NCBI RefSeq assembly: GCF_003966565.1
Contig: NZ_AP018718.1
Coordinates: forward strand, 1,984,001-2,048,000
DNA length: 64,000 nucleotides
Direction of reading: 5' to 3'
Origin: Sulfuricystis multivorans
Lineage (GTDB): Bacteria > Pseudomonadota > Gammaproteobacteria > Burkholderiales > Rhodocyclaceae
In this document: piece by piece, positions 1-64,000 of the stretch
Layout: every line of letters starts with the position of its first letter
How positions within the stretch are numbered: the first letter of the stretch is position 1
Notes under the pieces: model-generated
Seen by the model: the letters and a program-made list of their open reading frames with translations, nothing else
Told to the model about the DNA's origin: nothing
The model's database searches: none
Position numbers and translations under genes: made by a program

Positions 1-371
1 ACGATGTCGGTCAGTTGCGCATCGGTAAGCCGCGTCGCACCCTCGGCATGCCAGAGCTTGATGTGGCCGCAGGCATCGCGGTCGACGAGCAGTGCCCGGT
101 CTTTCGCTGCGGCCGGCAGCCGGATCAGCACGCCTTCCGGTAGCTCATAGGCGCGCGCCGGGCCGAACTCGGTCGAACGCTCCGGCCCGCCTTCCGGCGT
201 CGCGCTCGCCATCAGCTCGAGGGCCGTGTCGTCGTCGAGCTTGCTCTCGCCTTCGCCGTGCCAAACGACGAAACCTTGCGCCCCTTGCTGTACCAGCAGC
301 ACGTTGTCCTCGGCAAGCGCCGGCAAGATGCCAAAGCACAGCGCCAGCGCGGCGAGCAGGATGCGCTTCAT
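1..371 (-). CDS. Secreted protein of unknown function (3' part cut by window edge)
   Basis: The frame starts at an ATG at 371 and is open to the left edge, so the C-terminus is missing. The first residues form a clear Sec signal peptide (MKRILLAALALCFGILPALA, cleavage expected after ALA), so the product should be exported. The visible mature part, about 100 residues, is acidic, has a single cysteine near its end, and matches no family I recognise. The start overlaps the stop of the thioredoxin-like gene upstream by an ATGA junction, so the two are probably co-transcribed and translationally coupled. A redox or stress role is only a guess from that neighbour. Confidence 0.65.
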   Translation of the reverse strand, partial: MKRILLAALALCFGILPALAEDNVLLVQQGAQGFVVWHGEGESKLDDDTALELMASATPEGGPERSTEFGPARAYELPEGVLIRLPAAAKDRALLVDRDACGHIKLWHAEGATRLTDAQLTDI

Positions 372-925
372 TCGGCTTTCCACTTGATCGAACAACCGAT
401 GCTCGGAATCTGCTCGCGCGGGCCCTGCCCGGTCTGGGCGATCTGCTTCATCGCCTCGAACAGGTCGCGGCGCACGCCTTCCGGTGCGGTCTCCTTGCGC
501 GACTCGTCGAGCCGGCCGCGATATTGCAGCTCGAGCTGGGCATTGAAACCGAAGAAGTCGGGCGTGCATACCGCGCCGTAGGCGCGGGCGACCGCCTGTG
601 TCTCGTCGAGCACATAGGGGAAGGGAAACTGCTTCTCGCGGGCGATCTTTACCATGTTGTCCCAGGAATCCTCGGGATAGTCGGTCGGATCGTTGGACAT
701 GATCGCGATCGAGCCGATGCCGTATTGCTTGAGTTCTTTGGTGTCGCGGACGATGCGGTCGATCACCGCCTTGACATACGGGCAGTGGTTGCAGATGAAC
801 ATCACCAACAAGCCGTTTTGCCCGCGCACGGCATCGAGGTTGTAGCGCTTGCCATCGACGCCGGGCAGGTCGAAATCGACCGCCTTCCAGCCAAAATCGC
901 AGACAGGGGTGGGGGTGCTGACCAT
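368..925 (-). CDS. Thioredoxin-like (AhpC/TSA-type) family protein
   Basis: The 185-residue protein has a thioredoxin fold. A CxxC redox pair lies in CNHCPYVKAV near residue 45, and the N-terminal beta strand reads DFDLPGVDGKRYNLD, typical of the AhpC/TSA/redoxin superfamily. There is no signal peptide, so it is probably cytoplasmic. A GGAGG ribosome-binding site lies just before the ATG. Its start is only 31 bp from the divergent rsmE start, so promoters on both sides must overlap the leaders or coding regions. It overlaps the secreted-protein gene downstream by 4 bp. Family members are often annotated as thioredoxin family protein; the substrate cannot be read from the sequence. Confidence 0.85.
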   Translation of the reverse strand: MVSTPTPVCDFGWKAVDFDLPGVDGKRYNLDAVRGQNGLLVMFICNHCPYVKAVIDRIVRDTKELKQYGIGSIAIMSNDPTDYPEDSWDNMVKIAREKQFPFPYVLDETQAVARAYGAVCTPDFFGFNAQLELQYRGRLDESRKETAPEGVRRDLFEAMKQIAQTGQGPREQIPSIGCSIKWKAE

Positions 926-956
926 AATGCCTCCATCGTTATGAAATAATGAGCCA

Positions 957-1688
957 ATGATACCGCGCTTCCACTGCCCCCCTCCGCTGGCCCCCGGGGC
1001 GCTCGTCGAGCTGCCCGAGACGGTTTGCCATCATGCCCTGCGCGTGCTGCGCATGAGAAACGGTGATCGTCTCATCCTCTTCGACGGCAATGGCGGCGAG
1101 TGGCAGGCGACGCTCAAAGTCGGCGCTGGCGGCACGGCACAAGCGCTGTTGGGTGAATTCGACCCGATCGAGCGCGAATCCCCTTTACAGGTCACGCTTG
1201 CCCAGGCGCTGCCCGCCGGCGACAAGATGGACTGGATCGTCGAAAAATGCGTCGAGCTGGGGGTGGCGGCGATCCAGCCGCTCGCCGCGAAGCGCAGCGT
1301 GATGAGGCTTTCTCTGGAACGCATGGCACGCCGCGTGCAACACTGGAATGCGATCGCCGCCGCGGCCTGCGAACAATGTGGCCGCAACCGTGTCCCGATC
1401 GTCGCGCCGGTGCTTGACCTGCATCAATATCTGGCGACGGCGCAGGCGCAGAATGCCTGCCGTCTGCTGCTCGCGCCACAAGGCGAGGACACGCTCCGCT
1501 CGCTAGCGAGGCCCACGGCGCCGATCGTGGTGATGGTCGGGCCCGAAGGCGGCTGGGACGACGGGGAGATCATCGCCGCGCAGGCGGCGGGTTTCGCCCG
1601 GGTGCGCCTTGGCCCGCGCGTGCTGCGCACCGAGACCGCCGGCGCGGCGCTGTTGGCGGCGCTGCAGGCGCTGTGGGGAGACTTTTGA
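957..1688 (+). CDS. rsmE: 16S rRNA (uracil-1498-N3)-methyltransferase RsmE
   Basis: The 243-residue length is normal for RsmE, a SPOUT-class methyltransferase that methylates U1498 of 16S rRNA using S-adenosylmethionine. The N-terminal PUA-like part (HHALRVLRMRNGD) and the C-terminal trefoil-knot motifs VGPEGGW and RLGPRVLRTETAG are present. A 26-bp interspersed repeat at 1116-1140 encodes the KVGAGGTA stretch of the N-terminal domain. The TGA stop (1686-1688) ends in the first base of a type 1 repeat element, so the 3' end of the gene and the repeat are joined without spacer. There is no strong ribosome-binding site before the start. Confidence 0.95.
   Translation: MIPRFHCPPPLAPGALVELPETVCHHALRVLRMRNGDRLILFDGNGGEWQATLKVGAGGTAQALLGEFDPIERESPLQVTLAQALPAGDKMDWIVEKCVELGVAAIQPLAAKRSVMRLSLERMARRVQHWNAIAAAACEQCGRNRVPIVAPVLDLHQYLATAQAQNACRLLLAPQGEDTLRSLARPTAPIVVMVGPEGGWDDGEIIAAQAAGFARVRLGPRVLRTETAGAALLAALQALWGDF
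1116..1140 (+). repeat. 26-bp interspersed coding repeat, copy 1 (in rsmE)
   Basis: Core GTCGGCGCTGGCGG followed by CACGGCAC. Here it is read as KVGAGGTA within RsmE. Nearly the same bases recur at nine other places in the window. Confidence 0.7.
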
Positions 1689-1893
1689 ACCCAGATTGTC
1701 CATTAGGGCGCAAGGCGATTTCGAGGCGAGGGCGAGGCGATTTGCGTCCGCGCGACGAGCCAATAACCGTGTCTGGCGATACGCGGGGGCGCAAAGGGCC
1801 CGCCCGCAGCCCGAAAGCCGCCGTGTGGGCGATGAAATGACCGTATCAAATGCTCATGGCGCATCAGCCCGCTCTCAATGGATAATCTGAATC
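1688..1893 (-). repeat. Type 1 MITE-like element, copy A (inverted orientation)
   Basis: The left end is AACCCAGATTGTCCATT. The right end (1877-1893) is a degenerate inverted copy with four mismatches. The interior is the reverse complement of copies B-D, hence the minus strand. The first base is the last base of the rsmE stop codon, and the right end runs into the purine-rich leader of pap 16 bp before its ATG. On the minus strand it carries an open frame with the HGGFRAAGGPFAPP and YWLVA motifs seen in the other copies. It fills the whole rsmE-pap gap. Confidence 0.8.
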
Positions 1894-1908
1894 GAAGGGG
1901 AGACATCC

Positions 1909-3435
1909 ATGTTCGAATCCGCCGAGATCGGCCACCAGATCGACAAGGCCACCTGGAAGAGCACGGTGCCGCAGCTGCGCACCGATTTGCTCGACGCGCA
2001 ATACGAGCTCAAGGAACAGAGCAGGTTCTCGGTCATCGTGCTGATTTCCGGCCAGGATGGTGCCGGCAAGGGCGAGACGATCAACCTGCTCTACGAATGG
2101 ATGGATCCGCGCTTTCTCTCGACGCTGGCGTTTTCCGAGCCCACCGACGAAGAACGCGAACGTCCGGTGATGTGGCGCTACTGGCGGGCGCTGCCGCCCA
2201 AAGGGCGCATCGGCATTTTCGCCGGCTCGTGGTATTCGAATCCGATCCATGAGCGCATCGCTGGAACGATCAAGCAGGCGGCGCTCGATGCGCGTATCGA
2301 CCAGATCAACCGCTTCGAGCAGATGCTCGTCAACGAGGGCGCGCTGGTGCTGAAATTCTGGCTCCACCTCACCAAGGCAGGGCAGAAGCGGCGTCTCAAG
2401 GCACTGGAAAAGGACCCGCGCACCGCCTGGCGCGTGACGAAATGGAACTGGGAGCGGCTGAAGACCTACGATCAGCTCCAGGAAGTCGCCGGCCATGTGT
2501 TGCGCATGACCAACACGCCCTGGGCGCCGTGGATCATCGTCGCGGGCGAAGACGACCGCTACCGCAGCCTCACCGTCGGCAAGATCATTTTCGATGCGCT
2601 GCGCGCCCGTCTGGCCGATGGCGAACGATCGTCATCGCCCGTCACTCCGCCGATCCAGCCGAACATCGACGGGCGCGATGTGATCAGCGAGCTCGATCTG
2701 ACCCAAAAGCTGACCAGGAAGCAGTATGAGACCCAGCTCGCACACTGGCAGGGACGCCTGTCCGAATTGGTGCGCGATCCGCGCTTCAAGAAGCATTCGC
2801 TGATCTGTGTCTTCGAAGGCGTCGATGCCGCTGGCAAGGGTGGGACGATCCGCCGTGTCGCCGCGGCGATGGATGCCCGCCAGTACCAGATCGTGCCGGT
2901 GGCAGCGCCCACCGAGGAAGAGCGCGCTCAGCCCTATCTGTGGCGTTTCTGGCGGCATGTGCCACGCACGGGGCGCGTGACGATCTTCGACCGTTCCTGG
3001 TATGGCCGTGTGCTGGTCGAACGCATCGAAGGCTTCTGCGCCGAGGCCGACTGGCTGCGTGCCTATTCGGAAATCAACGATTTCGAACACGAGCTGGCAC
3101 AGGCCGGTGCCGTCATCGTCAAGTTCTGGCTGCAGATCAGCAAGGAAGAGCAGCTCAAGCGCTTCAAGGCGCGCGAACAGACCGACTACAAGCGTTTCAA
3201 GATCACCGACGAGGACTGGCGCAATCGCGAGAAATGGGACGACTACCACCGCGCGGTGTGCGACATGGTCGACCGCACCAGCACCGGCACGGCGCCGTGG
3301 ACGCTCATCGCGGCGGAAGACAAGGCCTATGCGCGCGTCAAGGTATTGCGTACCCTCTGCGAGCGGCTTTCCGCTGCGCTGGAAGGAAAAAACCCCGCGG
3401 GCGTCGGCGGCAAAGGAAAGAAAGGCCGGCAATGA
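1909..3435 (+). CDS. pap: Polyphosphate:AMP phosphotransferase (two-domain PPK2)
   Basis: The enzyme transfers phosphate from polyphosphate to AMP to give ADP. The 508 residues hold two tandem PPK2 domains, each with its own Walker A: GQDGAGKGET near residue 50 and GVDAAGKGGT near residue 303. The second domain has the intact Walker B/lid sequence IFDRSWYGRVLVERI. In the first half the matching stretch is IFAGSWYSNPIHERI, so the Asp-Arg pair is lost. In class II PPK2 enzymes the C-terminal domain is the catalytic one, and this fits. The gene overlaps argA by 4 bp. Its leader is the end of a type 1 repeat. Confidence 0.93.
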   Translation: MFESAEIGHQIDKATWKSTVPQLRTDLLDAQYELKEQSRFSVIVLISGQDGAGKGETINLLYEWMDPRFLSTLAFSEPTDEERERPVMWRYWRALPPKGRIGIFAGSWYSNPIHERIAGTIKQAALDARIDQINRFEQMLVNEGALVLKFWLHLTKAGQKRRLKALEKDPRTAWRVTKWNWERLKTYDQLQEVAGHVLRMTNTPWAPWIIVAGEDDRYRSLTVGKIIFDALRARLADGERSSSPVTPPIQPNIDGRDVISELDLTQKLTRKQYETQLAHWQGRLSELVRDPRFKKHSLICVFEGVDAAGKGGTIRRVAAAMDARQYQIVPVAAPTEEERAQPYLWRFWRHVPRTGRVTIFDRSWYGRVLVERIEGFCAEADWLRAYSEINDFEHELAQAGAVIVKFWLQISKEEQLKRFKAREQTDYKRFKITDEDWRNREKWDDYHRAVCDMVDRTSTGTAPWTLIAAEDKAYARVKVLRTLCERLSAALEGKNPAGVGGKGKKGRQ

Positions 3436-4772
3436 TGGAATCGAACGAAACCACGCTCACTGACGAACGGCTGGTCGCCTGGGTACGCCAGGCGGCGCCG
3501 TACATCCATGCCTTTCGCGGCCGCACTTTCGTGATCGCCTTCGGCGGCGAAGCGCTCGAAGACCGGGCCAGCGCGCAGGCGCTGATCCACGACATCGCGC
3601 TTTTGGACAGCATGGGCATCCGCCTCGTGCTGGTGCACGGCGCGCGGCCGCAGATCGACGCCGAAATGGCGGCGCGCGGCCTCCCGCCCCGCTTCCACAA
3701 GGGTCTGCGCATCACCGACGCCGCCGCGCTCGAATGCGTCAAGCGCGCGCTCGGCGTCACCCGCATCGAGATCGAGGCGATGCTCTCGCAGGGGCTGCCG
3801 AACACGCCGCTGGCCGGCGGCTTCCTGCGTGTGACCGGCGGCAACTTCATCTCTGCCAAGCCGGTCGGCGTCGTCGATGGCATCGACCATCACTACACCG
3901 GGGCGGTGCGCAACGTCATCGCCGAGGAAATCCAGGCCGACCTCGCCCAGGAAAACGTCGTGCTGATCTCGCCGATTGGCGCCTCACCGTCCGGGGAAAT
4001 CTTCAATCTCGCCTGGGAAGAAGTCGCCGAAGCCGTCGCCTGCGCCATCCACGCCGACAAGCTGATCTTCCTGGTCGACGCCCCAGGTCTTCTCGATCGC
4101 AAGGGCGAGCGCATCGACGCGCTCACCGCCGACGAGGGCGAAGCGCTGCTCAAGAAACGCATCAAACAGTCGCCCGAAGTGACCCGCGTGCTGCCGGGCG
4201 CGCTGCGCGCGGTGCGCGGCGGCAAGGTGGGCCGCGTGCATTTCCTCGACCGGCGCCGCGACGGCGCGATGCTGATGGAATTCTTCACGCGCGATGGCAT
4301 CGGCACCGTGCTCACCCATGCGCCGCTCGAGCGCATCCGCGGCGCGACGATCCACGACGTCGCCGCGATCCTCGCGTTGATCGCGCCGCTGGAAGCCGAC
4401 GGCACGCTGGTCAAGCGCGGCCGCGAGCGCATCGAGATGGAGATCGAGCGCTTCTCGGTGCTGGAACTCGACGGCACGGTGGTCGGCTGCGCCGCGCTTT
4501 ATCCGTTTTCGGATGCCAAGGCTGGCGAACTCGCTTGCCTGGCGGTGATGCCAGAATACCGCGAGATCGGCTATGGCGACCGGCTGCGGCGTCACATCGA
4601 GCAGCGGGCGAAACAGCTGGGCATCAAACGCCTGTTCGTGCTGACGACCCGCACCGCGCACTGGTTCACCGAACGCGGCTTCGTTCCCACCGATGTCGGC
4701 GAACTACCCGAACAACGCCGCGAGCTCTACAACTTCCAGCGGCGCTCGAAGGTGCTGGTGAAGAATCTGTAG
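3432..4772 (+). CDS. argA: N-acetylglutamate synthase (amino-acid kinase + GNAT)
   Basis: Makes N-acetylglutamate from glutamate and acetyl-CoA, the first step of arginine synthesis. The 446 residues comprise an N-terminal amino-acid-kinase-like domain (FVIAFGGEAL, LVLVHGARPQID), which in this family binds arginine as feedback inhibitor, and a C-terminal GNAT acetyltransferase domain (ELACLAVMPEYREIGYGDRL, about residues 355-400). Length and order match ArgA. I chose the ATG at 3432, which forms an ATGA overlap with pap; a second in-frame ATG at 3435 is equally possible. An upstream extension of the same frame runs inside pap and is not coding. Confidence 0.95.
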   Translation: MMESNETTLTDERLVAWVRQAAPYIHAFRGRTFVIAFGGEALEDRASAQALIHDIALLDSMGIRLVLVHGARPQIDAEMAARGLPPRFHKGLRITDAAALECVKRALGVTRIEIEAMLSQGLPNTPLAGGFLRVTGGNFISAKPVGVVDGIDHHYTGAVRNVIAEEIQADLAQENVVLISPIGASPSGEIFNLAWEEVAEAVACAIHADKLIFLVDAPGLLDRKGERIDALTADEGEALLKKRIKQSPEVTRVLPGALRAVRGGKVGRVHFLDRRRDGAMLMEFFTRDGIGTVLTHAPLERIRGATIHDVAAILALIAPLEADGTLVKRGRERIEMEIERFSVLELDGTVVGCAALYPFSDAKAGELACLAVMPEYREIGYGDRLRRHIEQRAKQLGIKRLFVLTTRTAHWFTERGFVPTDVGELPEQRRELYNFQRRSKVLVKNL

Positions 4773-4807
4773 AATGACCTGCCCAACGATACGAAGAGGA
4801 TTTCCCC

Positions 4808-5080
4808 ATGGCTAGAACCGTCAAATGCGTCAAACTCGGCCGCGAGGCCGAAGGTCTCGATTTCCCGCCGATGCCCGGCGAGCTCGGTAAGCGCATCTTC
4901 GAAAACGTCTCGAAGGAAGCCTGGCAGCAGTGGATCCGCATGCAGACGATGATCATCAACGAAAATCGACTGAACCTCGCCGACCCCTCGCACCGCAAAT
5001 ACCTCGCCGAGCAGGTTGAAAAGCACTTCTTCGGCTCCGGCGCCGACCGTGTTCAGGGTTACGTTCCTCCGCGTAGCTGA
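4808..5080 (+). CDS. yggX: Probable Fe(2+)-trafficking protein YggX
   Basis: The 90-residue product has the full YggX pattern: [20 protein letters not shown], then a [17 protein letters not shown] helix and a C-terminal Arg-rich tail. YggX proteins protect Fe-S clusters from oxidative damage and help iron reach them. A GAGGA site precedes the ATG. The last 62 bp (5019-5080, encoding the last 20 residues and the stop) are duplicated at 5174-5235 beyond a 93-bp spacer, and the extreme end is repeated twice more. The gene itself is intact. Confidence 0.95.
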
Positions 5081-5285
5081 CAAAGGTCTTGCGAAGAGCA
5101 AAGTGCTTTCGGCGTAGGCTAACGTGAGCGCAAGCGAACGTTAAGCGAGGCGAACAGCCGAGCGGCCGAAGCCAAAAGCACTTCTTCGGCTCCGGCGCCG
5201 ACCGTGTTCAGGGCTACGTTCCGCCGCGAAGCTAATTGCTACGTTCCGCCGCGAAGCTAATCGCTACGTGCCGCCGCGAAGTTGA
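5019..5285 (+). repeat. Duplicated yggX 3' end with spacer and 25-bp tandem repeats
   Basis: The last 62 bp of yggX (5019-5080) recur at 5174-5235 with about four mismatches, including TGA changed to TAA. The final 23 bp (gctacgttccgccgcgaagc + taa) then repeat with a 25-bp period: 5213-5235, 5238-5260 and 5263-5285. Spacer 5081-5173 begins a GTGCTTTCGGC arm near 5103 and ends GCCGAAGCCAAAAGCAC, a loose inverted repeat. It shares AGGCTAAC, GTTAAGCGA and AGCGGCCGAAGCCAA with the type 2 elements. This fills the whole yggX-rpiA gap; no gene is visible in it. Confidence 0.85.
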
Positions 5286-5289
5286 TCGG

Positions 5290-5964
5290 CTATTTCGTCA
5301 GCTTTCGCACGCCCTCGGGTGTCGCCAACAGCAATAGGTCGGCACCGCGACGCGCGAACAAACCGTTGGTGACGACGCCGACGATCTGGTTGAGCGTCGT
5401 CTCCAGCCCAGCCGGATCATCGATCTGCCAGCCATGCACGTCGAGGATCACGTTGCCGTTGTCGGTGACGAAGCCTTCGCGCAGCTTCGGCTCGCCGCCG
5501 AGCTTGACGATCTCGCGCGCGACGTAGGCGCGCGCCATCGGGATCACCTCGATGGGCAGCGGAAACTTGCCGAGCTTGGCGACGAGCTTCGATTCATCGC
5601 AGATGCAAACGAATCTTTCGGCCACCGCGGCGACGATCTTCTCGCGGGTGAGCGCCCCGCCGCCGCCCTTGACCATCTCGAGCCTTGCGGTGATCTCGTC
5701 GGCGCCATCGACATAGACCGGCATCGCGGTGACCTCGTTGAGGTCCAGCACCTCGATGCCGTGACCCTCGAGACGCTTTTTCGTCGCCTCGGAACTGGCC
5801 ACCGTCGCGGCGATGTGATGCTTGATCTTCGCCAGCGCGTCGATGAAGAAATTGGCCGTCGAGCCGGTGCCCACACCGATGATGCTGCCGGCCGGCACGT
5901 TTTGCGCGACAAAGTCCGCCGCCGCCTGGGCGACGGCCTGTTTCAGCTCGTCCTGCGTTGCCAT
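5290..5964 (-). CDS. rpiA: Ribose-5-phosphate isomerase A
   Basis: Interconverts ribose-5-phosphate and ribulose-5-phosphate in the pentose phosphate and Calvin pathways. All the RpiA signatures are present in 224 residues: [29 protein letters not shown], the catalytic DGADE (VDGADEI) and [12 protein letters not shown] with the catalytic Glu and Lys. An AAGGAGG site lies ahead of the ATG. It is the last gene of the aceE-aceF-lpdA strand, 81 bp after lpdA, and a stem-loop (5985-6001) lies in that gap. Confidence 0.96.
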
Positions 5965-5984
5965 GCGTGTTTCCTCCTTGCAGC

Positions 5985-6001
5985 GCCCGGTCGAGCCGGG
6001 C
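5985..6001 (-). promoter_or_regulatory. Stem-loop in the lpdA-rpiA gap
   Basis: Perfect 6-bp arms GCCCGG/CCGGGC around a 5-nt loop, directly upstream of the rpiA ribosome-binding site. No T-tract follows, so it is more likely a leader or mRNA-stability structure than a terminator. Confidence 0.35.
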
Positions 6002-6045
6002 TTGTGATCGAAATAGTCGAATGCCTTCGTGTAAGCCGCCGAATT

Positions 6046-7488
6046 TCAGCGTTTCTTCAGCGGCGGCAGATCGGTGCAGGAACCATGCGCCACTTCGGCC
6101 GCCAGGCCGATGGATTCACCGAGCGTCGGATGCGGATGGATGGTCTTGCCGATATCGATCGCATCGGCGCCCATTTCGATCGCCAGCGCGATCTCGCCGA
6201 TCATGTCGCCTGCCGACGGGCCGACGATCGTGCCGCCGACGATGCGATGGGTTTCGGCATCGAAGATGAGCTTCGTGAAACCATACTCGGCGCCATTGGC
6301 GATCGCGCGGCCGGAGGCGGCCCAGGGGAATTTCGCCACCTCGACCGCCCTCCCCTGCTTCTTCGCTTCGTCCTCGCCCAGTCCCACCCAGGCAACTTCC
6401 GGGTGTGTGTAGGCCACGCCCGGTATCACCGTCGCATCGAAATGCGCCTTTTGCCCGGCAGCGGCTTCGGCGGCGACATGGCCCTGATGCACCGCCTTGT
6501 GCGCGAGCATCGGCTGGCCGACGATGTCGCCGATCGCGAAGATGTGCGGCACATTGGTGCGCATCTGGGTATCGACGGCGATGAAGCCGCGCGCATCGAC
6601 CGCGACACCCGCTTTTTCCGCGCCGATCTTCTTGCCGTTCGGGCTGCGGCCGGCGGCCTGCAGAATCAGGTCGTAGCGCTGCGGCTCATTGGGCGCATGC
6701 TCGCCTTCAAACGTCACCCATAGCCCATCGTCGCGCGCCTTAACGGTGGTGGTCTTCGTCTTCAGCATGATCCGGTCGAAGCGATGGGCATTGTGCTTTT
6801 CCCACACCTTCACTGCGTCGCGGTCGGGGCCTTGCATCAGGCCGTCCATCATCTCGACGACATCGACGCGAGCGCCCAGCGTCGAATAGACGGTGGCCAT
6901 CTCCAGCCCGATGATGCCGCCGCCGATGACGAGCATCTTCTGGGGCGCGCGCGGCAATGCGAGCGCCCCGGTCGAATCGACGATGCGCGGATCATCGGGC
7001 AGGAAGGGCAGATGCACGGCGGCCGAACCCGCGGCGATGATGCACTTCTCGAAGCGGATGACGCGCTTGTGGCCCGTCTTTTCCTGCGCCGGCCCCGCGG
7101 TTTCCTCGACTTCGAGATGATGCGCGTCGAGGAAATGGCCGTAGCCGCGCACCACCTCGACCTTGCGGGCTTTCGCCATGCCAGCAAGGCCTTGGGTCAG
7201 CTTGCCGACCACCTTCTCTTTATGTGCGCGCAGCTTGCCGATGTCGATCTGCGGGGCAGCGAAGTCGACACCAGCAGAGGAGACGCGCTGCGCTTCCTCG
7301 ATCACCGCGGCGATGTGCAAGAGCGCCTTCGACGGAATGCAGCCGACATTGAGGCAGACGCCGCCCAAGGTCGGATAACGCTCGACCAGCACGGTTTTCA
7401 TGCCGAGATCGGCGGCGCGGAAGGCCGCCGAATAGCCGCCGGGGCCTGCGCCGAGCACCAGCAGTTCGGTCTCGATCGGCGCATTCAC
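6046..7488 (-). CDS. lpdA: Dihydrolipoyl dehydrogenase (E3 of pyruvate dehydrogenase)
   Basis: Flavoprotein that reoxidises dihydrolipoamide of the E2 subunit with NAD. The FAD-binding VLGAGPGGYSAAFRAADLG lies at the N-terminus, followed by the redox-active disulfide GGVCLNVGCIPSKAL, the NAD-binding VIGGGIIGLEMATVYSTLGA, and the C-terminal interface with HPHPTLGES (catalytic His-Glu). I start at the GTG at 7488 (protein V/M-NAPIETELLVLG, 480 residues) because it forms a GTGA overlap with the aceF stop and places the FAD motif at the expected position. Longer readings lie in aceF. It has no N-terminal lipoyl domain. It is the only E3 in the window and may also serve PdhABC. Confidence 0.95.
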   Translation of the reverse strand: MNAPIETELLVLGAGPGGYSAAFRAADLGMKTVLVERYPTLGGVCLNVGCIPSKALLHIAAVIEEAQRVSSAGVDFAAPQIDIGKLRAHKEKVVGKLTQGLAGMAKARKVEVVRGYGHFLDAHHLEVEETAGPAQEKTGHKRVIRFEKCIIAAGSAAVHLPFLPDDPRIVDSTGALALPRAPQKMLVIGGGIIGLEMATVYSTLGARVDVVEMMDGLMQGPDRDAVKVWEKHNAHRFDRIMLKTKTTTVKARDDGLWVTFEGEHAPNEPQRYDLILQAAGRSPNGKKIGAEKAGVAVDARGFIAVDTQMRTNVPHIFAIGDIVGQPMLAHKAVHQGHVAAEAAAGQKAHFDATVIPGVAYTHPEVAWVGLGEDEAKKQGRAVEVAKFPWAASGRAIANGAEYGFTKLIFDAETHRIVGGTIVGPSAGDMIGEIALAIEMGADAIDIGKTIHPHPTLGESIGLAAEVAHGSCTDLPPLKKR

Positions 7489-8864
7489 AGCAGCACCCTC
7501 CGGAAGTCGCCGAGCAATTGGGCCAGATAAGCGTTGAAGCGCGTCGCCAACGCGCCGTCGATGACGCGATGATCGGCGGAGAGCGACAGCGGCAGGATCA
7601 GACGCGGCACGAACTCCTGGCCATTCCACACCGGCTTGATGCTGGCCTTGCTGACGCCGAGGATCGCCACCTCCGGCGCATTGACGATCGGCGAGAATGC
7701 GGTGCCGCCGATGCCGCCAACGCTCGAAATGGTGAAGCTCGCGCCCTGCATCTCGGTGGGGGAAAGCTTGCCTTCGCGCGCCTTTTTCGCAAGCTCGGCG
7801 GTTTCCTGCGCGATCTCGATGACCCCCTTCTTGTCGGCCTCTTTCAGCACCGGCACGACCAGGCCGTTCGGCGTGTCGGCAGCAAAGCCGATGTGCCAGT
7901 AGTTTTTATAGACGATCTCGTCGCCGTCGAGCGAGCCGTTGAGCTCGGGATATTTCTTCAGCGCCGCGACGGCTGCCTTGATGATGAAGGCGAGCATCGT
8001 GATCTTGATGCCGGTTTTCTCGTTTTCCTTGTTGAGCGTCACGCGCAAGGCTTCGAGCTCGGTGACGTCGGCATCCTCGTGATAGGTCACTGCCGGGATC
8101 ATCACCCAGTTGCGGGCCAAATTCGGCCCGGAAATCTTCTTGATGCGCGACAAGGGCTTTCTCTCGACCGGGCCGAACTTGGCGAAATCGACCTGCGGCC
8201 AGGGCGGCAGATTCAGCCCTGCCCCCAAACTCGGCGCTGACGGGACGGCACCACCGGCGAGCGCGGCTTTCACGAAGGCCTGGACGTCCTGATGCGTAAT
8301 GCGCCCTTTCGGCCCGCTGCCTTTCACCTGCGCGATGTCGACGCCCAGTTCGCGCGCGAAGCGGCGCACCGAAGGGCTGGCGTGCGGCTTGACGCCATCG
8401 AGCTCGGCGACGATCTCGGCCGGCGATGGCAGGCGCACGGGTGGCGGCAGGATCGCGATGGTCGGCGTCGGCGGCACGGGGCCGGCTGACGCAGACGGCG
8501 CAACGACCGGCGCCGGCACGGCCTCGGGAGTCCGTGCGGCGGCGGCCTCGGGAGTCTGTGCGGCTGCGGCCTCGGGAGTCCGTGCGGCGGCCTCGGGCGC
8601 CGGGGCCGCTGGTGTTGCGGGCGCTGGCGCTTGGGCGGCCGGTTCGAGCACGACGATCGACGTCCCTTCGCTGACCTTGTCGCCGAGCTTGACCTTGACT
8701 TCCTTGACGATGCCCGCGGCGGGGCTGGGCACGTCCATCGTCGCCTTGTCCGATTCGAGCGTGATCAGCGCATCTTCGGCCTTGACCTCATCGCCCGGTT
8801 TGACGTGGATCTCGATGACCGGAACGTCCTTGAAATCACCGATGTCGGGAACTTGGATGTCCAT
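7485..8864 (-). CDS. aceF: Dihydrolipoyllysine acetyltransferase (E2 of pyruvate dehydrogenase)
   Basis: E2 core of the PDH complex, transferring acetyl from lipoamide to CoA. The 459 residues contain one N-terminal lipoyl domain with modified Lys40 (ESDKATMD), an Ala/Pro linker of TPEAAAA(Q/R) octads, an E1/E3-binding domain (VRRFARELGVDIAQVKGSG) and a catalytic domain ending with the HxxxDG motif (DHRVIDG). Many AceF proteins of this type carry two or three lipoyl domains; this one has a single one. A 26-bp interspersed repeat encodes GAVPSAPSL just before the catalytic domain. The start at 8864 lies 5 bp after the aceE stop. Confidence 0.95.
   Translation of the reverse strand: MDIQVPDIGDFKDVPVIEIHVKPGDEVKAEDALITLESDKATMDVPSPAAGIVKEVKVKLGDKVSEGTSIVVLEPAAQAPAPATPAAPAPEAAARTPEAAAAQTPEAAAARTPEAVPAPVVAPSASAGPVPPTPTIAILPPPVRLPSPAEIVAELDGVKPHASPSVRRFARELGVDIAQVKGSGPKGRITHQDVQAFVKAALAGGAVPSAPSLGAGLNLPPWPQVDFAKFGPVERKPLSRIKKISGPNLARNWVMIPAVTYHEDADVTELEALRVTLNKENEKTGIKITMLAFIIKAAVAALKKYPELNGSLDGDEIVYKNYWHIGFAADTPNGLVVPVLKEADKKGVIEIAQETAELAKKAREGKLSPTEMQGASFTISSVGGIGGTAFSPIVNAPEVAILGVSKASIKPVWNGQEFVPRLILPLSLSADHRVIDGALATRFNAYLAQLLGDFRRVLL
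8227..8252 (+). repeat. 26-bp interspersed coding repeat, copy 2 (in aceF)
   Basis: Lies antisense to aceF, which reads it as GAVPSAPSL. Base-for-base identical to the copy at 51286-51311. Confidence 0.7.
8521..8598 (-). repeat. 24-bp tandem repeat in the AceF linker
   Basis: Units beginning at 8521, 8545, 8569 and 8590, each containing GCCTCGGGAGTC or a close variant, encode TPEAAAAQ/TPEAAAAR octads of the flexible linker between the lipoyl and E1/E3-binding domains. The copies are nearly identical, so length variation between strains by slippage is plausible. Confidence 0.75.
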
Positions 8865-8868
8865 CGCC

Positions 8869-11571
<2,703 letters not shown>

Positions 11572-11601
11572 ATCTCCTCCTGTATGGAGCGATGGAATCG
11601 G

Positions 11602-11653
11602 GCTTCGCGGGGTGCGCGAAGCGGTTGTTCGTATAGGCCGCCGGGTAGGCGGC
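11602..11653. promoter_or_regulatory. Two inverted repeats in the aceE / porG divergent region
   Basis: The 176-bp gap between the divergent starts holds GCTTCGCG (11602-11609) facing CGCGAAGC (11615-11622) with a 5-nt loop, and GCCGCC (11637-11642) facing GGCGGC (11648-11653) with a 5-nt loop. They may be leader hairpins of the aceE mRNA or operators. I see no convincing promoter pair and no PdhR-type ATTGGTATACCAAT site. Confidence 0.35.
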
Positions 11654-11747
11654 GCTGCCGATGTTAAAGGGTTAAACTCACCCTCGCAATCGGGCAGTGC
11701 ACCATGAACGCCACAGCAGGCCCGATCCATCACGAGGAGAACGCAGC

Positions 11748-12338
11748 ATGTTCCAGGCTCGCTTTCACGGCCGCGGTGGTCAAGGGGTCGTCACCGCAGC
11801 GGAGATGCTCTCCATCGCCGCCTTCGACGAAGGCCGCCATGCCCAGGCCTTTCCCAGCTTCGGCTCGGAACGCACCGGAGCGCCCGTGGTCGCCTTCTGC
11901 CGCATCGACGACAAGGAAATCCGTCTGCGCGAACCGGTCACTGCGCCCGATGCGCTGATCATCCAGGACCCCACGCTCCTGCATCAGGTGGACTGTTTCG
12001 CGGGTCTCAAGCCCGACGGCTACATCCTGATCAACACCGGCAAGAGCTTTGCCGAACTTGGGCTGGGCGAATTCGTGGCGAACTACCGCCCAGAGCGGCT
12101 GTGCACCCTGCCCGCCACCGAGCTGGCCTTGAAGCATGTCGGCCGGCCGGTGCCCAATGTGCCGCTCTTGGGCGCCTTCGCCGCCGTCACCGGCATCGTC
12201 CGGCTCGATTCGGTGCTCAAGGCGATCCGTGAGAAATTCTCCGGCAAGGTTGCCAGCGGCAATATCGCCGCGGCTGCCGAAGCTTTCGAGCTCGCCAGGC
12301 AAAAAATGGAGGCTGCCGCCCATGTTGAAACAGTGTGA
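11748..12338 (+). CDS. 2-oxoacid:acceptor oxidoreductase, gamma subunit
   Basis: Gamma subunit of a TPP-dependent 2-oxoacid oxidoreductase of the pyruvate/phenylglyoxylate type. The 196 residues show the domain III signature RFHGRGGQGVVTAAEML and the FPSFGSERTGAPVVAF motif. I use the ATG at 11748, preceded by GAGGAGAA, and reject the ATG-like starts upstream, which add an unrelated N-terminus. Its end overlaps the alpha gene by 17 bp. The substrate (pyruvate, phenylglyoxylate or another 2-oxoacid) cannot be decided from this subunit. Confidence 0.9.
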   Translation: MFQARFHGRGGQGVVTAAEMLSIAAFDEGRHAQAFPSFGSERTGAPVVAFCRIDDKEIRLREPVTAPDALIIQDPTLLHQVDCFAGLKPDGYILINTGKSFAELGLGEFVANYRPERLCTLPATELALKHVGRPVPNVPLLGAFAAVTGIVRLDSVLKAIREKFSGKVASGNIAAAAEAFELARQKMEAAAHVETV

Positions 12339-13575
12339 AGGTTCGCGCGCCGTCGCCGAGGCGGTGGCGCTGTGTCGCCCCGAGGTGGTCTGCGCTTATC
12401 CGATTTCGCCGCAGACGCACATCGTCGAAGCGCTGGGCGAGATGGTCAAGGCAGGCACGCTCAGCCCCTGTGAGTTCATCAACGTCGAATCCGAATTCGC
12501 CGCGATGTCGGTGGCGATCGGCGCCTCTGCTGCCGGCGCGCGCAGCTACACGGCCACCGCCTCGCAGGGCCTGCTGTTCATGGCTGAAGCCGTATTCAAC
12601 GCTTCCGGCCTGGGGCTGCCGATCGTGATGACGGTGGCCAATCGGGCGATCGGCGCGCCGATCAACATCTGGAACGACCACTCGGATGCGCTGGCGATGC
12701 GCGACGCCGGCTGGATCCAGCTATTTGCCGAGAACAATCAGGAAGCGCTGGATCTGCACATCCAGGCCTTCCGCCTCGGCGAGGAACTCAGCTTGCCGGT
12801 AATGGTGTGCATGGACGGCTTCATCCTCACTCACGCCTACGAGCGCGTGGATATGCCGACGCAGGAACAGGTGGACGCCTACCTGCCGAAATACGAGCCG
12901 CGCCAGGTGCTCGATCCGGCCGAGCCGGTGTCGATCGGCGCGATGGTCGGCCCCGAGGCCTTCATGGAGGTGCGCTATCTCGCCCATGCCAAACAGATGG
13001 AGGCGCTGAAGCTGATCCCGGCGTATGCGGCAGAGTTTTGCAGCATCTTCGGTCGCGATTCGGGCGGCCTCACACACACCTATCGCTGCGAAGACGCCGA
13101 GACCATCGTCGTCGCGATGGGTTCGGTGCTCGGCACGATCAAGGACGTCGTCGATGAAATGCGTGCCCAGGGCCACAAGATCGGCGCCTTGGGGATCACG
13201 CTGTTCCGCCCCTTCCCGCTCGAGGGCGTGCGTGCGGGTCTGGCGGGGGCGAAGCGCGTCGTGGTGATCGAGAAGAGCATGGCCGTGGGGCTGGGCGGGA
13301 TACTCTCGACCAACGTGCGCATGGCGCTGTCGGGCTTGCACATGCACGGCTATACGGTCATCGCCGGGCTGGGCGGCCGTGCGATCACCAAGAAGTCGCT
13401 GACGGAACTGTTCCTCAAGGCAGAGAAAGACACGCTCGAACACGTCACTTTCCTCGACCTCGACTGGGCGATGGTCAACAAGCAGCTCGAACGGGAGAAG
13501 GCGCACCGCCGCTGCGGCCCGGTGGCCGAGAACCTGCTGCGCGACATCGGCGTCGTCGCGGCGAGAAACTATTGA
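12322..13575 (+). CDS. 2-oxoacid:acceptor oxidoreductase, alpha subunit
   Basis: The 417 residues contain the pyrimidine-binding domain of PorA-type enzymes: AVALCRPEVVCAYPISPQTHIVEAL, the catalytic-region Glu in NVESEFAAMSVAIGASAAGAR, and TATASQGLLFMAEAVF. The transketolase C-terminal domain follows (VRAGLAGAKRVVVIEKSMAVG). The start at 12322 places the first conserved motif at the N-terminus as in the family. The gene overlaps the gamma gene and is followed, after a 225-bp gap, by beta. Phenylglyoxylate dehydrogenase (Pad) and pyruvate oxidoreductase alpha subunits look alike at this level. Confidence 0.9.
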   Translation: MLKQCEGSRAVAEAVALCRPEVVCAYPISPQTHIVEALGEMVKAGTLSPCEFINVESEFAAMSVAIGASAAGARSYTATASQGLLFMAEAVFNASGLGLPIVMTVANRAIGAPINIWNDHSDALAMRDAGWIQLFAENNQEALDLHIQAFRLGEELSLPVMVCMDGFILTHAYERVDMPTQEQVDAYLPKYEPRQVLDPAEPVSIGAMVGPEAFMEVRYLAHAKQMEALKLIPAYAAEFCSIFGRDSGGLTHTYRCEDAETIVVAMGSVLGTIKDVVDEMRAQGHKIGALGITLFRPFPLEGVRAGLAGAKRVVVIEKSMAVGLGGILSTNVRMALSGLHMHGYTVIAGLGGRAITKKSLTELFLKAEKDTLEHVTFLDLDWAMVNKQLEREKAHRRCGPVAENLLRDIGVVAARNY

Positions 13576-13800
13576 GGCAGGCATGCGGTATGGACAGGCA
13601 GCGATTTGCCAGCGGGTGTCGGCAGCCGTCGGCGCAGGGCGTGGATACGGCGCCCGCTTGTCCGAGCATTGCGAGTCGTGGGCGCACCACGCCCAAGCCC
13701 AACGGCTGCCCCAGCCGCGAACCATGAGCCGCCCTGCCCATGCCGACTGCCAACGGCTCTCGAGATCATTTGCAGCCTGGCAACATTGAGGGAGAACTCC
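13576..13800. other. 225-bp gap between oxidoreductase alpha and beta genes
   Basis: No gene is supported. A 68-codon frame (13583-13789) has no ferredoxin cysteines and no family resemblance. A TGGGC/GCCCA inverted repeat lies near 13679-13696. AGGGAGAA before 13801 is the beta-subunit ribosome-binding site. A delta-type ferredoxin gene, which some relatives carry near here, is absent; its function is fused into the flavoprotein downstream. Confidence 0.5.
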
Positions 13801-14808
13801 ATGTCCTACCAACCGATCAAGTTCTACCAGACCGGCACCTTCACGGTCGGCAACCGCCTGCTGCCGCCGGAACAGCGCAGCGTGCAGGCGCAGGTCAAGC
13901 GCTACAACTCGATCAACTCCGGTCACCGCGCCTGCCAGGGCTGCGGCGAGGCGCTCGGCGCACGCTATGCGATCGACGCGGCGATGGAAGCAACCAACGG
14001 TCGGGTGATCTGCGCCAACGCCACTGGCTGTCTGGAAGTGTTCTCGACACCCTATCCGGAAACGAGCTGGCAGGTGCCGTGGCTCCATTCGCTGTTCGGC
14101 AACACCGCGGCGGTGGCGACCGGGATCGCCGCAGCGCTCAAGGTGAAGATGCACAAAGGCGAGCGCCGCCACATCCGTGTCGTCGCCCAGGGCGGCGATG
14201 GCGGCACCACCGACATCGGCTTCGGCTGTCTCTCCGGCATGTTCGAGCGCAACGACGACGTGCTTTACATCTGCTATGACAACAACGGCTACATGAACAC
14301 CGGCGTGCAGCGCTCCTCCGCCACGCCGCCGGCGGCGCGCACCACGACCACGCCGGCGGCCGGGCCCGAGCCGGGCAATCCGTTCGGTCAGGGCAAGTTC
14401 GTGCCGGCGATCGCGATGGCGCACGAGATTCCTTATGTGGCCACCGCGACGGTCGCCGATCTCAGAGACCTCGAAGCCAAGGTGCGCCGCGCGATGGAAT
14501 TTCACGGCGCGCGCTATCTGCACATCCTCGTGCCCTGCCCGCTCGGCTGGGGCACGCAGCCGAACGAGACGATCAAGATGGCGCGGCTCGCCAAGGAGAC
14601 GGGCTTGTTTCCGGTCTTCGAAGCCGAATACGGCGAGCAAAAGTCGGCGCTGGCGATACGGCACCCCCTGCCCGTCGAGGAATATCTGAAGCCGCAGAAA
14701 CGCTTTGCTCACCTGTTCGCGCCGAAGCTGCGCACCGAGGCGATCGCCCGGCTGCAGGCGCTCGCCGATCGCAACATCCGGAAATACAAGCTGCTCGAAG
14801 GAATGTGA
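13801..14808 (+). CDS. 2-oxoacid:acceptor oxidoreductase, beta subunit (TPP-binding)
   Basis: The 335-residue subunit binds TPP and an Fe-S cluster. It shows GHRACQGCGEALGARYA with cluster cysteines, ANATGCLEVFSTPYP, and the TPP/Mg motif GGDGGTTDIGFGCLSG followed by CYDNNGYMNTG. The TPAARTTTTPAAG stretch is the usual PorB loop. A 26-bp interspersed repeat (14640-14665) encodes QKSALAIRHP near the C-terminus. The stop at 14808 is one base from the ATG of the flavoprotein gene, so the two are tightly linked. Confidence 0.92.
   Translation: MSYQPIKFYQTGTFTVGNRLLPPEQRSVQAQVKRYNSINSGHRACQGCGEALGARYAIDAAMEATNGRVICANATGCLEVFSTPYPETSWQVPWLHSLFGNTAAVATGIAAALKVKMHKGERRHIRVVAQGGDGGTTDIGFGCLSGMFERNDDVLYICYDNNGYMNTGVQRSSATPPAARTTTTPAAGPEPGNPFGQGKFVPAIAMAHEIPYVATATVADLRDLEAKVRRAMEFHGARYLHILVPCPLGWGTQPNETIKMARLAKETGLFPVFEAEYGEQKSALAIRHPLPVEEYLKPQKRFAHLFAPKLRTEAIARLQALADRNIRKYKLLEGM
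14640..14665 (+). repeat. 26-bp interspersed coding repeat, copy 3 (in the beta-subunit gene)
   Basis: AAAGTCGGCGCTGGCG then ATACGGCACC. It is read as KSALAIRH, a different frame from rsmE. Confidence 0.65.
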
Positions 14809-14809
14809 C

Positions 14810-16429
14810 ATGGACAAGCCCTTTGCCATCACCCTCGATCCCGGCTCCTCGCTCGCCAACCGCACCGGCTCATGGCGCACTTTCCGGCCGGTGTATGTCG
14901 ACCGTCTGCCGCCGTGCAATGCCGCCTGCCCGGCCGGGGAAAACATCCAGGGCTGGCTCTATCATGCCGAAGCCGGCGACTACGAAGCGGCCTGGCGCGC
15001 GCTGGTGGAAAACAACCCGCTGCCCGCGATCATGGGCCGCGTCTGCTACCATCCCTGCGAGGGCGCCTGCAACCGTCAGCATCTGGATGAGGCGGTCGGC
15101 ATCAATTCGGTCGAACGCTTCCTCGGCGACGAGGCGATCAAACGCGGCTGGCGTTTTGCCAAACCCGAGACGAAAAGCGGCAAGAAGGTGCTGGTCGTAG
15201 GCGCCGGGCCATCGGGTCTTTCCTGCGCCTATCACCTCGCCCGGCTGGGCCACCAAGTAGAAATTCGCGAAGCCGCTCCCTATCCCGGCGGCATGATGCG
15301 CTTCGGCATCCCGAAATACCGCCTGCCGCGCGAGGTGATCGACGCCGAAGTCGCGCGCATCCTCGAGTTGGGCGTCACCCTGAAGCTCAACGCCAAGGTC
15401 GGCGATCTCGAAGCGGCGATGCAGGAAGGTTTCGATGCCGCCTTTCTCGCCGTCGGCGCGCACATCGGCAAGCGCGCCTACATTCCGGCCGGCACCGCCG
15501 CAAAGATGCTCGATGCGGTCTCGGTGCTGCGTTCGCTAGCAGGCGACGAGAAGCCGCAGCTCGGCCGCCGTGTCGTCGTCTATGGCGGCGGCAACACGGC
15601 GATCGACGTCGCCCGCTCGGTGAAGCGCCTGGGCGCCGAGCCGGTGATCGTCTATCGCCGCACCCGCGACAAGGCGCCGGCGCACGATTCCGAGATCGAA
15701 GAAGCGCTCGAGGAAGGCGTGATGATCAAGTGGCTGGCGACGATCAAGCATGCCGACGCCGGCGAAATCACCATCGAGAAGATGGTGCTCGACGACAAAG
15801 GCTTCCCGCAGCCGACCGGCGAATTCGAGACGCTGGCGGCGGATTCGGTGGTGATGGCGCTCGGCCAGGACGTGGACCTGTCGCTGCTCGAGAAGGTGCC
15901 CGGGCTGGAGGTGAAAGACGGCGTCGTGCAGGTCGGCCCGAACATGATGACCGGTCGCCCCGGCATCTTCGCCGGCGGCGACATGGTGCCCTCCGAGCGT
16001 ACCGTGACGGTCGCGGTCGGCCACGGCAGACAGGCCGCGCGCCACATCGACGCCTGGCTGAAAGGCGAAACCTATCTTCCGCCCCCCAAGCATGAGCCTG
16101 CCACCTTCGACAAGCTCAACACCTGGTATTACTCCGAGGCGCCGCATCAGGTGCGGCCGACGCTCGACATCCTGCGCCGCCAGTCCACGTTCGACGAAGT
16201 GGTGCAGGGGCTGGATGAATCGAATGCCCTGTTCGAAGCACGCCGCTGCTTATCCTGCGGCAACTGCTTCGAATGCGACAACTGTTACGGCGTCTGCCCG
16301 GACAATGCGGTGATCAAGCTCGGCCCTGGCAAGCGCTTCGAATTCAATTACGACTATTGCAAGGGCTGCGGGCTGTGCGCGGCGGAATGTCCGTGCGGAG
16401 CGATCAAGATGGTGCCGGAAGAAAACTAG
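14810..16429 (+). CDS. FAD-dependent NAD(P) oxidoreductase subunit fused to a 2x[4Fe-4S] ferredoxin domain
   Basis: The 539-residue protein resembles the small subunit of glutamate synthase. An N-terminal Fe-S region (CNAACPAGENIQGW, CYHPCEGACN) is followed by an FAD Rossmann fold (LVVGAGPSGLSCAYHLARLG, near residue 125) and an NAD(P) Rossmann fold (VVVYGGGNTAIDVARSVKRLG, near 260). A C-terminal ferredoxin domain has two clusters (CLSCGNCFECDNCYGVCP and CKGCGLCAAECPCGAI). In NAD-linked phenylglyoxylate dehydrogenase, a separate flavoprotein and ferredoxin pass electrons from the TPP enzyme to NAD. Here both roles appear fused, so I infer an NAD(P)-reducing 2-oxoacid oxidoreductase. The stop overlaps that of the convergent cNMP-binding gene. 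Confidence 0.88.
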   Translation: MDKPFAITLDPGSSLANRTGSWRTFRPVYVDRLPPCNAACPAGENIQGWLYHAEAGDYEAAWRALVENNPLPAIMGRVCYHPCEGACNRQHLDEAVGINSVERFLGDEAIKRGWRFAKPETKSGKKVLVVGAGPSGLSCAYHLARLGHQVEIREAAPYPGGMMRFGIPKYRLPREVIDAEVARILELGVTLKLNAKVGDLEAAMQEGFDAAFLAVGAHIGKRAYIPAGTAAKMLDAVSVLRSLAGDEKPQLGRRVVVYGGGNTAIDVARSVKRLGAEPVIVYRRTRDKAPAHDSEIEEALEEGVMIKWLATIKHADAGEITIEKMVLDDKGFPQPTGEFETLAADSVVMALGQDVDLSLLEKVPGLEVKDGVVQVGPNMMTGRPGIFAGGDMVPSERTVTVAVGHGRQAARHIDAWLKGETYLPPPKHEPATFDKLNTWYYSEAPHQVRPTLDILRRQSTFDEVVQGLDESNALFEARRCLSCGNCFECDNCYGVCPDNAVIKLGPGKRFEFNYDYCKGCGLCAAECPCGAIKMVPEEN

Positions 16430-16902
16430 CGTGGCGTGATCGCCAAGCGGCGAATCTTCTCGTGCATCCGTTCGAGATTGATGTTGAGCATGCGGAACAG
16501 GCCACGCATGAAATTGTAGACCTGGCGCGGATGAGTTTCGATCAAGAGCTCGAAATCGTCCGGCCGCACGGCATACACCACCGTCGGCCCCTTGGCCTGC
16601 AAGGTCACCTGGCGTGGCGTGCGCTCGACGAAACAGCGGATGCCGGCACAATCGCCGGCCTTCATCGTATTCACGATCCGGTTACGGCCATTGACCTTGC
16701 TGCTCACTTTGAGACTGCCGGCGGTGACGATGAAAAGCGTGTAATCCTCGTCGCCCTCGCGCACCAACACCTCGCCATCCGTCAGTTCGCGCACTTCCAT
16801 GACGGTGGCCAAGACCTGGCAGTCGAGGTCGCCAAGAAACCTGCCGAGCTCGGAATCCTTGATGAGCAAGCGCGCCGGTTCGTGTTCTGACGTGATGGGC
16901 AT
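16426..16902 (-). CDS. Cyclic-nucleotide-binding-domain protein without DNA-binding domain
   Basis: The 158 residues cover essentially one Crp/Fnr-type cNMP-binding beta barrel (VLVREGDEDYTLFIVTAGSLKVSSKV, GDCAGIRCFVERTPRQVTLQA) and a C-terminal helix. The helix-turn-helix of Crp/Fnr regulators is absent. The product may bind a nucleotide and act on a partner rather than on DNA. I start at 16902 (MPITSEHEP). It is convergent with the oxidoreductase flavoprotein gene, and the two stop codons overlap by 4 bp. No function can be assigned. Confidence 0.75.
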   Translation of the reverse strand: MPITSEHEPARLLIKDSELGRFLGDLDCQVLATVMEVRELTDGEVLVREGDEDYTLFIVTAGSLKVSSKVNGRNRIVNTMKAGDCAGIRCFVERTPRQVTLQAKGPTVVYAVRPDDFELLIETHPRQVYNFMRGLFRMLNINLERMHEKIRRLAITPR

Positions 16903-17071
16903 GGGCGACAGACCTACGATTTCGAGACGAAAAAAAGTATATCGACCCCTGCCGATTCGCCCCATTGTTAGATTTTGGGTGGGAATAGGACGCTTCTATG
17001 CCGCCACGTCCGTTGGGGCAGTGATCGAGTTCGATTTGCTCGTCATCTCCGCCCCTAGCAGGCGGGTTAGG

Positions 17072-17277
17072 GGAAACGCTGAAGAAGGCCGCGAGCGGGA
17101 TGTAGCGCAAGGCGTTTGGTGCGCAGCGACCGAGACATAACATGGAGTTAGGCGAGGGAGAGACAACGAAGTTGCGGCGAAGGCTAACCTCGGCTTTGCC
17201 GAGGTTAAGCGAAGCGGCCGAAGCCAACACCGCGCAACGCAGCGATGCGCCCGCGCAGCAACTTATTCAGCGTTTCC
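17072..17277 (+). repeat. Type 2 MITE-like element, copy 1
   Basis: Begins GGAAACGCTGAAGAA and ends TTATTCAGCGTTTCC, an imperfect 15-bp inverted pair. The outer 60 bp on each side pair imperfectly, so the whole element is a long palindrome with an internal perfect hairpin AACCTCGG/CCGAGGTT. TTAG at 17067-17070 and 17278-17281 looks like a 4-bp target duplication, with one extra G at 17071. Compared with the copy at 57850 it lacks 66 internal bases. It fills most of the gap 16903-17293; upstream of it (16903-17066) I see nothing definable. Confidence 0.8.
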
Positions 17278-17293
17278 TTAGAGTAATGCACCC

Positions 17294-18034
17294 ATGGCCA
17301 GCGCCACCTTTCGCTTCTATGCCGAGCTCAACGCCTTCCTGCCGCTCGAACGGCGGCAGCGGGATTTCGTCGTCAAACTCGCCCGCGCCGCGACGACCAA
17401 GCACATGATCGAGGCCTGCGGCGTGCCGCATACCGAGGTGGCGTACATCTTCGTCAATGGCGAGCCCGCGAGCTTTTCACGCCTGCTCAAGGATGGCGAC
17501 CGGGTGGCGGTGTATCCTGCCATCAAGCGGCTCGACCTCTCCCCGCTCGCGCCGCTCAACGCACCGCCCCCCGGCAGACCGAGCTTCATCGCCGACTGCC
17601 ATCTCGGCGGGCTCGCCCGCATGTTGCGGATGGCTGGCTTCGATACCGCATTTCGCAACGACTATGACGATCGGGAGATCGCCGAGCTCGCCGACCGCGA
17701 GTCGCGCATCGTGCTCACGCGCGATCTCGAATTGTTGAAGCTGCGCACGATCCGCTACGGTGCCTATGTGCATGCCTTGAAGGCCGAGGCGCAGTTCGCC
17801 GAAGTCGTCAGGCGTTTCGACCTGTTGCCTCACTTCGCGCCGTTTTCACGCTGTCTGCTGTGCAATGTCCTGCTCCGCGACGTCGCCAAGGAGGTGGTAA
17901 TCGACCAACTGCCACCTTCGGTGCGGGAACATCAACGGCATTTCCGCCGCTGTCCGAGCTGCCAACGCATCTATTGGCCCGGCTCGCACTGGGAACGGAT
18001 GCAGGCGATGCTGTCGGCCGCAGTCCGCCGATAA
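17294..18034 (+). CDS. Mut7-C RNase domain protein with N-terminal ubiquitin-like domain
   Basis: The 246-residue protein has two parts. Residues 1-85 form a beta-grasp, ThiS/MoaD-like domain (FRFYAELNAFLP, VNGEPASFSRLLKDGDRVAVYP). Residues 95-245 match the Mut7-C PIN-like domain (FIADCHLGGLARMLRMAGFDT, IVLTRDLELLKLR) with a zinc ribbon CLLCN...CPSCQRIYWPGSHW. The conserved acidic residues (D in IADCHLG, RDLELL) suggest an RNase. The fusion is known in bacteria, but substrates are not established to my knowledge. The ATG lies 17 bp after a type 2 element. The 3' end overlaps the convergent pyruvyl transferase gene by 64 bp. Confidence 0.85.
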   Translation: MASATFRFYAELNAFLPLERRQRDFVVKLARAATTKHMIEACGVPHTEVAYIFVNGEPASFSRLLKDGDRVAVYPAIKRLDLSPLAPLNAPPPGRPSFIADCHLGGLARMLRMAGFDTAFRNDYDDREIAELADRESRIVLTRDLELLKLRTIRYGAYVHALKAEAQFAEVVRRFDLLPHFAPFSRCLLCNVLLRDVAKEVVIDQLPPSVREHQRHFRRCPSCQRIYWPGSHWERMQAMLSAAVRR

Positions 18035-19224
18035 AGCTGTGCAAGCCGATGGGCATGGCTTTGCCGGGCCTCGGCAGCGACGCCGATCGCCCGTGCAAAG
18101 CCCTCGGCGAGCCGCGCCAGGTCGACCACGCCCGGCATTTCCGGCATCTCCCAGGTGGCCAGATAGGCGGCGAGTTTGTTGCTGCGGCCGGCCAGCGAAG
18201 GCGGCAGGAAACTCACTCGCGGCAGGGCAAACGCGGTGGCCACGATATGGCCGTGCAGACTGGTGCCGGCGAACCCTTGGCTCGCCGCGATCAGCGCCGC
18301 GATCTGCCAGACATCGAGCGCTGCGAAGATGCGCCAGGACGCCGTTGCGAGCCGAGCAGCGCAGCGCCGATACGCATCGAGGTCATCATGCCAGGGGGCG
18401 GTACCGGCACGGAAAAAGACGATGCCCCAGCCCGTTTCCGCCGCGATGGCATCAAAGCCACGGGCCAGCGAGTCCAGCGTCGCGTCATCGCCACATTCGG
18501 CGGCGAATTGCACGGCGACGAAGCCGGCAGGAAAGTACGAGCGGATGCCGGCCACCTCGCCCCGTGTCGTCTCCTGTGCGATACGTGCGCCGAAGCGCTC
18601 GGCGATGACCGCCACCGGATCGGGCGCGAGTGCGGCCGCAATACCGTCCTCGGCCAGGGCGGCCTGGGTGGCTCGGTCACGCACAAAAAGGGAATCAGCC
18701 CCTGCCAGCTTCGCCAGCACCTCGCGCCGCAACGACGCATCGGCATGGGCGAGATCCGCCCCGCCGACGGCATTGAACACGATGCGCCGTGCCGCCGGAA
18801 AAAGCTCGCGGCCGATCACATAAGGCGCTGCGGCAGTGAGGCCAAAGCGCTCGGTTGCAAAGGTACGCGCACCCACAGGGTCGGTGTCGAAGCGCGCGAT
18901 CAGCCCGGAGGCTTCCTCCGGTTCGGCCAGCATCACCGCCGCCTGCCAGGCGGTGGTGGTCAGGATCTCGCCGCCGACGTGGATGATCTCGACCGGCACG
19001 CCGTGATACCTGGCTGCCAGATCGGCGATCGCTTCGATGCGAAAGCCGCCATAGGGCGTCAGGTCGCGTGCCACCAAACCCGCCGGGATGAGCGTTCTGC
19101 CCTCACACAGCGCCGCCGCGATCCGGCCGAACAGCAGATCGCCGAAGTTGTGGCGGTCGTGGGCGCCGAAGAGCAGCGCCGGTGCCGTCCCGTCAGCGCC
19201 GACTTCGTCTCCGATGCTCGCCGT
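17971..19224 (-). CDS. Polysaccharide pyruvyl transferase family protein, start uncertain
   Basis: The frame resembles polysaccharide pyruvyl transferases, which add ketal pyruvate from PEP to exported glycans. It has an N-terminal LLFGAHDRHNFGDLLFGRI, then VIGRELFPAARRIVFNAVGG, LFVRDRATQAAL and a C-terminal GFAGTSLHGHIVATAFALPR. The conserved N-terminal motif lies upstream of the first ordinary start (TTG at 19077). Between it and the in-frame stop at 19237 there is no ATG, GTG or TTG. The ATG at 19229 is in the wrong frame. I show the frame from an ACG at 19224, six bases after GGAGG. A non-standard start, or a frameshift in a 26-bp repeat inside this stretch (19181-19206), are the alternatives. 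Confidence 0.7.
   Translation of the reverse strand, partial: TASIGDEVGADGTAPALLFGAHDRHNFGDLLFGRIAAALCEGRTLIPAGLVARDLTPYGGFRIEAIADLAARYHGVPVEIIHVGGEILTTTAWQAAVMLAEPEEASGLIARFDTDPVGARTFATERFGLTAAAPYVIGRELFPAARRIVFNAVGGADLAHADASLRREVLAKLAGADSLFVRDRATQAALAEDGIAAALAPDPVAVIAERFGARIAQETTRGEVAGIRSYFPAGFVAVQFAAECGDDATLDSLARGFDAIAAETGWGIVFFRAGTAPWHDDLDAYRRCAARLATASWRIFAALDVWQIAALIAASQGFAGTSLHGHIVATAFALPRVSFLPPSLAGRSNKLAAYLATWEMPEMPGVVDLARLAEGFARAIGVAAEARQSHAHRLAQLYRRTAADSIACIRSQCEPGQ
19181..19206 (-). repeat. 26-bp interspersed coding repeat, copy 4 (pyruvyl transferase N-terminus)
   Basis: Reads VGADGTAP in the pyruvyl transferase frame, exactly where the gene lacks a proper start. Confidence 0.65.
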
Positions 19225-19236
19225 GGCATTCCTCCG

Positions 19237-20358
19237 CTAACTGCGCGCCAGACGCCGCCCCAAAGCCGCAGGCAGCAGGACGATCAGCATGAGCCAGAGC
19301 GTCGCCGGTTCGGGCATCCGCATGGTATTGACGAAAGCAGTGGCGACCAACTGATGGCCGTATGTGGTCGGATGGATGCCGTCCCAGAAAAGGTAACCAG
19401 TTGGATCGGCGACACAAGCCGGATCCACCGCACAAGCACTCGAGACGTTGGTCAGGCCATAAGCAGCTGGGTTATCGGCAATCGCCGTCATGATGCCAAA
19501 CAGATCGAAGCGAGTCAGGTCTCCGGAGAAAGTATCTTCGAATCCATCCAGAACAGAATCGAGCTGCGCATTCATGATCGTCGACCCAAGCCATGCGCTA
19601 AACACCGCATCGCTGCCCAAGGCTTGCACGGCGGGTACTAGGCTGAGATTTGGCAGATTCCATACCGCGATGTGCTGGGCCCCCAAGTCGGCCAGGGTTT
19701 CCAGCACCGTCTCCATTCCAGTCAAATAATCTGTGATCACTGCCCACGGATCAGTGGCTGGGTCACTGTCCATCGCCGCGGCGAAAGCATCCCGCAGGTC
19801 ATTGCCACCACCCTCGACGACGAATAGTGCATCTGCCGGCGCAGGGTTACCGTCGAGAAGCAGCGCAAAGGCAGAAACCTGATCGACGAGGCTGAACGGG
19901 AACCCCAGGGGCGGTGTGGTGCCGACCCGCGCTCCGCCGAAAGCGAAATTGGTACCCGTCACAGGAGGCACGGTTCCTCCCATCATGAAGTTGTACAGGT
20001 CAGAAAAACTCACCCCGTTCAGCGCATTTTGGGTCGGCAGTCCGGTGATCGCAGAGACATAATCCGGCCACACCCAGCCGTTCGAATAACGGTTCGCGGT
20101 ATAAGGGAAAGTCGGCACCAGTGACGTATCGACTTCATCGGAACCCGGCGAAATCGGCGCCTCTGTGCGCTGAAAGGCATAGGGGTGGGATGACCCATAG
20201 ATGGCCGGTATCGCCTCGTCGAACACCCAGGCATTGTTGCCGGTATCGGCGAGGCTATCGCCAAAGATGTATAGGCTGCTGTAACTCGCGGCCTGGCTGG
20301 GGGCGCTGCAGAAGAGCCCGCAGGCACAAAGGCCAAGGAATAGAGAACGCGCTTTCAT
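19237..20358 (-). CDS. SGNH/GDSL hydrolase with PEP-CTERM sorting signal
   Basis: Exported esterase/lipase-like protein of 373 residues. A signal peptide (MKARSLFLGLCACGLFCSA...SQA) is followed by the catalytic blocks FGDSLADTGNN (Ser), GGGNDLRD (Gly/Asn) and DGIHPTTYGH (Asp-His). The C-terminus is a PEP-CTERM tail: MPEPATLWL, a hydrophobic helix, then RRLARS. PEP-CTERM proteins are processed by exosortase and usually go with exopolysaccharide; no exosortase is in the window. I start at 20358, behind GGGAGAA. A weak sigma-54-like TGGC-N7-TTGA lies on the minus strand at 20453-20467, but the -12 GC is not matched. The pyruvyl transferase gene follows with no gap. Confidence 0.88.
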   Translation of the reverse strand: MKARSLFLGLCACGLFCSAPSQAASYSSLYIFGDSLADTGNNAWVFDEAIPAIYGSSHPYAFQRTEAPISPGSDEVDTSLVPTFPYTANRYSNGWVWPDYVSAITGLPTQNALNGVSFSDLYNFMMGGTVPPVTGTNFAFGGARVGTTPPLGFPFSLVDQVSAFALLLDGNPAPADALFVVEGGGNDLRDAFAAAMDSDPATDPWAVITDYLTGMETVLETLADLGAQHIAVWNLPNLSLVPAVQALGSDAVFSAWLGSTIMNAQLDSVLDGFEDTFSGDLTRFDLFGIMTAIADNPAAYGLTNVSSACAVDPACVADPTGYLFWDGIHPTTYGHQLVATAFVNTMRMPEPATLWLMLIVLLPAALGRRLARS

Positions 20359-20537
20359 TGTTTTCTCCCTGAAGCAGATACGGGAACCCGTTGTTTCCAT
20401 GCAAGATTCATGCTTGTTTGCGTTTTCGTTGCAACTCATTGGCTTGCGTTTTTCAATCGAATAGCCATGTAAAGAAAAGCGACACTTTCAGCCGATCCGT
20501 GGCTTCGCGCTGGCAGATGCTCTGCGCCATTCTGGCC

Positions 20538-20846
20538 TCATCTCGTCTGCGGCCGGTTTGGCGCCGACCGGCCATAGAGCCTGCGCAGCTCGTCCTTCGC
20601 GGCTTCCAGGATCGCCCGCCGTTCGCTGGGCAGCTTGCGGCCGGCGCGGTTGATGTAGAAGTTGAGCATCGACATCGCCGACTGGAAGGGACTCGCCTTG
20701 CGGCGCGTGCTCGCCTCGGCCGAGGCCGCGAGCGAGCGCGCGATCGCGGCCGGGTCGTCCCAGGTGAATACCCCGGCTTCGAGATCGAGCGCAAAGCTCG
20801 TCTCGGTCACCTGCTGCGACCAGCGTCTGGGTTTCTTCTCATCCAT
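20538..20846 (-). CDS. DUF3175 family protein
   Basis: Small basic protein of 102 residues (RRWSQQVTETSFALDLEAGVF, then KASPFQSAMSMLNFYINRAG and a C-terminal ERRAILEAAKDELRRLYGR helix) that fits the DUF3175 pattern. No catalytic residues are evident and no function is known. It overlaps the DUF504 gene by 8 bp and is the last gene of the polX-archease-rtcB strand. The 179-bp gap beyond it (20359-20537) contains the leader of the SGNH gene and nothing else I can define. Confidence 0.75.
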   Translation of the reverse strand: MDEKKPRRWSQQVTETSFALDLEAGVFTWDDPAAIARSLAASAEASTRRKASPFQSAMSMLNFYINRAGRKLPSERRAILEAAKDELRRLYGRSAPNRPQTR

Positions 20847-21123
20847 CCCTGGCTGTGGGCGCTGCCCGCTCCGGTGCCCGCCGCCAGATCAATCGCCCAT
20901 CGCGCCAGACTTCGCGGATGCGGTGCAGCGGGATGTCATGCACGCGCCCTTCCGCGTCGATGAGGGTAAGGAGTTCGGGATTGTCGGAGTCGCGACCAAT
21001 GTCGGAAAGTTTGACATGCCGGATGGCACCGGCAACGCGATCCCAATAGCCGAGTACGAATTCGCCCTTGCCAAACGCCGCATCCCAGCGGATGCGGGCG
21101 AGCAGTTCGTGGATCGGTTGCAT
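20839..21123 (-). CDS. DUF504 (UPF0248) family protein
   Basis: The 94 residues carry the family signature IRWDAAFGKGEFVLGYWDRV and the later PLHRIREVWRDGRLIWRR. DUF504 proteins are best known from archaea, where they are proposed to bind RNA; the exact role is unproven. An ATGA overlap with rtcB upstream and an 8-bp overlap with DUF3175 downstream make co-translation likely, and the link to RtcB and archease supports an RNA-repair role. Confidence 0.82.
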   Translation of the reverse strand: MQPIHELLARIRWDAAFGKGEFVLGYWDRVAGAIRHVKLSDIGRDSDNPELLTLIDAEGRVHDIPLHRIREVWRDGRLIWRRAPERAAPTARDG

Positions 21124-22553
21124 CAGCCCTTCACACAGACGAGGGGTGCCAGCCGCGCCACCTTGCGCGCCAGACCAGCGCGATGGGCTGCCTCGACGAC
21201 GCTGCCGACGTCCTTGTAGGCGAAGGGCGCTTCTTCGGCCACCCCGCGCAGACTCGGACTGCGGATCAGCACACCGCGCGCGGCCAGCTCAGCGACGATC
21301 TTGCGGCCGGAAAAGCGGCGCGTCGCCTCGTTGCGGCTCATCGCGCGGCCAGCGCCATGACAGGCCGAGCCGAAGGCGCGCTCCTCGGTGCCGGCGGCAC
21401 CAGCCAGCACCCAGGAGGCGGTGCCCATGCTGCCGCCGATCAACACCGGCTGGCCAACGGCGCGATATTCCGGCGGCAATTCTGGATGCCCCGGGCCGAA
21501 GGCGCGTGTCGCGCCTTTGCGATGCACGAACAGGCGGCGCTTTTCGCCCGCCACGGTATGAATCTCCTCTTTGCAGGTATTGTGCGAGACGTCGTAGAGC
21601 AACGGCAGATCATGGCCCGGAAAGAATTCGCCGAACACTTCGCGCGTCAGATGGGTGAGGATCTGCCGGTTGGCCAGCGCGCAGTTGATGCCGGCGCGCA
21701 TCGCACCGAGATAGCGTTTGCCCAGCGGGGAAGACAGCGGCGCGCAGGCGAGCTCGCGATCGGGCAGCGCCAGCGCGAAGCCCGGCGCGGCGATCGCCAT
21801 CTCGCGCAGGTAGTCGGTACCGATCTGGTGTCCCAGGCCGCGCGAGCCGCAATGAATGCTGACCACCACTTCGTCCTGCTTCAGGCCGAAAGCGACCGCA
21901 GCCTCGTGGTCGAAGATTTCGACCACCCGCTGCACTTCGAGGTAGTGATTGCCGGAGCCGAGCGTGCCCATCTCGTCGCGCTGGCGCTGCTTGGCCTGCG
22001 CCGAAACCGCAGCCGGATCGGCGCCGGCGACACAGCCGTCTTCCTCGATGCGAAAGAGATCTTCGCCGCGCCCCCAGCCTCGTTCGACCGCCCAGCGCGC
22101 GCCGCCTTCGAGCATCGCGTCCATCTCGGCAGCCGACAGACGAATCGCGCCGGTGCTGCCGACGCCGGCCGGAATCTTGGCGAACAGACGATCGGCAAGC
22201 TCATGTCCGACGGCTTCGACCTCACCGACCGTCAGGCCGGTGAGCAGGCAGCGCACGCCGCAGGAGATGTCGAAGCCGACACCGCCGGCCGAGATCACCC
22301 CGCCCGCATCGGGATCGAAGGCGGCCACGCCACCGATCGGAAAGCCATAGCCCCAATGGGCATCGGGCATCGCATAGGAAGCCGCGACGATGCCCGGCAG
22401 CTTGGCGACGTTAATCACCTGCTCGCGCACTTTCTCGTCCATCGCCTCGACCAGTGCGCGGTCGGCGAAGAGGATGCCCGGCACGCGCATCGCGCCGGTC
22501 TGCGGCACCTCCCATGCAAATTCGCTTCTCTGGATTAGGCTTTTCAGTTCCAT
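21123..22553 (-). CDS. rtcB: RNA-splicing ligase RtcB
   Basis: GTP- and Mn-dependent ligase that joins 2',3'-cyclic phosphate or 3'-phosphate RNA ends to 5'-OH ends. The 476 residues include FDISCGVRCL (metal Cys), TLGSGNHYLEVQ, VSIHCGSRGLGHQIG (metal His residues) and SACHGAGRAMSR, whose His becomes guanylylated. I start at the ATG at 22553, five bases after AGGAG; a GTG two codons earlier is possible. The archease gene stops 9 bp upstream. The gene is about 70 residues longer than typical E. coli-type RtcB but within the family range. Confidence 0.95.
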   Translation of the reverse strand: MELKSLIQRSEFAWEVPQTGAMRVPGILFADRALVEAMDEKVREQVINVAKLPGIVAASYAMPDAHWGYGFPIGGVAAFDPDAGGVISAGGVGFDISCGVRCLLTGLTVGEVEAVGHELADRLFAKIPAGVGSTGAIRLSAAEMDAMLEGGARWAVERGWGRGEDLFRIEEDGCVAGADPAAVSAQAKQRQRDEMGTLGSGNHYLEVQRVVEIFDHEAAVAFGLKQDEVVVSIHCGSRGLGHQIGTDYLREMAIAAPGFALALPDRELACAPLSSPLGKRYLGAMRAGINCALANRQILTHLTREVFGEFFPGHDLPLLYDVSHNTCKEEIHTVAGEKRRLFVHRKGATRAFGPGHPELPPEYRAVGQPVLIGGSMGTASWVLAGAAGTEERAFGSACHGAGRAMSRNEATRRFSGRKIVAELAARGVLIRSPSLRGVAEEAPFAYKDVGSVVEAAHRAGLARKVARLAPLVCVKG

Positions 22554-22562
22554 CTCCACTCC

Positions 22563-22976
22563 TCATACATCGACGACACACTGCGCCAACCATTGCCCGT
22601 CGGGAAGGTGTTCTACTTTCAGTTCGCAGAAGCTCGCCCCCTTGATCTCGGCGGCCGGCTGGTGGCGCGCGACATCGATCGGCTCGCCCCATGCGGTCGC
22701 CGTCAGACGATGATGTTCGATGCTCACCGTAAAGCGCGAGAAGAGTAGCTTGCGCGTCGCCATCTCGTAGATCAACGCATTGAGCCAGTCGAGCAACAGC
22801 AGTTCGTCATCGGGCGCTGCGCATTCGATCCGTGCCGCCTCAAAGCCGCCGACTTTCGTGGGGTCGGTGATCACCGCGGTCAAGGCCATGGCGCAAGCGG
22901 CGAAGGCCTCGGCCTTCGTCGCGCCCAAGCCCCGCACGCCGACGTCGGCGTCGTGTTCGAATGTCTCCCATTTCAT
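22563..22976 (-). CDS. Archease (RtcB activator)
   Basis: The 137-residue product matches archease: FEHDADVGVRGLG at the N-terminus (metal-binding Asp), LLLLDWLNALIYEM in the middle, and a final beta strand with Asp near the C-terminus. Archease speeds guanylylation and turnover of RtcB. Its place immediately before rtcB supports this, and its start overlaps the polX stop by 4 bp. I start at the ATG at 22976 because it gives the archease N-terminus; an upstream extension lies inside polX. Confidence 0.93.
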   Translation of the reverse strand: MKWETFEHDADVGVRGLGATKAEAFAACAMALTAVITDPTKVGGFEAARIECAAPDDELLLLDWLNALIYEMATRKLLFSRFTVSIEHHRLTATAWGEPIDVARHQPAAEIKGASFCELKVEHLPDGQWLAQCVVDV

Positions 22977-24700
22977 TTCCGTGTCCTCGCCAACAGGGGC
23001 AACAGCTCGGCCAGCGGCCGCGTGTTCAGCACGTCCTTGGCTTCCAGCCAGCCGCGCCGCGCCTGACCGAGGCCAAAGCGCAGGTTGGCGAAATCGGCCC
23101 GGCTGTGCGCGTCGGAATCGATCGCCACCAGCACGCCTTCGTCCTTGGCCAGCAGACAATCGCTGTCGGTCAGATCGAGCCGCTCGGGGTGGGCATTGAG
23201 TTCGAGGAAACAGCCACGCGCCTTCGCCGCGCGCACGATCCTGGCCATATCGACATCGAACGGCGGCCGCGCGTCGATCAGGCGGCCGCTCGGATGGGCG
23301 AGGATGCTGACATAGGGATGATCGAGCGCGCGCAGGATGCGCTCGGTCTGTTTCGCGCGCGGCAGGTCGAAACGGCTGTGGATCGCCACGACGACCAGAT
23401 CGAGCTCGCCGAGCACGTCGTCGGGGAGATCCAGGCGACCATCTTCGAGGATGTCGACCTCGATGCCCTTCAGCAGCCGGAAGCCTTCGAAGCTCTCGTT
23501 GAGCCGGTCGATCTGCGCGCACTGTTCGCGCAGCCGACGGCTATCCAACCCATGCACCATCGTCAGTCGCCGGGAATGCTCGGTGATCGCGAGATATTCG
23601 AATCCCAGCCGCTGCGCCTCGGCAGCCATCGCCTCGAGCGTGTCGCGGCCATCGGTGGCCTGGGTATGCACGTGCAGATCACCGCGCAGCTCGGCAAGCT
23701 GAACCAGCTTCGGCAGCCGGTGCGCACGCGCCGCGCCGATCTCGCCGCGGTCTTCGCGCAGCTCGGGCGGAATCCAGTCGAGTCCCAACGCCGCATAAAC
23801 CTCCTCTTCGCTGCTTCCGGCCAGACGCTGCCGGCCGCGGAACAGCCCGTATTCGTTGAGCTTGAGGCCGAGCTCCTGGGCGAGCTTGCGCAGTACGATG
23901 TTGTGCGCCTTCGAGCCGGTGAAGTAGAGCAGCGCCGCGCCCCAGGCTTCCGGTTCGATCACGCGCAAGTCGACCTGCAGGCCCGACTTCAGCACCACGC
24001 TGCCGCGCGTCTCCCCCGCCGCGAGCACGTCACGCACCTCCTCGTAAGCCGTGAAGCGCCGCATCACCGCCGCGGGATCGCGTGTGGCGATGAGGATGTC
24101 GAGATCACCGACGGTCTCGCGCGCGCGACGGAAGCTGCCGGCGATCTCGATCTTTTCCACCGCTTTTGCTCCTTTGAGCCAGGTCAGCAGGGAGCCGGCA
24201 TATTGCGCGGCGATCGCCAGCTTGAGCCGCTTGCTCTGCGACAGATGCTGCTCGACCGCTTGCAGGATGTTCGCCTCGGTCTTGGTGCCAAACCCCGGCA
24301 GGGTGCGAATGCGGCCGTCGCGCGCGGCACGCGCGAGCTGCTCCAGCGTCTGGATGTCGAGCTCGTGCCAGAGCGTACGGACGCGTTTCGGGCCCAGCCC
24401 CGGAATGTGCAGCAGTTCGGTGATGGCCGGCGGCAGTTCCTGGCGCAGTTTCTCGAGCGCCCGGCATTTGCCGGTCTCGACGATCTCGCGGATCTTCGCC
24501 GCGAGATCCTCGCCGATGCCCGGCAATCGTGTCAGATCCTCGCCGCGCTCGACGAGGGTGCGCAACTCGCGCGACCATTCGCCGACGATGCGCGATGCAT
24601 TGCGGTAGGCGCGGATGCGAAACGGATTGGCGCCCTCGATCTCGAGCAGATCGGCGATCTCGGTGAAGATCGCCGCGATGTCGGCATTGTGGATGGGCAT
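22973..24700 (-). CDS. polX: DNA polymerase/3'-5' exonuclease PolX
   Basis: Family X polymerase with a PHP nuclease domain, 575 residues. Order: N-terminal helix-hairpin-helix 8-kDa-like part (NADIAAIFTEIADLLEIEG, RLPGIGEDLAAKIREIVETG), polymerase palm (IAGSFRRARETVGDLDILI with the metal Asp pair), then the PHP domain (DLHVHTQATDG, AITEHSRR, EVDILEDG, HPSGRLID, DSDAHSRADF). PolX acts in gap filling during base-excision repair. It is the first gene of the set, co-oriented with archease and rtcB by a 4-bp overlap, and diverges from the Lon-like gene. Confidence 0.95.
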   Translation of the reverse strand: MPIHNADIAAIFTEIADLLEIEGANPFRIRAYRNASRIVGEWSRELRTLVERGEDLTRLPGIGEDLAAKIREIVETGKCRALEKLRQELPPAITELLHIPGLGPKRVRTLWHELDIQTLEQLARAARDGRIRTLPGFGTKTEANILQAVEQHLSQSKRLKLAIAAQYAGSLLTWLKGAKAVEKIEIAGSFRRARETVGDLDILIATRDPAAVMRRFTAYEEVRDVLAAGETRGSVVLKSGLQVDLRVIEPEAWGAALLYFTGSKAHNIVLRKLAQELGLKLNEYGLFRGRQRLAGSSEEEVYAALGLDWIPPELREDRGEIGAARAHRLPKLVQLAELRGDLHVHTQATDGRDTLEAMAAEAQRLGFEYLAITEHSRRLTMVHGLDSRRLREQCAQIDRLNESFEGFRLLKGIEVDILEDGRLDLPDDVLGELDLVVVAIHSRFDLPRAKQTERILRALDHPYVSILAHPSGRLIDARPPFDVDMARIVRAAKARGCFLELNAHPERLDLTDSDCLLAKDEGVLVAIDSDAHSRADFANLRFGLGQARRGWLEAKDVLNTRPLAELLPLLARTRK

Positions 24701-24724
24701 ATCCGAGCCTTTCCGGCAAATCGA

Positions 24725-24750
24725 GCGATTTCATTATCCCCTGAAATCGC
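24725..24750. promoter_or_regulatory. 9-bp perfect palindrome between polX and the Lon-like protease gene
   Basis: GCGATTTCA (24725-24733), an 8-nt spacer, then TGAAATCGC (24742-24750). It overlaps the -35 region of the promoter proposed for the protease gene and lies about 25 bp upstream of the polX start, so it may be an operator for both. It is not the HrcA CIRCE sequence. Confidence 0.5.
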
Positions 24751-24770
24751 CGGGGTGCGCTCCCTATAAT
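24741..24770 (+). promoter_or_regulatory. Putative sigma-70 promoter of the Lon-like protease gene
   Basis: CTGAAA (24741-24746, four of six bases of TTGACA), an 18-bp spacer and a perfect TATAAT (24765-24770). The start would be near 24777, giving a leader of about 29 nt without a clear Shine-Dalgarno sequence. Confidence 0.5.
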
Positions 24771-24805
24771 CGGGCGATCCTCATACCGAATCCAACGATC
24801 GCCTC

Positions 24806-27229
24806 ATGACCGTCCCCGCTCCCCTCAGCCCCGACCAGCTCGGCCAACGCTGCGACCCCGCGCAGCTGGGTTTTGCCACCACTGACGAGGTGCTCCTATC
24901 GCCCGCCGGCATCGCCCAGCAACGCGCTCGCGCGGCGCTGCATTTTGCGCTCGAGACACGCGCGCCGGGCTTCAATGCCTTCCTGCTCGGCGAACCGGGC
25001 TATGGCCGCCATCGCCTCGTCGCCCGGCTGCTCGACGAGCTGGCCCCGCGGCAAGCCGTGCCGCCGGACCTTTGCTACGTCTATAACTTCGCCGACAGCA
25101 ACCGGCCGCGGCTGTTGATCCTCCCCCCTGGCCGCGGCGCGCGCCTGAAGGCCGACATGCAGCGTTTCGTCGCCGAACTGGCCAAGGCGATCGCCGCCGC
25201 CTTCGAGAGCGACACCTTCCGCGGCCAGGCCGAAGCCTTGCAGGAGGAATACAAGGAACGCGAAGACCAGGCGCTGCGCCGACTCGGCCAGACCGCGAGC
25301 GAAAACGGCATCGCCCTGCTGCGCACCCCGCAGGGTTTCATGTTCGCCCCGCTCAAGGGCGAGGAGACGATGGGGCCGGATGATTTCGAGGCCCTGCCCG
25401 ACGCGGAGAAGGAACGTCTCAACAAGCTGATCGAAGCGTATGGCGAGAAATTGCGCGAGCTGCTGCATCAGTTCCCCCGCTGGCGGCGCGAGCTGCAGGC
25501 GCGCCTTCTGGCGCTCAGCCGTGAGACCATGACCCTGGCGGTCGGCCACCTGATCGAGGAGCTCAAGGCGCACTATGTCGATCTCATCAATGTCGTCGCC
25601 TTTCTCGACGAGGTGATGCGCGATGTCGTCGACAGCGCCGAAGAATTGCGCGAGACGAAGGGGGAAGCGGAAGGCCCCGTCGGGGCGATGGCCGGCAACT
25701 TGCCGCTGTCGCGCTATCAGGTCAATCTGCTCATCGACCACGGCGCGACCCAAGGGGCGCCGATCGTCTTCGAAGACCCGCCGAGCTTCCAGAATCTGAT
25801 CGGCCGCGTCGACCACATCGCCCACATGGGGACATTGATCACGCATTTCACGATGATCCGTGCCGGCGCATTGCAGCGCGCCAATGGCGGCTATCTGGTG
25901 CTCGATGCCGACAAACTGCTCGGTCAGCCCTATGCCTGGGAAGGCTTGAAACGCGCGCTGCGCGCACGCCAGGTGCGCATCGAATCGCTCGGGCAGATCT
26001 TCGGCTTGCTGTCGACGCTGACCATCGAGCCGGAACCGATTCCGCTCGACCTGAAGGTGATCCTGATCGGCGAACGTCATCTTTACTACCTGCTCAAGGA
26101 ATACGATCCTGAATTCGAGCAGCTCTTCAAGGTGGCGGCCGATTTCGACGATGTGGTGCCGCGCGAGGCGCCGACCATCACCGGCTATGCCAGCTTCATC
26201 GCCAGCGAGGTGCGCGCCAAACAACTGCGTCCGTTCGATGCCGCCGCGGTGGCGCGCGTCATCGATCACGCGGCACGGCTCGCCGATGATGCCGCGCGTC
26301 TGACCACCGCGACGCGCCAGATCGCCGACCTCTTGGTCGAAGCCGATTTCCATGCCGCGCAGGCGCAACACCCCGTGGTCGGCGCTGCCGATGTCGATGA
26401 CGCGCTCGCCGCCCGCCGCGCCCGCAGCGAACGTCTGCAACGGCTCGGCATCGACGAGATTCGCCGCGGCGTACGCCTAATCGATCTCGCCGGCAGCCAG
26501 GTCGGCCAGATCAACGGCCTGGTCGTCTACGATCTCGCCGGCGAGCGTTTCGGTCAGCCGGTACGCATCAGCGCGACGATCCGCCTCGGCGAAGGCGAGG
26601 TGATCGACATCGAGCGCGAAGCGGAGCTCGGTGGCCCGATCCACTCGAAAGGAGTGATGATCCTCGCCTCCTTTCTCGCCGCGCGTTACGCCCGCCTGCA
26701 GCCTTTCTCGCTCACCGCCAGCTTGGTGTTCGAACAGTCCTACGGCCCGGTGGAAGGCGATTCGGCTTCGCTCGCCGAACTCGCCGCGCTGCTTTCGGCA
26801 CTGGCCAATGCACCGATCCGCCAGGGCATCGCCGTCACCGGCTCGGTCAACCAGTTCGGTCAGGTGCAGGCGATCGGCGGCGTGAATGAAAAGGTCGAAG
26901 GTTTCTTCGACACCTGCCAGGCGACGGGGCTGACCGGTGAGCAAGGTGTCATCATCCCGATCGCGAACCTCGAACATCTGATGTTGCGACCAGACGTCGT
27001 GGAAGCCTGCGCAGCCGGCCGTTTCCACCTCTGGGCCGTCGCCAACGTCGACCAAGCGATCGAGCTATTGACCGGCGTGCCTGCCGGCATGCCCGACGAA
27101 CAAGGCAACATCCCGCCCGGCACGATCAACTATCTGATCGCAGTCCAGCTCGCCGAAATGGCCGCCTTGCGTCAGGCGTTTGCCGAAGTCCATGGCGGCG
27201 GCCACAAGAAGCAGCAGAAAAAACACTGA
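24806..27229 (+). CDS. Lon-like ATP-dependent protease (LonB/YcbZ type)
   Basis: AAA+ protease of 807 residues. The N-terminal half has a P-loop-like FLLGEPGYGRHRLV and a long helical insertion (residues 100-250). The middle holds the ATPase sensor regions (RVDHIAHMGTLITHF, GALQRANGGYLVLDADKLL). The C-terminal Lon protease domain has Ser653 in GPVEGDSASLAEL and Lys696 in GVNEKVEGFF, the catalytic dyad. The substrate is unknown; it differs from the housekeeping Lon in lacking the N-terminal LAN domain. It stands alone, divergent from polX, followed by a 268-bp gap holding a type 1 repeat. Confidence 0.9.
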   Translation: MTVPAPLSPDQLGQRCDPAQLGFATTDEVLLSPAGIAQQRARAALHFALETRAPGFNAFLLGEPGYGRHRLVARLLDELAPRQAVPPDLCYVYNFADSNRPRLLILPPGRGARLKADMQRFVAELAKAIAAAFESDTFRGQAEALQEEYKEREDQALRRLGQTASENGIALLRTPQGFMFAPLKGEETMGPDDFEALPDAEKERLNKLIEAYGEKLRELLHQFPRWRRELQARLLALSRETMTLAVGHLIEELKAHYVDLINVVAFLDEVMRDVVDSAEELRETKGEAEGPVGAMAGNLPLSRYQVNLLIDHGATQGAPIVFEDPPSFQNLIGRVDHIAHMGTLITHFTMIRAGALQRANGGYLVLDADKLLGQPYAWEGLKRALRARQVRIESLGQIFGLLSTLTIEPEPIPLDLKVILIGERHLYYLLKEYDPEFEQLFKVAADFDDVVPREAPTITGYASFIASEVRAKQLRPFDAAAVARVIDHAARLADDAARLTTATRQIADLLVEADFHAAQAQHPVVGAADVDDALAARRARSERLQRLGIDEIRRGVRLIDLAGSQVGQINGLVVYDLAGERFGQPVRISATIRLGEGEVIDIEREAELGGPIHSKGVMILASFLAARYARLQPFSLTASLVFEQSYGPVEGDSASLAELAALLSALANAPIRQGIAVTGSVNQFGQVQAIGGVNEKVEGFFDTCQATGLTGEQGVIIPIANLEHLMLRPDVVEACAAGRFHLWAVANVDQAIELLTGVPAGMPDEQGNIPPGTINYLIAVQLAEMAALRQAFAEVHGGGHKKQQKKH

Positions 27230-27275
27230 CCTCGCTGCCTTCCCACCTTCCCTTCCCCGGGCTATATTGGGTTTA

Positions 27276-27484
27276 AACCCAGATTGTCCATTAGACCGTC
27301 CTGTCATCGGATGAGCGTGAGCAAACCTTGTCATCCTGGACTGCGCGGGCGCTTTCGGTCTGCGGGCGGGCCCTTCGCGCCCGCGCTCCTCGCCAATAGA
27401 CGAGGGTTTTGGCTCGTCGCGCGGACGCAAATCGCCTCGCCCTCGCCACGAAATCGCCTCGCGCCCTAATGGACAATCTGGGTT
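27276..27484 (+). repeat. Type 1 MITE-like element, copy B
   Basis: Perfect terminal inverted repeats: AACCCAGATTGTCCATT (27276-27292) and AATGGACAATCTGGGTT (27468-27484). The left end follows GGGTTT, making a local GGGTTTAAACCC palindrome. The right end runs into GAAAGGGGAAGCG, which serves as the acsA ribosome-binding site. It carries the shared YWLVA-like coding frame ([13 protein letters not shown]). The remaining 27230-27275 holds no feature. Confidence 0.85.
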
Positions 27485-27497
27485 GAAAGGGGAAGCG

Positions 27498-29267
<1,770 letters not shown>

Positions 29268-29268
29268 G

Positions 29269-30273
29269 ATGGTCATCGAGCATCGTCCGCCGCCTCCACC
29301 CAGCGGTCCCGTGCCCTGGGAGAAGGACTTTGCCCTGAAGATGCTGGCCGACATGGTGCGCATCCGGCGGATGGAGGAGAAATGCGCCGAGCTCTATGGC
29401 GCCGGCAAGATCCGCGGTTTTTTGCATCTGTACATCGGCGAGGAGGCGGTGGCCGTCGGCGCGCTGCATGCGCTGCGCCCCGAGGACAACGTCGTCGCCA
29501 CTTACCGCGAGCATGGCCATGCGCTGGTGCGCGGTCTGTCGATGAACGCGATCATGGCCGAAATGTTTGGCAAGCAGGAAGGCTGCTCGCGCGGCCGTGG
29601 CGGCTCGATGCATCTGTTCGACAAGGCCACGCGGCTGTATGGCGGCAATGCGATCGTCGGCGGCGGCCTGCCGCTCGCCACCGGTCTCGGCCTCGCCGCC
29701 AAGATGCAGCGCGAAGACCGCATCACCGCCTGTTTCTTCGGCGATGGCGCAGTGGCCGAGGGCGCTTTCCACGAGGCGATGAATCTCGCCGCGTTGTGGC
29801 GGCTGCCGGTGCTGTTCTGCTGCGAGAACAATCTCTATGGCATGGGCACCGCGATCGAGCGGGCCGAGGCGGTGACCGATCTTTCCGCCAAGGCCGCCGC
29901 CTACGGCATGCCGGCATTCCGGGCCGACGGCATGGACATCGTCGCCGTGCATGAGACCACGCGCGCGGCACTGGCGCGGATGAGAAGGGATGGCGGTCCG
30001 GTGTTCGTCGAGTATCGCACCTATCGCTTCCGCGCCCATTCGATGTTCGATGCGGAGCTGTATCGCGACAGGGACGAGGTCGAAGCCTGGAAGGCATGCG
30101 GGCCGATCCACACCTTCAGCGCGCGCCTCAAGGCCGAGGGCAAGCTGAGCGAAGAGGAATTCCTCGCCATCGATGCGCAAGCGCAGCAGGAAGTAGCCAC
30201 CGCGGTCGCCTTCGCCGAAAATGGCAGTTGGGAGCCGGTCGAGGCGCTGCTCAGGGACGTGTATTCATCATGA
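29269..30273 (+). CDS. pdhA: 2-oxoacid (pyruvate) dehydrogenase E1 component, alpha subunit
   Basis: E1 alpha of a heterotetrameric alpha-keto acid dehydrogenase, 334 residues. It carries [26 protein letters not shown] and the TPP-binding [21 protein letters not shown]...ENN. The phosphorylation-loop-like RFRAHSMFD is present. An acetoin dehydrogenase E1 is a possible alternative; the acsA neighbour and E2 favour pyruvate. A GGAGG site lies inside the acsA end. The stop overlaps pdhB. Confidence 0.85.
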
Positions 30274-31244
30274 GACGGAAGCTCACTTACCGCGAGGCGA
30301 TGCGCGAGGCGATGCGCGAGGCCTTGCAGAACGATCCGCGGGTCTTCCTGATGGGCGAGGACGTCGGCCGTTATGGCGGCACCTATGCGTTCTCGAAAGG
30401 CTTCCTCGACGAATTCGGTCCCGAACGCATCCGCGACACGCCACTGTCTGAGCTCGGCTTCGTCGGCACCGGCATCGGCGCCGCGCTGGGCGGGATGCGG
30501 CCAATCGTCGAGGTGATGACGGTGAATTTCAGCCTCCTGGCACTCGACCAGATCGTCAATACTGCAGCACTGTTACGCCACATGTCGGGCGGGCAGCTCT
30601 CGGTGCCGTTGGTGATCCGCATGGCCACCGGCGCCGGCCGTCAGCTCGCCGCGCAGCATTCGCACAGTCTCGAAGGCTGGTATGCACACATCCCCGGCAT
30701 CAAGGTGCTGGCGCCGGCGACCATCGAGGATGCCCGTCACATGCTCGCGCCGGCGCTCGCCGACCCCGACCCGGTGGTGATCTTCGAACATGCCGGCCTG
30801 TTCAATATGGAAGGCGAACTGCCGGAGGATCCCGGCGTCGATATCGCCACCGCAAAGGTGCGCCGCGCCGGCCGGGACGTCGCGCTGATCACTTATGGCG
30901 GATGTCTTCCCAAAACCCTCGCCGCGGCGGAGAGGCTCGCCGCCGACGGCATCGAAGCCGAGGTGCTCGATCTGCGCGTGCTGCGCCCCCTCGATACCGC
31001 CAGCATCGTCGCGACAGTGACGAAATGCCATCGCGCGGTAGTCATCGACGAGAACTGGAAGAGCGGCGGCTTTGCCGCGGAGGTGATGGCGCGCATCATG
31101 GAAAATGCCTTCTTCGAACTCGATGCACCGGTCGCGCGCGTGTGCGCCGAGGAAGTGCCGATCCCCTACGCGAAACATCTGGAAGAAGCAGCATTGCCGC
31201 AGCCCGAGAAGATCGTCGCCGCGGTCAGGGAGATGCTCGGATGA
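30270..31244 (+). CDS. pdhB: 2-oxoacid (pyruvate) dehydrogenase E1 component, beta subunit
   Basis: The 324-residue partner of Pdh[45 protein letters not shown] with the catalytic-region Glu, and a C-terminal transketolase domain ([36 protein letters not shown]). ATGA overlaps join it to pdhA and pdhC. Together the three encode E1 and E2 but no E3. Confidence 0.9.
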
Positions 31245-32509
31245 TCGAATTCAAATTGCCCGCGCTGGGCGCCGACATGGACGAAGGGACCCTGCTCGAA
31301 TGGAAGGTGAAACCCGGCGACCGTGTCGAGAAGGGCCAGGTGATCGCGATCGTCGATACCGCGAAGGCGGCGATCGACGTCGAAAGCTGGCAGGCGGGCA
31401 TCGTCCATCGCTTGATCGCCGAGCCTGGGCAGAAGATGCCGGTCGGCACCGTGATGGCCTTGCTGCTCGAACCCGGCGAGACACCACCGCCGGCCGAACC
31501 AGTGACGGCAACCACACAAACCGGCACCGGCGAAAGCCCGGACGTCGCGTCGAGCACTGGTGCACTGCGCAAAGTCGGCGCTGGCGGAAATGAGGACGTC
31601 CCGCCGGGCGCCGACTCGTCTCGGAAAGTCGGCGCTGGCGGGACGGCACCCCCAGCCGTTCCAGAGATGGGGGAACGCCGCCGCATCTCGCCGGCGGCGA
31701 GGAAACGCGCCGCCGAGCTGGGCATCGATGTCGGCAGCATCGCCGGCAGCGGACCGCAGGGCGCGGTGACGCTCGAAGATGTCGAAGCGGTAGCCCAGTC
31801 GCGCATGCCCAGCGCAGCGCAAAAGCCGACCACCGACCGTCGCGCCGAGATGCGCAAGACCATCGCCGCGGCGATGAGCCGTTCCAAGCGCGAGATCCCG
31901 CATTACTACGTCAGCGAGGACATCCCGCTTCCCCGCATGCTGGCCTGGCTGCAGGAAAGCAACGCGGCACGGCCGCTGGCCGAGCGCCTATTGCCGGCCG
32001 CGGTTTTGCTCAAGGCCGTGGCGCGCGCATTGGCCGACTATCCCGAGCTCAACGGCCATTATCTCGACGGCGGCTTCCGCGCGGCCGAGAAAGTGCATCT
32101 GGGCGTGGCGATCTCGCTGCGCGAAGGCGGTCTCATCGCCCCGGCGCTGCTCGATGCCGATACCAAGCCGCTCACAAAGCTGATGCAGGAGCTCGCCGAC
32201 CTGGTGAGGCGCACCCGCGCCGGCACGCTAAAGCGCACGGAGCTGACCGATGCGACGATCACGGTGACCAATCTCGGCGACCAGGGCAGCCACGGCGTGT
32301 TCGGCGTGATCACGCCGCCGCAGGTGGCGCTGGTCGGTTTCGGGCGCATCGCCGAACGGCCGTGGGCGGAAAACGGGGGGCTCAAGGTGCTGCCGGTGGT
32401 CACCGCGAGCCTGTCGGCCGACCACCGCGTCTCCGACGGCCATCGTGGCGCGCTGTTCCTGCGCACGCTTTCCGATCTGCTGCAACAACCGGAGGAGCTG
32501 GCGAAATGA
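31241..32509 (+). CDS. pdhC: Dihydrolipoamide acetyltransferase (E2), second PDH
   Basis: The 422 residues comprise a lipoyl domain with Lys42 ([12 protein letters not shown]; Thr-Ala replaces the common Ser-Asp before the Lys), a linker of about 75 residues, a peripheral-subunit-binding domain ([21 protein letters not shown]) and a catalytic domain with HxxxDG (DHRVSDG). The linker holds two copies of the 26-bp interspersed repeat, read as RKVGAGG and [10 protein letters not shown]. No E3 gene follows, so the LpdA at 6046-7488 is a likely partner. It overlaps the acyl carrier protein gene. Confidence 0.9.
31571..31589 (+). repeat. 26-bp interspersed coding repeat, copy 5 (partial, pdhC linker)
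   Basis: Only the first 18-19 bases match the consensus. It is read as KVGAGG, the same frame as rsmE. Confidence 0.6.
31625..31650 (+). repeat. 26-bp interspersed coding repeat, copy 6 (pdhC linker)
   Basis: Full consensus copy, 54 bp after copy 5 and in the same frame, read as KVGAGGTAP. Confidence 0.7.
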
Positions 32510-32766
32510 ACCGCAACCAACTGCGTGACCTCGTCATCGCCACGTTGCAGAACATCGCCCCGGAAGTCGGGGGCGATACTCTGCGCGACGACCTGCCGCT
32601 TCGGCGCCAGGTCGATCTCGATTCGATGGACTGGCTCAATTTCCTGCTCGGTCTGAACAAGCGGCTGGGCATCGAAATCCCTGAAAAGGACTATGCGCGG
32701 CTGACGACGCTTGCCGCGCTGCTCGACTATCTCCAACATGAACTCACCGAAAGGAGTGCATCATGA
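32506..32766 (+). CDS. Acyl carrier protein
   Basis: The 86-residue acidic protein has four predicted helices and the phosphopantetheine site Ser40 in VDLDSMDWLNFL. The usual DSL is DSM here, which is common in specialised carriers. It is not in a fatty-acid operon but sits directly after the PDH E2 gene (ATGA overlap). It could therefore receive acetyl groups made by the complex or by the acsA ligase; this link is inference. Confidence 0.85.
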   Translation: MNRNQLRDLVIATLQNIAPEVGGDTLRDDLPLRRQVDLDSMDWLNFLLGLNKRLGIEIPEKDYARLTTLAALLDYLQHELTERSAS

Positions 32767-33266
32767 AAGCCAACGTTCCAGCTGCCGGTTTCCGTCCCGT
32801 GCGGCGCGACCAGCTGCGCCCGGAACGGATCCACGACACCTACAAGCTCGGCCACAAGTTGAGCGAACCGTCGGTGTGCAAGGTCTGTGGCGCGATTTAC
32901 CATGCCGGACGCTGGCAATGGGGCAGCCCGCCGGCAGGTGCGCATGAAGTCACCTGCCCGGCCTGCGCACGCATCCGCGACCATCTGCCGATGGGCTTCG
33001 TGCATCTGTCCGGCGACTACTTCGCGGCGCACCGCGACGAGCTCATCAAGCTGGTACGCCATCGCGAGGAAAAGGAAAAGGCCGAACACCCACTCGCGCG
33101 CATCATCGCCATCGAGGATCAGGCCGACGGCGGTGTGCTGGTGACCACCACCGACAGCCATCTGGCACGCGCCATCGGCGAGGCGCTCGAGCATGCCCAC
33201 AAAGGCGAGCTCGAATTCCATTACAACGAAGGAGAGAACCTGCTGCGAGTGTTCTGGGAACGGTAG
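32763..33266 (+). CDS. Zn-ribbon protein resembling the BCAM0308 family
   Basis: The 167-residue protein starts RPVRRDQLRPERIHDTYKLGHKL and has a zinc ribbon of two CxxC knuckles (CKVCG, CPAC, residues 39-68). A C-terminal alpha/beta part follows (ARIIAIEDQADGGVLVTTTDSHLARAIGEAL). It looks like proteins named after the Burkholderia BCAM0308 locus, which lies in a low-oxygen-activated region there; I recall this rather than verify it. Function is unknown. It ends the operon, and a strong terminator follows 40 bp later. Confidence 0.7.
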   Translation: MKANVPAAGFRPVRRDQLRPERIHDTYKLGHKLSEPSVCKVCGAIYHAGRWQWGSPPAGAHEVTCPACARIRDHLPMGFVHLSGDYFAAHRDELIKLVRHREEKEKAEHPLARIIAIEDQADGGVLVTTTDSHLARAIGEALEHAHKGELEFHYNEGENLLRVFWER

Positions 33267-33306
33267 ACGATTGCAGGCCGAAGCCGGATAATCGCCGTTC
33301 GCGCGG

Positions 33307-33341
33307 CCCGCCGCGATCGTTGCGCGGCGGGTTTTTCGTTT
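33307..33341 (+). terminator. Rho-independent terminator after the acsA-pdh operon
   Basis: CCCGCCGCG (33307-33315), a 7-nt loop and CGCGGCGGG (33323-33331) form a perfect 9-bp stem, followed by TTTTTCGTTTT. It closes the acsA-pdhABC-acp operon before iorA. Confidence 0.9.
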
Positions 33342-33374
33342 TCCCGTGCCCCCTTTTCCGATTGTGAGATTTCG

Positions 33375-35237
33375 ATGGCCTCTGTGATGCCCGCCTCAAA
33401 CCCGTCCCGGCTATTCCTTTCCGGTAACGAAGCCGTTGCCCGCGCCGTCTGGGAATCCGGCTGCAAGGTCGCCGCCGCCTACCCCGGCACGCCCTCGACC
33501 GAAATGCTGGAGGTCATCTCGACCTATCCGGAGATTTATTCCGAATGGTCGGTCAATGAAAAAGTCGCGCTCGAAGTCGCGATCGGCGCCGCGTTTGCTG
33601 GCAGCCGGGCGTTTTGCGCGATGAAGCACGTCGGCATGAACGTCGCCTCCGACGCGCTGATGACGCTGACGCTGACCGGCGTGATCGGCGGCCTGGTGAT
33701 CGCCATCGCCGACGACGTCGGACTATCGTCTTCGCAAAACGAGCAGGATTCGCGCTTCTGGGGCCGCTTTGCCCATCTGCCGGTGTTCGAACCGGCCGAC
33801 TCCCAAGAGGCCTACGAGATGACGAAACTGGCCTTCGATTTCTCCGAACAGCACCAGGTGCCGGTCATCCTGCGCATGACCACCCGCATCAATCACGTCA
33901 AGGGCCTGGTCAGCGTCGGCACGCGCGCCGAGCATCCGAACCTGGGCGGCTTCAAGAAGGATCCGGCGCGCTGGGTGATGACCCCGGCCGGTGCGGGCCG
34001 GCGCATCCCGCTGATGTTCGAGCGCGATGTGGCGCTTGCCGCCGCTGCCGAGGTGAGCCCGCTCAACAGCGTCGAATCCGGCCGCGATCGGCGCGTCGGC
34101 TTCGTCGCTTCCGGCCCCACCTACATGCATGTGAAGGAGAGCTTCCCGGACGCGCCGGTGCTCAAGCTCGGCTTCTCCTGCCCGGTGCCGGTCGAGAAGA
34201 TCCGCACCTTCGCGGCCACGGTCGATAAGCTCATCGTCGTCGAGGAAGTCGAACCCTTGGTCGAAAAGGAACTCAAGGCCGCCGGCATCGCCTGCCACGG
34301 CAAGGACCTCCTGCCCAAGCAGGGGGAACTTGCGCCCAATGTGCTCAGGCCGGCGATCGCCAAGCTGCTCGGCGAGCCGGCGCCGGAGCATCTTGCCCCA
34401 CCCGCGCCGGTGTTTCCGCGTCCGCCGACGATGTGTGTCGCCTGCCCGCACTTGGGCGTCTATTACACGCTGTCGCAGATCAAGAACATCACGATCTCCG
34501 GCGACATCGGCTGCTACACGCTCGGCGCCGGACATCCGTGGAACGCGCTCGACACGACGATCTCGATGGGCGCCTCGATGGGCATCGCGCTCGGCCTCGA
34601 CAAAGGGCGCGGCGAAGCGGACAAGGACAAGCGCATCCTGGCCGTGATCGGCGACTCGACCTTTCTGCACATGGGCATGCAGGGACTGCTCGACATCGTC
34701 TATAACCGCGGCAACGTCACGGTGCTCTTGCTCGACAACCGCGCCGTGGGCATGACCGGCGGCCAGCCCGACCCGGGCAGCGGCCGCGACATTCATGGTG
34801 AGCCCGCGCCGCGCGTCGATTTCGCCAAACTGGTCGAGGCGCTCGGCGTCAAGAAGGAGCGCATCCATGTCGTCGACCCATATCAGCTGCCGGTGCTGTT
34901 CAAGGCCATCCGCGAGGAGATCAAGATTCCCGAGGTGTCGGTGATCATCACCGACCAGCCCTGCGTGCTGATCGACGACTACAAGAAGCAGAAGCCCTAT
35001 GAGGTGCTCGACGCGAAATGCACCGGCTGCGGCAACTGCATCGAGGTCGGCTGTCCGGCGATCCATGTCGTGCGCCGCGAAAAAGCCATCAAACCTTCCG
35101 GCAAGGAGGTCGAGCTGCAATTCGTCCGGATCGAGACCTCGGTGTGCACCGGCTGCGGCCTGTGCGTGCAGCCTTGCGCGCCGGATGCGATCGTCCCTGC
35201 CGATCCGAGCAAACCCATTCGCCTCGTCAAGCATTGA
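33375..35237 (+). CDS. iorA: Indolepyruvate ferredoxin oxidoreductase, alpha subunit
   Basis: The 620-residue subunit oxidises aryl-pyruvates (or another 2-oxoacid) to the acyl-CoA and reduces ferredoxin. It has the N-terminal FLSGNEAVARAVWESGCKVAAAYPGTPSTEML, VNEKVALEVAIGAAFAG, the TPP motif AVIGDSTFLHMGMQGLLDI...LLDNRAVGMTGGQPDPG, and a C-terminal 2x[4Fe-4S] ferredoxin domain (CTGCGNCIEVGCP, CTGCGLCVQPCAP). The Fe-S domain is typical of IorA. The stop codon ends in the first base of a type 1 repeat that separates it from its partner iorB. Confidence 0.93.
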   Translation: MASVMPASNPSRLFLSGNEAVARAVWESGCKVAAAYPGTPSTEMLEVISTYPEIYSEWSVNEKVALEVAIGAAFAGSRAFCAMKHVGMNVASDALMTLTLTGVIGGLVIAIADDVGLSSSQNEQDSRFWGRFAHLPVFEPADSQEAYEMTKLAFDFSEQHQVPVILRMTTRINHVKGLVSVGTRAEHPNLGGFKKDPARWVMTPAGAGRRIPLMFERDVALAAAAEVSPLNSVESGRDRRVGFVASGPTYMHVKESFPDAPVLKLGFSCPVPVEKIRTFAATVDKLIVVEEVEPLVEKELKAAGIACHGKDLLPKQGELAPNVLRPAIAKLLGEPAPEHLAPPAPVFPRPPTMCVACPHLGVYYTLSQIKNITISGDIGCYTLGAGHPWNALDTTISMGASMGIALGLDKGRGEADKDKRILAVIGDSTFLHMGMQGLLDIVYNRGNVTVLLLDNRAVGMTGGQPDPGSGRDIHGEPAPRVDFAKLVEALGVKKERIHVVDPYQLPVLFKAIREEIKIPEVSVIITDQPCVLIDDYKKQKPYEVLDAKCTGCGNCIEVGCPAIHVVRREKAIKPSGKEVELQFVRIETSVCTGCGLCVQPCAPDAIVPADPSKPIRLVKH

Positions 35238-35444
35238 ACCCAGATTGTCCATTAGACCAGGCTGATTCGCCATGAGCATCCGATACGATAATTTCATCGC
35301 CCTACGCGGCGGTTTTCGATCTGCGGGCGGCATCTTTGCGCCCCCGCGTATCGCCAGACACTGTTATTGGCTCGTCGCGGTGACGCAAACCTGCTCGCCC
35401 TCGCCTTTTGATACCCGCTCGCGTTCCAATGGACAATCTGGGTT
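35237..35444 (+). repeat. Type 1 MITE-like element, copy C
   Basis: AACCCAGATTGTCCATT (35237-35253) and AATGGACAATCTGGGTT (35428-35444) are perfect terminal inverted repeats. It occupies the whole gap between iorA and iorB, starting at the last base of the iorA stop codon and ending 11 bp before the iorB ATG. The frame shared by the family is complete here: an ATG at 35272 gives a 63-codon reading (RGGFRSAGGIFAPPRI, YWLVA). Confidence 0.85.
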
Positions 35445-35455
35445 GAAAAGCCACC

Positions 35456-36085
35456 ATGCCTGAAAGCAATGTCACCAACATCCTCGTCGTCGGCATCGGC
35501 GGCCAGGGTGTCATGACCGCTACGGAAATCCTGGCCGAAGCCGCGATCGCCCTCGGCCATGACGTCAAGAAAACCGAAGTCGCCGGCATGGCGCAGCGCG
35601 GCGGGGTGGTCTCCTCGCACTTGCGCTTCGGTCCGAAGGTGCTCTCGCCGCAGATCATGCCGGGCACGGCCGATCTCTTGGTGGCCTTCGAGGCCGCCGA
35701 GGGCCTGCGCTGGTGCCACTACCTCAAGCCCGGCGGTCTGGTGCTGATGAACACCGCGCAGATCGTGCCGCCGGTCGTCGATCTCGGCCTCTACGACTAT
35801 CCGCCCGATCCGATCGCCGAGATTCGCGCCAAGGGCTATCGCATACATGCCTTCGATGCGATGAAGATCGCGCTGGAACTGGGCGACGTCCGGCTGGGCA
35901 ACACGGTGATGCTCGGCGCGATGGCCGATCACCTGCCCTTCCCGGCCGACGTATTGCTGGAAGCGATCGTCAAGCGCTTCCGTGCCAGGAAACCGCAGAT
36001 GGTGGAACTGAACCAAAAGGCTTTCGAAGCCGGCCGCACGGCGGAGAAGGCCGCCGCCCACGCCAAGGAAACGGAGACAGCATGA
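35456..36085 (+). CDS. iorB: Indolepyruvate ferredoxin oxidoreductase, beta subunit
   Basis: The 209-residue partner of IorA has the glycine-rich [20 protein letters not shown] and the conserved [22 protein letters not shown]. The ribosome-binding site (GAAAAG) comes from the end of the type 1 repeat and is weak. The gene overlaps folD by 4 bp, so an amino-acid-catabolic gene and a one-carbon/purine set share a transcript. Confidence 0.93.
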
Positions 36086-36936
36086 CCGCCCAAATCATCG
36101 ACGGCAATGCGCTCGCTCAAGCCGTGCGCGCCGAATTGGCCGAGAAGGCCGCCGCCCTCAAGGCCACGCAGGGGATCACCCCCTGCCTTGCCGTGATCCT
36201 CGTCGGCGAGGATCCGGCTTCCCAGGTGTATGTCCGCAACAAGGTCGCCGCCTGCGAGAAGGCCGGTTTCCGCTCGATCCGTGAAACCTACCCCGCCAAC
36301 GTCGAACCGGCGGTGGTGCTCGGCAAGATCGCCGAGTTGAACGCCGATCCAACGGTGCATGGCATCCTCGTCCAGTTGCCGCTGCCCAAGCACTTCGACA
36401 CCGACGCGGTGCTCGAGGCGATCGTGCCCGAGAAGGACGTCGACGGCTTTCATGCCGAGAACGTCGGCGCGCTGATGCAGGGCAAGCCGCGCTTCATCCC
36501 CTGCACGCCCTACGGCGTGATGAAGATGCTGGAGTCCGCGAACGTGCCCTTGAAGGGCGCCGAGGCGGTGATCGTCGGCCGCTCCAACATCGTCGGCAAG
36601 CCGATGGCGATGCTGCTGCTGCAACGAGACTGCACCGTGACCATCTGCCATTCACGCACCCAAGACCTCGCCTTCCACACGCGGCGCGCCGACATCCTTG
36701 TCGCCGCGGTGGGCCGGGCGAAGATGATCAGCGGTGAGATGATCAAGCCGGGAGCAGTCGTGATCGACGTCGGCATCAACCGCCTGCCCGACGGAAAACT
36801 CTGTGGCGACGTCGATTTCGACTCGGCCAAGGAAGTGGCCGGCGCGATCACCCCGGTGCCGGGTGGCGTCGGGCCGATGACGATCACGATGCTGCTCGCC
36901 AATACCCTCGCAGCGGCGGAAAGGACATTGAAATGA
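36082..36936 (+). CDS. folD: Bifunctional methylenetetrahydrofolate dehydrogenase/cyclohydrolase
   Basis: The 284-residue protein interconverts methylene-, methenyl- and formyl-tetrahydrofolate, supplying formyl groups for purines. It contains [17 protein letters not shown] (catalytic Lys), [13 protein letters not shown], the Rossmann region [17 protein letters not shown] and the C-terminal [15 protein letters not shown]. An ATGA junction on each side couples it to iorB and purE. Confidence 0.96.
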
Positions 36937-37439
36937 CACAGCCCCTCGTCGGCATCGTCATGGGATCGGATTCCGACTGGCCGGTGATGCAGGCCGCGGC
37001 ACGGGTGCTGGATGAATTCGGCGTGCCATATGAAGCCAAGGTCGTCTCGGCCCACCGAACACCCGATCTCCTTTTCGACTACGCTGCCAGCGCTTTCGAT
37101 CGCGGCCTGAAAGCGATCATCGCCGGCGCCGGCGGCGCGGCCCATCTGCCGGGCATGCTCGCGGCCAAGACCATCGTTCCTGTCTTGGGCGTGCCAGTGC
37201 CCTCGAAGCATCTGAATGGCCTCGACTCGCTGCTCTCCATCGTGCAGATGCCCAAGGGCGTGCCGGTATCGACCTTTGCGATCGGCGAGGCCGGTGCTAC
37301 CAATGCAGCCCTCACCGCCGTGGCGATTATCGCGACGGCCAATGACGCGCGCGGCAAGGAACTCGCGCAAAAGCTCGACGACTTCCGCGTCGGGCTGCGC
37401 GAGAAGGTACTGGCGATGAAGCTGGAGCTTTCCGCGTGA
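36933..37439 (+). CDS. purE: N5-carboxyaminoimidazole ribonucleotide mutase
   Basis: Class I PurE, 168 residues, which moves the carboxyl of N5-CAIR to give CAIR in purine synthesis. [30 protein letters not shown] and [16 protein letters not shown] are diagnostic. It overlaps folD and purK by 4 bp each. Confidence 0.96.
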
Positions 37440-38584
37440 TTCTTCCTCCCGCCACGCTGGGCATGCTCGGCGGCGGCCAGCTCGGCCGCTTCTTCGTGAT
37501 CGCCGCGCACGAAATGGGCTACCGCGTCGTCGTGCTCGATCCCGATCCACACAGCCCCGCCGGCAGGATCGCCGACCTGCACATCCAGGCCGCCTATGAC
37601 GATATCGACGCGCTTGAGCAGCTCGCCGGCCAGTGTGCAGCGGTGACCACCGAGTTCGAGAACGTGCCCGCCGACACGCTGGCCTACCTCGCCAAATTCG
37701 TCACCGTGCGGCCGTCGGCCGAGGCCGTGGCCATCTGCCAGAACCGCAGCGCAGAGAAGGCGTTTCTGAAGAAACACGGCTTTCCGCACGCACCCTACGC
37801 CGACATCCGCACCGAGGCCGACCTGAAGAACGCCAATGCCGGTCTCTTCCCCGGCATCCTCAAGGTGGCGCGCTTCGGCTATGACGGCAAGGGCCAGGCG
37901 CGCGTCGCTTCGCGTGAGGAAGCGCTCAAAGCCTGGGCGAGCTTCCGCCACGAGCCCTGCGTGCTCGAGCAGCAACTGAAGCTCGACTATGAAGTTTCGG
38001 TGGTGCTCGCGCGCGACGAGGCGGGTCGGGTGAAGTGTTTCCCACCCGTCGAAAACAGCCACAGAAAGGGCATCCTCGACGTCTCGATCGCGCCGGCGCG
38101 CACCTCGGGCTGCTTGGCCGGCAACGCGGAAGAGATCGCCGAGGGCATCGCGCAAAAGATGGACTACGTCGGCACGCTCGGCGTCGAATTCTTCGTCGTG
38201 CACGGCCAGCTCTATGTGAATGAGATGGCGCCGCGCCCACACAATTCGGGCCACTACACGCTCGATGCCTGTGTCACCAACCAGTTCGAGCAACAGCTGC
38301 GCGCGCTCTGCGGCCTGCCGCTCGCCGATCCGCGCCAGCACTCGGCGGCCGTCATGGTCAATCTGCTCGGCGACATCTGGTACTGTGAGGACCCACATCA
38401 CGCCAAGGAGCCGGACTGGTCGCAGCTGCTCGCCATCCCGAATCTCAAGCTGCACCTCTACGGCAAACACCATCCCCGCCCGGGGCGCAAGATGGGGCAT
38501 TTCACCGTGATCGGCGCCAACGCCGAAGAAGTGCAAAAGTCGGCGCTGGCGGCACGGCACGCGATGGGGATCGGAGATGACTGA
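37436..38584 (+). CDS. purK: N5-carboxyaminoimidazole ribonucleotide synthase
   Basis: ATP-grasp enzyme of 382 residues that carboxylates AIR, the substrate of PurE. It has [22 protein letters not shown], the ATP-grasp [10 protein letters not shown] and the metal-binding [13 protein letters not shown]. The start is a GTG at 37436, in a GTGA overlap with purE. A 26-bp interspersed repeat supplies QKSALAARH at the extreme C-terminus, and the tsaC start lies 8 bp inside the end. Confidence 0.95.
38536..38560 (+). repeat. 26-bp interspersed coding repeat, copy 7 (purK 3' end)
   Basis: AAAGTCGGCGCTGGCGG then CACGGCAC, the same bases as the rsmE copy but read as KSALAARH. Confidence 0.7.
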
Positions 38585-39542
38585 AGCGCACCCGGACATC
38601 CAGCGCGCCGTCGACTTGCTCAAGGCCGGCGAATTGGTCGCCTTTCCGACCGAGACCGTCTATGGCCTCGGCGCCGATGCGAGAAATCCCGCCGCGGTGG
38701 CGAAGATCTTCGCCGTCAAGGGCCGGCCGGCCGACCATCCGCTGATCGTGCACATCCCGGATGCCTCGCATCTGCCGGCTTGGGCAGGCGAGGTATCGCC
38801 GGCCGCGCGCGCGGTGGCGGAAAAGTTCTGGCCTGGCCCGCTGACCCTGATCCTCAAGCGTCATCCCGACGTGCCGGATGTCGTCACCGGCGGACAGGAC
38901 ACGGTCGGCCTGCGCGTGCCGAACCATCCGCTCGCGCTCGAGCTGCTGCGCGCCTTCGGCGGCGGCATCGCGGCACCGTCGGCGAACAAGTATGGCCGCA
39001 TCAGCCCGACCACCGCGCAGCACGTCCGGGACGATCTCGGCGATGCGGTAGCGCTGATCCTCGATGGCGGCCCCTGCCAGGTCGGCATCGAATCGACGAT
39101 CGTCGACATGAGCAGCGAGCGCACCACGATCCTGCGTCCCGGCATGATCAGCGCTTTCGACCTCGGCATCTTCCTTGGCCGCATGCCGGCCGAGGTGGTC
39201 AATACCAGCTCCGTGAAAGCGCCCGGCTCGCATCTCGCCCATTACGCGCCGCGCACGCCGCTGCTCTTGGTGCCCGACGACACGGTGGCAGTCGCGGTGC
39301 GCACCGCGCTGGGCAAAGGCGAGAAAATCGCCGTGCTCGCCCCCTATCCGGCGCCGATCGAACACCCGCTGATCGTCGCCTGGCAGGTGGCGCCACGCGA
39401 TGCCGCGGCCTACGCGCACGCGCTGTATGCTACGCTGCGCACCCTGGATGGCGCCGGCGCCGACCTGATCATCGTGCAGCGGCCGCCTTGGCCCGCCGTC
39501 ATCGACCGGCTGATGCGCGCCTCGGCCGGCTCCGGCAGATAG
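38577..39542 (+). CDS. tsaC: L-threonylcarbamoyladenylate synthase, Sua5 type
   Basis: Makes threonylcarbamoyl-AMP for the t6A37 modification of tRNAs reading ANN codons. The 321 residues include the YrdC domain (GELVAFPTETVYGLGADA, GRPADHPLIVHI, FWPGPLTLIL, AAPSANKYGRISPTTAQHV) and a C-terminal Sua5 domain (SHLAHYAPRTPLLLV), so it is the long Sua5 form rather than short TsaC. It overlaps purK by 8 bp. Confidence 0.93.
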   Translation: MTEAHPDIQRAVDLLKAGELVAFPTETVYGLGADARNPAAVAKIFAVKGRPADHPLIVHIPDASHLPAWAGEVSPAARAVAEKFWPGPLTLILKRHPDVPDVVTGGQDTVGLRVPNHPLALELLRAFGGGIAAPSANKYGRISPTTAQHVRDDLGDAVALILDGGPCQVGIESTIVDMSSERTTILRPGMISAFDLGIFLGRMPAEVVNTSSVKAPGSHLAHYAPRTPLLLVPDDTVAVAVRTALGKGEKIAVLAPYPAPIEHPLIVAWQVAPRDAAAYAHALYATLRTLDGAGADLIIVQRPPWPAVIDRLMRASAGSGR

Positions 39543-39563
39543 ACACAAGGAGGAAAGCGAATC

Positions 39564-40181
39564 ATGAGCAAGATCGAAAAAGAACAGCCCGTCCATCACC
39601 CGCTGCCGACGGTGAAAGCCCCGCCGGGCACCGGCTTTTCCGAGCCCACGACATTCACGCCGGTGCGCGCCGACTCACCGGCGTTGAGCGTGATGACCGA
39701 CCTGAAACAGGTTTCCGCGGCGACGATCGGCCCCGACGTGCCGCTTGCCGTCGCCACCCAGACGATGATCTCGCGCGGCGTGCGCCTGCTCTTGGTCGTC
39801 AATCGCGACGACGAGGTGTTGGGCGTGATCACCGCGCGCGACACGACCGGCGAGCGGCCGATCCAGATGGTGCAGAAACTCGGCGGCAAGTTTGGCGATC
39901 TGTTGGTCAAGGATCTGATGTGTCCGCGCGAGGACATCGACCTGATCATGCTCGGCGACGTCCTGAAGGCCAAGGTCAGCGACGTGATCGACACGCTGCA
40001 GGCTTTGAAGCGCCAGCACGCGCTGGTCGGCGAACGCGATCCGCTCACCGGCCGGATGCGCATCCGCGGCATCTTCTCGGCCACGCAAATCGGCCGCCAG
40101 CTCGGCGCCCCGATCCAGACCTTCGATGTCGCCTCGACGTTTACCGAGATCGAAAGTTATCTCGCGCGGGACAATGGCTGA
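39564..40181 (+). CDS. CBS-domain protein
   Basis: Cytoplasmic 205-residue protein with a CBS pair. The first CBS covers about residues 60-105 (VPLAVATQTMISRGVRLLLVVNRDDEVLGVITARD), the second about 120-185 (DLMCPREDIDLIMLGDVLK...IRGIFSATQIGRQLG). No other domain is attached, so a nucleotide-sensing adaptor is likely. An AAGGAGG site precedes the ATG. It is convergent with the NorD-like gene; the two stop codons abut. Confidence 0.85.
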   Translation: MSKIEKEQPVHHPLPTVKAPPGTGFSEPTTFTPVRADSPALSVMTDLKQVSAATIGPDVPLAVATQTMISRGVRLLLVVNRDDEVLGVITARDTTGERPIQMVQKLGGKFGDLLVKDLMCPREDIDLIMLGDVLKAKVSDVIDTLQALKRQHALVGERDPLTGRMRIRGIFSATQIGRQLGAPIQTFDVASTFTEIESYLARDNG

Positions 40182-42245
40182 TCAATTCGTCAGCTTGCGG
40201 TAGATGTCGGCGATCTTGAGCGGCAGTTTCTTCACATCGTCGAGCACCGTGTAGGCCGCCGGGCCCATCATGTGCTTCAGATAATCGGCCCCTTGGCGGT
40301 CGATGGTGATGCAATAGCTGCGGATCCCCTGCTCGCGCGCTTCCTGCAGCGCGCGGCGCGTGTCTTCGATGCCATAGGTACCGCGATATTCGTCGCCGAA
40401 ATCGTCGGGGCGGCCATCCGAGAGCGTCACCAGAAGCTTGTGGCGCGCCGGCTGCGCAGCGAGCAGGCACGTTAGATGGCGGATCGCCACGCCCATGCGC
40501 GTGTAGTCCTTGGCCTCGATGCCGTCGATGCGCGCGCGCACCGTATCGTCATAAGGATCGGCGAAGTTCTTGATGCAGTAGATGTCGCAGCGCGTGCGCG
40601 TCCAGCCGGAAAAACCGTAGATCGCGTAGGCATCGCCGAGTTTTTCCAGCGCCTCGCAGAGCATCACCAGCGCCTCGCGCTCGGCATCATTGACCCAGCC
40701 CTTGGTCGAGCCGCTCATGTCGATCATGAACAGTGCCGCCAGGCTGCGTTCATTCCTGACGCGTCGGCAAAACAGCCGCGGCGAGGGTTCGGCGCCACTT
40801 TTGCGGTCATTGACCGCCTCGATCAGCGCATCGAGATCGATCTCCTCGCCCTCGCTCTGACGGCCGAGCATGCGATCCTCGCCGCGCAGCGCCTCGAAGC
40901 GGCGCTTCAGCTGCGCGATGAAATGGGCGTAACGCTGGCGTGTGGCGCGCACGAAGGCGCCGTCACCCGGCTTCACGTCCGTGACATAGACATGACACCA
41001 GCCGCGCCGGTAGGCGTTGCGATGGAAGTCCCACTCGTCATAGCGATGATCGGGCTCGCGGCTGTTCACCATTTCCGGCGCGCCCTCTTTCGGCCGGTCG
41101 TCGGGCGTCCACGGTGCATCCCCGGCGGGCGCGAGCGCCTCGGGCGGCACCTGGCCGAGATCCTGCAGCAGCGAAGCCGCCGCCGCGCGTGCCGCCTCCG
41201 GCAACTGCACGGCCTGGCCGTCGATATGCACTTCCAGCTCACCCGTCGCGGTGTTCATCGCGGCCGTGAATTCGTGGCCACCCGCCTCGCGCTTGCCCGC
41301 AGCGCCTTTCAGCGCACCGAGCGCCTTCCTCAGCGTCTCGGTGTCGCGCGCGATGCGCTCGTTGCGCACGCGCCAGGCGATCCCCGGTTCCAGCCGGGCA
41401 ATGAAAGTCGGCGCTGGCGGCACGGCGCCGGCGGCCATCAGACGCGCCAGCCAATCGAGCGAGACACGCACATCGGCGCCCTGCGCCTGCAATTCGGCCA
41501 ATGCAGGATGCAGCATCTGCGGCCAGGGCTCGCGCAGCTCGGCGAGCAACGCGCCCAGCCCCGGCAGATCGCGTGCAACACAAGCTTCCAGCCGCACTGC
41601 TTCGAGATGCTCAAGCCAAGTGAGCGCCTGCTCGCGCTCCGGCCAGCGTGACAGCGCCGCCTCCAGATCGACGTCAAAAGTGCCATAGCGTGTCTGCGCC
41701 CACAGCTGCACCGCCAGCCCCTGATAGGCGCGGCGGTTGTCCTCGGCATTGGCAAAGCGGGAAATGCGTTCGGGCAGATAGATCGTCTCGGTGTCCGTCC
41801 AGGGATGGCTACCCGCTTTCAGCGCCAGCGGCCGGCCGGAAAGCCCCAGCACGAACCGCGACAGGCGTGGTTCGACCTCGGCGAACTTCGCCGGCAGCCG
41901 GCCTTCGCGGGCGGCGAGGAAAGCGTCTACGTCGCGCAGGGTCTCGATCGCCGGCCGCAGCCCCTGCTTGTCGAATACATCGAGCCCCTGAATCACCCAG
42001 GCTTCGAAATCCTTTTCGCTGAAGCGCTCGAGCATTCCGGGCGCGAGCGTGGCGATCAGATAGGCGAGCTCGGTATTGGTCTTCGCCGCGCCGCGCGCGA
42101 CCCGCAGCACGAACTCCTGCTGGCGGCGCGGCAGTGCTTCGAGCATCGCCGCGAGCCGCTCGATCGAGCGGTGCGACGGCGAAGCGAACAGAAAGGCGTC
42201 GAGCAGTTCCTCGAGCTCGTGGGTGAACAGCTTTCTTGCGCTCAA
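40182..42245 (-). CDS. NorD/CbbO-type VWA-domain protein
   Basis: The 687-residue protein has a helical N-terminal two-thirds and a C-terminal von Willebrand A domain with the MIDAS pattern [11 protein letters not shown] near residue 500 and SDGRPDD near the end. Partner MoxR-type ATPases (CbbQ/NorQ) act with such proteins to remodel enzymes: CbbQO activates RuBisCO and NorQD inserts metal in nitric oxide reductase. No RuBisCO or nor gene is in the window, so the client is unknown. A 26-bp interspersed repeat encodes [10 protein letters not shown]. It overlaps the ATPase gene by 4 bp. Confidence 0.88.
41404..41429 (+). repeat. 26-bp interspersed coding repeat, copy 8 (in the NorD/CbbO-like gene)
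   Basis: Antisense to the gene, which reads it as [10 protein letters not shown]; compare GAVPSAPSL in AceF. Confidence 0.7.
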
Positions 42246-43063
42246 AACACCGCCCGCACCAGATCGTCGAGGGTTTGCGTCATGTCGGGATCGTCGGTGA
42301 GCGCCCGCGCCACCGCCGCGCGCGCGGCGACGGCGGCCGCCATGCCGGCGTCGATCAGCTGTGCGGCATGCACCAAAAGCCGCGTGCTGGCGCCCTCGTC
42401 CAAGCCAGCGCCTTTCAGATTGCGGGTGAGCTGCCCGAGTTTGACGAGCTTTTTTGCCGTCTCCTCATCGACGCCGCCCTCGACGGCGACGATGCGCGCC
42501 TCGAGCTCGGCGGCCGGATAGTCGAATTCGAGCGCGACGAAGCGCTGGCGCGTCGAGGGCTTGATCTCCTTCAGCACGCTCTGGTAACCGGGGTTGTAAG
42601 AGATCACCAGCATGAACTCGGGCGGCGCCGGGATCAGCTCGCCGCGCTTGTCGACCGCCAGCGCGCGGCGCGAATCGGCGAGCGGGTGGATCACCACGGT
42701 GGTGTCCTTCCTCGCCTCGACGATCTCGTCGAGATAGCAGATCGCGCCGGCGCGTACCGCGGCGGTCAAGGGACCGTCGAGCCAGACTGTCTCGTCGCCG
42801 ACGATCAGATAGCGGCCGACCAGATCCGCGGTGGTCAGATCGTCGTGGCAAGCCACCGTCACCAGCGGCCGGCCGAGCTTCCAGGCCATGTATTCGACGA
42901 AGCGCGTCTTGCCGCAGCCGGTCGGACCCTTCAAGAGCACCGGCAGGCGCTTTTGCGCCGCAGCTTCGAATAGCGCGACTTCGTCGCCGACCGGCTGGTA
43001 ATGCGGTTCGGCGCCGACACGTTCCAGCTCGGGCGTGATGGTGCGTAGCTGTCGATGGTTCAT
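42242..43063 (-). CDS. CbbQ/NirQ/NorQ-type MoxR AAA+ ATPase
   Basis: The 273-residue ATPase has Walker [10 protein letters not shown] (residues 46-54), Walker [12 protein letters not shown], and the [21 protein letters not shown] segment typical of the CbbQ/NirQ/NorQ/GpvN family. It is coupled to the VWA protein by a 4-bp overlap and to the Uma2 gene upstream likewise. The three genes probably form one transcript. Confidence 0.92.
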
Positions 43064-43632
43064 TGCGCTTCGCTCACGTCCTCGACGTTTTCATACAGCG
43101 TCGCCGCATCGATCGTCACACCGATGCTCTGGAATTCGACCGGCTCGTCGCCAATGAATTCGTAGAGCACCCAACGGCCCTCGGCATTGCGCCGGAAAAC
43201 CTCGGTGCGCCTGGCATCGATGTCGATCAGCGCATATTCCTCCAGGGTGTCGATCAACCGGCAGGCGGCGAATTTCGCGCCACGGTCGAAGGCCGCGGTC
43301 GAATCGGAAAGCACCTCGACGATCAGCTTCGGATGGGCGAGCCACAGCGGCGTGGCGCGATCGCGCGCATCGCAGCTGACCATTACGTCAGGATAGAAGA
43401 CGGCATCGGCAGCATCGATGCGCAACTTCATGTCGGCGACGAACGCGCGGCAGGGCGTGCCGCGCAAGACAGATTTGAAGGCGGCGCCGAGGTTGAGCGT
43501 TACTTGCGCGTGCGCCTGGCGTACGGCGACCATCGCGAAGATCTCGCCGCGATAGTAGAAGTTGCGCTCGGGCTGCTTTCCCTCCCAGTCGAGATACTCG
43601 TCGAGGGACCATTTCGGTTGCGCTTGGTTCAT
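43060..43632 (-). CDS. Uma2 family (DUF820) PD-(D/E)XK nuclease-like protein
   Basis: The 190-residue protein has the Uma2 layout: [17 protein letters not shown], an [15 protein letters not shown] helix, YPDVMVSCD and [19 protein letters not shown] (the D...ExL pattern of the nuclease fold), and the late [17 protein letters not shown]. Family function is unproven. It is odd as the first gene of a CbbQ-NorD pair, to which it is joined by a 4-bp overlap. I start at the ATG at 43632; the frame is open upstream but without family similarity. Confidence 0.85.
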
Positions 43633-43786
43633 CGTGCGTCTCCCCAAAAATCCGTACGCAATTATGCTCGATTCCTGCGCCGCGACGGAAACAGCCACCT
43701 TTTCATCGTGGATTACCGTAGCGGGATCAACGTAGAAAAAGTGGAATAATGGGACGAAGGCACAGGGCGCCGAGGAGGAAGATCTC

Positions 43787-44215
43787 ATGACACCACCGCC
43801 GATTTTCCTGGTCGAGGACAACCCGGTCGACCTCGATCTCACCTTGCGCGCTTTTTCGCGCCGCAAGCTCGTCAATCGCATCGAGGTGGCGCGCGACGGC
43901 GAGGAAGCGCTGGCCTGGCTGCCGCGCTGGCTCGCCGGTGAAGAAAAACCGGCGGTGATCCTGCTCGACTTGAAGCTGCCAAAGGTGCACGGCCTCGAGG
44001 TGCTCGCCGAGATCAAGCGTAAGCCGCCGCTCGCGCGCATCCCGGTGGTGATCCTGACCACCTCGAAGGACGACCGCGACATCACGACGGCCTATGATCT
44101 GGGCGCCAATTCCTACATCGTCAAGCCGGTCGATTTCGCCAAGTTCATCGAGGTCGCCACACAGATCGAGCTCTATTGGTGTGTTTTCAACGAATCACCG
44201 TTCCCGCGTACATGA
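43787..44215 (+). CDS. Single-domain response regulator (Rcp1 type)
   Basis: A REC domain alone, 142 residues: FLVEDNPVDLDLTLRAFSRR, phosphorylatable Asp61 in VILLDLKLPKVHG, the switch Thr in VVILTTSKDDRD and Lys in NSYIVKPVDF. The extended alpha1 region resembles Rcp1, the partner of phytochrome kinases. A GGAGGAAG site precedes the ATG, and AATAAT near 43753 may be a -10. It opens the five-gene sensory operon and overlaps the next gene. Confidence 0.9.
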   Translation: MTPPPIFLVEDNPVDLDLTLRAFSRRKLVNRIEVARDGEEALAWLPRWLAGEEKPAVILLDLKLPKVHGLEVLAEIKRKPPLARIPVVILTTSKDDRDITTAYDLGANSYIVKPVDFAKFIEVATQIELYWCVFNESPFPRT

Positions 44216-47200
44216 AGGTTCTCTACATCGAAGATTCCGCCGCCGCTGCCGATCTCGCCCGGCGGCATCTGGCGCGCCATGCGCCGCAGATCGCGCTCAC
44301 GCTGGCTCCGACGCTGGCCGAGGGACTTGCCCGGCTGGACGAAGGTTTCGATCTACTGCTCACCGACCTGCAGCTACCCGACGGTTCCGGGCTCGAAGCG
44401 CTGACCGAAGTGCGCGCGCGGCGGCTGCCGCTGGCGGTGGTCGTGCTCACCGCTTCGGGCGACCAGAATGCGGCGATCGCCGCATTGAAGGCCGGTGCCG
44501 ATGACTACCTGGTCAAACGCGCCGACTATCTCGACCGTCTGCCGCAAACCCTGCTCGCCGCGCGCGAGCGCTTCCTCGCCCATGCCGAACGGCGCACGCG
44601 CCCTTTGCACGTGCTCTATGTCGAACACAACGCCTTCGACGTCGACCTGCTGCAACGCCACCTCGCCGAACACGCGCCGCACATCCGTCTCGATGCCGTA
44701 GCGGACGCCCGAACGGCGCTTACCCGACTGCCCACAGGGCCTGAAACACCCTGCCCGTGGCAGGTGCTGCTGGTCGATTACCGGCTGCCGGGGCTCGATG
44801 GGCTGGAACTGGCGAAGATCGTGCGCGAAGAGCGGCGGCTGGACATCCCGATCGTGCTCGTCACCGGCCACGGCAGCGAGGAAGTGGCTGCCCAGGCACT
44901 GCATCTGGGCGTCGATGACTATCTGTCGAAACACGAAGGCTATCTTTACGAGATCGCCGCGGTGATCGAAAAGGTCGACCGTCAGGTCCACCTCGAACGC
45001 GAACGCCGGCGACTGGCCGAAACCAGTGCCCGGCTGGCGCATTTCATCGCGGCAAGCTCCGTCGTCCTCTATAGTCTGCGCTGGCAGGACGGCACGGTCA
45101 CGCCGGCCTGGGTGTCGGAAAACCTCGAGCGCTTGTACGGCTACCGCGTCGAAGAAGCCTTGTCGTCAGAGTGGTGGGAGGAACGCTTGCATCCGGCCGA
45201 CCGCGACAGCGCGCTCGGCGCGGTCTCGAGGCTTTTCGAGCGTGGTGCGCTCGAGCACGAATACCGCTTTCGCGCCGCGGATGGCCGCTACCGCTGGATC
45301 CGCGACAGCCTGCGCCTGGTGCGTGACGCGGAAGGACGGCCGCAGGAGATCGTCGGCGCCTGGCTCGACATCGGCGAAACCAAGCGCCGACAGCAGATCG
45401 ACGAAGCACGGCGCGCCACCCTCGACGCATTGATCGGCGAGCGGCCGCTCAAGGAAATTCTCGACGGCATCGCGCGCCGGCTCGAAGCGCTCGATGCCGA
45501 GCTGCGCGTCTCGATCCTGGTCGTCGATCCGCGCGATGGCCGCCTCTACACGCAGGCCGGTCCGAGTCTGCCGGACTTCTACAACGCCGCGGTCGATGGG
45601 CTGGAGATCGGCGAAGGGCGGGGTTCCTGCGGCAGCGCCGCGGCGCTGGGCCAAAACGTCATCGTCGCGGACATCGACACGCATCCCTACTGGGCGCCGT
45701 ATCGCGACATCGCCCATCGCGCCGACATCCGCGCCTGCTGGTCGGTGCCGTTATTCGAGGAAGGCGGCCAGGTGCTCGGCACCGTCGGCTGCTATTACGC
45801 CACGCCGCGCGCGCCAAGTGACAAAGATCTGGCATTGATCGAGGAATTCGCCCGGCTGGCGGCGCTCGCGGTGACCAAGGTGCGCGCCAACGAGCGCCTG
45901 CGCCAGGCGGCCGCGGTGTTCGCCGCGACGCGCGATGGCATCGTGATCACCGATCTGGCGCCGCGCATCCTCGCCGTCAATCGTGCCTGGAGCGAGATCA
46001 CCGGCTACTCGGAAGCCGAAGCGCTCGGCCAGAATCCGCGCATGCTGAAATCGGGCCGCCAGGACCGGCCGTTCTATCAGACGCTGTGGGCGACGCTGCG
46101 CCAGGCCGGTCACTGGCAGGGCGAGATCTGGAACCGGCGCAAGAACGGCGAGATCTATGCCGAATGGCTCAGCATCAGCACCATCTATGACGAACGCGGG
46201 CGGCCGACCAATTATGTCGGCGTGCTCACCGATCTGTCGCACCTGAAGGCGGTCGAAGAGAAGCTCGAACACCTCGCCCATCACGACATCCTCACCGACC
46301 TGCCGAACCGGCTGATGATGCAGGTGCGGCTCGCCGCCGCGCTCGAGCGCGCGCATCGCAGTCCGCAACGCTTGGCGACACTATTCGTCGATCTCGACCG
46401 CTTCAAGGACGTCAATGACAGTCTCGGCCATCCGGCCGGCGATGCGTTGCTCGTCGAAGTGGCCAAGCGGCTGCGCAGCCGGCTGCGCGAAGAGGATCTG
46501 CTCGCGCGCGTCGGCGGCGATGAATTCGTCGCGGTATTGGAAAACCTCGAAACGCCCGATCAGGCGGCCATCGTGGCGCGCGGTCTGATCGAGCAGCTGA
46601 CCGAGCCGTTTTTCATCAACGGCAGCGCGGTGTTCATCGGCGCTTCGATCGGCATCAGCCTGCACCCGGACGACGCCCAGGATGCCACCGAGTTGATCCA
46701 GCACGCCGACGCGGCGCTTTATCTCGCCAAGCAGGAAGGACGCAACACCTACCGCTTCCACACCGAGGCCTTGACCCGCGCGGCGCGCGAGCGGCTGACG
46801 CTGGAAACCCGCTTGCGCCAGGCGTTGGAGCATCAGGAGTTCGCGCTCCATTACCAGCCGCTCGTCGATCGCAACGGGCAGCCGTTCGGTGTCGAGGCCC
46901 TGATCCGCTGGCAGCCGCCAGGCGAGGAGATGGTAGCCCCGGCCCGCTTCATTCCGCTTGCCGAGGAAACCGGGCTGATCCTGCCGATCGGGCGCTGGGT
47001 GATCGAGACCGCCTGCCGGCAGATGGCCGCCTGGCGGCGCGCAGGGCTGCCGCTGCAAGCCTTGGCGGTGAATCTCTCGGCACGCCAGTTCGAGGATCCG
47101 CACCTGCCGACGCTGATCCGCTCGACGCTCGAAACCACCGGGCTGCCGGCCGACTGTCTCGAACTCGAGCTGACCGAGAGCCTGCTGATGAAGAACGTCG

Positions 47201-47553
47201 AACGCTCGCTGGCCGTGCTGCAAGAGTTCAAGGCGCTCGGCGTCAAGATCGCGATCGACGATTTCGGCACCGGCTATTCCTCGCTCGCCTATCTGCGGCG
47301 CTTCCCGGTCGATAAGCTGAAGATCGACCAAAGTTTCGTGCGTGATCTCGACGTCGATCCGAACGATCGCGAAATCGCCGCGACGATCGTCGCGATGGCG
47401 CGCAACCTCCACCTCGTCGTGCTCGCCGAAGGCGTCGAGAAATCGAGCCAATTCGAGATCCTCCACGGTTTCGGCTGCGACAGCTACCAAGGCTATCTGT
47501 TCGCCCGGCCGATGCCAGCGGACGATGTCCCCGCCTGGTGCGAAAAGCAGTAG
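44212..47553 (+). CDS. REC-REC-PAS-GAF-PAS-GGDEF-EAL cyclic-di-GMP protein
   Basis: The 1113 residues hold, in order, two receiver domains (VLYIEDSAAAADLARRHL with LLLTDLQLPDG; VLYVEHNAFDVDLL with VLLVDYRLPGLDG), a PAS domain (about 285-400), a GAF domain (about 405-560), a second PAS (about 570-690), GGDEF and EAL. RVGGDEF is intact and RxxD (REED) five residues before it is a c-di-GMP inhibition site. EALIRW, ELTESLL, IDDFGTGYSS and KIDQSFV are the phosphodiesterase motifs. Both activities look possible. There are no membrane segments. The start at 44212 overlaps the response-regulator stop. Confidence 0.93.
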   Translation: MKVLYIEDSAAAADLARRHLARHAPQIALTLAPTLAEGLARLDEGFDLLLTDLQLPDGSGLEALTEVRARRLPLAVVVLTASGDQNAAIAALKAGADDYLVKRADYLDRLPQTLLAARERFLAHAERRTRPLHVLYVEHNAFDVDLLQRHLAEHAPHIRLDAVADARTALTRLPTGPETPCPWQVLLVDYRLPGLDGLELAKIVREERRLDIPIVLVTGHGSEEVAAQALHLGVDDYLSKHEGYLYEIAAVIEKVDRQVHLERERRRLAETSARLAHFIAASSVVLYSLRWQDGTVTPAWVSENLERLYGYRVEEALSSEWWEERLHPADRDSALGAVSRLFERGALEHEYRFRAADGRYRWIRDSLRLVRDAEGRPQEIVGAWLDIGETKRRQQIDEARRATLDALIGERPLKEILDGIARRLEALDAELRVSILVVDPRDGRLYTQAGPSLPDFYNAAVDGLEIGEGRGSCGSAAALGQNVIVADIDTHPYWAPYRDIAHRADIRACWSVPLFEEGGQVLGTVGCYYATPRAPSDKDLALIEEFARLAALAVTKVRANERLRQAAAVFAATRDGIVITDLAPRILAVNRAWSEITGYSEAEALGQNPRMLKSGRQDRPFYQTLWATLRQAGHWQGEIWNRRKNGEIYAEWLSISTIYDERGRPTNYVGVLTDLSHLKAVEEKLEHLAHHDILTDLPNRLMMQVRLAAALERAHRSPQRLATLFVDLDRFKDVNDSLGHPAGDALLVEVAKRLRSRLREEDLLARVGGDEFVAVLENLETPDQAAIVARGLIEQLTEPFFINGSAVFIGASIGISLHPDDAQDATELIQHADAALYLAKQEGRNTYRFHTEALTRAARERLTLETRLRQALEHQEFALHYQPLVDRNGQPFGVEALIRWQPPGEEMVAPARFIPLAEETGLILPIGRWVIETACRQMAAWRRAGLPLQALAVNLSARQFEDPHLPTLIRSTLETTGLPADCLELELTESLLMKNVERSLAVLQEFKALGVKIAIDDFGTGYSSLAYLRRFPVDKLKIDQSFVRDLDVDPNDREIAATIVAMARNLHLVVLAEGVEKSSQFEILHGFGCDSYQGYLFARPMPADDVPAWCEKQ

Positions 47554-47557
47554 CCCG

Positions 47558-48475
47558 ATGCGCCGGCTCGTCACCCTGCTTGGCTTCGCTGCCCTGCTTC
47601 TCGGCTGCGCCCCCGAACCGCAGTCGCTGCTGCTGACCGTCAATCCGTGGCTCGGCTATGACCCCTTCGTGCTGGCGCGCGAACGCGGGCTGCTCGATCC
47701 ACGCCTGCGTATCGTCGAGGTCATGTCCAACAGCGACAGCCGGCGTGCGCTTGCCAATGGCCTGATCGAAGCGACCGCGCTCACCCTCGACGAAGCGCTG
47801 CGCGCGGCCGACGCCGGCATACCGATCCGGATCGTCGCCGTGCTCGATGTCTCCGAAGGCGCCGATGCGCTGCTCGCGCGCCCTGATATCGAACGCCTCG
47901 ATCAGCTCGAAGGCAAGCGTATCGGCGTCGAGAGCGGCGCCGTCGGCAGCCTGATGCTTGACCGGCTGCTGACCACCGCCGGGCTTCAACGAGACGCGGT
48001 GCAGATCGTCGCGGTTGAAGCGAGCCAACATGCCGCCCTGCTGCAAAGCGGCCGCGTCGATGCCGTGATCACCTTCGAGCCGATGAGGACGCAGCTTGAG
48101 CGCCGCGGCTACCGTGTGCTGTTCGATAGCCGCGCGCTGCCCGGCGAGATCATCGACGTGCTCGTCGCGCGCCCCGGTGTCGATACGGCGCTGCTGCTCG
48201 ACACCTGGCGTGTGGGCTTGACGGCATTGGCAAGGGATCGGCTGGCGGCAGCGGAGGTGCTCGCACACGGCGTCGACCTCTCGGTCGAGGAATATCAGCA
48301 GGCGCTTTCCGGTTTGCGTTTCGTTTTTCCAGAAGAAAGCGCACGCTGGCTTTCCGGCGGCAAGACTGCACCGCTGGTCGAGCGGGCCGCTGCGATCGCC
48401 GAGGAACTGAGGCATCGCGGCGAGATCAAACGGCCGCCCGAATGGCAGATTTTGCTGGGAAGGGCGACGCAATGA
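47558..48475 (+). CDS. Periplasmic substrate-binding lipoprotein (NitT/TauT/NMT1 type)
   Basis: The 305-residue lipoprotein has a lipobox LLLGCAPE (lipidated Cys17), then an SBP fold: LLLTVNPWLGYDPFVLARERGLLD, RRALANGLIEATALTLDEAL, LEGKRIGVESGAVGSLMLDRLL and GRVDAVITFEPMRTQLE. It resembles NitT/TauT-type binding proteins, which take small acids or thiamine precursors. No ABC ATPase or permease gene is nearby. It lies between a c-di-GMP gene and two membrane sensors, so a signalling role in ligand sensing is inferred. Confidence 0.88.
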   Translation: MRRLVTLLGFAALLLGCAPEPQSLLLTVNPWLGYDPFVLARERGLLDPRLRIVEVMSNSDSRRALANGLIEATALTLDEALRAADAGIPIRIVAVLDVSEGADALLARPDIERLDQLEGKRIGVESGAVGSLMLDRLLTTAGLQRDAVQIVAVEASQHAALLQSGRVDAVITFEPMRTQLERRGYRVLFDSRALPGEIIDVLVARPGVDTALLLDTWRVGLTALARDRLAAAEVLAHGVDLSVEEYQQALSGLRFVFPEESARWLSGGKTAPLVERAAAIAEELRHRGEIKRPPEWQILLGRATQ

Positions 48476-49791
48476 ATTGGCTGCTGCGTTTCCCCGTCCG
48501 GTGGGCTTTGCCCATCGTGCTGTTGCTGTTGAGCCTCCTCGCCATCATCTGGCTACATCTCTTGCAGCGCCATGAGTACGCGCTGGCGGTCGAAAACGAC
48601 GAGACGATGCGGCTCAAGGAAAGGCTGGCGATCGAGCAGACACGGCTCGAAATGCAGCTGGGCCTGAACAACCGGCTGCAGGTGCGACGCATCGTCAGCT
48701 CGCTCGGATTGCGCCGCGATCTCATGCATGCCTGGCTGATTTCGCCCGAGGGGCGCGTTGTGGCATCGCTTTCGCGGCTCGAGATCGACGAACCCTGGGA
48801 AAAGATCCGCGCCCGCCTGCCAGCACCGCTCGCCGCTGCGCTTGCCAGCCTGCCGGCCGAAGCGCCGGCACTTGACTTGAGCCGTCCTGCCAGCGCCGAC
48901 TTTCTGCTCGGCAAGATAAATGTCCGCCCCGATCATCGCCTCGTCGTCGTCAGCGATCTCGCCGCCCCGCTCTCCCGCCGGCTGGCCTCCGGCCGCAGCG
49001 AGCTGGCGTTGCAGATCGGCGCCTTCCTGCTGTTCGCGCTCATGGTCGGCGTGCTGTTGCATCTGATCTGGGCCAAACGCATGCAACGCCTGTTACACGC
49101 CGCCCAACGCCTTGGCGCCGGCGATTTCACCGCGCGCGCCGCGTTGCCGGGGGCGGACGAGCTCGCCAACATCGGCGCCGCCTTCGACACGATGGCCCAA
49201 CGGGTCGCCCAGCAGCAGGAGGAAATTCGCCGGTTGGCAACGCTGATCGAACAATCACCGCTCGTAGCAATCATCTGGCGCAACGAACCCGGCTGGCCGG
49301 TGGCGTTCGTCAGCGACAACATCGTGCGCTGGGGATTCGACAAACGCGCGCTGCTCTCTGGCGCCATCCCGTATGCCGATTTGATCCATCCGGACGATCT
49401 GCCCATGATCGCCGCCGATGTAGAGCAGCATCTCGCCCAAGGACCCGACCGTTATGTCCAGGAATACCGGCTCCGCGATGCCTTCGGTCACTGGCGCTGG
49501 ATCGAGGATCACACTTGGCTGCTTCGTGATGAAAAGGGACAGGTGAGCACGATCCAGGGCGTGCTGCTCGATATCAGCGCACGACGGGAAGCCGAGGAGG
49601 CGCTGCACCACCAGGCCGCCGAACTGGCCGAACGCAATGCCGAGCTGGAACGCTTCGCCGCCGCGGCGACCGGCCGCGAAGAGGAAATGATCCGCCTCAA
49701 GCGTGAGATCAACGCCCTGTGCCGGGAATTCGGCCGGCCCGAACCCTTCGATCTCGGCTGGCTCGAAACCGAACGGGAAGCCCGGCGATGA
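48472..49791 (+). CDS. Membrane HAMP-PAS signalling protein without output kinase
   Basis: The 439-residue protein has a transmembrane helix at about 7-25, a periplasmic region to about 175, a second helix (about 178-198), a HAMP domain, a PAS domain (about 265-375; DLIHPDDLPMIAADVEQHL and HWRWIEDHTWLLRDEKG) and a C-terminal coiled coil. It has no kinase, GGDEF or methyl-accepting part, so it presumably relays its signal to the kinase encoded next. A 26-bp interspersed repeat encodes RPASADF in the periplasmic part. ATGA joins it to the lipoprotein gene. Confidence 0.85.
   Translation: MNWLLRFPVRWALPIVLLLLSLLAIIWLHLLQRHEYALAVENDETMRLKERLAIEQTRLEMQLGLNNRLQVRRIVSSLGLRRDLMHAWLISPEGRVVASLSRLEIDEPWEKIRARLPAPLAAALASLPAEAPALDLSRPASADFLLGKINVRPDHRLVVVSDLAAPLSRRLASGRSELALQIGAFLLFALMVGVLLHLIWAKRMQRLLHAAQRLGAGDFTARAALPGADELANIGAAFDTMAQRVAQQQEEIRRLATLIEQSPLVAIIWRNEPGWPVAFVSDNIVRWGFDKRALLSGAIPYADLIHPDDLPMIAADVEQHLAQGPDRYVQEYRLRDAFGHWRWIEDHTWLLRDEKGQVSTIQGVLLDISARREAEEALHHQAAELAERNAELERFAAAATGREEEMIRLKREINALCREFGRPEPFDLGWLETEREARR
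48881..48903 (-). repeat. 26-bp interspersed coding repeat, copy 9 (in the HAMP-PAS gene)
   Basis: Reverse orientation relative to the gene, read as RPASADF, with one change in the GGCGGGAC stretch. Confidence 0.6.
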
Positions 49792-51275
49792 AATTTTCCT
49801 CGCCCTCGCGCGCCGCGCTACGCATCACGCTGGCCTATCTCATCTTTGCCGGCCTGTGGATCGTCGCCTCCGATGCCGTACTGGCGTTCTTCGTTCGCGA
49901 CGTCGAAACGATCGCCTCGCTGGGCATGCTCAAGGGGCTGACCTTCGTTGCCGTCACCGCGCTGCTGTTGTACCTGCTGCTCGTGCGCCGTTTCACCGGA
50001 CTTGCCAACGCCTTCGCCGAACGCGATGCAGCATTGGCCGATCTGCAACAGGGTCTCGCGCGCTTCGAGGCGGTCTTCGAACAGGCTGCGGTCGGCATCG
50101 CGCTGGTCGCACCCGATGGCCGCTGGCTGAAAGTCAACCGCCGGCTGGCCGAGATCGTCGGTTACACGCCCGAAGAGTTGCTGGAAAAGACCTTCCAGGA
50201 CATCACCCATCCGGACGATCTGGCCGCCGACCTCGCCTATGTGCGGCAGATGCTGGCACGCGAGATCGAACGCTATGCGATGGAAAAGCGCTACATCCGC
50301 AAGGATGGCTCGACGGTGTGGATCCTCCTCACCGTGGCGCTGGTGTGGCAAGCCAATGGCAAGCCGGACTACTTCATCTCGGTCGTCGAGGACATTACCC
50401 GCCAGCACGAAGCCGAAACGCGGCTCAAGGAGGCGCTCGCCTGGCAGAAACGGGCACGGCTGGCCACGCTGAACCAGATGGAAGACGCCCTGGCCGCACG
50501 GCGTGAGGCCGAAGCCGCCAACGCCGAGTTGCGCGAACTCAACGCCACTCTCGAAGCGCGGGTCGCCGAGCGCACCGAGGCGCTGAAAGCGCTGAATCAG
50601 TCGCTGGAGAGCTTCGTCTATTCGGTCTCGCACGATCTGAAGACACCGCTCAGAGGCATCGACGGATATTGCCGGCTGCTGGAGGAGGACTATGCCGAGC
50701 GGCTCGACGACGAGGGCCGGCTGTTCCTCGCCAACGTGCGCAATGGGGTGACGCGCATGCAGGCACTGATCGACGATTTGCTCGCCTATTCGCGCATGGA
50801 GCGCAAGCCGCTCACCACCACCGCGGTCGATCCGCGCGGCATCATCGAGAACCTGCTGGCGGAGCGAGGCCAGGAGATCGAAGCACGCAATGTCCAGGTG
50901 CGCATCGCGCTGCCGCCGCTCACCCTCGCCGCCGATGCCGACGGCCTGGCGATCGTGCTGCGCAATCTGCTCGACAACGCGCTGAAATTCACCCGCCACA
51001 CGCCGCGAGCAGAAATCGTCATCGAAGGCGGAGCGCGCGATGGAGGCGTTCATCTGATGGTGCGCGACAACGGCATCGGCTTCGAGATGAAGTATCACGA
51101 TCGCATCTTCGAGATCTTCCAGCGGCTGCACCGGCTCGAGGACTATCCGGGCACCGGCGTGGGGCTTGCGCTGGTGAAAAAGGCCGTCGAGCGCATGGGC
51201 GGGCGCGTCTGGGCGGAAAGCGCGCCCGGCGCCGGTGCGACGTTCCATCTCTGGCTGCCGGCCGCCGTAGGCTGA
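49788..51275 (+). CDS. Membrane PAS sensor histidine kinase
   Basis: The 495-residue kinase has two membrane helices (about 13-35 and 48-66), one PAS (about 90-205, ITHPDDLAADLAYV), a coiled coil, then a dimerisation domain with His282 in SVSHDLKTPLRGIDGY and an ATPase domain (NLLDNALKFT, DNGIGFEMKY, GTGVGLALVKKAVERMGG). It is of the phytochrome-like class that usually pairs with Rcp1-type regulators such as the one at 43787. It is the last gene of the sensory operon. Confidence 0.92.
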   Translation: MKFSSPSRAALRITLAYLIFAGLWIVASDAVLAFFVRDVETIASLGMLKGLTFVAVTALLLYLLLVRRFTGLANAFAERDAALADLQQGLARFEAVFEQAAVGIALVAPDGRWLKVNRRLAEIVGYTPEELLEKTFQDITHPDDLAADLAYVRQMLAREIERYAMEKRYIRKDGSTVWILLTVALVWQANGKPDYFISVVEDITRQHEAETRLKEALAWQKRARLATLNQMEDALAARREAEAANAELRELNATLEARVAERTEALKALNQSLESFVYSVSHDLKTPLRGIDGYCRLLEEDYAERLDDEGRLFLANVRNGVTRMQALIDDLLAYSRMERKPLTTTAVDPRGIIENLLAERGQEIEARNVQVRIALPPLTLAADADGLAIVLRNLLDNALKFTRHTPRAEIVIEGGARDGGVHLMVRDNGIGFEMKYHDRIFEIFQRLHRLEDYPGTGVGLALVKKAVERMGGRVWAESAPGAGATFHLWLPAAVG

Positions 51276-51285
51276 GCCAACCCCG

Positions 51286-51311
51286 AAACTCGGCGCTGAC
51301 GGGACGGCACC
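51286..51311 (+). repeat. 26-bp interspersed repeat, copy 10 (intergenic)
   Basis: Identical to the aceF copy (8227-8252). It is the only copy outside an annotated gene, in the 83-bp gap before the TPP enzyme gene. Confidence 0.7.
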
Positions 51312-51358
51312 GTGCGCGCTTTCTGTGCTCAAATTCCGGCTTCTCGGACATACGCTCG

Positions 51359-52978
51359 ATGCAGATCACCGTCGCCGCCCTCATCACTCGCTTCATGGAG
51401 CGCCTCGGCCTGCGTGCCATCTACGGCATGCCCGGTTCGCACATCCTGCCGGTCTATGATGCGATCTACGACTCGCCGATCAAGACGGTGCTCGTCAAGC
51501 ACGAGCAGGGCGCGGCCTTCATGGCCTGCGGCGAGGCGCGCGCGACGCGCCGGCCCGCCGCCTGCATCACCACCGCCGGGCCCGGCGCGACGAATCTGGT
51601 CACCGGCATCGCCAATGCCTATGCCGACAAGCTGCCGCTGTTGATCATCACCGGCGAGACCTCGACCTCGATCTTCGGCAAGGGCGGTTTGCAGGAGTCT
51701 TCCGGCGAGGGCGGCAGCATCGATCAGAGCGACATCTTTCGCGGCATCACGCGTTATCACCGCATCGTCGAGCGCACCGACTATCTCTTGCAGGTGCTGC
51801 GCCAGGCCACGCGCATCCTGCTCTCGCCCAACGCCGGCCCGGTGCTGCTCTCCTTTCCCTACAACATCCAGAAGGAACTGGTCGACGCCGACCTGCTCGA
51901 AGCGATCCGCTTCGTCACCGAGGCGCCGCGCATCTGCAACAGTTTCGCGGCGACCGAGGAGATGGGACGCATGATCCGCGCCGCGCGTCATCCGGTAATC
52001 GTCGCCGGTCACGGTTGCTTCCGCGCCGGTGCGCAAGGCGCGTTGCAAAAACTCGGCGAACGGCATGCGATCCGCGTCGCCACGACCTTGAAGGGCAAGG
52101 GCCTGATCAGCGAAAACGACCCAAGGGCGCTCGGCTGCCTGGGGGTGACTTCGGACGGCAGCGCCTTCCGCCACATCGTCGAACATGCCGACCTGATCAT
52201 CGTGCTCGGCGCCAGCTTCAACGAGCGCACCAGCAATCTGTGGGATGCGCGGCTGATGGCCGGCAAGCGCGTGATCCAGGTCGATCACGACGCCAGCCAG
52301 CTGGAAAAAGTGTTTCGCGCCGATCTGGCGATCCACGGCGACATCCGCGCCGTGCTTGAAGACTTGCTGATCTGCCTGGCCGATTTTCCCGCCCCGCCGC
52401 CACCGACTTACGAGCGCGCGCCGGTGGCGCCGAATTTCACCGCGATCGCCCACCTGTTCGACCGTATCGTCGAGCGCCTGCCCGAGGCGATGATCTTCGA
52501 CGACAACATCATTCTCGCCCAGACCTATCTGAAGGCTTCGCCGCAGCATCGCTATTTCCCGAATTCCGGCGTCTCGGCACTCGGCCATGCGATCCCGGCG
52601 GCGATCGGCGCGCGTTGCGCGGTGGCCACCCCCACCTTCGCGATCCTCGGTGACGGCGGCTTCCAGATGTGCTGCATGGAGCTGATGACCGCGGTGAATT
52701 ACCGCATTCCGGTAAACATCGTGATGATCAACAACGGCACCCTGGGCCTGATCCGCAAGAACCAATTTCAGCTCTATCGCGAGCGTTACATCGACTGCGA
52801 TTTCGTCAATCCCGATTTCGCGCTGCTGGCGCAAAGCTTCGGCATCCGCCATTTCCGCATCGAGACCGCCGCCGACGTCGATCGCCTTTTCGACGCCGCC
52901 GATCTGACCGGCGGCATCAATCTGATCGAAGTGATGTGGGATAAAAACGTCTTTCCCACCTATCGTTCCGACCGATGA
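51359..52978 (+). CDS. TPP-dependent enzyme, acetolactate-synthase-like
   Basis: The 539 residues follow the POX/AHAS plan. The pyrimidine domain has the cofactor-activating Glu in VKHEQGAAFMACGEA, then TTAGPGATNLVTGIANAYAD. A central domain comes next (IIVLGASFNERTSN). The diphosphate domain has ILGDGGFQMCCMELMTAV...INNG. It differs from IlvB in its central region and has no small-subunit gene nearby, so branched-chain synthesis is unlikely; the 2-oxoacid substrate is unknown. The start at 51359 lies 84 bp after the kinase gene. It overlaps the next gene by 4 bp. Confidence 0.82.
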   Translation: MQITVAALITRFMERLGLRAIYGMPGSHILPVYDAIYDSPIKTVLVKHEQGAAFMACGEARATRRPAACITTAGPGATNLVTGIANAYADKLPLLIITGETSTSIFGKGGLQESSGEGGSIDQSDIFRGITRYHRIVERTDYLLQVLRQATRILLSPNAGPVLLSFPYNIQKELVDADLLEAIRFVTEAPRICNSFAATEEMGRMIRAARHPVIVAGHGCFRAGAQGALQKLGERHAIRVATTLKGKGLISENDPRALGCLGVTSDGSAFRHIVEHADLIIVLGASFNERTSNLWDARLMAGKRVIQVDHDASQLEKVFRADLAIHGDIRAVLEDLLICLADFPAPPPPTYERAPVAPNFTAIAHLFDRIVERLPEAMIFDDNIILAQTYLKASPQHRYFPNSGVSALGHAIPAAIGARCAVATPTFAILGDGGFQMCCMELMTAVNYRIPVNIVMINNGTLGLIRKNQFQLYRERYIDCDFVNPDFALLAQSFGIRHFRIETAADVDRLFDAADLTGGINLIEVMWDKNVFPTYRSDR

Positions 52979-54489
52979 GCCGGCACGCCTTCCTCATCGT
53001 CGTCCCGGTCGCCGACCGGCCACGCCAGATGCAGGCTTGTCTCGCCAGCCTCGCCGAACAGCTACGCCGCTTTCCCTATGCCGGACGCATCCGCGTGCTG
53101 CTCGCCGACGACAGCCTCGATGCCACGAGCATCGAGGCCAACCGCGCGCTGAGCCGGGAGTTTTCCGCGCTGGGGTTGGAGACGATCCACTTCACCCCGG
53201 ACGAGCAGCGGCGGCGCGTCGCCGCACTTGCCAGCCCGCTGCCGCGCGTCCTCGGCGCGACGCCGCTACCTCCCTACGGCCACAAGGGCCAGGGGCTGAT
53301 GCGCAACATCGCCTATCTCGAGGCGGCCGCCCTGCTGCGCGCCGAGACGGCTGAAGATACGACGCTGATCTGGTCGATCGACTCGGATCAGGAATTCCGC
53401 GTCGATGTGCCTGAAAACGATGGCGTCGTCCTCGATTACTTCAACACCCTCGATGCGATCTTCACGCGCACCGACGCCGAGGTGCTGACCGGCAAGGTGG
53501 TCGGCGATCCGCCGGTTTCCGCCGCCGTGATGACGCGCAACTTTCTCGACGACGTGCTCGCCTTCCTCACCGATTGCGCGCAGCGCGACCCGTTTGCGCC
53601 TTGCAGCCATCATGGGGCGACGGTCTCGCACGGCGATGCGGCCTATCACGACATGGCCGAGCTGTTCGGTTTCAAGCCGGCTGCACACTATCCCTATTCC
53701 TGCCCGCTGGCCGGCCCCCATAGCGAGGCGGAAGGCTTCGCGCATTTTTCGGCGCGCGCCAACAGCTTCTTCTATGGCGAACATCCGACGCGCATCACGC
53801 GCTTCCAACCCGGCGATCCGCTCGAAAGTCTTGCGCCGGCGCGCACCGTCTATGCCGGCAATGTCGTCTTCCGGCCATCGGCCCTACGCTACTTCATCCC
53901 GTTCGCCCACTTGCGGCTGCGCATGTCGGGACCGACCCTCGGGCGCATCCTCAAAGCCGAGCTCGGCGCGCGCTTCGTCTCGGCCAACCTGCCGCTGCTG
54001 CACCGGCGCACCGTCGAGCGCGGCGGCCAAGCGGAGTTCCGGCCGGGCATCGAGACGCAGGCGACGGCGGTCGACATCAGCGGCGAATTCGAACGCCAGT
54101 TTTATGGCGATGTGATGCTATTCACGGTCGAGCGGCTGACGGCGCAGACTCCGCTGTGCCGTATCGCCAGCGCCGAGTTCGAACGCCTGCTCGATACCCT
54201 GCGCGAGGAAATGCTCGCGCGTTACAACGAGCGTCAGGCGGCGGTGCTCGAACGTCTGGCACGGCTCGAGGCGTGGCTCGCCGATCCAGCGCAGTGGTGG
54301 AACCGTCAGCCCGGGCTGGCCGAGGGTCTGCGCCATTTCGCCGCGAATGTGCGGCGCAATTTCGCTGCTGCCTCGTCCGGCCATGCGCAGATCAACGATG
54401 CGCAGCGCTGGCAGGATTGGCGCGCCCGGCTCATCGACGGCCTCGTTCACTACGCCGAGGATCGTGCGGCATGGGCACGGCTGCTCTGA
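52975..54489 (+). CDS. Glycosyltransferase-like protein (GT-A fold), large, function unknown
   Basis: The 504-residue protein opens HAFLIVVPVADRPRQMQACLASLAEQ, a family 2-like nucleotide-sugar domain, with LLADDSLD and a DxD-like IWSIDSDQEF near residue 138. The C-terminal 150 residues are helical (RLDTLREEMLARYNERQAAVLERLARLE) and not part of a known transferase. The enzyme is unassigned. It sits between the TPP enzyme and a ligase-like gene with overlaps of 4 and 19 bp, so the three probably act together. Confidence 0.65.
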   Translation: MSRHAFLIVVPVADRPRQMQACLASLAEQLRRFPYAGRIRVLLADDSLDATSIEANRALSREFSALGLETIHFTPDEQRRRVAALASPLPRVLGATPLPPYGHKGQGLMRNIAYLEAAALLRAETAEDTTLIWSIDSDQEFRVDVPENDGVVLDYFNTLDAIFTRTDAEVLTGKVVGDPPVSAAVMTRNFLDDVLAFLTDCAQRDPFAPCSHHGATVSHGDAAYHDMAELFGFKPAAHYPYSCPLAGPHSEAEGFAHFSARANSFFYGEHPTRITRFQPGDPLESLAPARTVYAGNVVFRPSALRYFIPFAHLRLRMSGPTLGRILKAELGARFVSANLPLLHRRTVERGGQAEFRPGIETQATAVDISGEFERQFYGDVMLFTVERLTAQTPLCRIASAEFERLLDTLREEMLARYNERQAAVLERLARLEAWLADPAQWWNRQPGLAEGLRHFAANVRRNFAAASSGHAQINDAQRWQDWRARLIDGLVHYAEDRAAWARLL

Positions 54490-55739
54490 GAGTCTGGCTG
54501 CACCGGCGCCAGCGCCCGCTGCGCTATCGGCTGCTGCGCGAATTGCTGGCAACGCAGGCGCTATCACGAGAAGCATTGGCGGAGAAACAGCGCCGCGACC
54601 TGGCGGCGATCATCGCCTTCGCGCGCGAAAACACGGCCTATTATGCAAAACGGCTGCGCCTTTGCGCCGACTGGCGTATCGAAGCCCTGCCGATCCTGAC
54701 CAAGGACGACGTGCGCGCCCATCTGCCCGAGCTGCTCGTCCGCGGCCACGATCCGGCAACCACGCCGATCGGCCACACCGGCGGCTCGACCGGCCAGCCG
54801 CTGGCGTTCTATTACGACGACTTCAAGCACGAGCTGATGCGCGCCGGCATGATGCGGAGCTACCTGCTCTCGGGCTGGCGGCCGGGGCAGAAGATCCTCA
54901 ATTTCTGGGGCGCGCGCCAGGACACGGTCAAAGGCGGCGTATTCGGCTCGGCTGCCTGGGATGACTTCATCGCCGCAGAGAAGACCCTGCCAGCCCACGA
55001 AATCGACGCAGCGAAACTCGCTTTTTGGGCCGATTTCATCTGCCGTTACCGGCCGGCGCTGCTGCAGGGCTATGCGTCGATCCTCGCTTTGCTTGCGCGC
55101 TTCGTGCTCGACGAAAAGCGTTCGATGCCCGATTGTCTGATCGGTGTGTATTCCACCGCCGAAATGCTCAGCGACGAGATGCGCGAGACGATCGAGGCGG
55201 CTTTTGGCTGCAAGGTGTTCAACCAATATGGCAGCCGCGAGATCCCCAACATCGCCTGCGAGTGCCGCCACGGCAACATGCACATTTTCACCGACATGGT
55301 CTGGCTCGAATCGATCGATGGGCAGCTCATCGTCACTTCGCTCACCAACCGGTTGATGCCGATGATCCGCTATGCGATCGGCGATTGCGGCGAACTGCTA
55401 GACGGCGAATGTTCCTGCGGCCTGCCGTTTCCGCTGCTGGCGATGGGTGTTTGCCGCCACAACGACCTGATCCGCACGCCGGACGGAGGACGTCTGCACC
55501 CATCCTTCTTCAATCGCTTACTGTATGGCCTGACGCAGATCAGGCAGTATCAATTCGAGCAGGACGCGCCGGATCGGCTGCGTCTTCATCTCGCCGCGGA
55601 TGAGCCGCTTTCGGCAAAGACCGTCGCGCATCTTCGCGCCGAGATTGCCGCCGTGGGGCTGGCATTGTCGATCGACTATGTGCCGGAGATCGCGCGCACG
55701 ATCTCCGGCAAGCAGCGCTTCGTGATCCGGGCGATCTGA
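54471..55739 (+). CDS. Phenylacetate-CoA ligase/CapK-like adenylate-forming protein
   Basis: The 422-residue protein matches PaaK/Cap[16 protein letters not shown] (ATP loop), [52 protein letters not shown], and a C-terminal [15 protein letters not shown] with the lysine motif. PaaK proteins activate phenylacetate; CapK relatives act in surface-polysaccharide clusters. The neighbouring transferase-like gene favours the CapK sense. The start at 54471 lies 19 bp inside the preceding gene. A short 26-bp stretch matching its end recurs at 60023. Confidence 0.8.
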
Positions 55740-55813
55740 TCTTCCGCAGCAGGCGGCTGGAAAATCGTTGGGCCAGGTTCTATCCTGAAACAAATCCACC
55801 CACTCCTGTCACG

Positions 55814-56392
55814 ATGAAACCGCTCACCCTGACGGCGCAAGACGCGCTGTTGATCGTCGATGTGCAAAACGATTTCCTGCCGGGCGGCGCCCTGGCGGTG
55901 CCCGCCGGCGATGCGGTGATCGCGCCGCTCAATCGCTGGATCGAACGCTTCCGGGCGGCTGGCCTGCCGATCATCGCCTCACGCGATTGGCACCCCGTCG
56001 ATCATTGCTCATTCGCGCCGCAGGGCGGACCGTGGCCGCCCCATTGCATCGCCGGCAGCGCCGGCGCCGCTTTCGCCGCCGCGCTGGCGCTGCCCGACGA
56101 CGCCTGGGTGATTTCCAAGGCGACAGCGAAGGACGAGGAAGCCTACTCGGCTTTCGCCGGCACCGATCTCGACGCGCGGCTGCACGCACGAGGCATCCGC
56201 CGCCTGTTCGTCGGCGGGCTCGCCACCGACTATTGCGTCAAGAACACGGTGCTCGATGCGCTGCGCCTCGGCTACGCGATGAGACTGCTGACCGATGCGA
56301 TCCGGGCGGTCGATGTACGAGCCGGCGATGGTGAGCGCGCGCTCGCCGAGATGGCGGCCGCCGGCGCCGAGCTGTGGGCCGGCACGCCATGA
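55814..56392 (+). CDS. pncA: Nicotinamidase
   Basis: Hydrolyses nicotinamide to nicotinate in NAD salvage. The 192 residues include [11 protein letters not shown] (catalytic Asp), the metal site [12 protein letters not shown], Lys in [13 protein letters not shown], and the nucleophile Cys in [11 protein letters not shown]. It overlaps pncB by 4 bp, joining consecutive pathway steps. The 74-bp gap before it has no clear promoter. Confidence 0.93.
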
Positions 56393-57717
56393 CGCGCGCG
56401 TTGCTCACCGATTTCTATCAACTGACCATGCTCGCCGCCTATCACGAGCAGGGCATGATGGATACCGCGGTCTTCGAGTTCTTCGTCCGCAAGCTGCCGC
56501 CGCACCGGAATTTTTTCGTCGCCGCCGGCCTCGAATCGGCGCTCGATTTTCTTGAGCGCTTCGCCTTCACGGCAGAGGAAATCGACTGGCTCGCCGGTCT
56601 CGGCAAATTCAAACCCGCATTTCTCGACTGGCTCGGCAAGCTGCGCTTCACCGGCACCGTCGAGGCGATGCCCGAGGGGACACCCTTTTTCGCTGACGAG
56701 CCGATCCTGCGCGTGATCGCACCGCTGCCCGAAGCCCAGATCGTCGAGACCCGCCTGATCAACCTGCTTCAGTTCGAAACACTGATCGCCTCGAAGGCAG
56801 CGCGCGTGCGCCTGGCGGCGGGCGACAGGCAGCTCGTCGATTTCGGTCTCCGTCGCGCCCATGGCGAAGAAGCCGGCATGCTCTCGGCGCGGGCGAGTTA
56901 TCTCGCCGGCTTCGATGGCACCTCGAACACCCTGGCCGGCATGCGCTGGAACATTCCCGTCTTCGGCACGATGGCGCATTCGTTCGTGCAGGCGCATGCC
57001 ACGGAGCTGGATGCCTTCGCGGCCTTTGCCCGTGTGCATCCGCAGGCGACGACGCTGTTGATCGATACCTACGATACCGAGGCCGCCGCCGCCGCGGTCG
57101 TTCCTTTGGCGCATGAACTGCACGCAGAGGGCATCACGATCCGCGCGGTGCGCCTCGATAGCGGCGATTTGCTCGCGCACGCCCGCCAGGTACGTGCGAT
57201 TCTCGATTCAGGCGGCCTGCCCGGAATCAAAATCTTCGCCAGCGGCAACCTCGACGAATACGAGATCACCCGGCTGCTTGCCGCCGGCGCCCCGATCGAC
57301 GGCTTCGGCGTCGGTACGCGCATGAACGTCTCTGCCGACCAGCCCTACCTCGACTGCGCTTACAAGCTGCAGGAATATGCCGGCCGGCCGCGGCGCAAGC
57401 GCTCCGAGGGCAAGGCGACCTGGCCGGGGCGCAAGCAGGTATTCCGGCGTTTCGACGCTCAGGGGAGGATGCTGGGTGATGTGCTCACCGTCTTCGGCGA
57501 CGAACAGGACGGCGCGCCACTGCTCGTCCCCGTGATGCAGGATGGGAAACGGCTGGCGCCGGCGCCGCCGCTTTCCGAACTGCGCGCCAATACGCTGGCG
57601 CAGCTTACCGCCTTGCCCGAGTCGTTGCGCCGCACCGAATCGGCCGAGCCTTATCCGGTCGTCGTCGCCGAACCGTTGCGACGGTTGGCAGCAACCGTCG
57701 ATGCTTATGGTCATTGA
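56389..57717 (+). CDS. pncB: Nicotinate phosphoribosyltransferase
   Basis: The 442-residue enzyme joins nicotinate to PRPP, giving nicotinate mononucleotide. It shows [62 protein letters not shown], and [16 protein letters not shown]. The stop codon ends in the first base of a type 1 repeat. Confidence 0.94.
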
Positions 57718-58202
57718 ACCCAGATTGTCCATTAGACCGGGCTGACTTACCATGAGCATGCGAAAAGATCATTTCATCGCCCTACACGGCGGTTTTCGGG
57801 CTGCGGGCGGCATCTTCGCGCCCCGCTCCTCGCCAATAGACACCGTTATGGAAACGCTGAAGAAGGCCGCGAGCGGGATGCAGCGCAAGGCGTTTGGTGC
57901 GCAGCGACCGAGAAAACGAGCCGAAGGCGAAGTTTCGGTGCAGGCTAACAGGAGCGAAGCGCAAGTTATGCCGGAACCACATAACATGGAGTTAGGCGAG
58001 GGAGAGACAACGAAGTTGCGGCGAAGGCTAACCTCGGCTTTGCCGAGGTTAAGCGAAGCGGCCGAAGCCAACACCGCGCAACGCGGCGATGCGCCCGCGC
58101 AGCAACTTATTCAGCGTTTCCTTATTGGCTCGTCGCGGGGGGCGCAAACCTGCTCGCCCTCGCCATTGAAACCCGCTCGTGTTCCAATGGACAATCTAGG
58201 TT
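57717..58202 (+). repeat. Type 1 MITE-like element, copy D, split by a type 2 insertion
   Basis: Ends AACCCAGATTGTCCATT (57717-57733) and AATGGACAATCTAGGTT (58186-58202, one change). Without the 272-bp insertion at 57850-58121 and a 4-bp duplication it would be 210 bp, the family length. It fills the 500-bp pncB-fbp gap; no gene is supported within it. The right end gives the GAAAGGAGG that serves fbp. Confidence 0.85.
57850..58121 (+). repeat. Type 2 MITE-like element, copy 2 (nested, 272 bp)
   Basis: Begins GGAAACGCTGAAGAA, ends TTATTCAGCGTTTCC, and is flanked by TTAT at 57846-57849 and 58122-58125. Copy C of the type 1 element reads CTGTTATTGG at this site, confirming a clean 4-bp target duplication. 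It is otherwise nearly identical to the copy at 17072, plus 66 internal bases. Confidence 0.88.
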
Positions 58203-58217
58203 GAAAGGAGGTCATCC

Positions 58218-59315
58218 ATGGAGATCACCCTCAGCATCATCAAAGCCGACATCGGTTCGATCGGAGGTCATTTGGCCCCATCGCAGGCGCTCATGGAGAG
58301 CGTGCACAAGACGGTCGCCGAGAGCGCCTCCGGGTTGTTGATCGACTGGCAGATCAGCCATACGGGTGACGACATTGCTCTTTTGCTCACCCATACCCAC
58401 GGGGTGGGCAGCGCCACAATCCATGCACTGGCTTGGGAAGCCTTTCGGCGCGGTACCGAAACTGCCAAGGCGCAAGGGCTCTATGGCGCCGGGCAGGATT
58501 TGCTCAAGGATGCCTTTTCCGGCAATGTTCGGGGCATGGGGCCAGCAGTGGCGGAGATGAGCTTCGTCGAACGCAAGGCGGAACCATTCCTTTTCTTCGC
58601 TGCCGACAAGACCGATCCCGGCGCCTTCAATCTGCCGCTTTATCTTGCCTTTGCAGACCCGATGAATACGCCGGGACTGATTCTCTCCCCGGCGCTGGGA
58701 AAAGGCTTCCGCTTCGTGATCATGGATGTCGCCGCCGGCGAGCGCGACAAAGTCATCGAACTGGTAGCGCCCGAAGAGCTCTACGACATCGCGACGCTAT
58801 TGCGCGACACCGAACGCTATGTCGTGGAATCGGTGTGGTCGCGAGCCACCGATGAGCAGGCGGCGGTCGTCTCGACCTCACGCCTGCACAACATCGCCGG
58901 CAAATACACCGGCAAGGACGATCCGGTAATGCTGGTGCGCGTGCAGATGGATTTCCCGGCGACTGGCGAAGTGCTCGCCCCGTTTGCTGCCGCCCATTTC
59001 GTCGCGGGCGGCATGCGCGGCTCGCATCAGATGCCACTGATGCCGGTACCGCGCAATTCTCCGACGAGCTATTTCGACGGTCCGCCGCTGGTGACCTGCA
59101 CCGCCTATTCGATGCATGCTGGCAAGTTTTCCGAGCCTCAGGATTGCTTCGCCCACCCATTCTGGGATCACGTCCGGGATCAGGCCGCGGCCAAGGCGAT
59201 CGAGATGCGTCGGCAGGGATTTTTCGGTGCCGCGATGCTGCCGATGTCCGAACTCGAATACACCGGCATCACACAGCGTCTGGCTGTTTTGGCAGGACGG
59301 TTCCAGCAACGTTGA
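58218..59315 (+). CDS. fbp: Fructose-1,6-bisphosphate aldolase/phosphatase, archaeal type
   Basis: The 365-residue protein matches the bifunctional FBP aldolase/phosphatase of archaea and deep-branching bacteria: LSIIKADIGSIGGHL, the metal-binding FFAADKTDPGAFNLPLYLAFADPMNTPG, and RGSHQMPLMPVP. In that family one active site both condenses triose phosphates to fructose bisphosphate and removes the 1-phosphate. It is an unusual enzyme for a betaproteobacterium. AAAGGAGG from the repeat end precedes the ATG. Its stop abuts that of the convergent gene. Confidence 0.9.
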   Translation: MEITLSIIKADIGSIGGHLAPSQALMESVHKTVAESASGLLIDWQISHTGDDIALLLTHTHGVGSATIHALAWEAFRRGTETAKAQGLYGAGQDLLKDAFSGNVRGMGPAVAEMSFVERKAEPFLFFAADKTDPGAFNLPLYLAFADPMNTPGLILSPALGKGFRFVIMDVAAGERDKVIELVAPEELYDIATLLRDTERYVVESVWSRATDEQAAVVSTSRLHNIAGKYTGKDDPVMLVRVQMDFPATGEVLAPFAAAHFVAGGMRGSHQMPLMPVPRNSPTSYFDGPPLVTCTAYSMHAGKFSEPQDCFAHPFWDHVRDQAAAKAIEMRRQGFFGAAMLPMSELEYTGITQRLAVLAGRFQQR

Positions 59316-59945
59316 TCACACACTGCCGCCACAGCCGGCAGCATCGAGATGACGCCGGCAGAGCGCGGCCAACTGCCGGCGCGGCAGGCGCAGGCCCCGG
59401 GCCGCCAGCCGCTGGGCCGCCTCGTCACAACTTCGCGGGGGCGGTGAGAGCGCCTTCAGGAAGCCCCCGACGTCCTCATTGATCGCCCACGGAAACAGGA
59501 TCCACCGCCAGCTTCTCACCTCGGCCGCGAAATAGTCGGGACGATAGGGCGAGACGGTCTTGTAGAGGATCACGGTACTGCGGATTTCGGCCGGCTGTCG
59601 CGCGGCGAGGTGATCGAGCGCCGCGGCAAAGGTTTCGCCGCTGTCGGCCACGTCATCGACGAGCAATACCCGTCTGCCGGCGATCTCGGCGCAGAGCGGA
59701 TCGACGACGCACGCCGCCCGGGTTTTCTGTGCCTGCCAATAGTGCGCGACGCGGAAGCTCGCGACCGTCGCCAGATCGAGCTCGTCGGCCAGCACGCGCG
59801 CCGGCGCCAGACCACCGCGCGCAATCGCCACGATCACCTCGGGCCGCCAGCCCGAGGCGATGATCCGCTGCGCGAGCCGACGAGCAAGCCGATCGAAACG
59901 TGGCCAGGAGATGCGTTCGATGCGGGCAGGCAGCGGGTCGGACAT
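59316..59945 (-). CDS. Phosphoribosyltransferase family protein
   Basis: The 209-residue protein has the PRPP loop VLLVDDVADSGETF, VIVAIARGGLAPARVLADEL and YFAAEVRSWRWILFPWAI, as in the xanthine/guanine phosphoribosyltransferase-like group. The base is not evident. The C-terminal 50 residues (helical, basic) are not part of the core fold. It is convergent with fbp, with the stops back to back (TGATCA). Confidence 0.8.
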   Translation of the reverse strand: MSDPLPARIERISWPRFDRLARRLAQRIIASGWRPEVIVAIARGGLAPARVLADELDLATVASFRVAHYWQAQKTRAACVVDPLCAEIAGRRVLLVDDVADSGETFAAALDHLAARQPAEIRSTVILYKTVSPYRPDYFAAEVRSWRWILFPWAINEDVGGFLKALSPPPRSCDEAAQRLAARGLRLPRRQLAALCRRHLDAAGCGGSV

Positions 59946-60022
59946 GGTGGAACGTGGAGCCTAGCCGGTCACGAACCGGCCTGTGGCCGGCGCTGCGCAT
60001 CGCCTCCATAGGCGTCATCCCT

Positions 60023-60048
60023 CGCACGATCTCCGGCAAGCATCGCTT
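60023..60048 (+). pseudogene. Possible remnant of a CapK/PaaK-like gene 3' end
   Basis: This 26-bp stretch differs at one base from 55695-55720 near the end of the ligase-like gene and reads RTISGKHRLV in one frame ([10 protein letters not shown] there). No other part of the gene is visible, so it may be a decayed duplicate or a chance match to a conserved motif. It lies in the 110-bp gap 59946-60055. That gap also holds a GCCGGT/ACCGGC hairpin near 59964. Confidence 0.3.
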
Positions 60049-60055
60049 GGTTCAA

Positions 60056-61009
60056 TCAGATGTCCGCGCAGTATTTCTTCTCGGCCTCGGGATCGTATTC
60101 GAGTCCCGCGGCCTCGGGGTCGATGCCCTCTTCGAGCATCATCTTCTCGTATTGCGCGCGCTTCTCGGCGGCCTCCCGTTCGAGCTCGGCCTGGCGCTGG
60201 CGCAGCTTTTCGAGGCGTTCCTTGGCCAGCTCATCGTTGAGCGGGATGGTCATCTCGCCGAACAACACCTGTTTCAGGTAACGGAACGCGAACTGCAGTA
60301 AGTGCTCGTCGTCGCCGAGGATCTCCTGCCATTCCTCCGGCGGCATGATGAACAACTTCTGGAACGATTCGCTCTCGACGAAATCGCGGAAAGTATCGAT
60401 GTCGTAGCAGGCGATGAAGAACAGCTGGCGGCTCTTCAGCGACGGCGTGCCGATCGCTGGGCCGGAGGATTTCTTCTTCAGGATCAGCTGGCGCCAGCCG
60501 CGTGCCAGATCATCGTATTCCTCGACGCCCTGCTCCTTGCGGTATTCGGCGATGGTGAGGGTGCGCGCCACCTCGTGGCCCTGGCAGTGCTCTTCCTTGA
60601 CGAGCGCATAGGACTGGGTGTCGGTGTATTCGTCCTGGCGGCGCATCGACAGCAGGGCGACCGGATAGTAACGGCAGGCGGTGGGGCGATCCTCATAGAC
60701 CGCACAGCCTTCCGGCTGCATGAAGCGGCAGGCCGTCCCGCCTTCGACGGGGCGAAACTTGACGCCGGCGATGCCGTCCTTCTCCATCTCATAGGGCACG
60801 GTGTAATCGCGCAGGAATTGCGTCGAGCTGATGCCCAGCCGCCTTTTGAGGCGGATGATGTCGTAGGGGGTCAGCGTGATGTCGATGTTCGCGCAGCAGG
60901 CGTTCCAGCAGCCAATCCCCTTGTGACAGGAAAACTGGATTTCCTTGCGTTCATCGAACATCGTCGGCATCACGGGGCTGCCGGGAATCGGGATCTTGGG
61001 CTGTGACAT
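60056..61009 (-). CDS. YkgJ-type cysteine-cluster protein
   Basis: The 317-residue protein has a cysteine cluster (C28, C34, C38, C39 in CHKGIGCWNACC; then CRFMQPEGCAVYEDRPTACRYYPV), as in zinc- or iron-chelating YkgJ/CxxCxxCC proteins. The C-terminal third is a charged coiled coil (about residues 258-290). The role is unknown. It lies downstream of aprA but is separated by a terminator-like hairpin, so it likely has its own promoter. An AGAGGT site precedes the ATG. Confidence 0.82.
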   Translation of the reverse strand: MSQPKIPIPGSPVMPTMFDERKEIQFSCHKGIGCWNACCANIDITLTPYDIIRLKRRLGISSTQFLRDYTVPYEMEKDGIAGVKFRPVEGGTACRFMQPEGCAVYEDRPTACRYYPVALLSMRRQDEYTDTQSYALVKEEHCQGHEVARTLTIAEYRKEQGVEEYDDLARGWRQLILKKKSSGPAIGTPSLKSRQLFFIACYDIDTFRDFVESESFQKLFIMPPEEWQEILGDDEHLLQFAFRYLKQVLFGEMTIPLNDELAKERLEKLRQRQAELEREAAEKRAQYEKMMLEEGIDPEAAGLEYDPEAEKKYCADI

Positions 61010-61045
61010 TGCGGAAACCTCTCTGTGGTAAGGGTTACGGCGAAC

Positions 61046-61086
61046 GACAAAAGCAACAGGCCGACCACCCTCAGGCGGCCGGCCTG
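61046..61086 (-). terminator. Probable terminator after aprA
   Basis: On the minus strand a stem CAGGCCG/CGGCCTG (7 bp, extended by two mismatched steps) with loop TGAG is followed by TTGCTTTTGTC. The T-run is short, so termination may be partial. Confidence 0.6.
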
Positions 61087-61111
61087 CATTCTAGCGGCTA
61101 CCCGTCAATGC

Positions 61112-63142
61112 TCAGTGGGCAGCTTGCTTGAACAGCTTCGACTTGTCGACCAGGTCGACGTGGCGGCGCTTGAACACCGTCCACTTCTTGGTCTTCTTGT
61201 CGTAGATCGAGTTGACGAAGCAGTGCCAGTTCTCTTCATCGATGAAGTTCTTGTCGGTGCGATAGTAGAAGCCGGGATAGCGGCTTTCTTCGCGGAACTG
61301 GATGTGCTTCATGTGGGCTTCGGCCGTCAGGATGCGGTGGTAGTTTTCCCAGGCACGCAGCAACTCGTGCAGGTCCTTGGCACGCATCTTCTGGGCGTCT
61401 TCCTTGAGCATCTCGAGCTTTTCTTCGGCCATCTTCAGCAACACGTCGTTGGTGTTGTAGTAGGTGGCGACACCGGCGACATACTCGTCCATGATCTTCT
61501 GCAGACGGAACTGCAGCATCCGCGGCGTGATGTAGTGCGGGTTGATGTCGATCGCGGTGGTGTAGTCCTTGTGCTCGAGGAAGTTCCGGACCGGCTTCCA
61601 GATGGCTTCGGCGATCTGCTCGGGGGTTTCGTCGAACTCGGGGTTGAGATCGGCGTTGTCGAGGCAGTACTTGACCATCGCCTTGGCGGCCATGCGGCCT
61701 TCGGCATGTGAGCCGGAGGAGAACTTGTGGCCGGAAGCGCCCACGCCGTCACCGGCGGTGAACAGGCCCTTGACGGTGGTCATCGAACGGTAGCCCCAGT
61801 TCCAGCCGCGCGGCAGGTGCTCGGGCACGCCCGGCAGCTCGGGATCGTTCGCGGTCGGCGCGCCGACGTCGGTCGGGCCGGACACCCAGATGCCGCAGCA
61901 GCCGGAGTGCGAGCCGAGCAGATATGGTTCAGTCGGCATCAGCTCGGAGTTCTTCTTCTCCGGCTCGATGTTCTCGCCGACCCAGACGCCGCACTGGCCG
62001 ATGCACATGTCGAGGAAGTCTTCCCAGGCTTCGGCTTCGAGGTGCTTGACTTCCTTCGGCGTCAGCGTCTCGCGCAGCTTGGCCAGCGCGGTGACCGTAT
62101 CCATCATGATCGGGCCGCGGCCTTCCTTCATTTCCTTCAGCATCAGGTGGTTGCGCAGGCAGGAGGCGGGCACGGCGGCCTGGCCATAGGGCGGATACTC
62201 GTTGAGCAGGTCCTTGTTCTTGGCCATGTAGTCTTCGCCGTAACCGTTGGCAGCACGGGCCTTGAACAGCAGGAACCAGGCGCCGACCGGGCCGTAGCCG
62301 TCCTTGAAGCGGGCGGGCACGAAGCGGTTTTCCATCATGGTGAGCTCGGCACCGGCCTCGGCGGCCATCGCGTAGGTCGAGCCGGCGTTCCACACCGGAT
62401 ACCAGGCGCGGCCCTGACCTTCACCGACGGAACGGGGACGGAACAGGTTGACGCAGCCGCCGGCGGCGACCAGGATCGCCTTCGCCTTGTAGATGTAGAT
62501 CTTGTTCTCGCGCACCGAGAAGCCCGCCGCGCCGGCGATGCGGTGCGGATCGTTCTTGTCGTTGATCAGATGCACGATGAACACGCGCTCCTGGATACGC
62601 TCCAGGCCCAGCGCCTTCTTCGCGGCTTCGGCGACGATCCACTTGTAGGATTCGCCGTTGATCATGATCTGCCACTTGCCGGAGCGCACCGGCTCGCCGC
62701 CATCCTTGAGCGCCGGCAGACCTTCCTTGATCGCGTCCGCGCCGTCGTGACGCACGCCGTTGGCGTCGGTCTTCCAGATCGGCAGGCCCCACTCTTCGAA
62801 CAGATGCACGGAGTCATCGACGTTGCGGCCCAGGTCATAGGCCAGGTCGTCGCGGGTGATGCCCATCAGGTCGTTGGAGACCATGCGCGCGTAGTCGGCC
62901 GGGTCCTGACGCGGGCCGATGTAGGTATTGATCGCCGACAAACCCATCGCCACGGCGCCGGAGCGGTCGAGCGCGGCCTTGTCGACCAGCTTGATCTTCA
63001 GTTCCTTGCCGGTCTCGGCCTTGACGGCCTCGGCCCAGCGCATGATCTCGAAGCCGCAGCCGCAAGCCGCCATGCCGCCGCCGACGATCAGGATGTCCAG
63101 TTCTTCCTGGACGATTTCGGGATTTTCGAATGTTCCAGCCAT
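61112..63142 (-). CDS. aprA: Adenylylsulfate reductase, alpha subunit
   Basis: The flavoprotein subunit of dissimilatory APS reductase, which in sulfur oxidisers forms APS from sulfite and AMP, and in reducers works the other way. The 676 residues begin with ILIVGGGMAACGCGFEIMRWA (FAD) and include AIHTYIGPRQ-like NTYIGPRQDPADYARMV, NRFVPARFKDGYGPVGAW, GSHSGCCGIWVSGP and SGHKFSSGSHAEGRMAAKAMV. The direction cannot be told from the sequence. An AprB gene lies 23 bp upstream. Confidence 0.95.
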   Translation of the reverse strand: MAGTFENPEIVQEELDILIVGGGMAACGCGFEIMRWAEAVKAETGKELKIKLVDKAALDRSGAVAMGLSAINTYIGPRQDPADYARMVSNDLMGITRDDLAYDLGRNVDDSVHLFEEWGLPIWKTDANGVRHDGADAIKEGLPALKDGGEPVRSGKWQIMINGESYKWIVAEAAKKALGLERIQERVFIVHLINDKNDPHRIAGAAGFSVRENKIYIYKAKAILVAAGGCVNLFRPRSVGEGQGRAWYPVWNAGSTYAMAAEAGAELTMMENRFVPARFKDGYGPVGAWFLLFKARAANGYGEDYMAKNKDLLNEYPPYGQAAVPASCLRNHLMLKEMKEGRGPIMMDTVTALAKLRETLTPKEVKHLEAEAWEDFLDMCIGQCGVWVGENIEPEKKNSELMPTEPYLLGSHSGCCGIWVSGPTDVGAPTANDPELPGVPEHLPRGWNWGYRSMTTVKGLFTAGDGVGASGHKFSSGSHAEGRMAAKAMVKYCLDNADLNPEFDETPEQIAEAIWKPVRNFLEHKDYTTAIDINPHYITPRMLQFRLQKIMDEYVAGVATYYNTNDVLLKMAEEKLEMLKEDAQKMRAKDLHELLRAWENYHRILTAEAHMKHIQFREESRYPGFYYRTDKNFIDEENWHCFVNSIYDKKTKKWTVFKRRHVDLVDKSKLFKQAAH

Positions 63143-63165
63143 GTCAGTTTCCTCGCTGCGTTGAA

Positions 63166-63639
63166 TTACTTACGGATCAGTTCGGCAGGATTGCCGGCAC
63201 GGAAGCCCCCCATCACGTCGCGGGTGAACGAACCGGTCTGGTCGAGGTCGGCCAGCTTGGGCAGCGGCTTGCCGCCGTACGGATCGATCGAGCCCTCGGC
63301 CGTGGTGCGGATCGGGAACTTGAAGCGCTTGACGTTGCCGTTGCGGAACTTGATGGTCCACATGATCGAGTCGGAACCGCGCATCGGTTGCACGGAACCG
63401 CCCAGCGGCACGATGTCGGCATAGTGACGCGCTTCGATCGCACCTTGCGGGCAAATCTTGACGCAGGAATAGCATTCCCAGCACTGATCCGGCTCCTGGT
63501 TGAAAGCCTTCATCGCATGGCCGGTGTAGGTGCCATCCTTGTCGAGCTTCATCAGGTCGTGCGGGCAGATGTACATGCAGGCGGTCTTGTCCTGACCCTT
63601 GCAGCCATCGCATTTTTCGGTACGAACGAATGTAGGCAT
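63166..63639 (-). CDS. aprB: Adenylylsulfate reductase, beta subunit
   Basis: The 157-residue electron-carrying subunit binds two [4Fe-4S] clusters: C10, C13, C21, C25 (CDGCKGQDKTACMYICP) and C53, C56, C59, C63 (CWECYSCVKICP), followed by the AprB-specific tail that wraps AprA (VKRFKFPIRTTAEGSIDPYGG). The ribosome-binding site AAGGAGAAGAGG precedes the ATG. It lies between the sat 3' end and aprA. Confidence 0.95.
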   Translation of the reverse strand: MPTFVRTEKCDGCKGQDKTACMYICPHDLMKLDKDGTYTGHAMKAFNQEPDQCWECYSCVKICPQGAIEARHYADIVPLGGSVQPMRGSDSIMWTIKFRNGNVKRFKFPIRTTAEGSIDPYGGKPLPKLADLDQTGSFTRDVMGGFRAGNPAELIRK

Positions 63640-63666
63640 TACCTCTTCTCCTTGTTAGCTAACAAT

Positions 63667-63752
63667 CCGCTGCTTCGCATCAGCGGTCCATTTAGAGCCG
63701 CACCCAACCTTGGCCGGCAGCGTTACGCGTATCCGCTTCCGGCGGGTGCGGC
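63667..63752 (-). promoter_or_regulatory. Two stem-loops between sat and aprB
   Basis: Large hairpin: GCCGCACCC (63697-63705) plus GCCGG (63713-63717) pair with CCGGC GGGTGCGGC (63739-63752), 14 bp in all with a 7-nt bulge. Small hairpin: CCGCTG (63667-63672)/CAGCGG (63681-63686). No T-run follows. The structures may protect or process the aprBA mRNA. Confidence 0.5.
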
Positions 63753-63764
63753 GCTCCAAATCCC

Positions 63765-64000
63765 TTACGCGGCCGAGTGACCCTTCAGCTCGACCTTGAC
63801 CTTCTCGTGCTCGGCGAGGCTCGCGTAATACTTCTTCAACACCGCGGCGACTTCCGGACGCGAGAACTCGACCGGCAGATCCTGGCCTTCGGAGAGCATC
63901 GCGCGCACCTTGGTGCCCGACAGCAGGATGCGGTCTTCCTTGGTGTGCGGGCAGGTGCGCTGCGAGGCCATGCCACCGCACTTCTTGCACCAGAAGGTCC
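63765..64000 (-). CDS. sat: Sulfate adenylyltransferase, C-terminal part (cut by window edge)
   Basis: Only the last 77 residues are present. They include the zinc-binding [17 protein letters not shown], then [35 protein letters not shown], the conserved end of the homo-oligomeric Sat family used in dissimilatory sulfur metabolism. Sat converts APS and pyrophosphate to sulfate and ATP. The gene continues beyond 64000. It precedes aprB on the same strand, with a 125-bp gap. Confidence 0.9.

What the first reader, a model, noticed from the sequence alone, without database searches (positions are those of the whole stretch)
1116..51311. A 26-bp sequence repeated ten times, nearly always inside genes and in different frames
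Core GTCGGCGCTGGCGG, then GACGGCACC, occurs at 1116, 8227, 14640, 19181(-), 31571 (partial), 31625, 38536, 41404, 48881(-) and 51286. Hosts include rsmE, aceF, pdhC, purK and a NorD-like gene, read as [17 protein letters not shown] or GAVPPAPTF. Eight copies share one strand orientation whatever the gene direction. Codon preference alone would not keep the same bases in three frames. It may be an uptake, segregation or protein-binding motif, or a mobile mini-insertion.
Basis: seen in the sequence. Interest (0 to 1): 0.75.

Follow-up and report, generated by a model that had tools for sequence, protein, structure and literature searches.

The report
Possible third family of DNA-uptake signals
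A 25-letter DNA word is written hundreds of times into the chromosomes of a group of environmental bacteria, without lengthening the genes examined and with different spellings in different genera; it looks like a self-recognition tag for taking up DNA of one's own kind, as known from the Neisseria and Haemophilus families.

Summary
The genome (2.8 Mb, Rhodocyclaceae) holds 322 copies of the 17-base core at up to 2 mismatches, against 3 for the reversed control. The window holds 11 full copies and one 54-bp repeat unit. Consensus: AAAGTCGGCGCTGGCGGGACGGCAC.

It is not a mini-insertion: against a same-genus genome nearly free of it, 10 distinct host proteins differ by -1 to +3 residues at the site, never by +8 or +9. 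It is held as DNA: rare codons GCT and GCA fill 18 of 19 and 21 of 22 synonymous places. It is strand-symmetric, absent from 100 kb sampled of two plasmids, depleted in the sister's unique segments, and rare in divergent gene gaps. In the family sample ten of 68 genera carry many copies of AAAGTC-N12-ACGGC, with genus-specific middles; other families of the order lie at or near control level.

Best reading: an unreported DNA-uptake-sequence system, like DUS/USS but different in sequence. Uptake is inferred; no receptor was found. The 54-bp hairpin unit is a secondary, lineage-specific insertion.

The parts
1116..1140 (+). motif copy (1 mismatch) inside rsmE (957-1688 +), read KVGAGGTA
   Evidence: RsmE domains by Pfam; one residue shorter than G005 at the site
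8227..8251 (+). motif copy (2 mismatches) antisense in an E2 acyltransferase (aceF-type) gene (7485-8909 -), read GAVPSAPSL
14640..14664 (+). motif copy (2 mismatches) in a gene with a TPP-binding enzyme domain (13606-14808 +), read QKSALAIRH
   Evidence: no length change against G005
19182..19206 (-). motif copy (2 mismatches); called intergenic here, at the start of a 414-residue reading frame in the sister genome G017
31571..31624 (+). 54-bp secondary unit (motif start, spacer, inverted motif arm): 18 codons in frame that the sister genome lacks here
31625..31649 (+). perfect motif copy inside a second E2 acyltransferase gene (30902-32509 +)
38536..38560 (+). motif copy (1 mismatch) near the C-terminus of purK (37436-38584 +), read QKSALAARH
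   Evidence: no length change against G005
41404..41428 (+). motif copy (2 mismatches) antisense in a VWA-domain (NorD-like by recall) gene (40182-42245 -), read GAVPPAPTF
48879..48903 (-). motif copy (2 mismatches) antisense in a HAMP/PAS gene (48442-49791 +)
51286..51310 (+). motif copy (2 mismatches), called intergenic; reading frames end at 51275 (+) and 51329 (-), a convergent gap

Best explanation
The 25-bp sequence AAAGTCGGCGCTGGCGGGACGGCAC is most likely a DNA uptake sequence: a self-recognition tag that helps the type IV pilus / ComEC competence machinery take up DNA of the same kind. Copies arise in place, by base changes and by replacement through recombination with incoming tagged DNA, and spread by uptake-biased molecular drive. 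That leaves protein length unchanged, uses whatever reading frame the host gene tolerates, and concentrates copies in the shared chromosome. Genera have drifted into dialects around a fixed frame AAAGTC-N12-ACGGC. SHOWN: over-representation, strand symmetry, unchanged length at the host sites compared, DNA-level conservation, absence from the sampled plasmid DNA, depletion in the sister's unique segments, rarity in divergent gaps, genus-specific spellings within one family. INFERRED: that the function is uptake, that a pilin-type receptor reads it, and the drive. The 54-bp unit (motif start plus inverted arm) is a separate insertion, found in four species of the genus sample, that sits directly before motif copies.
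For: 151+171 copies versus 1+2 reversed; 17 of 18 same-genus relatives have 302-681. Merged loci 68 + and 69 - in the first 1.28 Mb from dnaA. No 8-9 residue gap against G005 in 16 alignments, 10 distinct host genes, nor against two solved RsmE homologues. Third-codon identity to the sister 229 of 267 in the motif versus 4036 of 5311 in flanks. GCT 18 of 19 and GCA 21 of 22 where the called genes of the 464-kb sample use them at 7% and 9%. No copy in 100 kb sampled from C2 and C3, which carry ParA-type genes and integrases. Four copies in 167 kb of long sister-only segments versus 52 in 274 kb shared, p=1.4e-7. Copies in convergent / same-direction / divergent gaps: own 6, 15, 1 (6.6, 4.1, 1.0 per 10 kb), sister 8, 13, 1 (9.1, 3.5, 0.8). 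Bipartite pattern with 63 or more copies in 21 of 150 family genomes, ten of 68 genera, with distinct middles; of 291 genomes of other families only one stands clearly above its control. Treangen et al. 2008 (abstract and passages seen) report for Neisseria DUS: over-represented in the core, absent from recently acquired genes, in permissive places, themselves highly conserved.
Against: No uptake data. ComEC is found with or without the motif (34 of 37 genomes, G005 included). The ComP_DUS family is in 138 of 150 family genomes, scores about as well in G005 (46 bits) as in G000 (44 bits) and far better in some motif-free genomes (100 bits in G117), while motif-rich G086 and G177 show no match: no receptor follows the motif. 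The own genome's long unique segments are not depleted (3 copies in 27 kb, p=0.35). The motif is longer (about 25 nt) than DUS, and 322 copies is fewer than the 1,000 or more that a paper gives as general for uptake signals (passage). Inverted terminator pairs were not found at up to 5 mismatches: the only pair within 100 bp was same-strand, in the sister. Codon positions 1 and 2 show no extra conservation. Trace copies outside the family exist: G047 (10 core matches against 1, one of them exact) and 24-mer hits in MAGs titled Casimicrobiaceae and Sideroxyarcus.
Confidence: 0.68

Rival explanations
1. A chromosome-wide protein-binding site for nucleoid organisation, recombination or repair, selected rather than driven by uptake.
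For: Confined to the chromosome in the sample, DNA-level conservation, spacing slightly more even than random (CV 0.83 against 0.98, p=0.016).
Against: No strand or replichore bias, about 25 bp long, genus-specific spellings, near loss in one member of the genus, depletion in the sister's unique segments.
Confidence: 0.18
2. A packaging or transfer signal of a gene transfer agent or transducing phage, enriched by biased gene transfer much as an uptake signal would be.
For: The same drive logic would give in-place accumulation and core enrichment (inference; no call supports it directly).
Against: No search for such an agent was made. Strand-symmetric dense copies and dialects are not a feature of packaging signals that I know of (recalled). 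Only 14 contigs of the viral collection hold the 24-mer with one free base.
Confidence: 0.05
3. A mobile mini-insertion (SDR-, RPE- or REP-like) that inserted into genes in frame.
For: The related 54-bp unit does behave as an in-frame insertion: present in proteins that look like IspH and TrpC, and differing between sister genomes at the same site.
Against: The 25-bp motif itself changes protein length by at most 3 residues at the 10 distinct host genes that could be aligned to G005, and by none in RsmE against two solved homologues. Exact loss from G005 is not excluded in principle.
Confidence: 0.04
4. Codon bias or a recurrent protein motif.
For: Recurrent peptides [24 protein letters not shown].
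Against: Six frames and intergenic copies; codon shuffles give a mean of 6.0 against 51.
Confidence: 0.01

Closest known systems
DNA uptake sequence (DUS) of Neisseriaceae
   Same: Many copies, core-enriched, conserved, in permissive places, with dialects around a conserved core (Frye 2013 and Treangen 2008: abstracts and passages read).
   Different: No sequence match: GCCGTCTGAA occurs once in 464 kb, reversed control 0. About 25 nt and two-part, against continuous motifs of up to about 13 nt (passage). Rhodocyclaceae, not Neisseriaceae; uptake untested.
Uptake signal sequence (USS) of Pasteurellaceae
   Same: Discontinuous extended motif, two dialects, genome-wide (passages read). The start AAAGTC resembles the AAAGTG of the extended Haemophilus USS given there.
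   Different: AAGTGCGGT occurs twice in 464 kb against once reversed, ACAAGCGGT 0 against 10; different core and bacterial family.
REP / CGTC- and GTAG-tagged palindromes (Di Nocera group 2013, passages read)
   Same: The 54-bp unit folds as a hairpin (z -4.67) and forms tandem arrays; REPs can sit inside genes.
   Different: REPs are palindromic and mostly intergenic; 51 of 74 copies of this motif are inside genes, and it is not inserted.
Small dispersed repeats of cyanobacteria and Rickettsia palindromic elements (recalled; listings only)
   Same: Short repeats, also within genes.
   Different: Those are insertions (recalled); this motif replaces sequence in place at the sites compared.

Membership tests
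DUS/USS-type uptake sequence (functional class) | Strong genome-wide over-representation of one short sequence | tested here: met
   322 versus 3; 302-681 in 17 of 18 genus relatives
DUS/USS-type uptake sequence (functional class) | Both strands equally, no origin/terminus bias | tested here: met
   68 + and 69 - merged loci on one replichore; total 151 and 171
DUS/USS-type uptake sequence (functional class) | In-place origin, tolerated in several reading frames | tested here: met
DUS/USS-type uptake sequence (functional class) | Enriched in shared chromosome, missing from acquired DNA | tested here: met
   plasmids 0 in 100 of 252 kb; sister-only segments p=1.4e-7; own unique segments not significant
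DUS/USS-type uptake sequence (functional class) | Dialects with a conserved core that follow taxonomy | tested here: met
   genus-specific middles; no family tree was built, so congruence with phylogeny is only by genus label
DUS/USS-type uptake sequence (functional class) | Inverted pairs serving as transcription terminators | tested here: inconclusive
   densest in convergent gaps, but no inverted pair at up to 5 mismatches in either sample; one inverted pair seen in G028
DUS/USS-type uptake sequence (functional class) | Preferential uptake or transformation | not testable with these tools
   bench test needed
DUS/USS-type uptake sequence (functional class) | Dedicated receptor (ComP or ComN type) | tested here: inconclusive
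   ComP_DUS in G000 but also in G005 and in 138 of 150 family genomes, with no match in motif-rich G086 and G177; ComN not searched
Neisseria DUS or Pasteurellaceae USS (sequence family) | Consensus GCCGTCTGAA, AAGTGCGGT or ACAAGCGGT enriched | tested here: not met
   1, 2 and 0 occurrences in 464 kb
Mobile mini-insertion (SDR, RPE, REP) | Extra length relative to an empty orthologous site | tested here: not met
   for the 25-bp motif; met only by the 54-bp unit

The most novel reading that the evidence does not exclude
A third, independently evolved family of DNA-uptake sequences, in environmental Rhodocyclaceae: a long two-part signal with a fixed 12-base spacer, at least four genus-level dialects that could fence gene exchange between genera, and a 54-bp parasite that spreads by landing on the signal.
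Probability: 0.62. Interest if true: 0.86.

Novelty: new variant of a known kind. Interest (0 to 1): 0.77.

Why it matters
The papers seen here describe self-specific DNA uptake in Neisseriaceae and Pasteurellaceae, which live on mucosal surfaces of people and animals. A system in environmental Rhodocyclaceae would be a new independent origin, would let the old question of why uptake signals evolve (selfish drive or sex among one's own kind) be tested outside pathogens, and would offer a handle for transforming a group common in wastewater treatment (abstract). The two-part signal and its dialects give a natural series in which to seek the receptor by co-variation, and the motif-poor member of the genus offers a natural comparison.

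Tried and rejected
Insertion hypothesis: tested against G005, the sister G017 and solved structures; rejected for the motif. Replichore or segregation signal: no strand bias. Another dialect in G005: the strongest 10-mer in 100 kb was ATGCCGGGCA (7 against 0.52 expected) and no 12-mer reached 6 copies; but this test is weak, since in a 100-kb control stretch of the own genome the motif's own 12-mers did not make the list either, though they did in the window. G036: an AAAAGTC-containing repeat (7 copies in 100 kb) looked like a dialect but showed no ACGGC half at the right distance and was not pursued. Receptor by presence/absence: ComEC and ComP_DUS are too widespread and do not follow the motif. 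Pilin-like proteins of G000 and a partial set of G005 were compared by eye only. Rfam: no match at gathering scores in the window. A text search for the motif letters found no paper; searches on Rhodocyclaceae or Rhodocyclales with uptake sequences, and on uptake sequences at large, showed no such report in their listings. The library lacks most subscription papers, and listings were capped.

Limits. Gene calls are from my own codon-usage caller, not a standard annotation. In one search, 23 of 67 own and 11 of 60 sister copies could not be located in the other genome and are left out of the shared/absent counts; the sister stretch covers only part of the own stretch. In one search only in-gene copies whose best hit covered 12 residues on either side at 45% identity or more were counted: 16 alignments, 10 distinct host genes; one, the shikimate-dehydrogenase-like ILGAGGAAR site (name recalled), may be a chance match. 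sample a larger group evenly, so counts hold for the sample.
Full report
THE OBSERVATION. The window holds 11 full copies of a 25-mer, AAAGTCGGCGCTGGCGGGACGGCAC, at up to 5 mismatches, plus one 54-bp unit that starts like the motif. Chance is excluded: in the 464-kb stretch of the chromosome that ends with the window there are 74 copies at up to 5 mismatches and none in the reversed sequence; at up to 7 mismatches 107 against 7. Genome-wide the 17-base core at up to 2 mismatches is found 151 times on + and 171 on -, against 1 and 2 for the reversed control. Shuffling synonymous codons within the called genes leaves 6.0 copies on average (20 runs, largest 12) against 51 real ones.

THE HOST. 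The genome has 2.81 Mb in three contigs. Among the named loci that hold the motif, the best matches to the own 464 kb are a Rhodocyclaceae MAG (87.5% over 8.0 kb) and a Sulfuritalea MAG (82.1% over 4.7 kb); I take the host as Rhodocyclaceae on that basis. C1 is the chromosome, with dnaA at base 473. C2 carries a Rep3 initiator, ParA-type and ParB proteins and an integrase; C3 a ParA-type protein, an actin-like protein and an integrase: I take both as plasmids.

IT IS NOT AN INSERTION. G005, assigned to the same genus, has only 4 matches of the core against 1 in the control, and no 25-mer at up to 5 mismatches in 321 kb sampled. Its orthologous proteins align through the motif site without a 9-codon gap: over 16 alignments (10 distinct host genes) the net difference is 0 in 11, -1 in 3, +1 in 1 and +3 in 1; of 562 control windows in the same alignments 490 have 0. 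PurK, not in that count because the site lies near the C-terminus, is also ungapped. RsmE aligns without a gap at the site to the two solved homologues printed. The motif has therefore been written over existing coding sequence at these sites. The surrounding protein is less conserved than elsewhere (16.8 against 22.3 identical residues of 33): copies sit in permissive places.

IT IS KEPT AS DNA. Between the own sample and its sister G017 (syntenic blocks of roughly 77-94% identity), third codon positions inside the motif are identical in 229 of 267 cases against 4036 of 5311 in flanks; the reverse comparison gives 247 of 290 against 4449 of 5731. Positions 1 and 2 show no such difference, and intergenic copies only a small one (161 of 175 against 445 of 509; 239 of 274 against 2406 of 2861). 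In copies read in frame 0 the consensus codons are rare ones: GCT in 18 of 19 alanine codons at that place (7% in the called genes of the sample), GCA in 21 of 22 (9%), AAA in 19 of 19 lysines (28%). Because copies are chosen by likeness to the motif, this figure alone is biased; the codon shuffle is the fairer control. Most locatable copies are shared with the sister (39 of 44 own, 46 of 49 sister copies). At 39 shared sites chosen in the own genome the own copies carry 121 mismatches in all and the sister's 90 (summed), and the sister has more copies (478 against 322), as if the window's lineage were losing the signal (inference).

WHERE IT SITS. All six frames are used, four of them mainly; the two rare ones read arginine/tryptophan-rich or glutamine/arginine-rich peptides. 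Of 74 copies in the own sample, 51 are inside genes, 5 at edges, 18 between genes. Copies in convergent, same-direction and divergent gaps number 6, 15 and 1 in the own sample (6.6, 4.1 and 1.0 per 10 kb) and 8, 13 and 1 in the sister's (9.1, 3.5 and 0.8): divergent gaps, where promoters lie, are poor in copies. On the first 1.28 Mb from the origin there are 68 + and 69 - loci after tandem copies are merged, so no polarity; spacing over the first 1.44 Mb is slightly more even than random (CV 0.83 against 0.98, p=0.016). The plasmids have none in 100 of 252 kb sampled, where the chromosomal density would give about 11 (my arithmetic). Long sister-only segments hold 4 copies in 167 kb against 52 in 274 kb of shared sequence (p=1.4e-7); the own genome's long segments (27 kb, 3 copies) show no depletion (p=0.35).

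DIALECTS. In G028, another genus of the family, the over-represented word is AAAAGTCAGTC followed at the same distance by ACGGCG. AAAGTC-N12-ACGGC has 63 to 677 copies in 21 of 150 family genomes (reversed controls at most 7), which fall in ten of the 68 genera sampled. Within these genera numbers vary: G124 of g47 has 2 and G107 and G154 of g90 have 12 and 26. Weak excesses occur in G097 (16 against 7), G082 (10 against 0) and G096 (8 against 0); the rest are at or near control level. Among 300 genomes of the order, 291 belong to other families and only G245 stands out (18 against 2, a mixture of two spellings, perhaps a mixed assembly). Traces outside the family exist: G047 has 10 core matches against 1, one exact, and the exact 24-mer occurs in MAGs titled Casimicrobiaceae, Sideroxyarcus and Gammaproteobacteria. 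The middle differs by genus: close to GGCGCTGGCGRG in g1, g9 (there GGYGCTGG), and, from about four loci each, g2, g47, g62, g70 and g88; GACGCTGG in g69; AGTCCCnnCRGn in g11; AGYCGTSGYGGY in g90. A conserved frame with drifting letters is what Frye et al. 2013 describe for Neisseriaceae DUS, there with a CTG core (abstract and passages read).

THE 54-BP UNIT. Some copies are preceded by one to several units of 54 bp that begin like the motif and contain its inverted arm. The window example with its following motif (31571-31650) folds as a strong hairpin (z -4.67). It is found in four of 19 genus members (44, 56, 12 and 8 matches) and once in a genome of another family. It adds 18 codons in frame to proteins including a second E2 acyltransferase here and proteins that look like IspH and TrpC (the last two names are recalled, no family search was run), and its presence differs between the sister genomes at the same site. 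It is a true insertion, apparently using the motif as landing place (inference).

MECHANISM. Treangen et al. [quoted passage not shown] The present motif shows the first four in the tests above (the second in the sister and the plasmids, not in the own unique segments), and its replacement of whole stretches relative to G005 agrees with the fifth. I therefore favour an uptake signal read by the type IV pilus machinery. What is missing is any uptake measurement and a receptor: ComEC occurs in 34 of 37 genomes with or without the motif; ComP_DUS-type pilins occur in 138 of 150 family genomes, score best in motif-free ones, and show no match in motif-rich G086 and G177.

NOVELTY. Neisseria and Pasteurellaceae signals are not enriched here. 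The passages read of a 2025 paper name USS in Pasteurellaceae and DUS in Neisseriaceae and no other family. My text searches showed no report of this motif or of an uptake sequence in Rhodocyclaceae, within a library that lacks most subscription journals. As a functional class it is known; as a sequence family, host group and two-part design it appears new.

Noticed in passing
window 1685-1889, 27273-27488, 35234-35448, 57714-58206: A second repeat family with ends TTGAACCCAGATTGTCCATTAG and, in three of the four, its inverse; about 205-220 bp, one copy about 493 bp that holds the next repeat. MITE-like. 29 listed matches to the first copy in sister G017.
   Followed up: partly
window 17072-17280 and 57850-58124: Near-identical repeated segments (98-99%), with many partial matches in G003 and G017.
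   Followed up: no
window 5019-5287: Direct repeats of 60 and 25 bases at 155- and 25-base spacing.
   Followed up: no
window 8515-8611: 24-base direct repeats within the aceF-type gene.
   Followed up: no
G003, locus L224, rsmE: The rsmE of G003 carries an in-frame stretch of about 50 extra residues at the motif site, unlike the 54-bp unit.
   Followed up: no
G036, loci L301-L305: A different repeat around TGGAAAAGTC, 7 copies in 100 kb against 0 reversed, three of them followed by ATGACCGT.
   Followed up: no
G245: A genome of another family with 18 bipartite matches in two spellings against 2 in the control; possibly a mixed assembly or foreign DNA.
   Followed up: no
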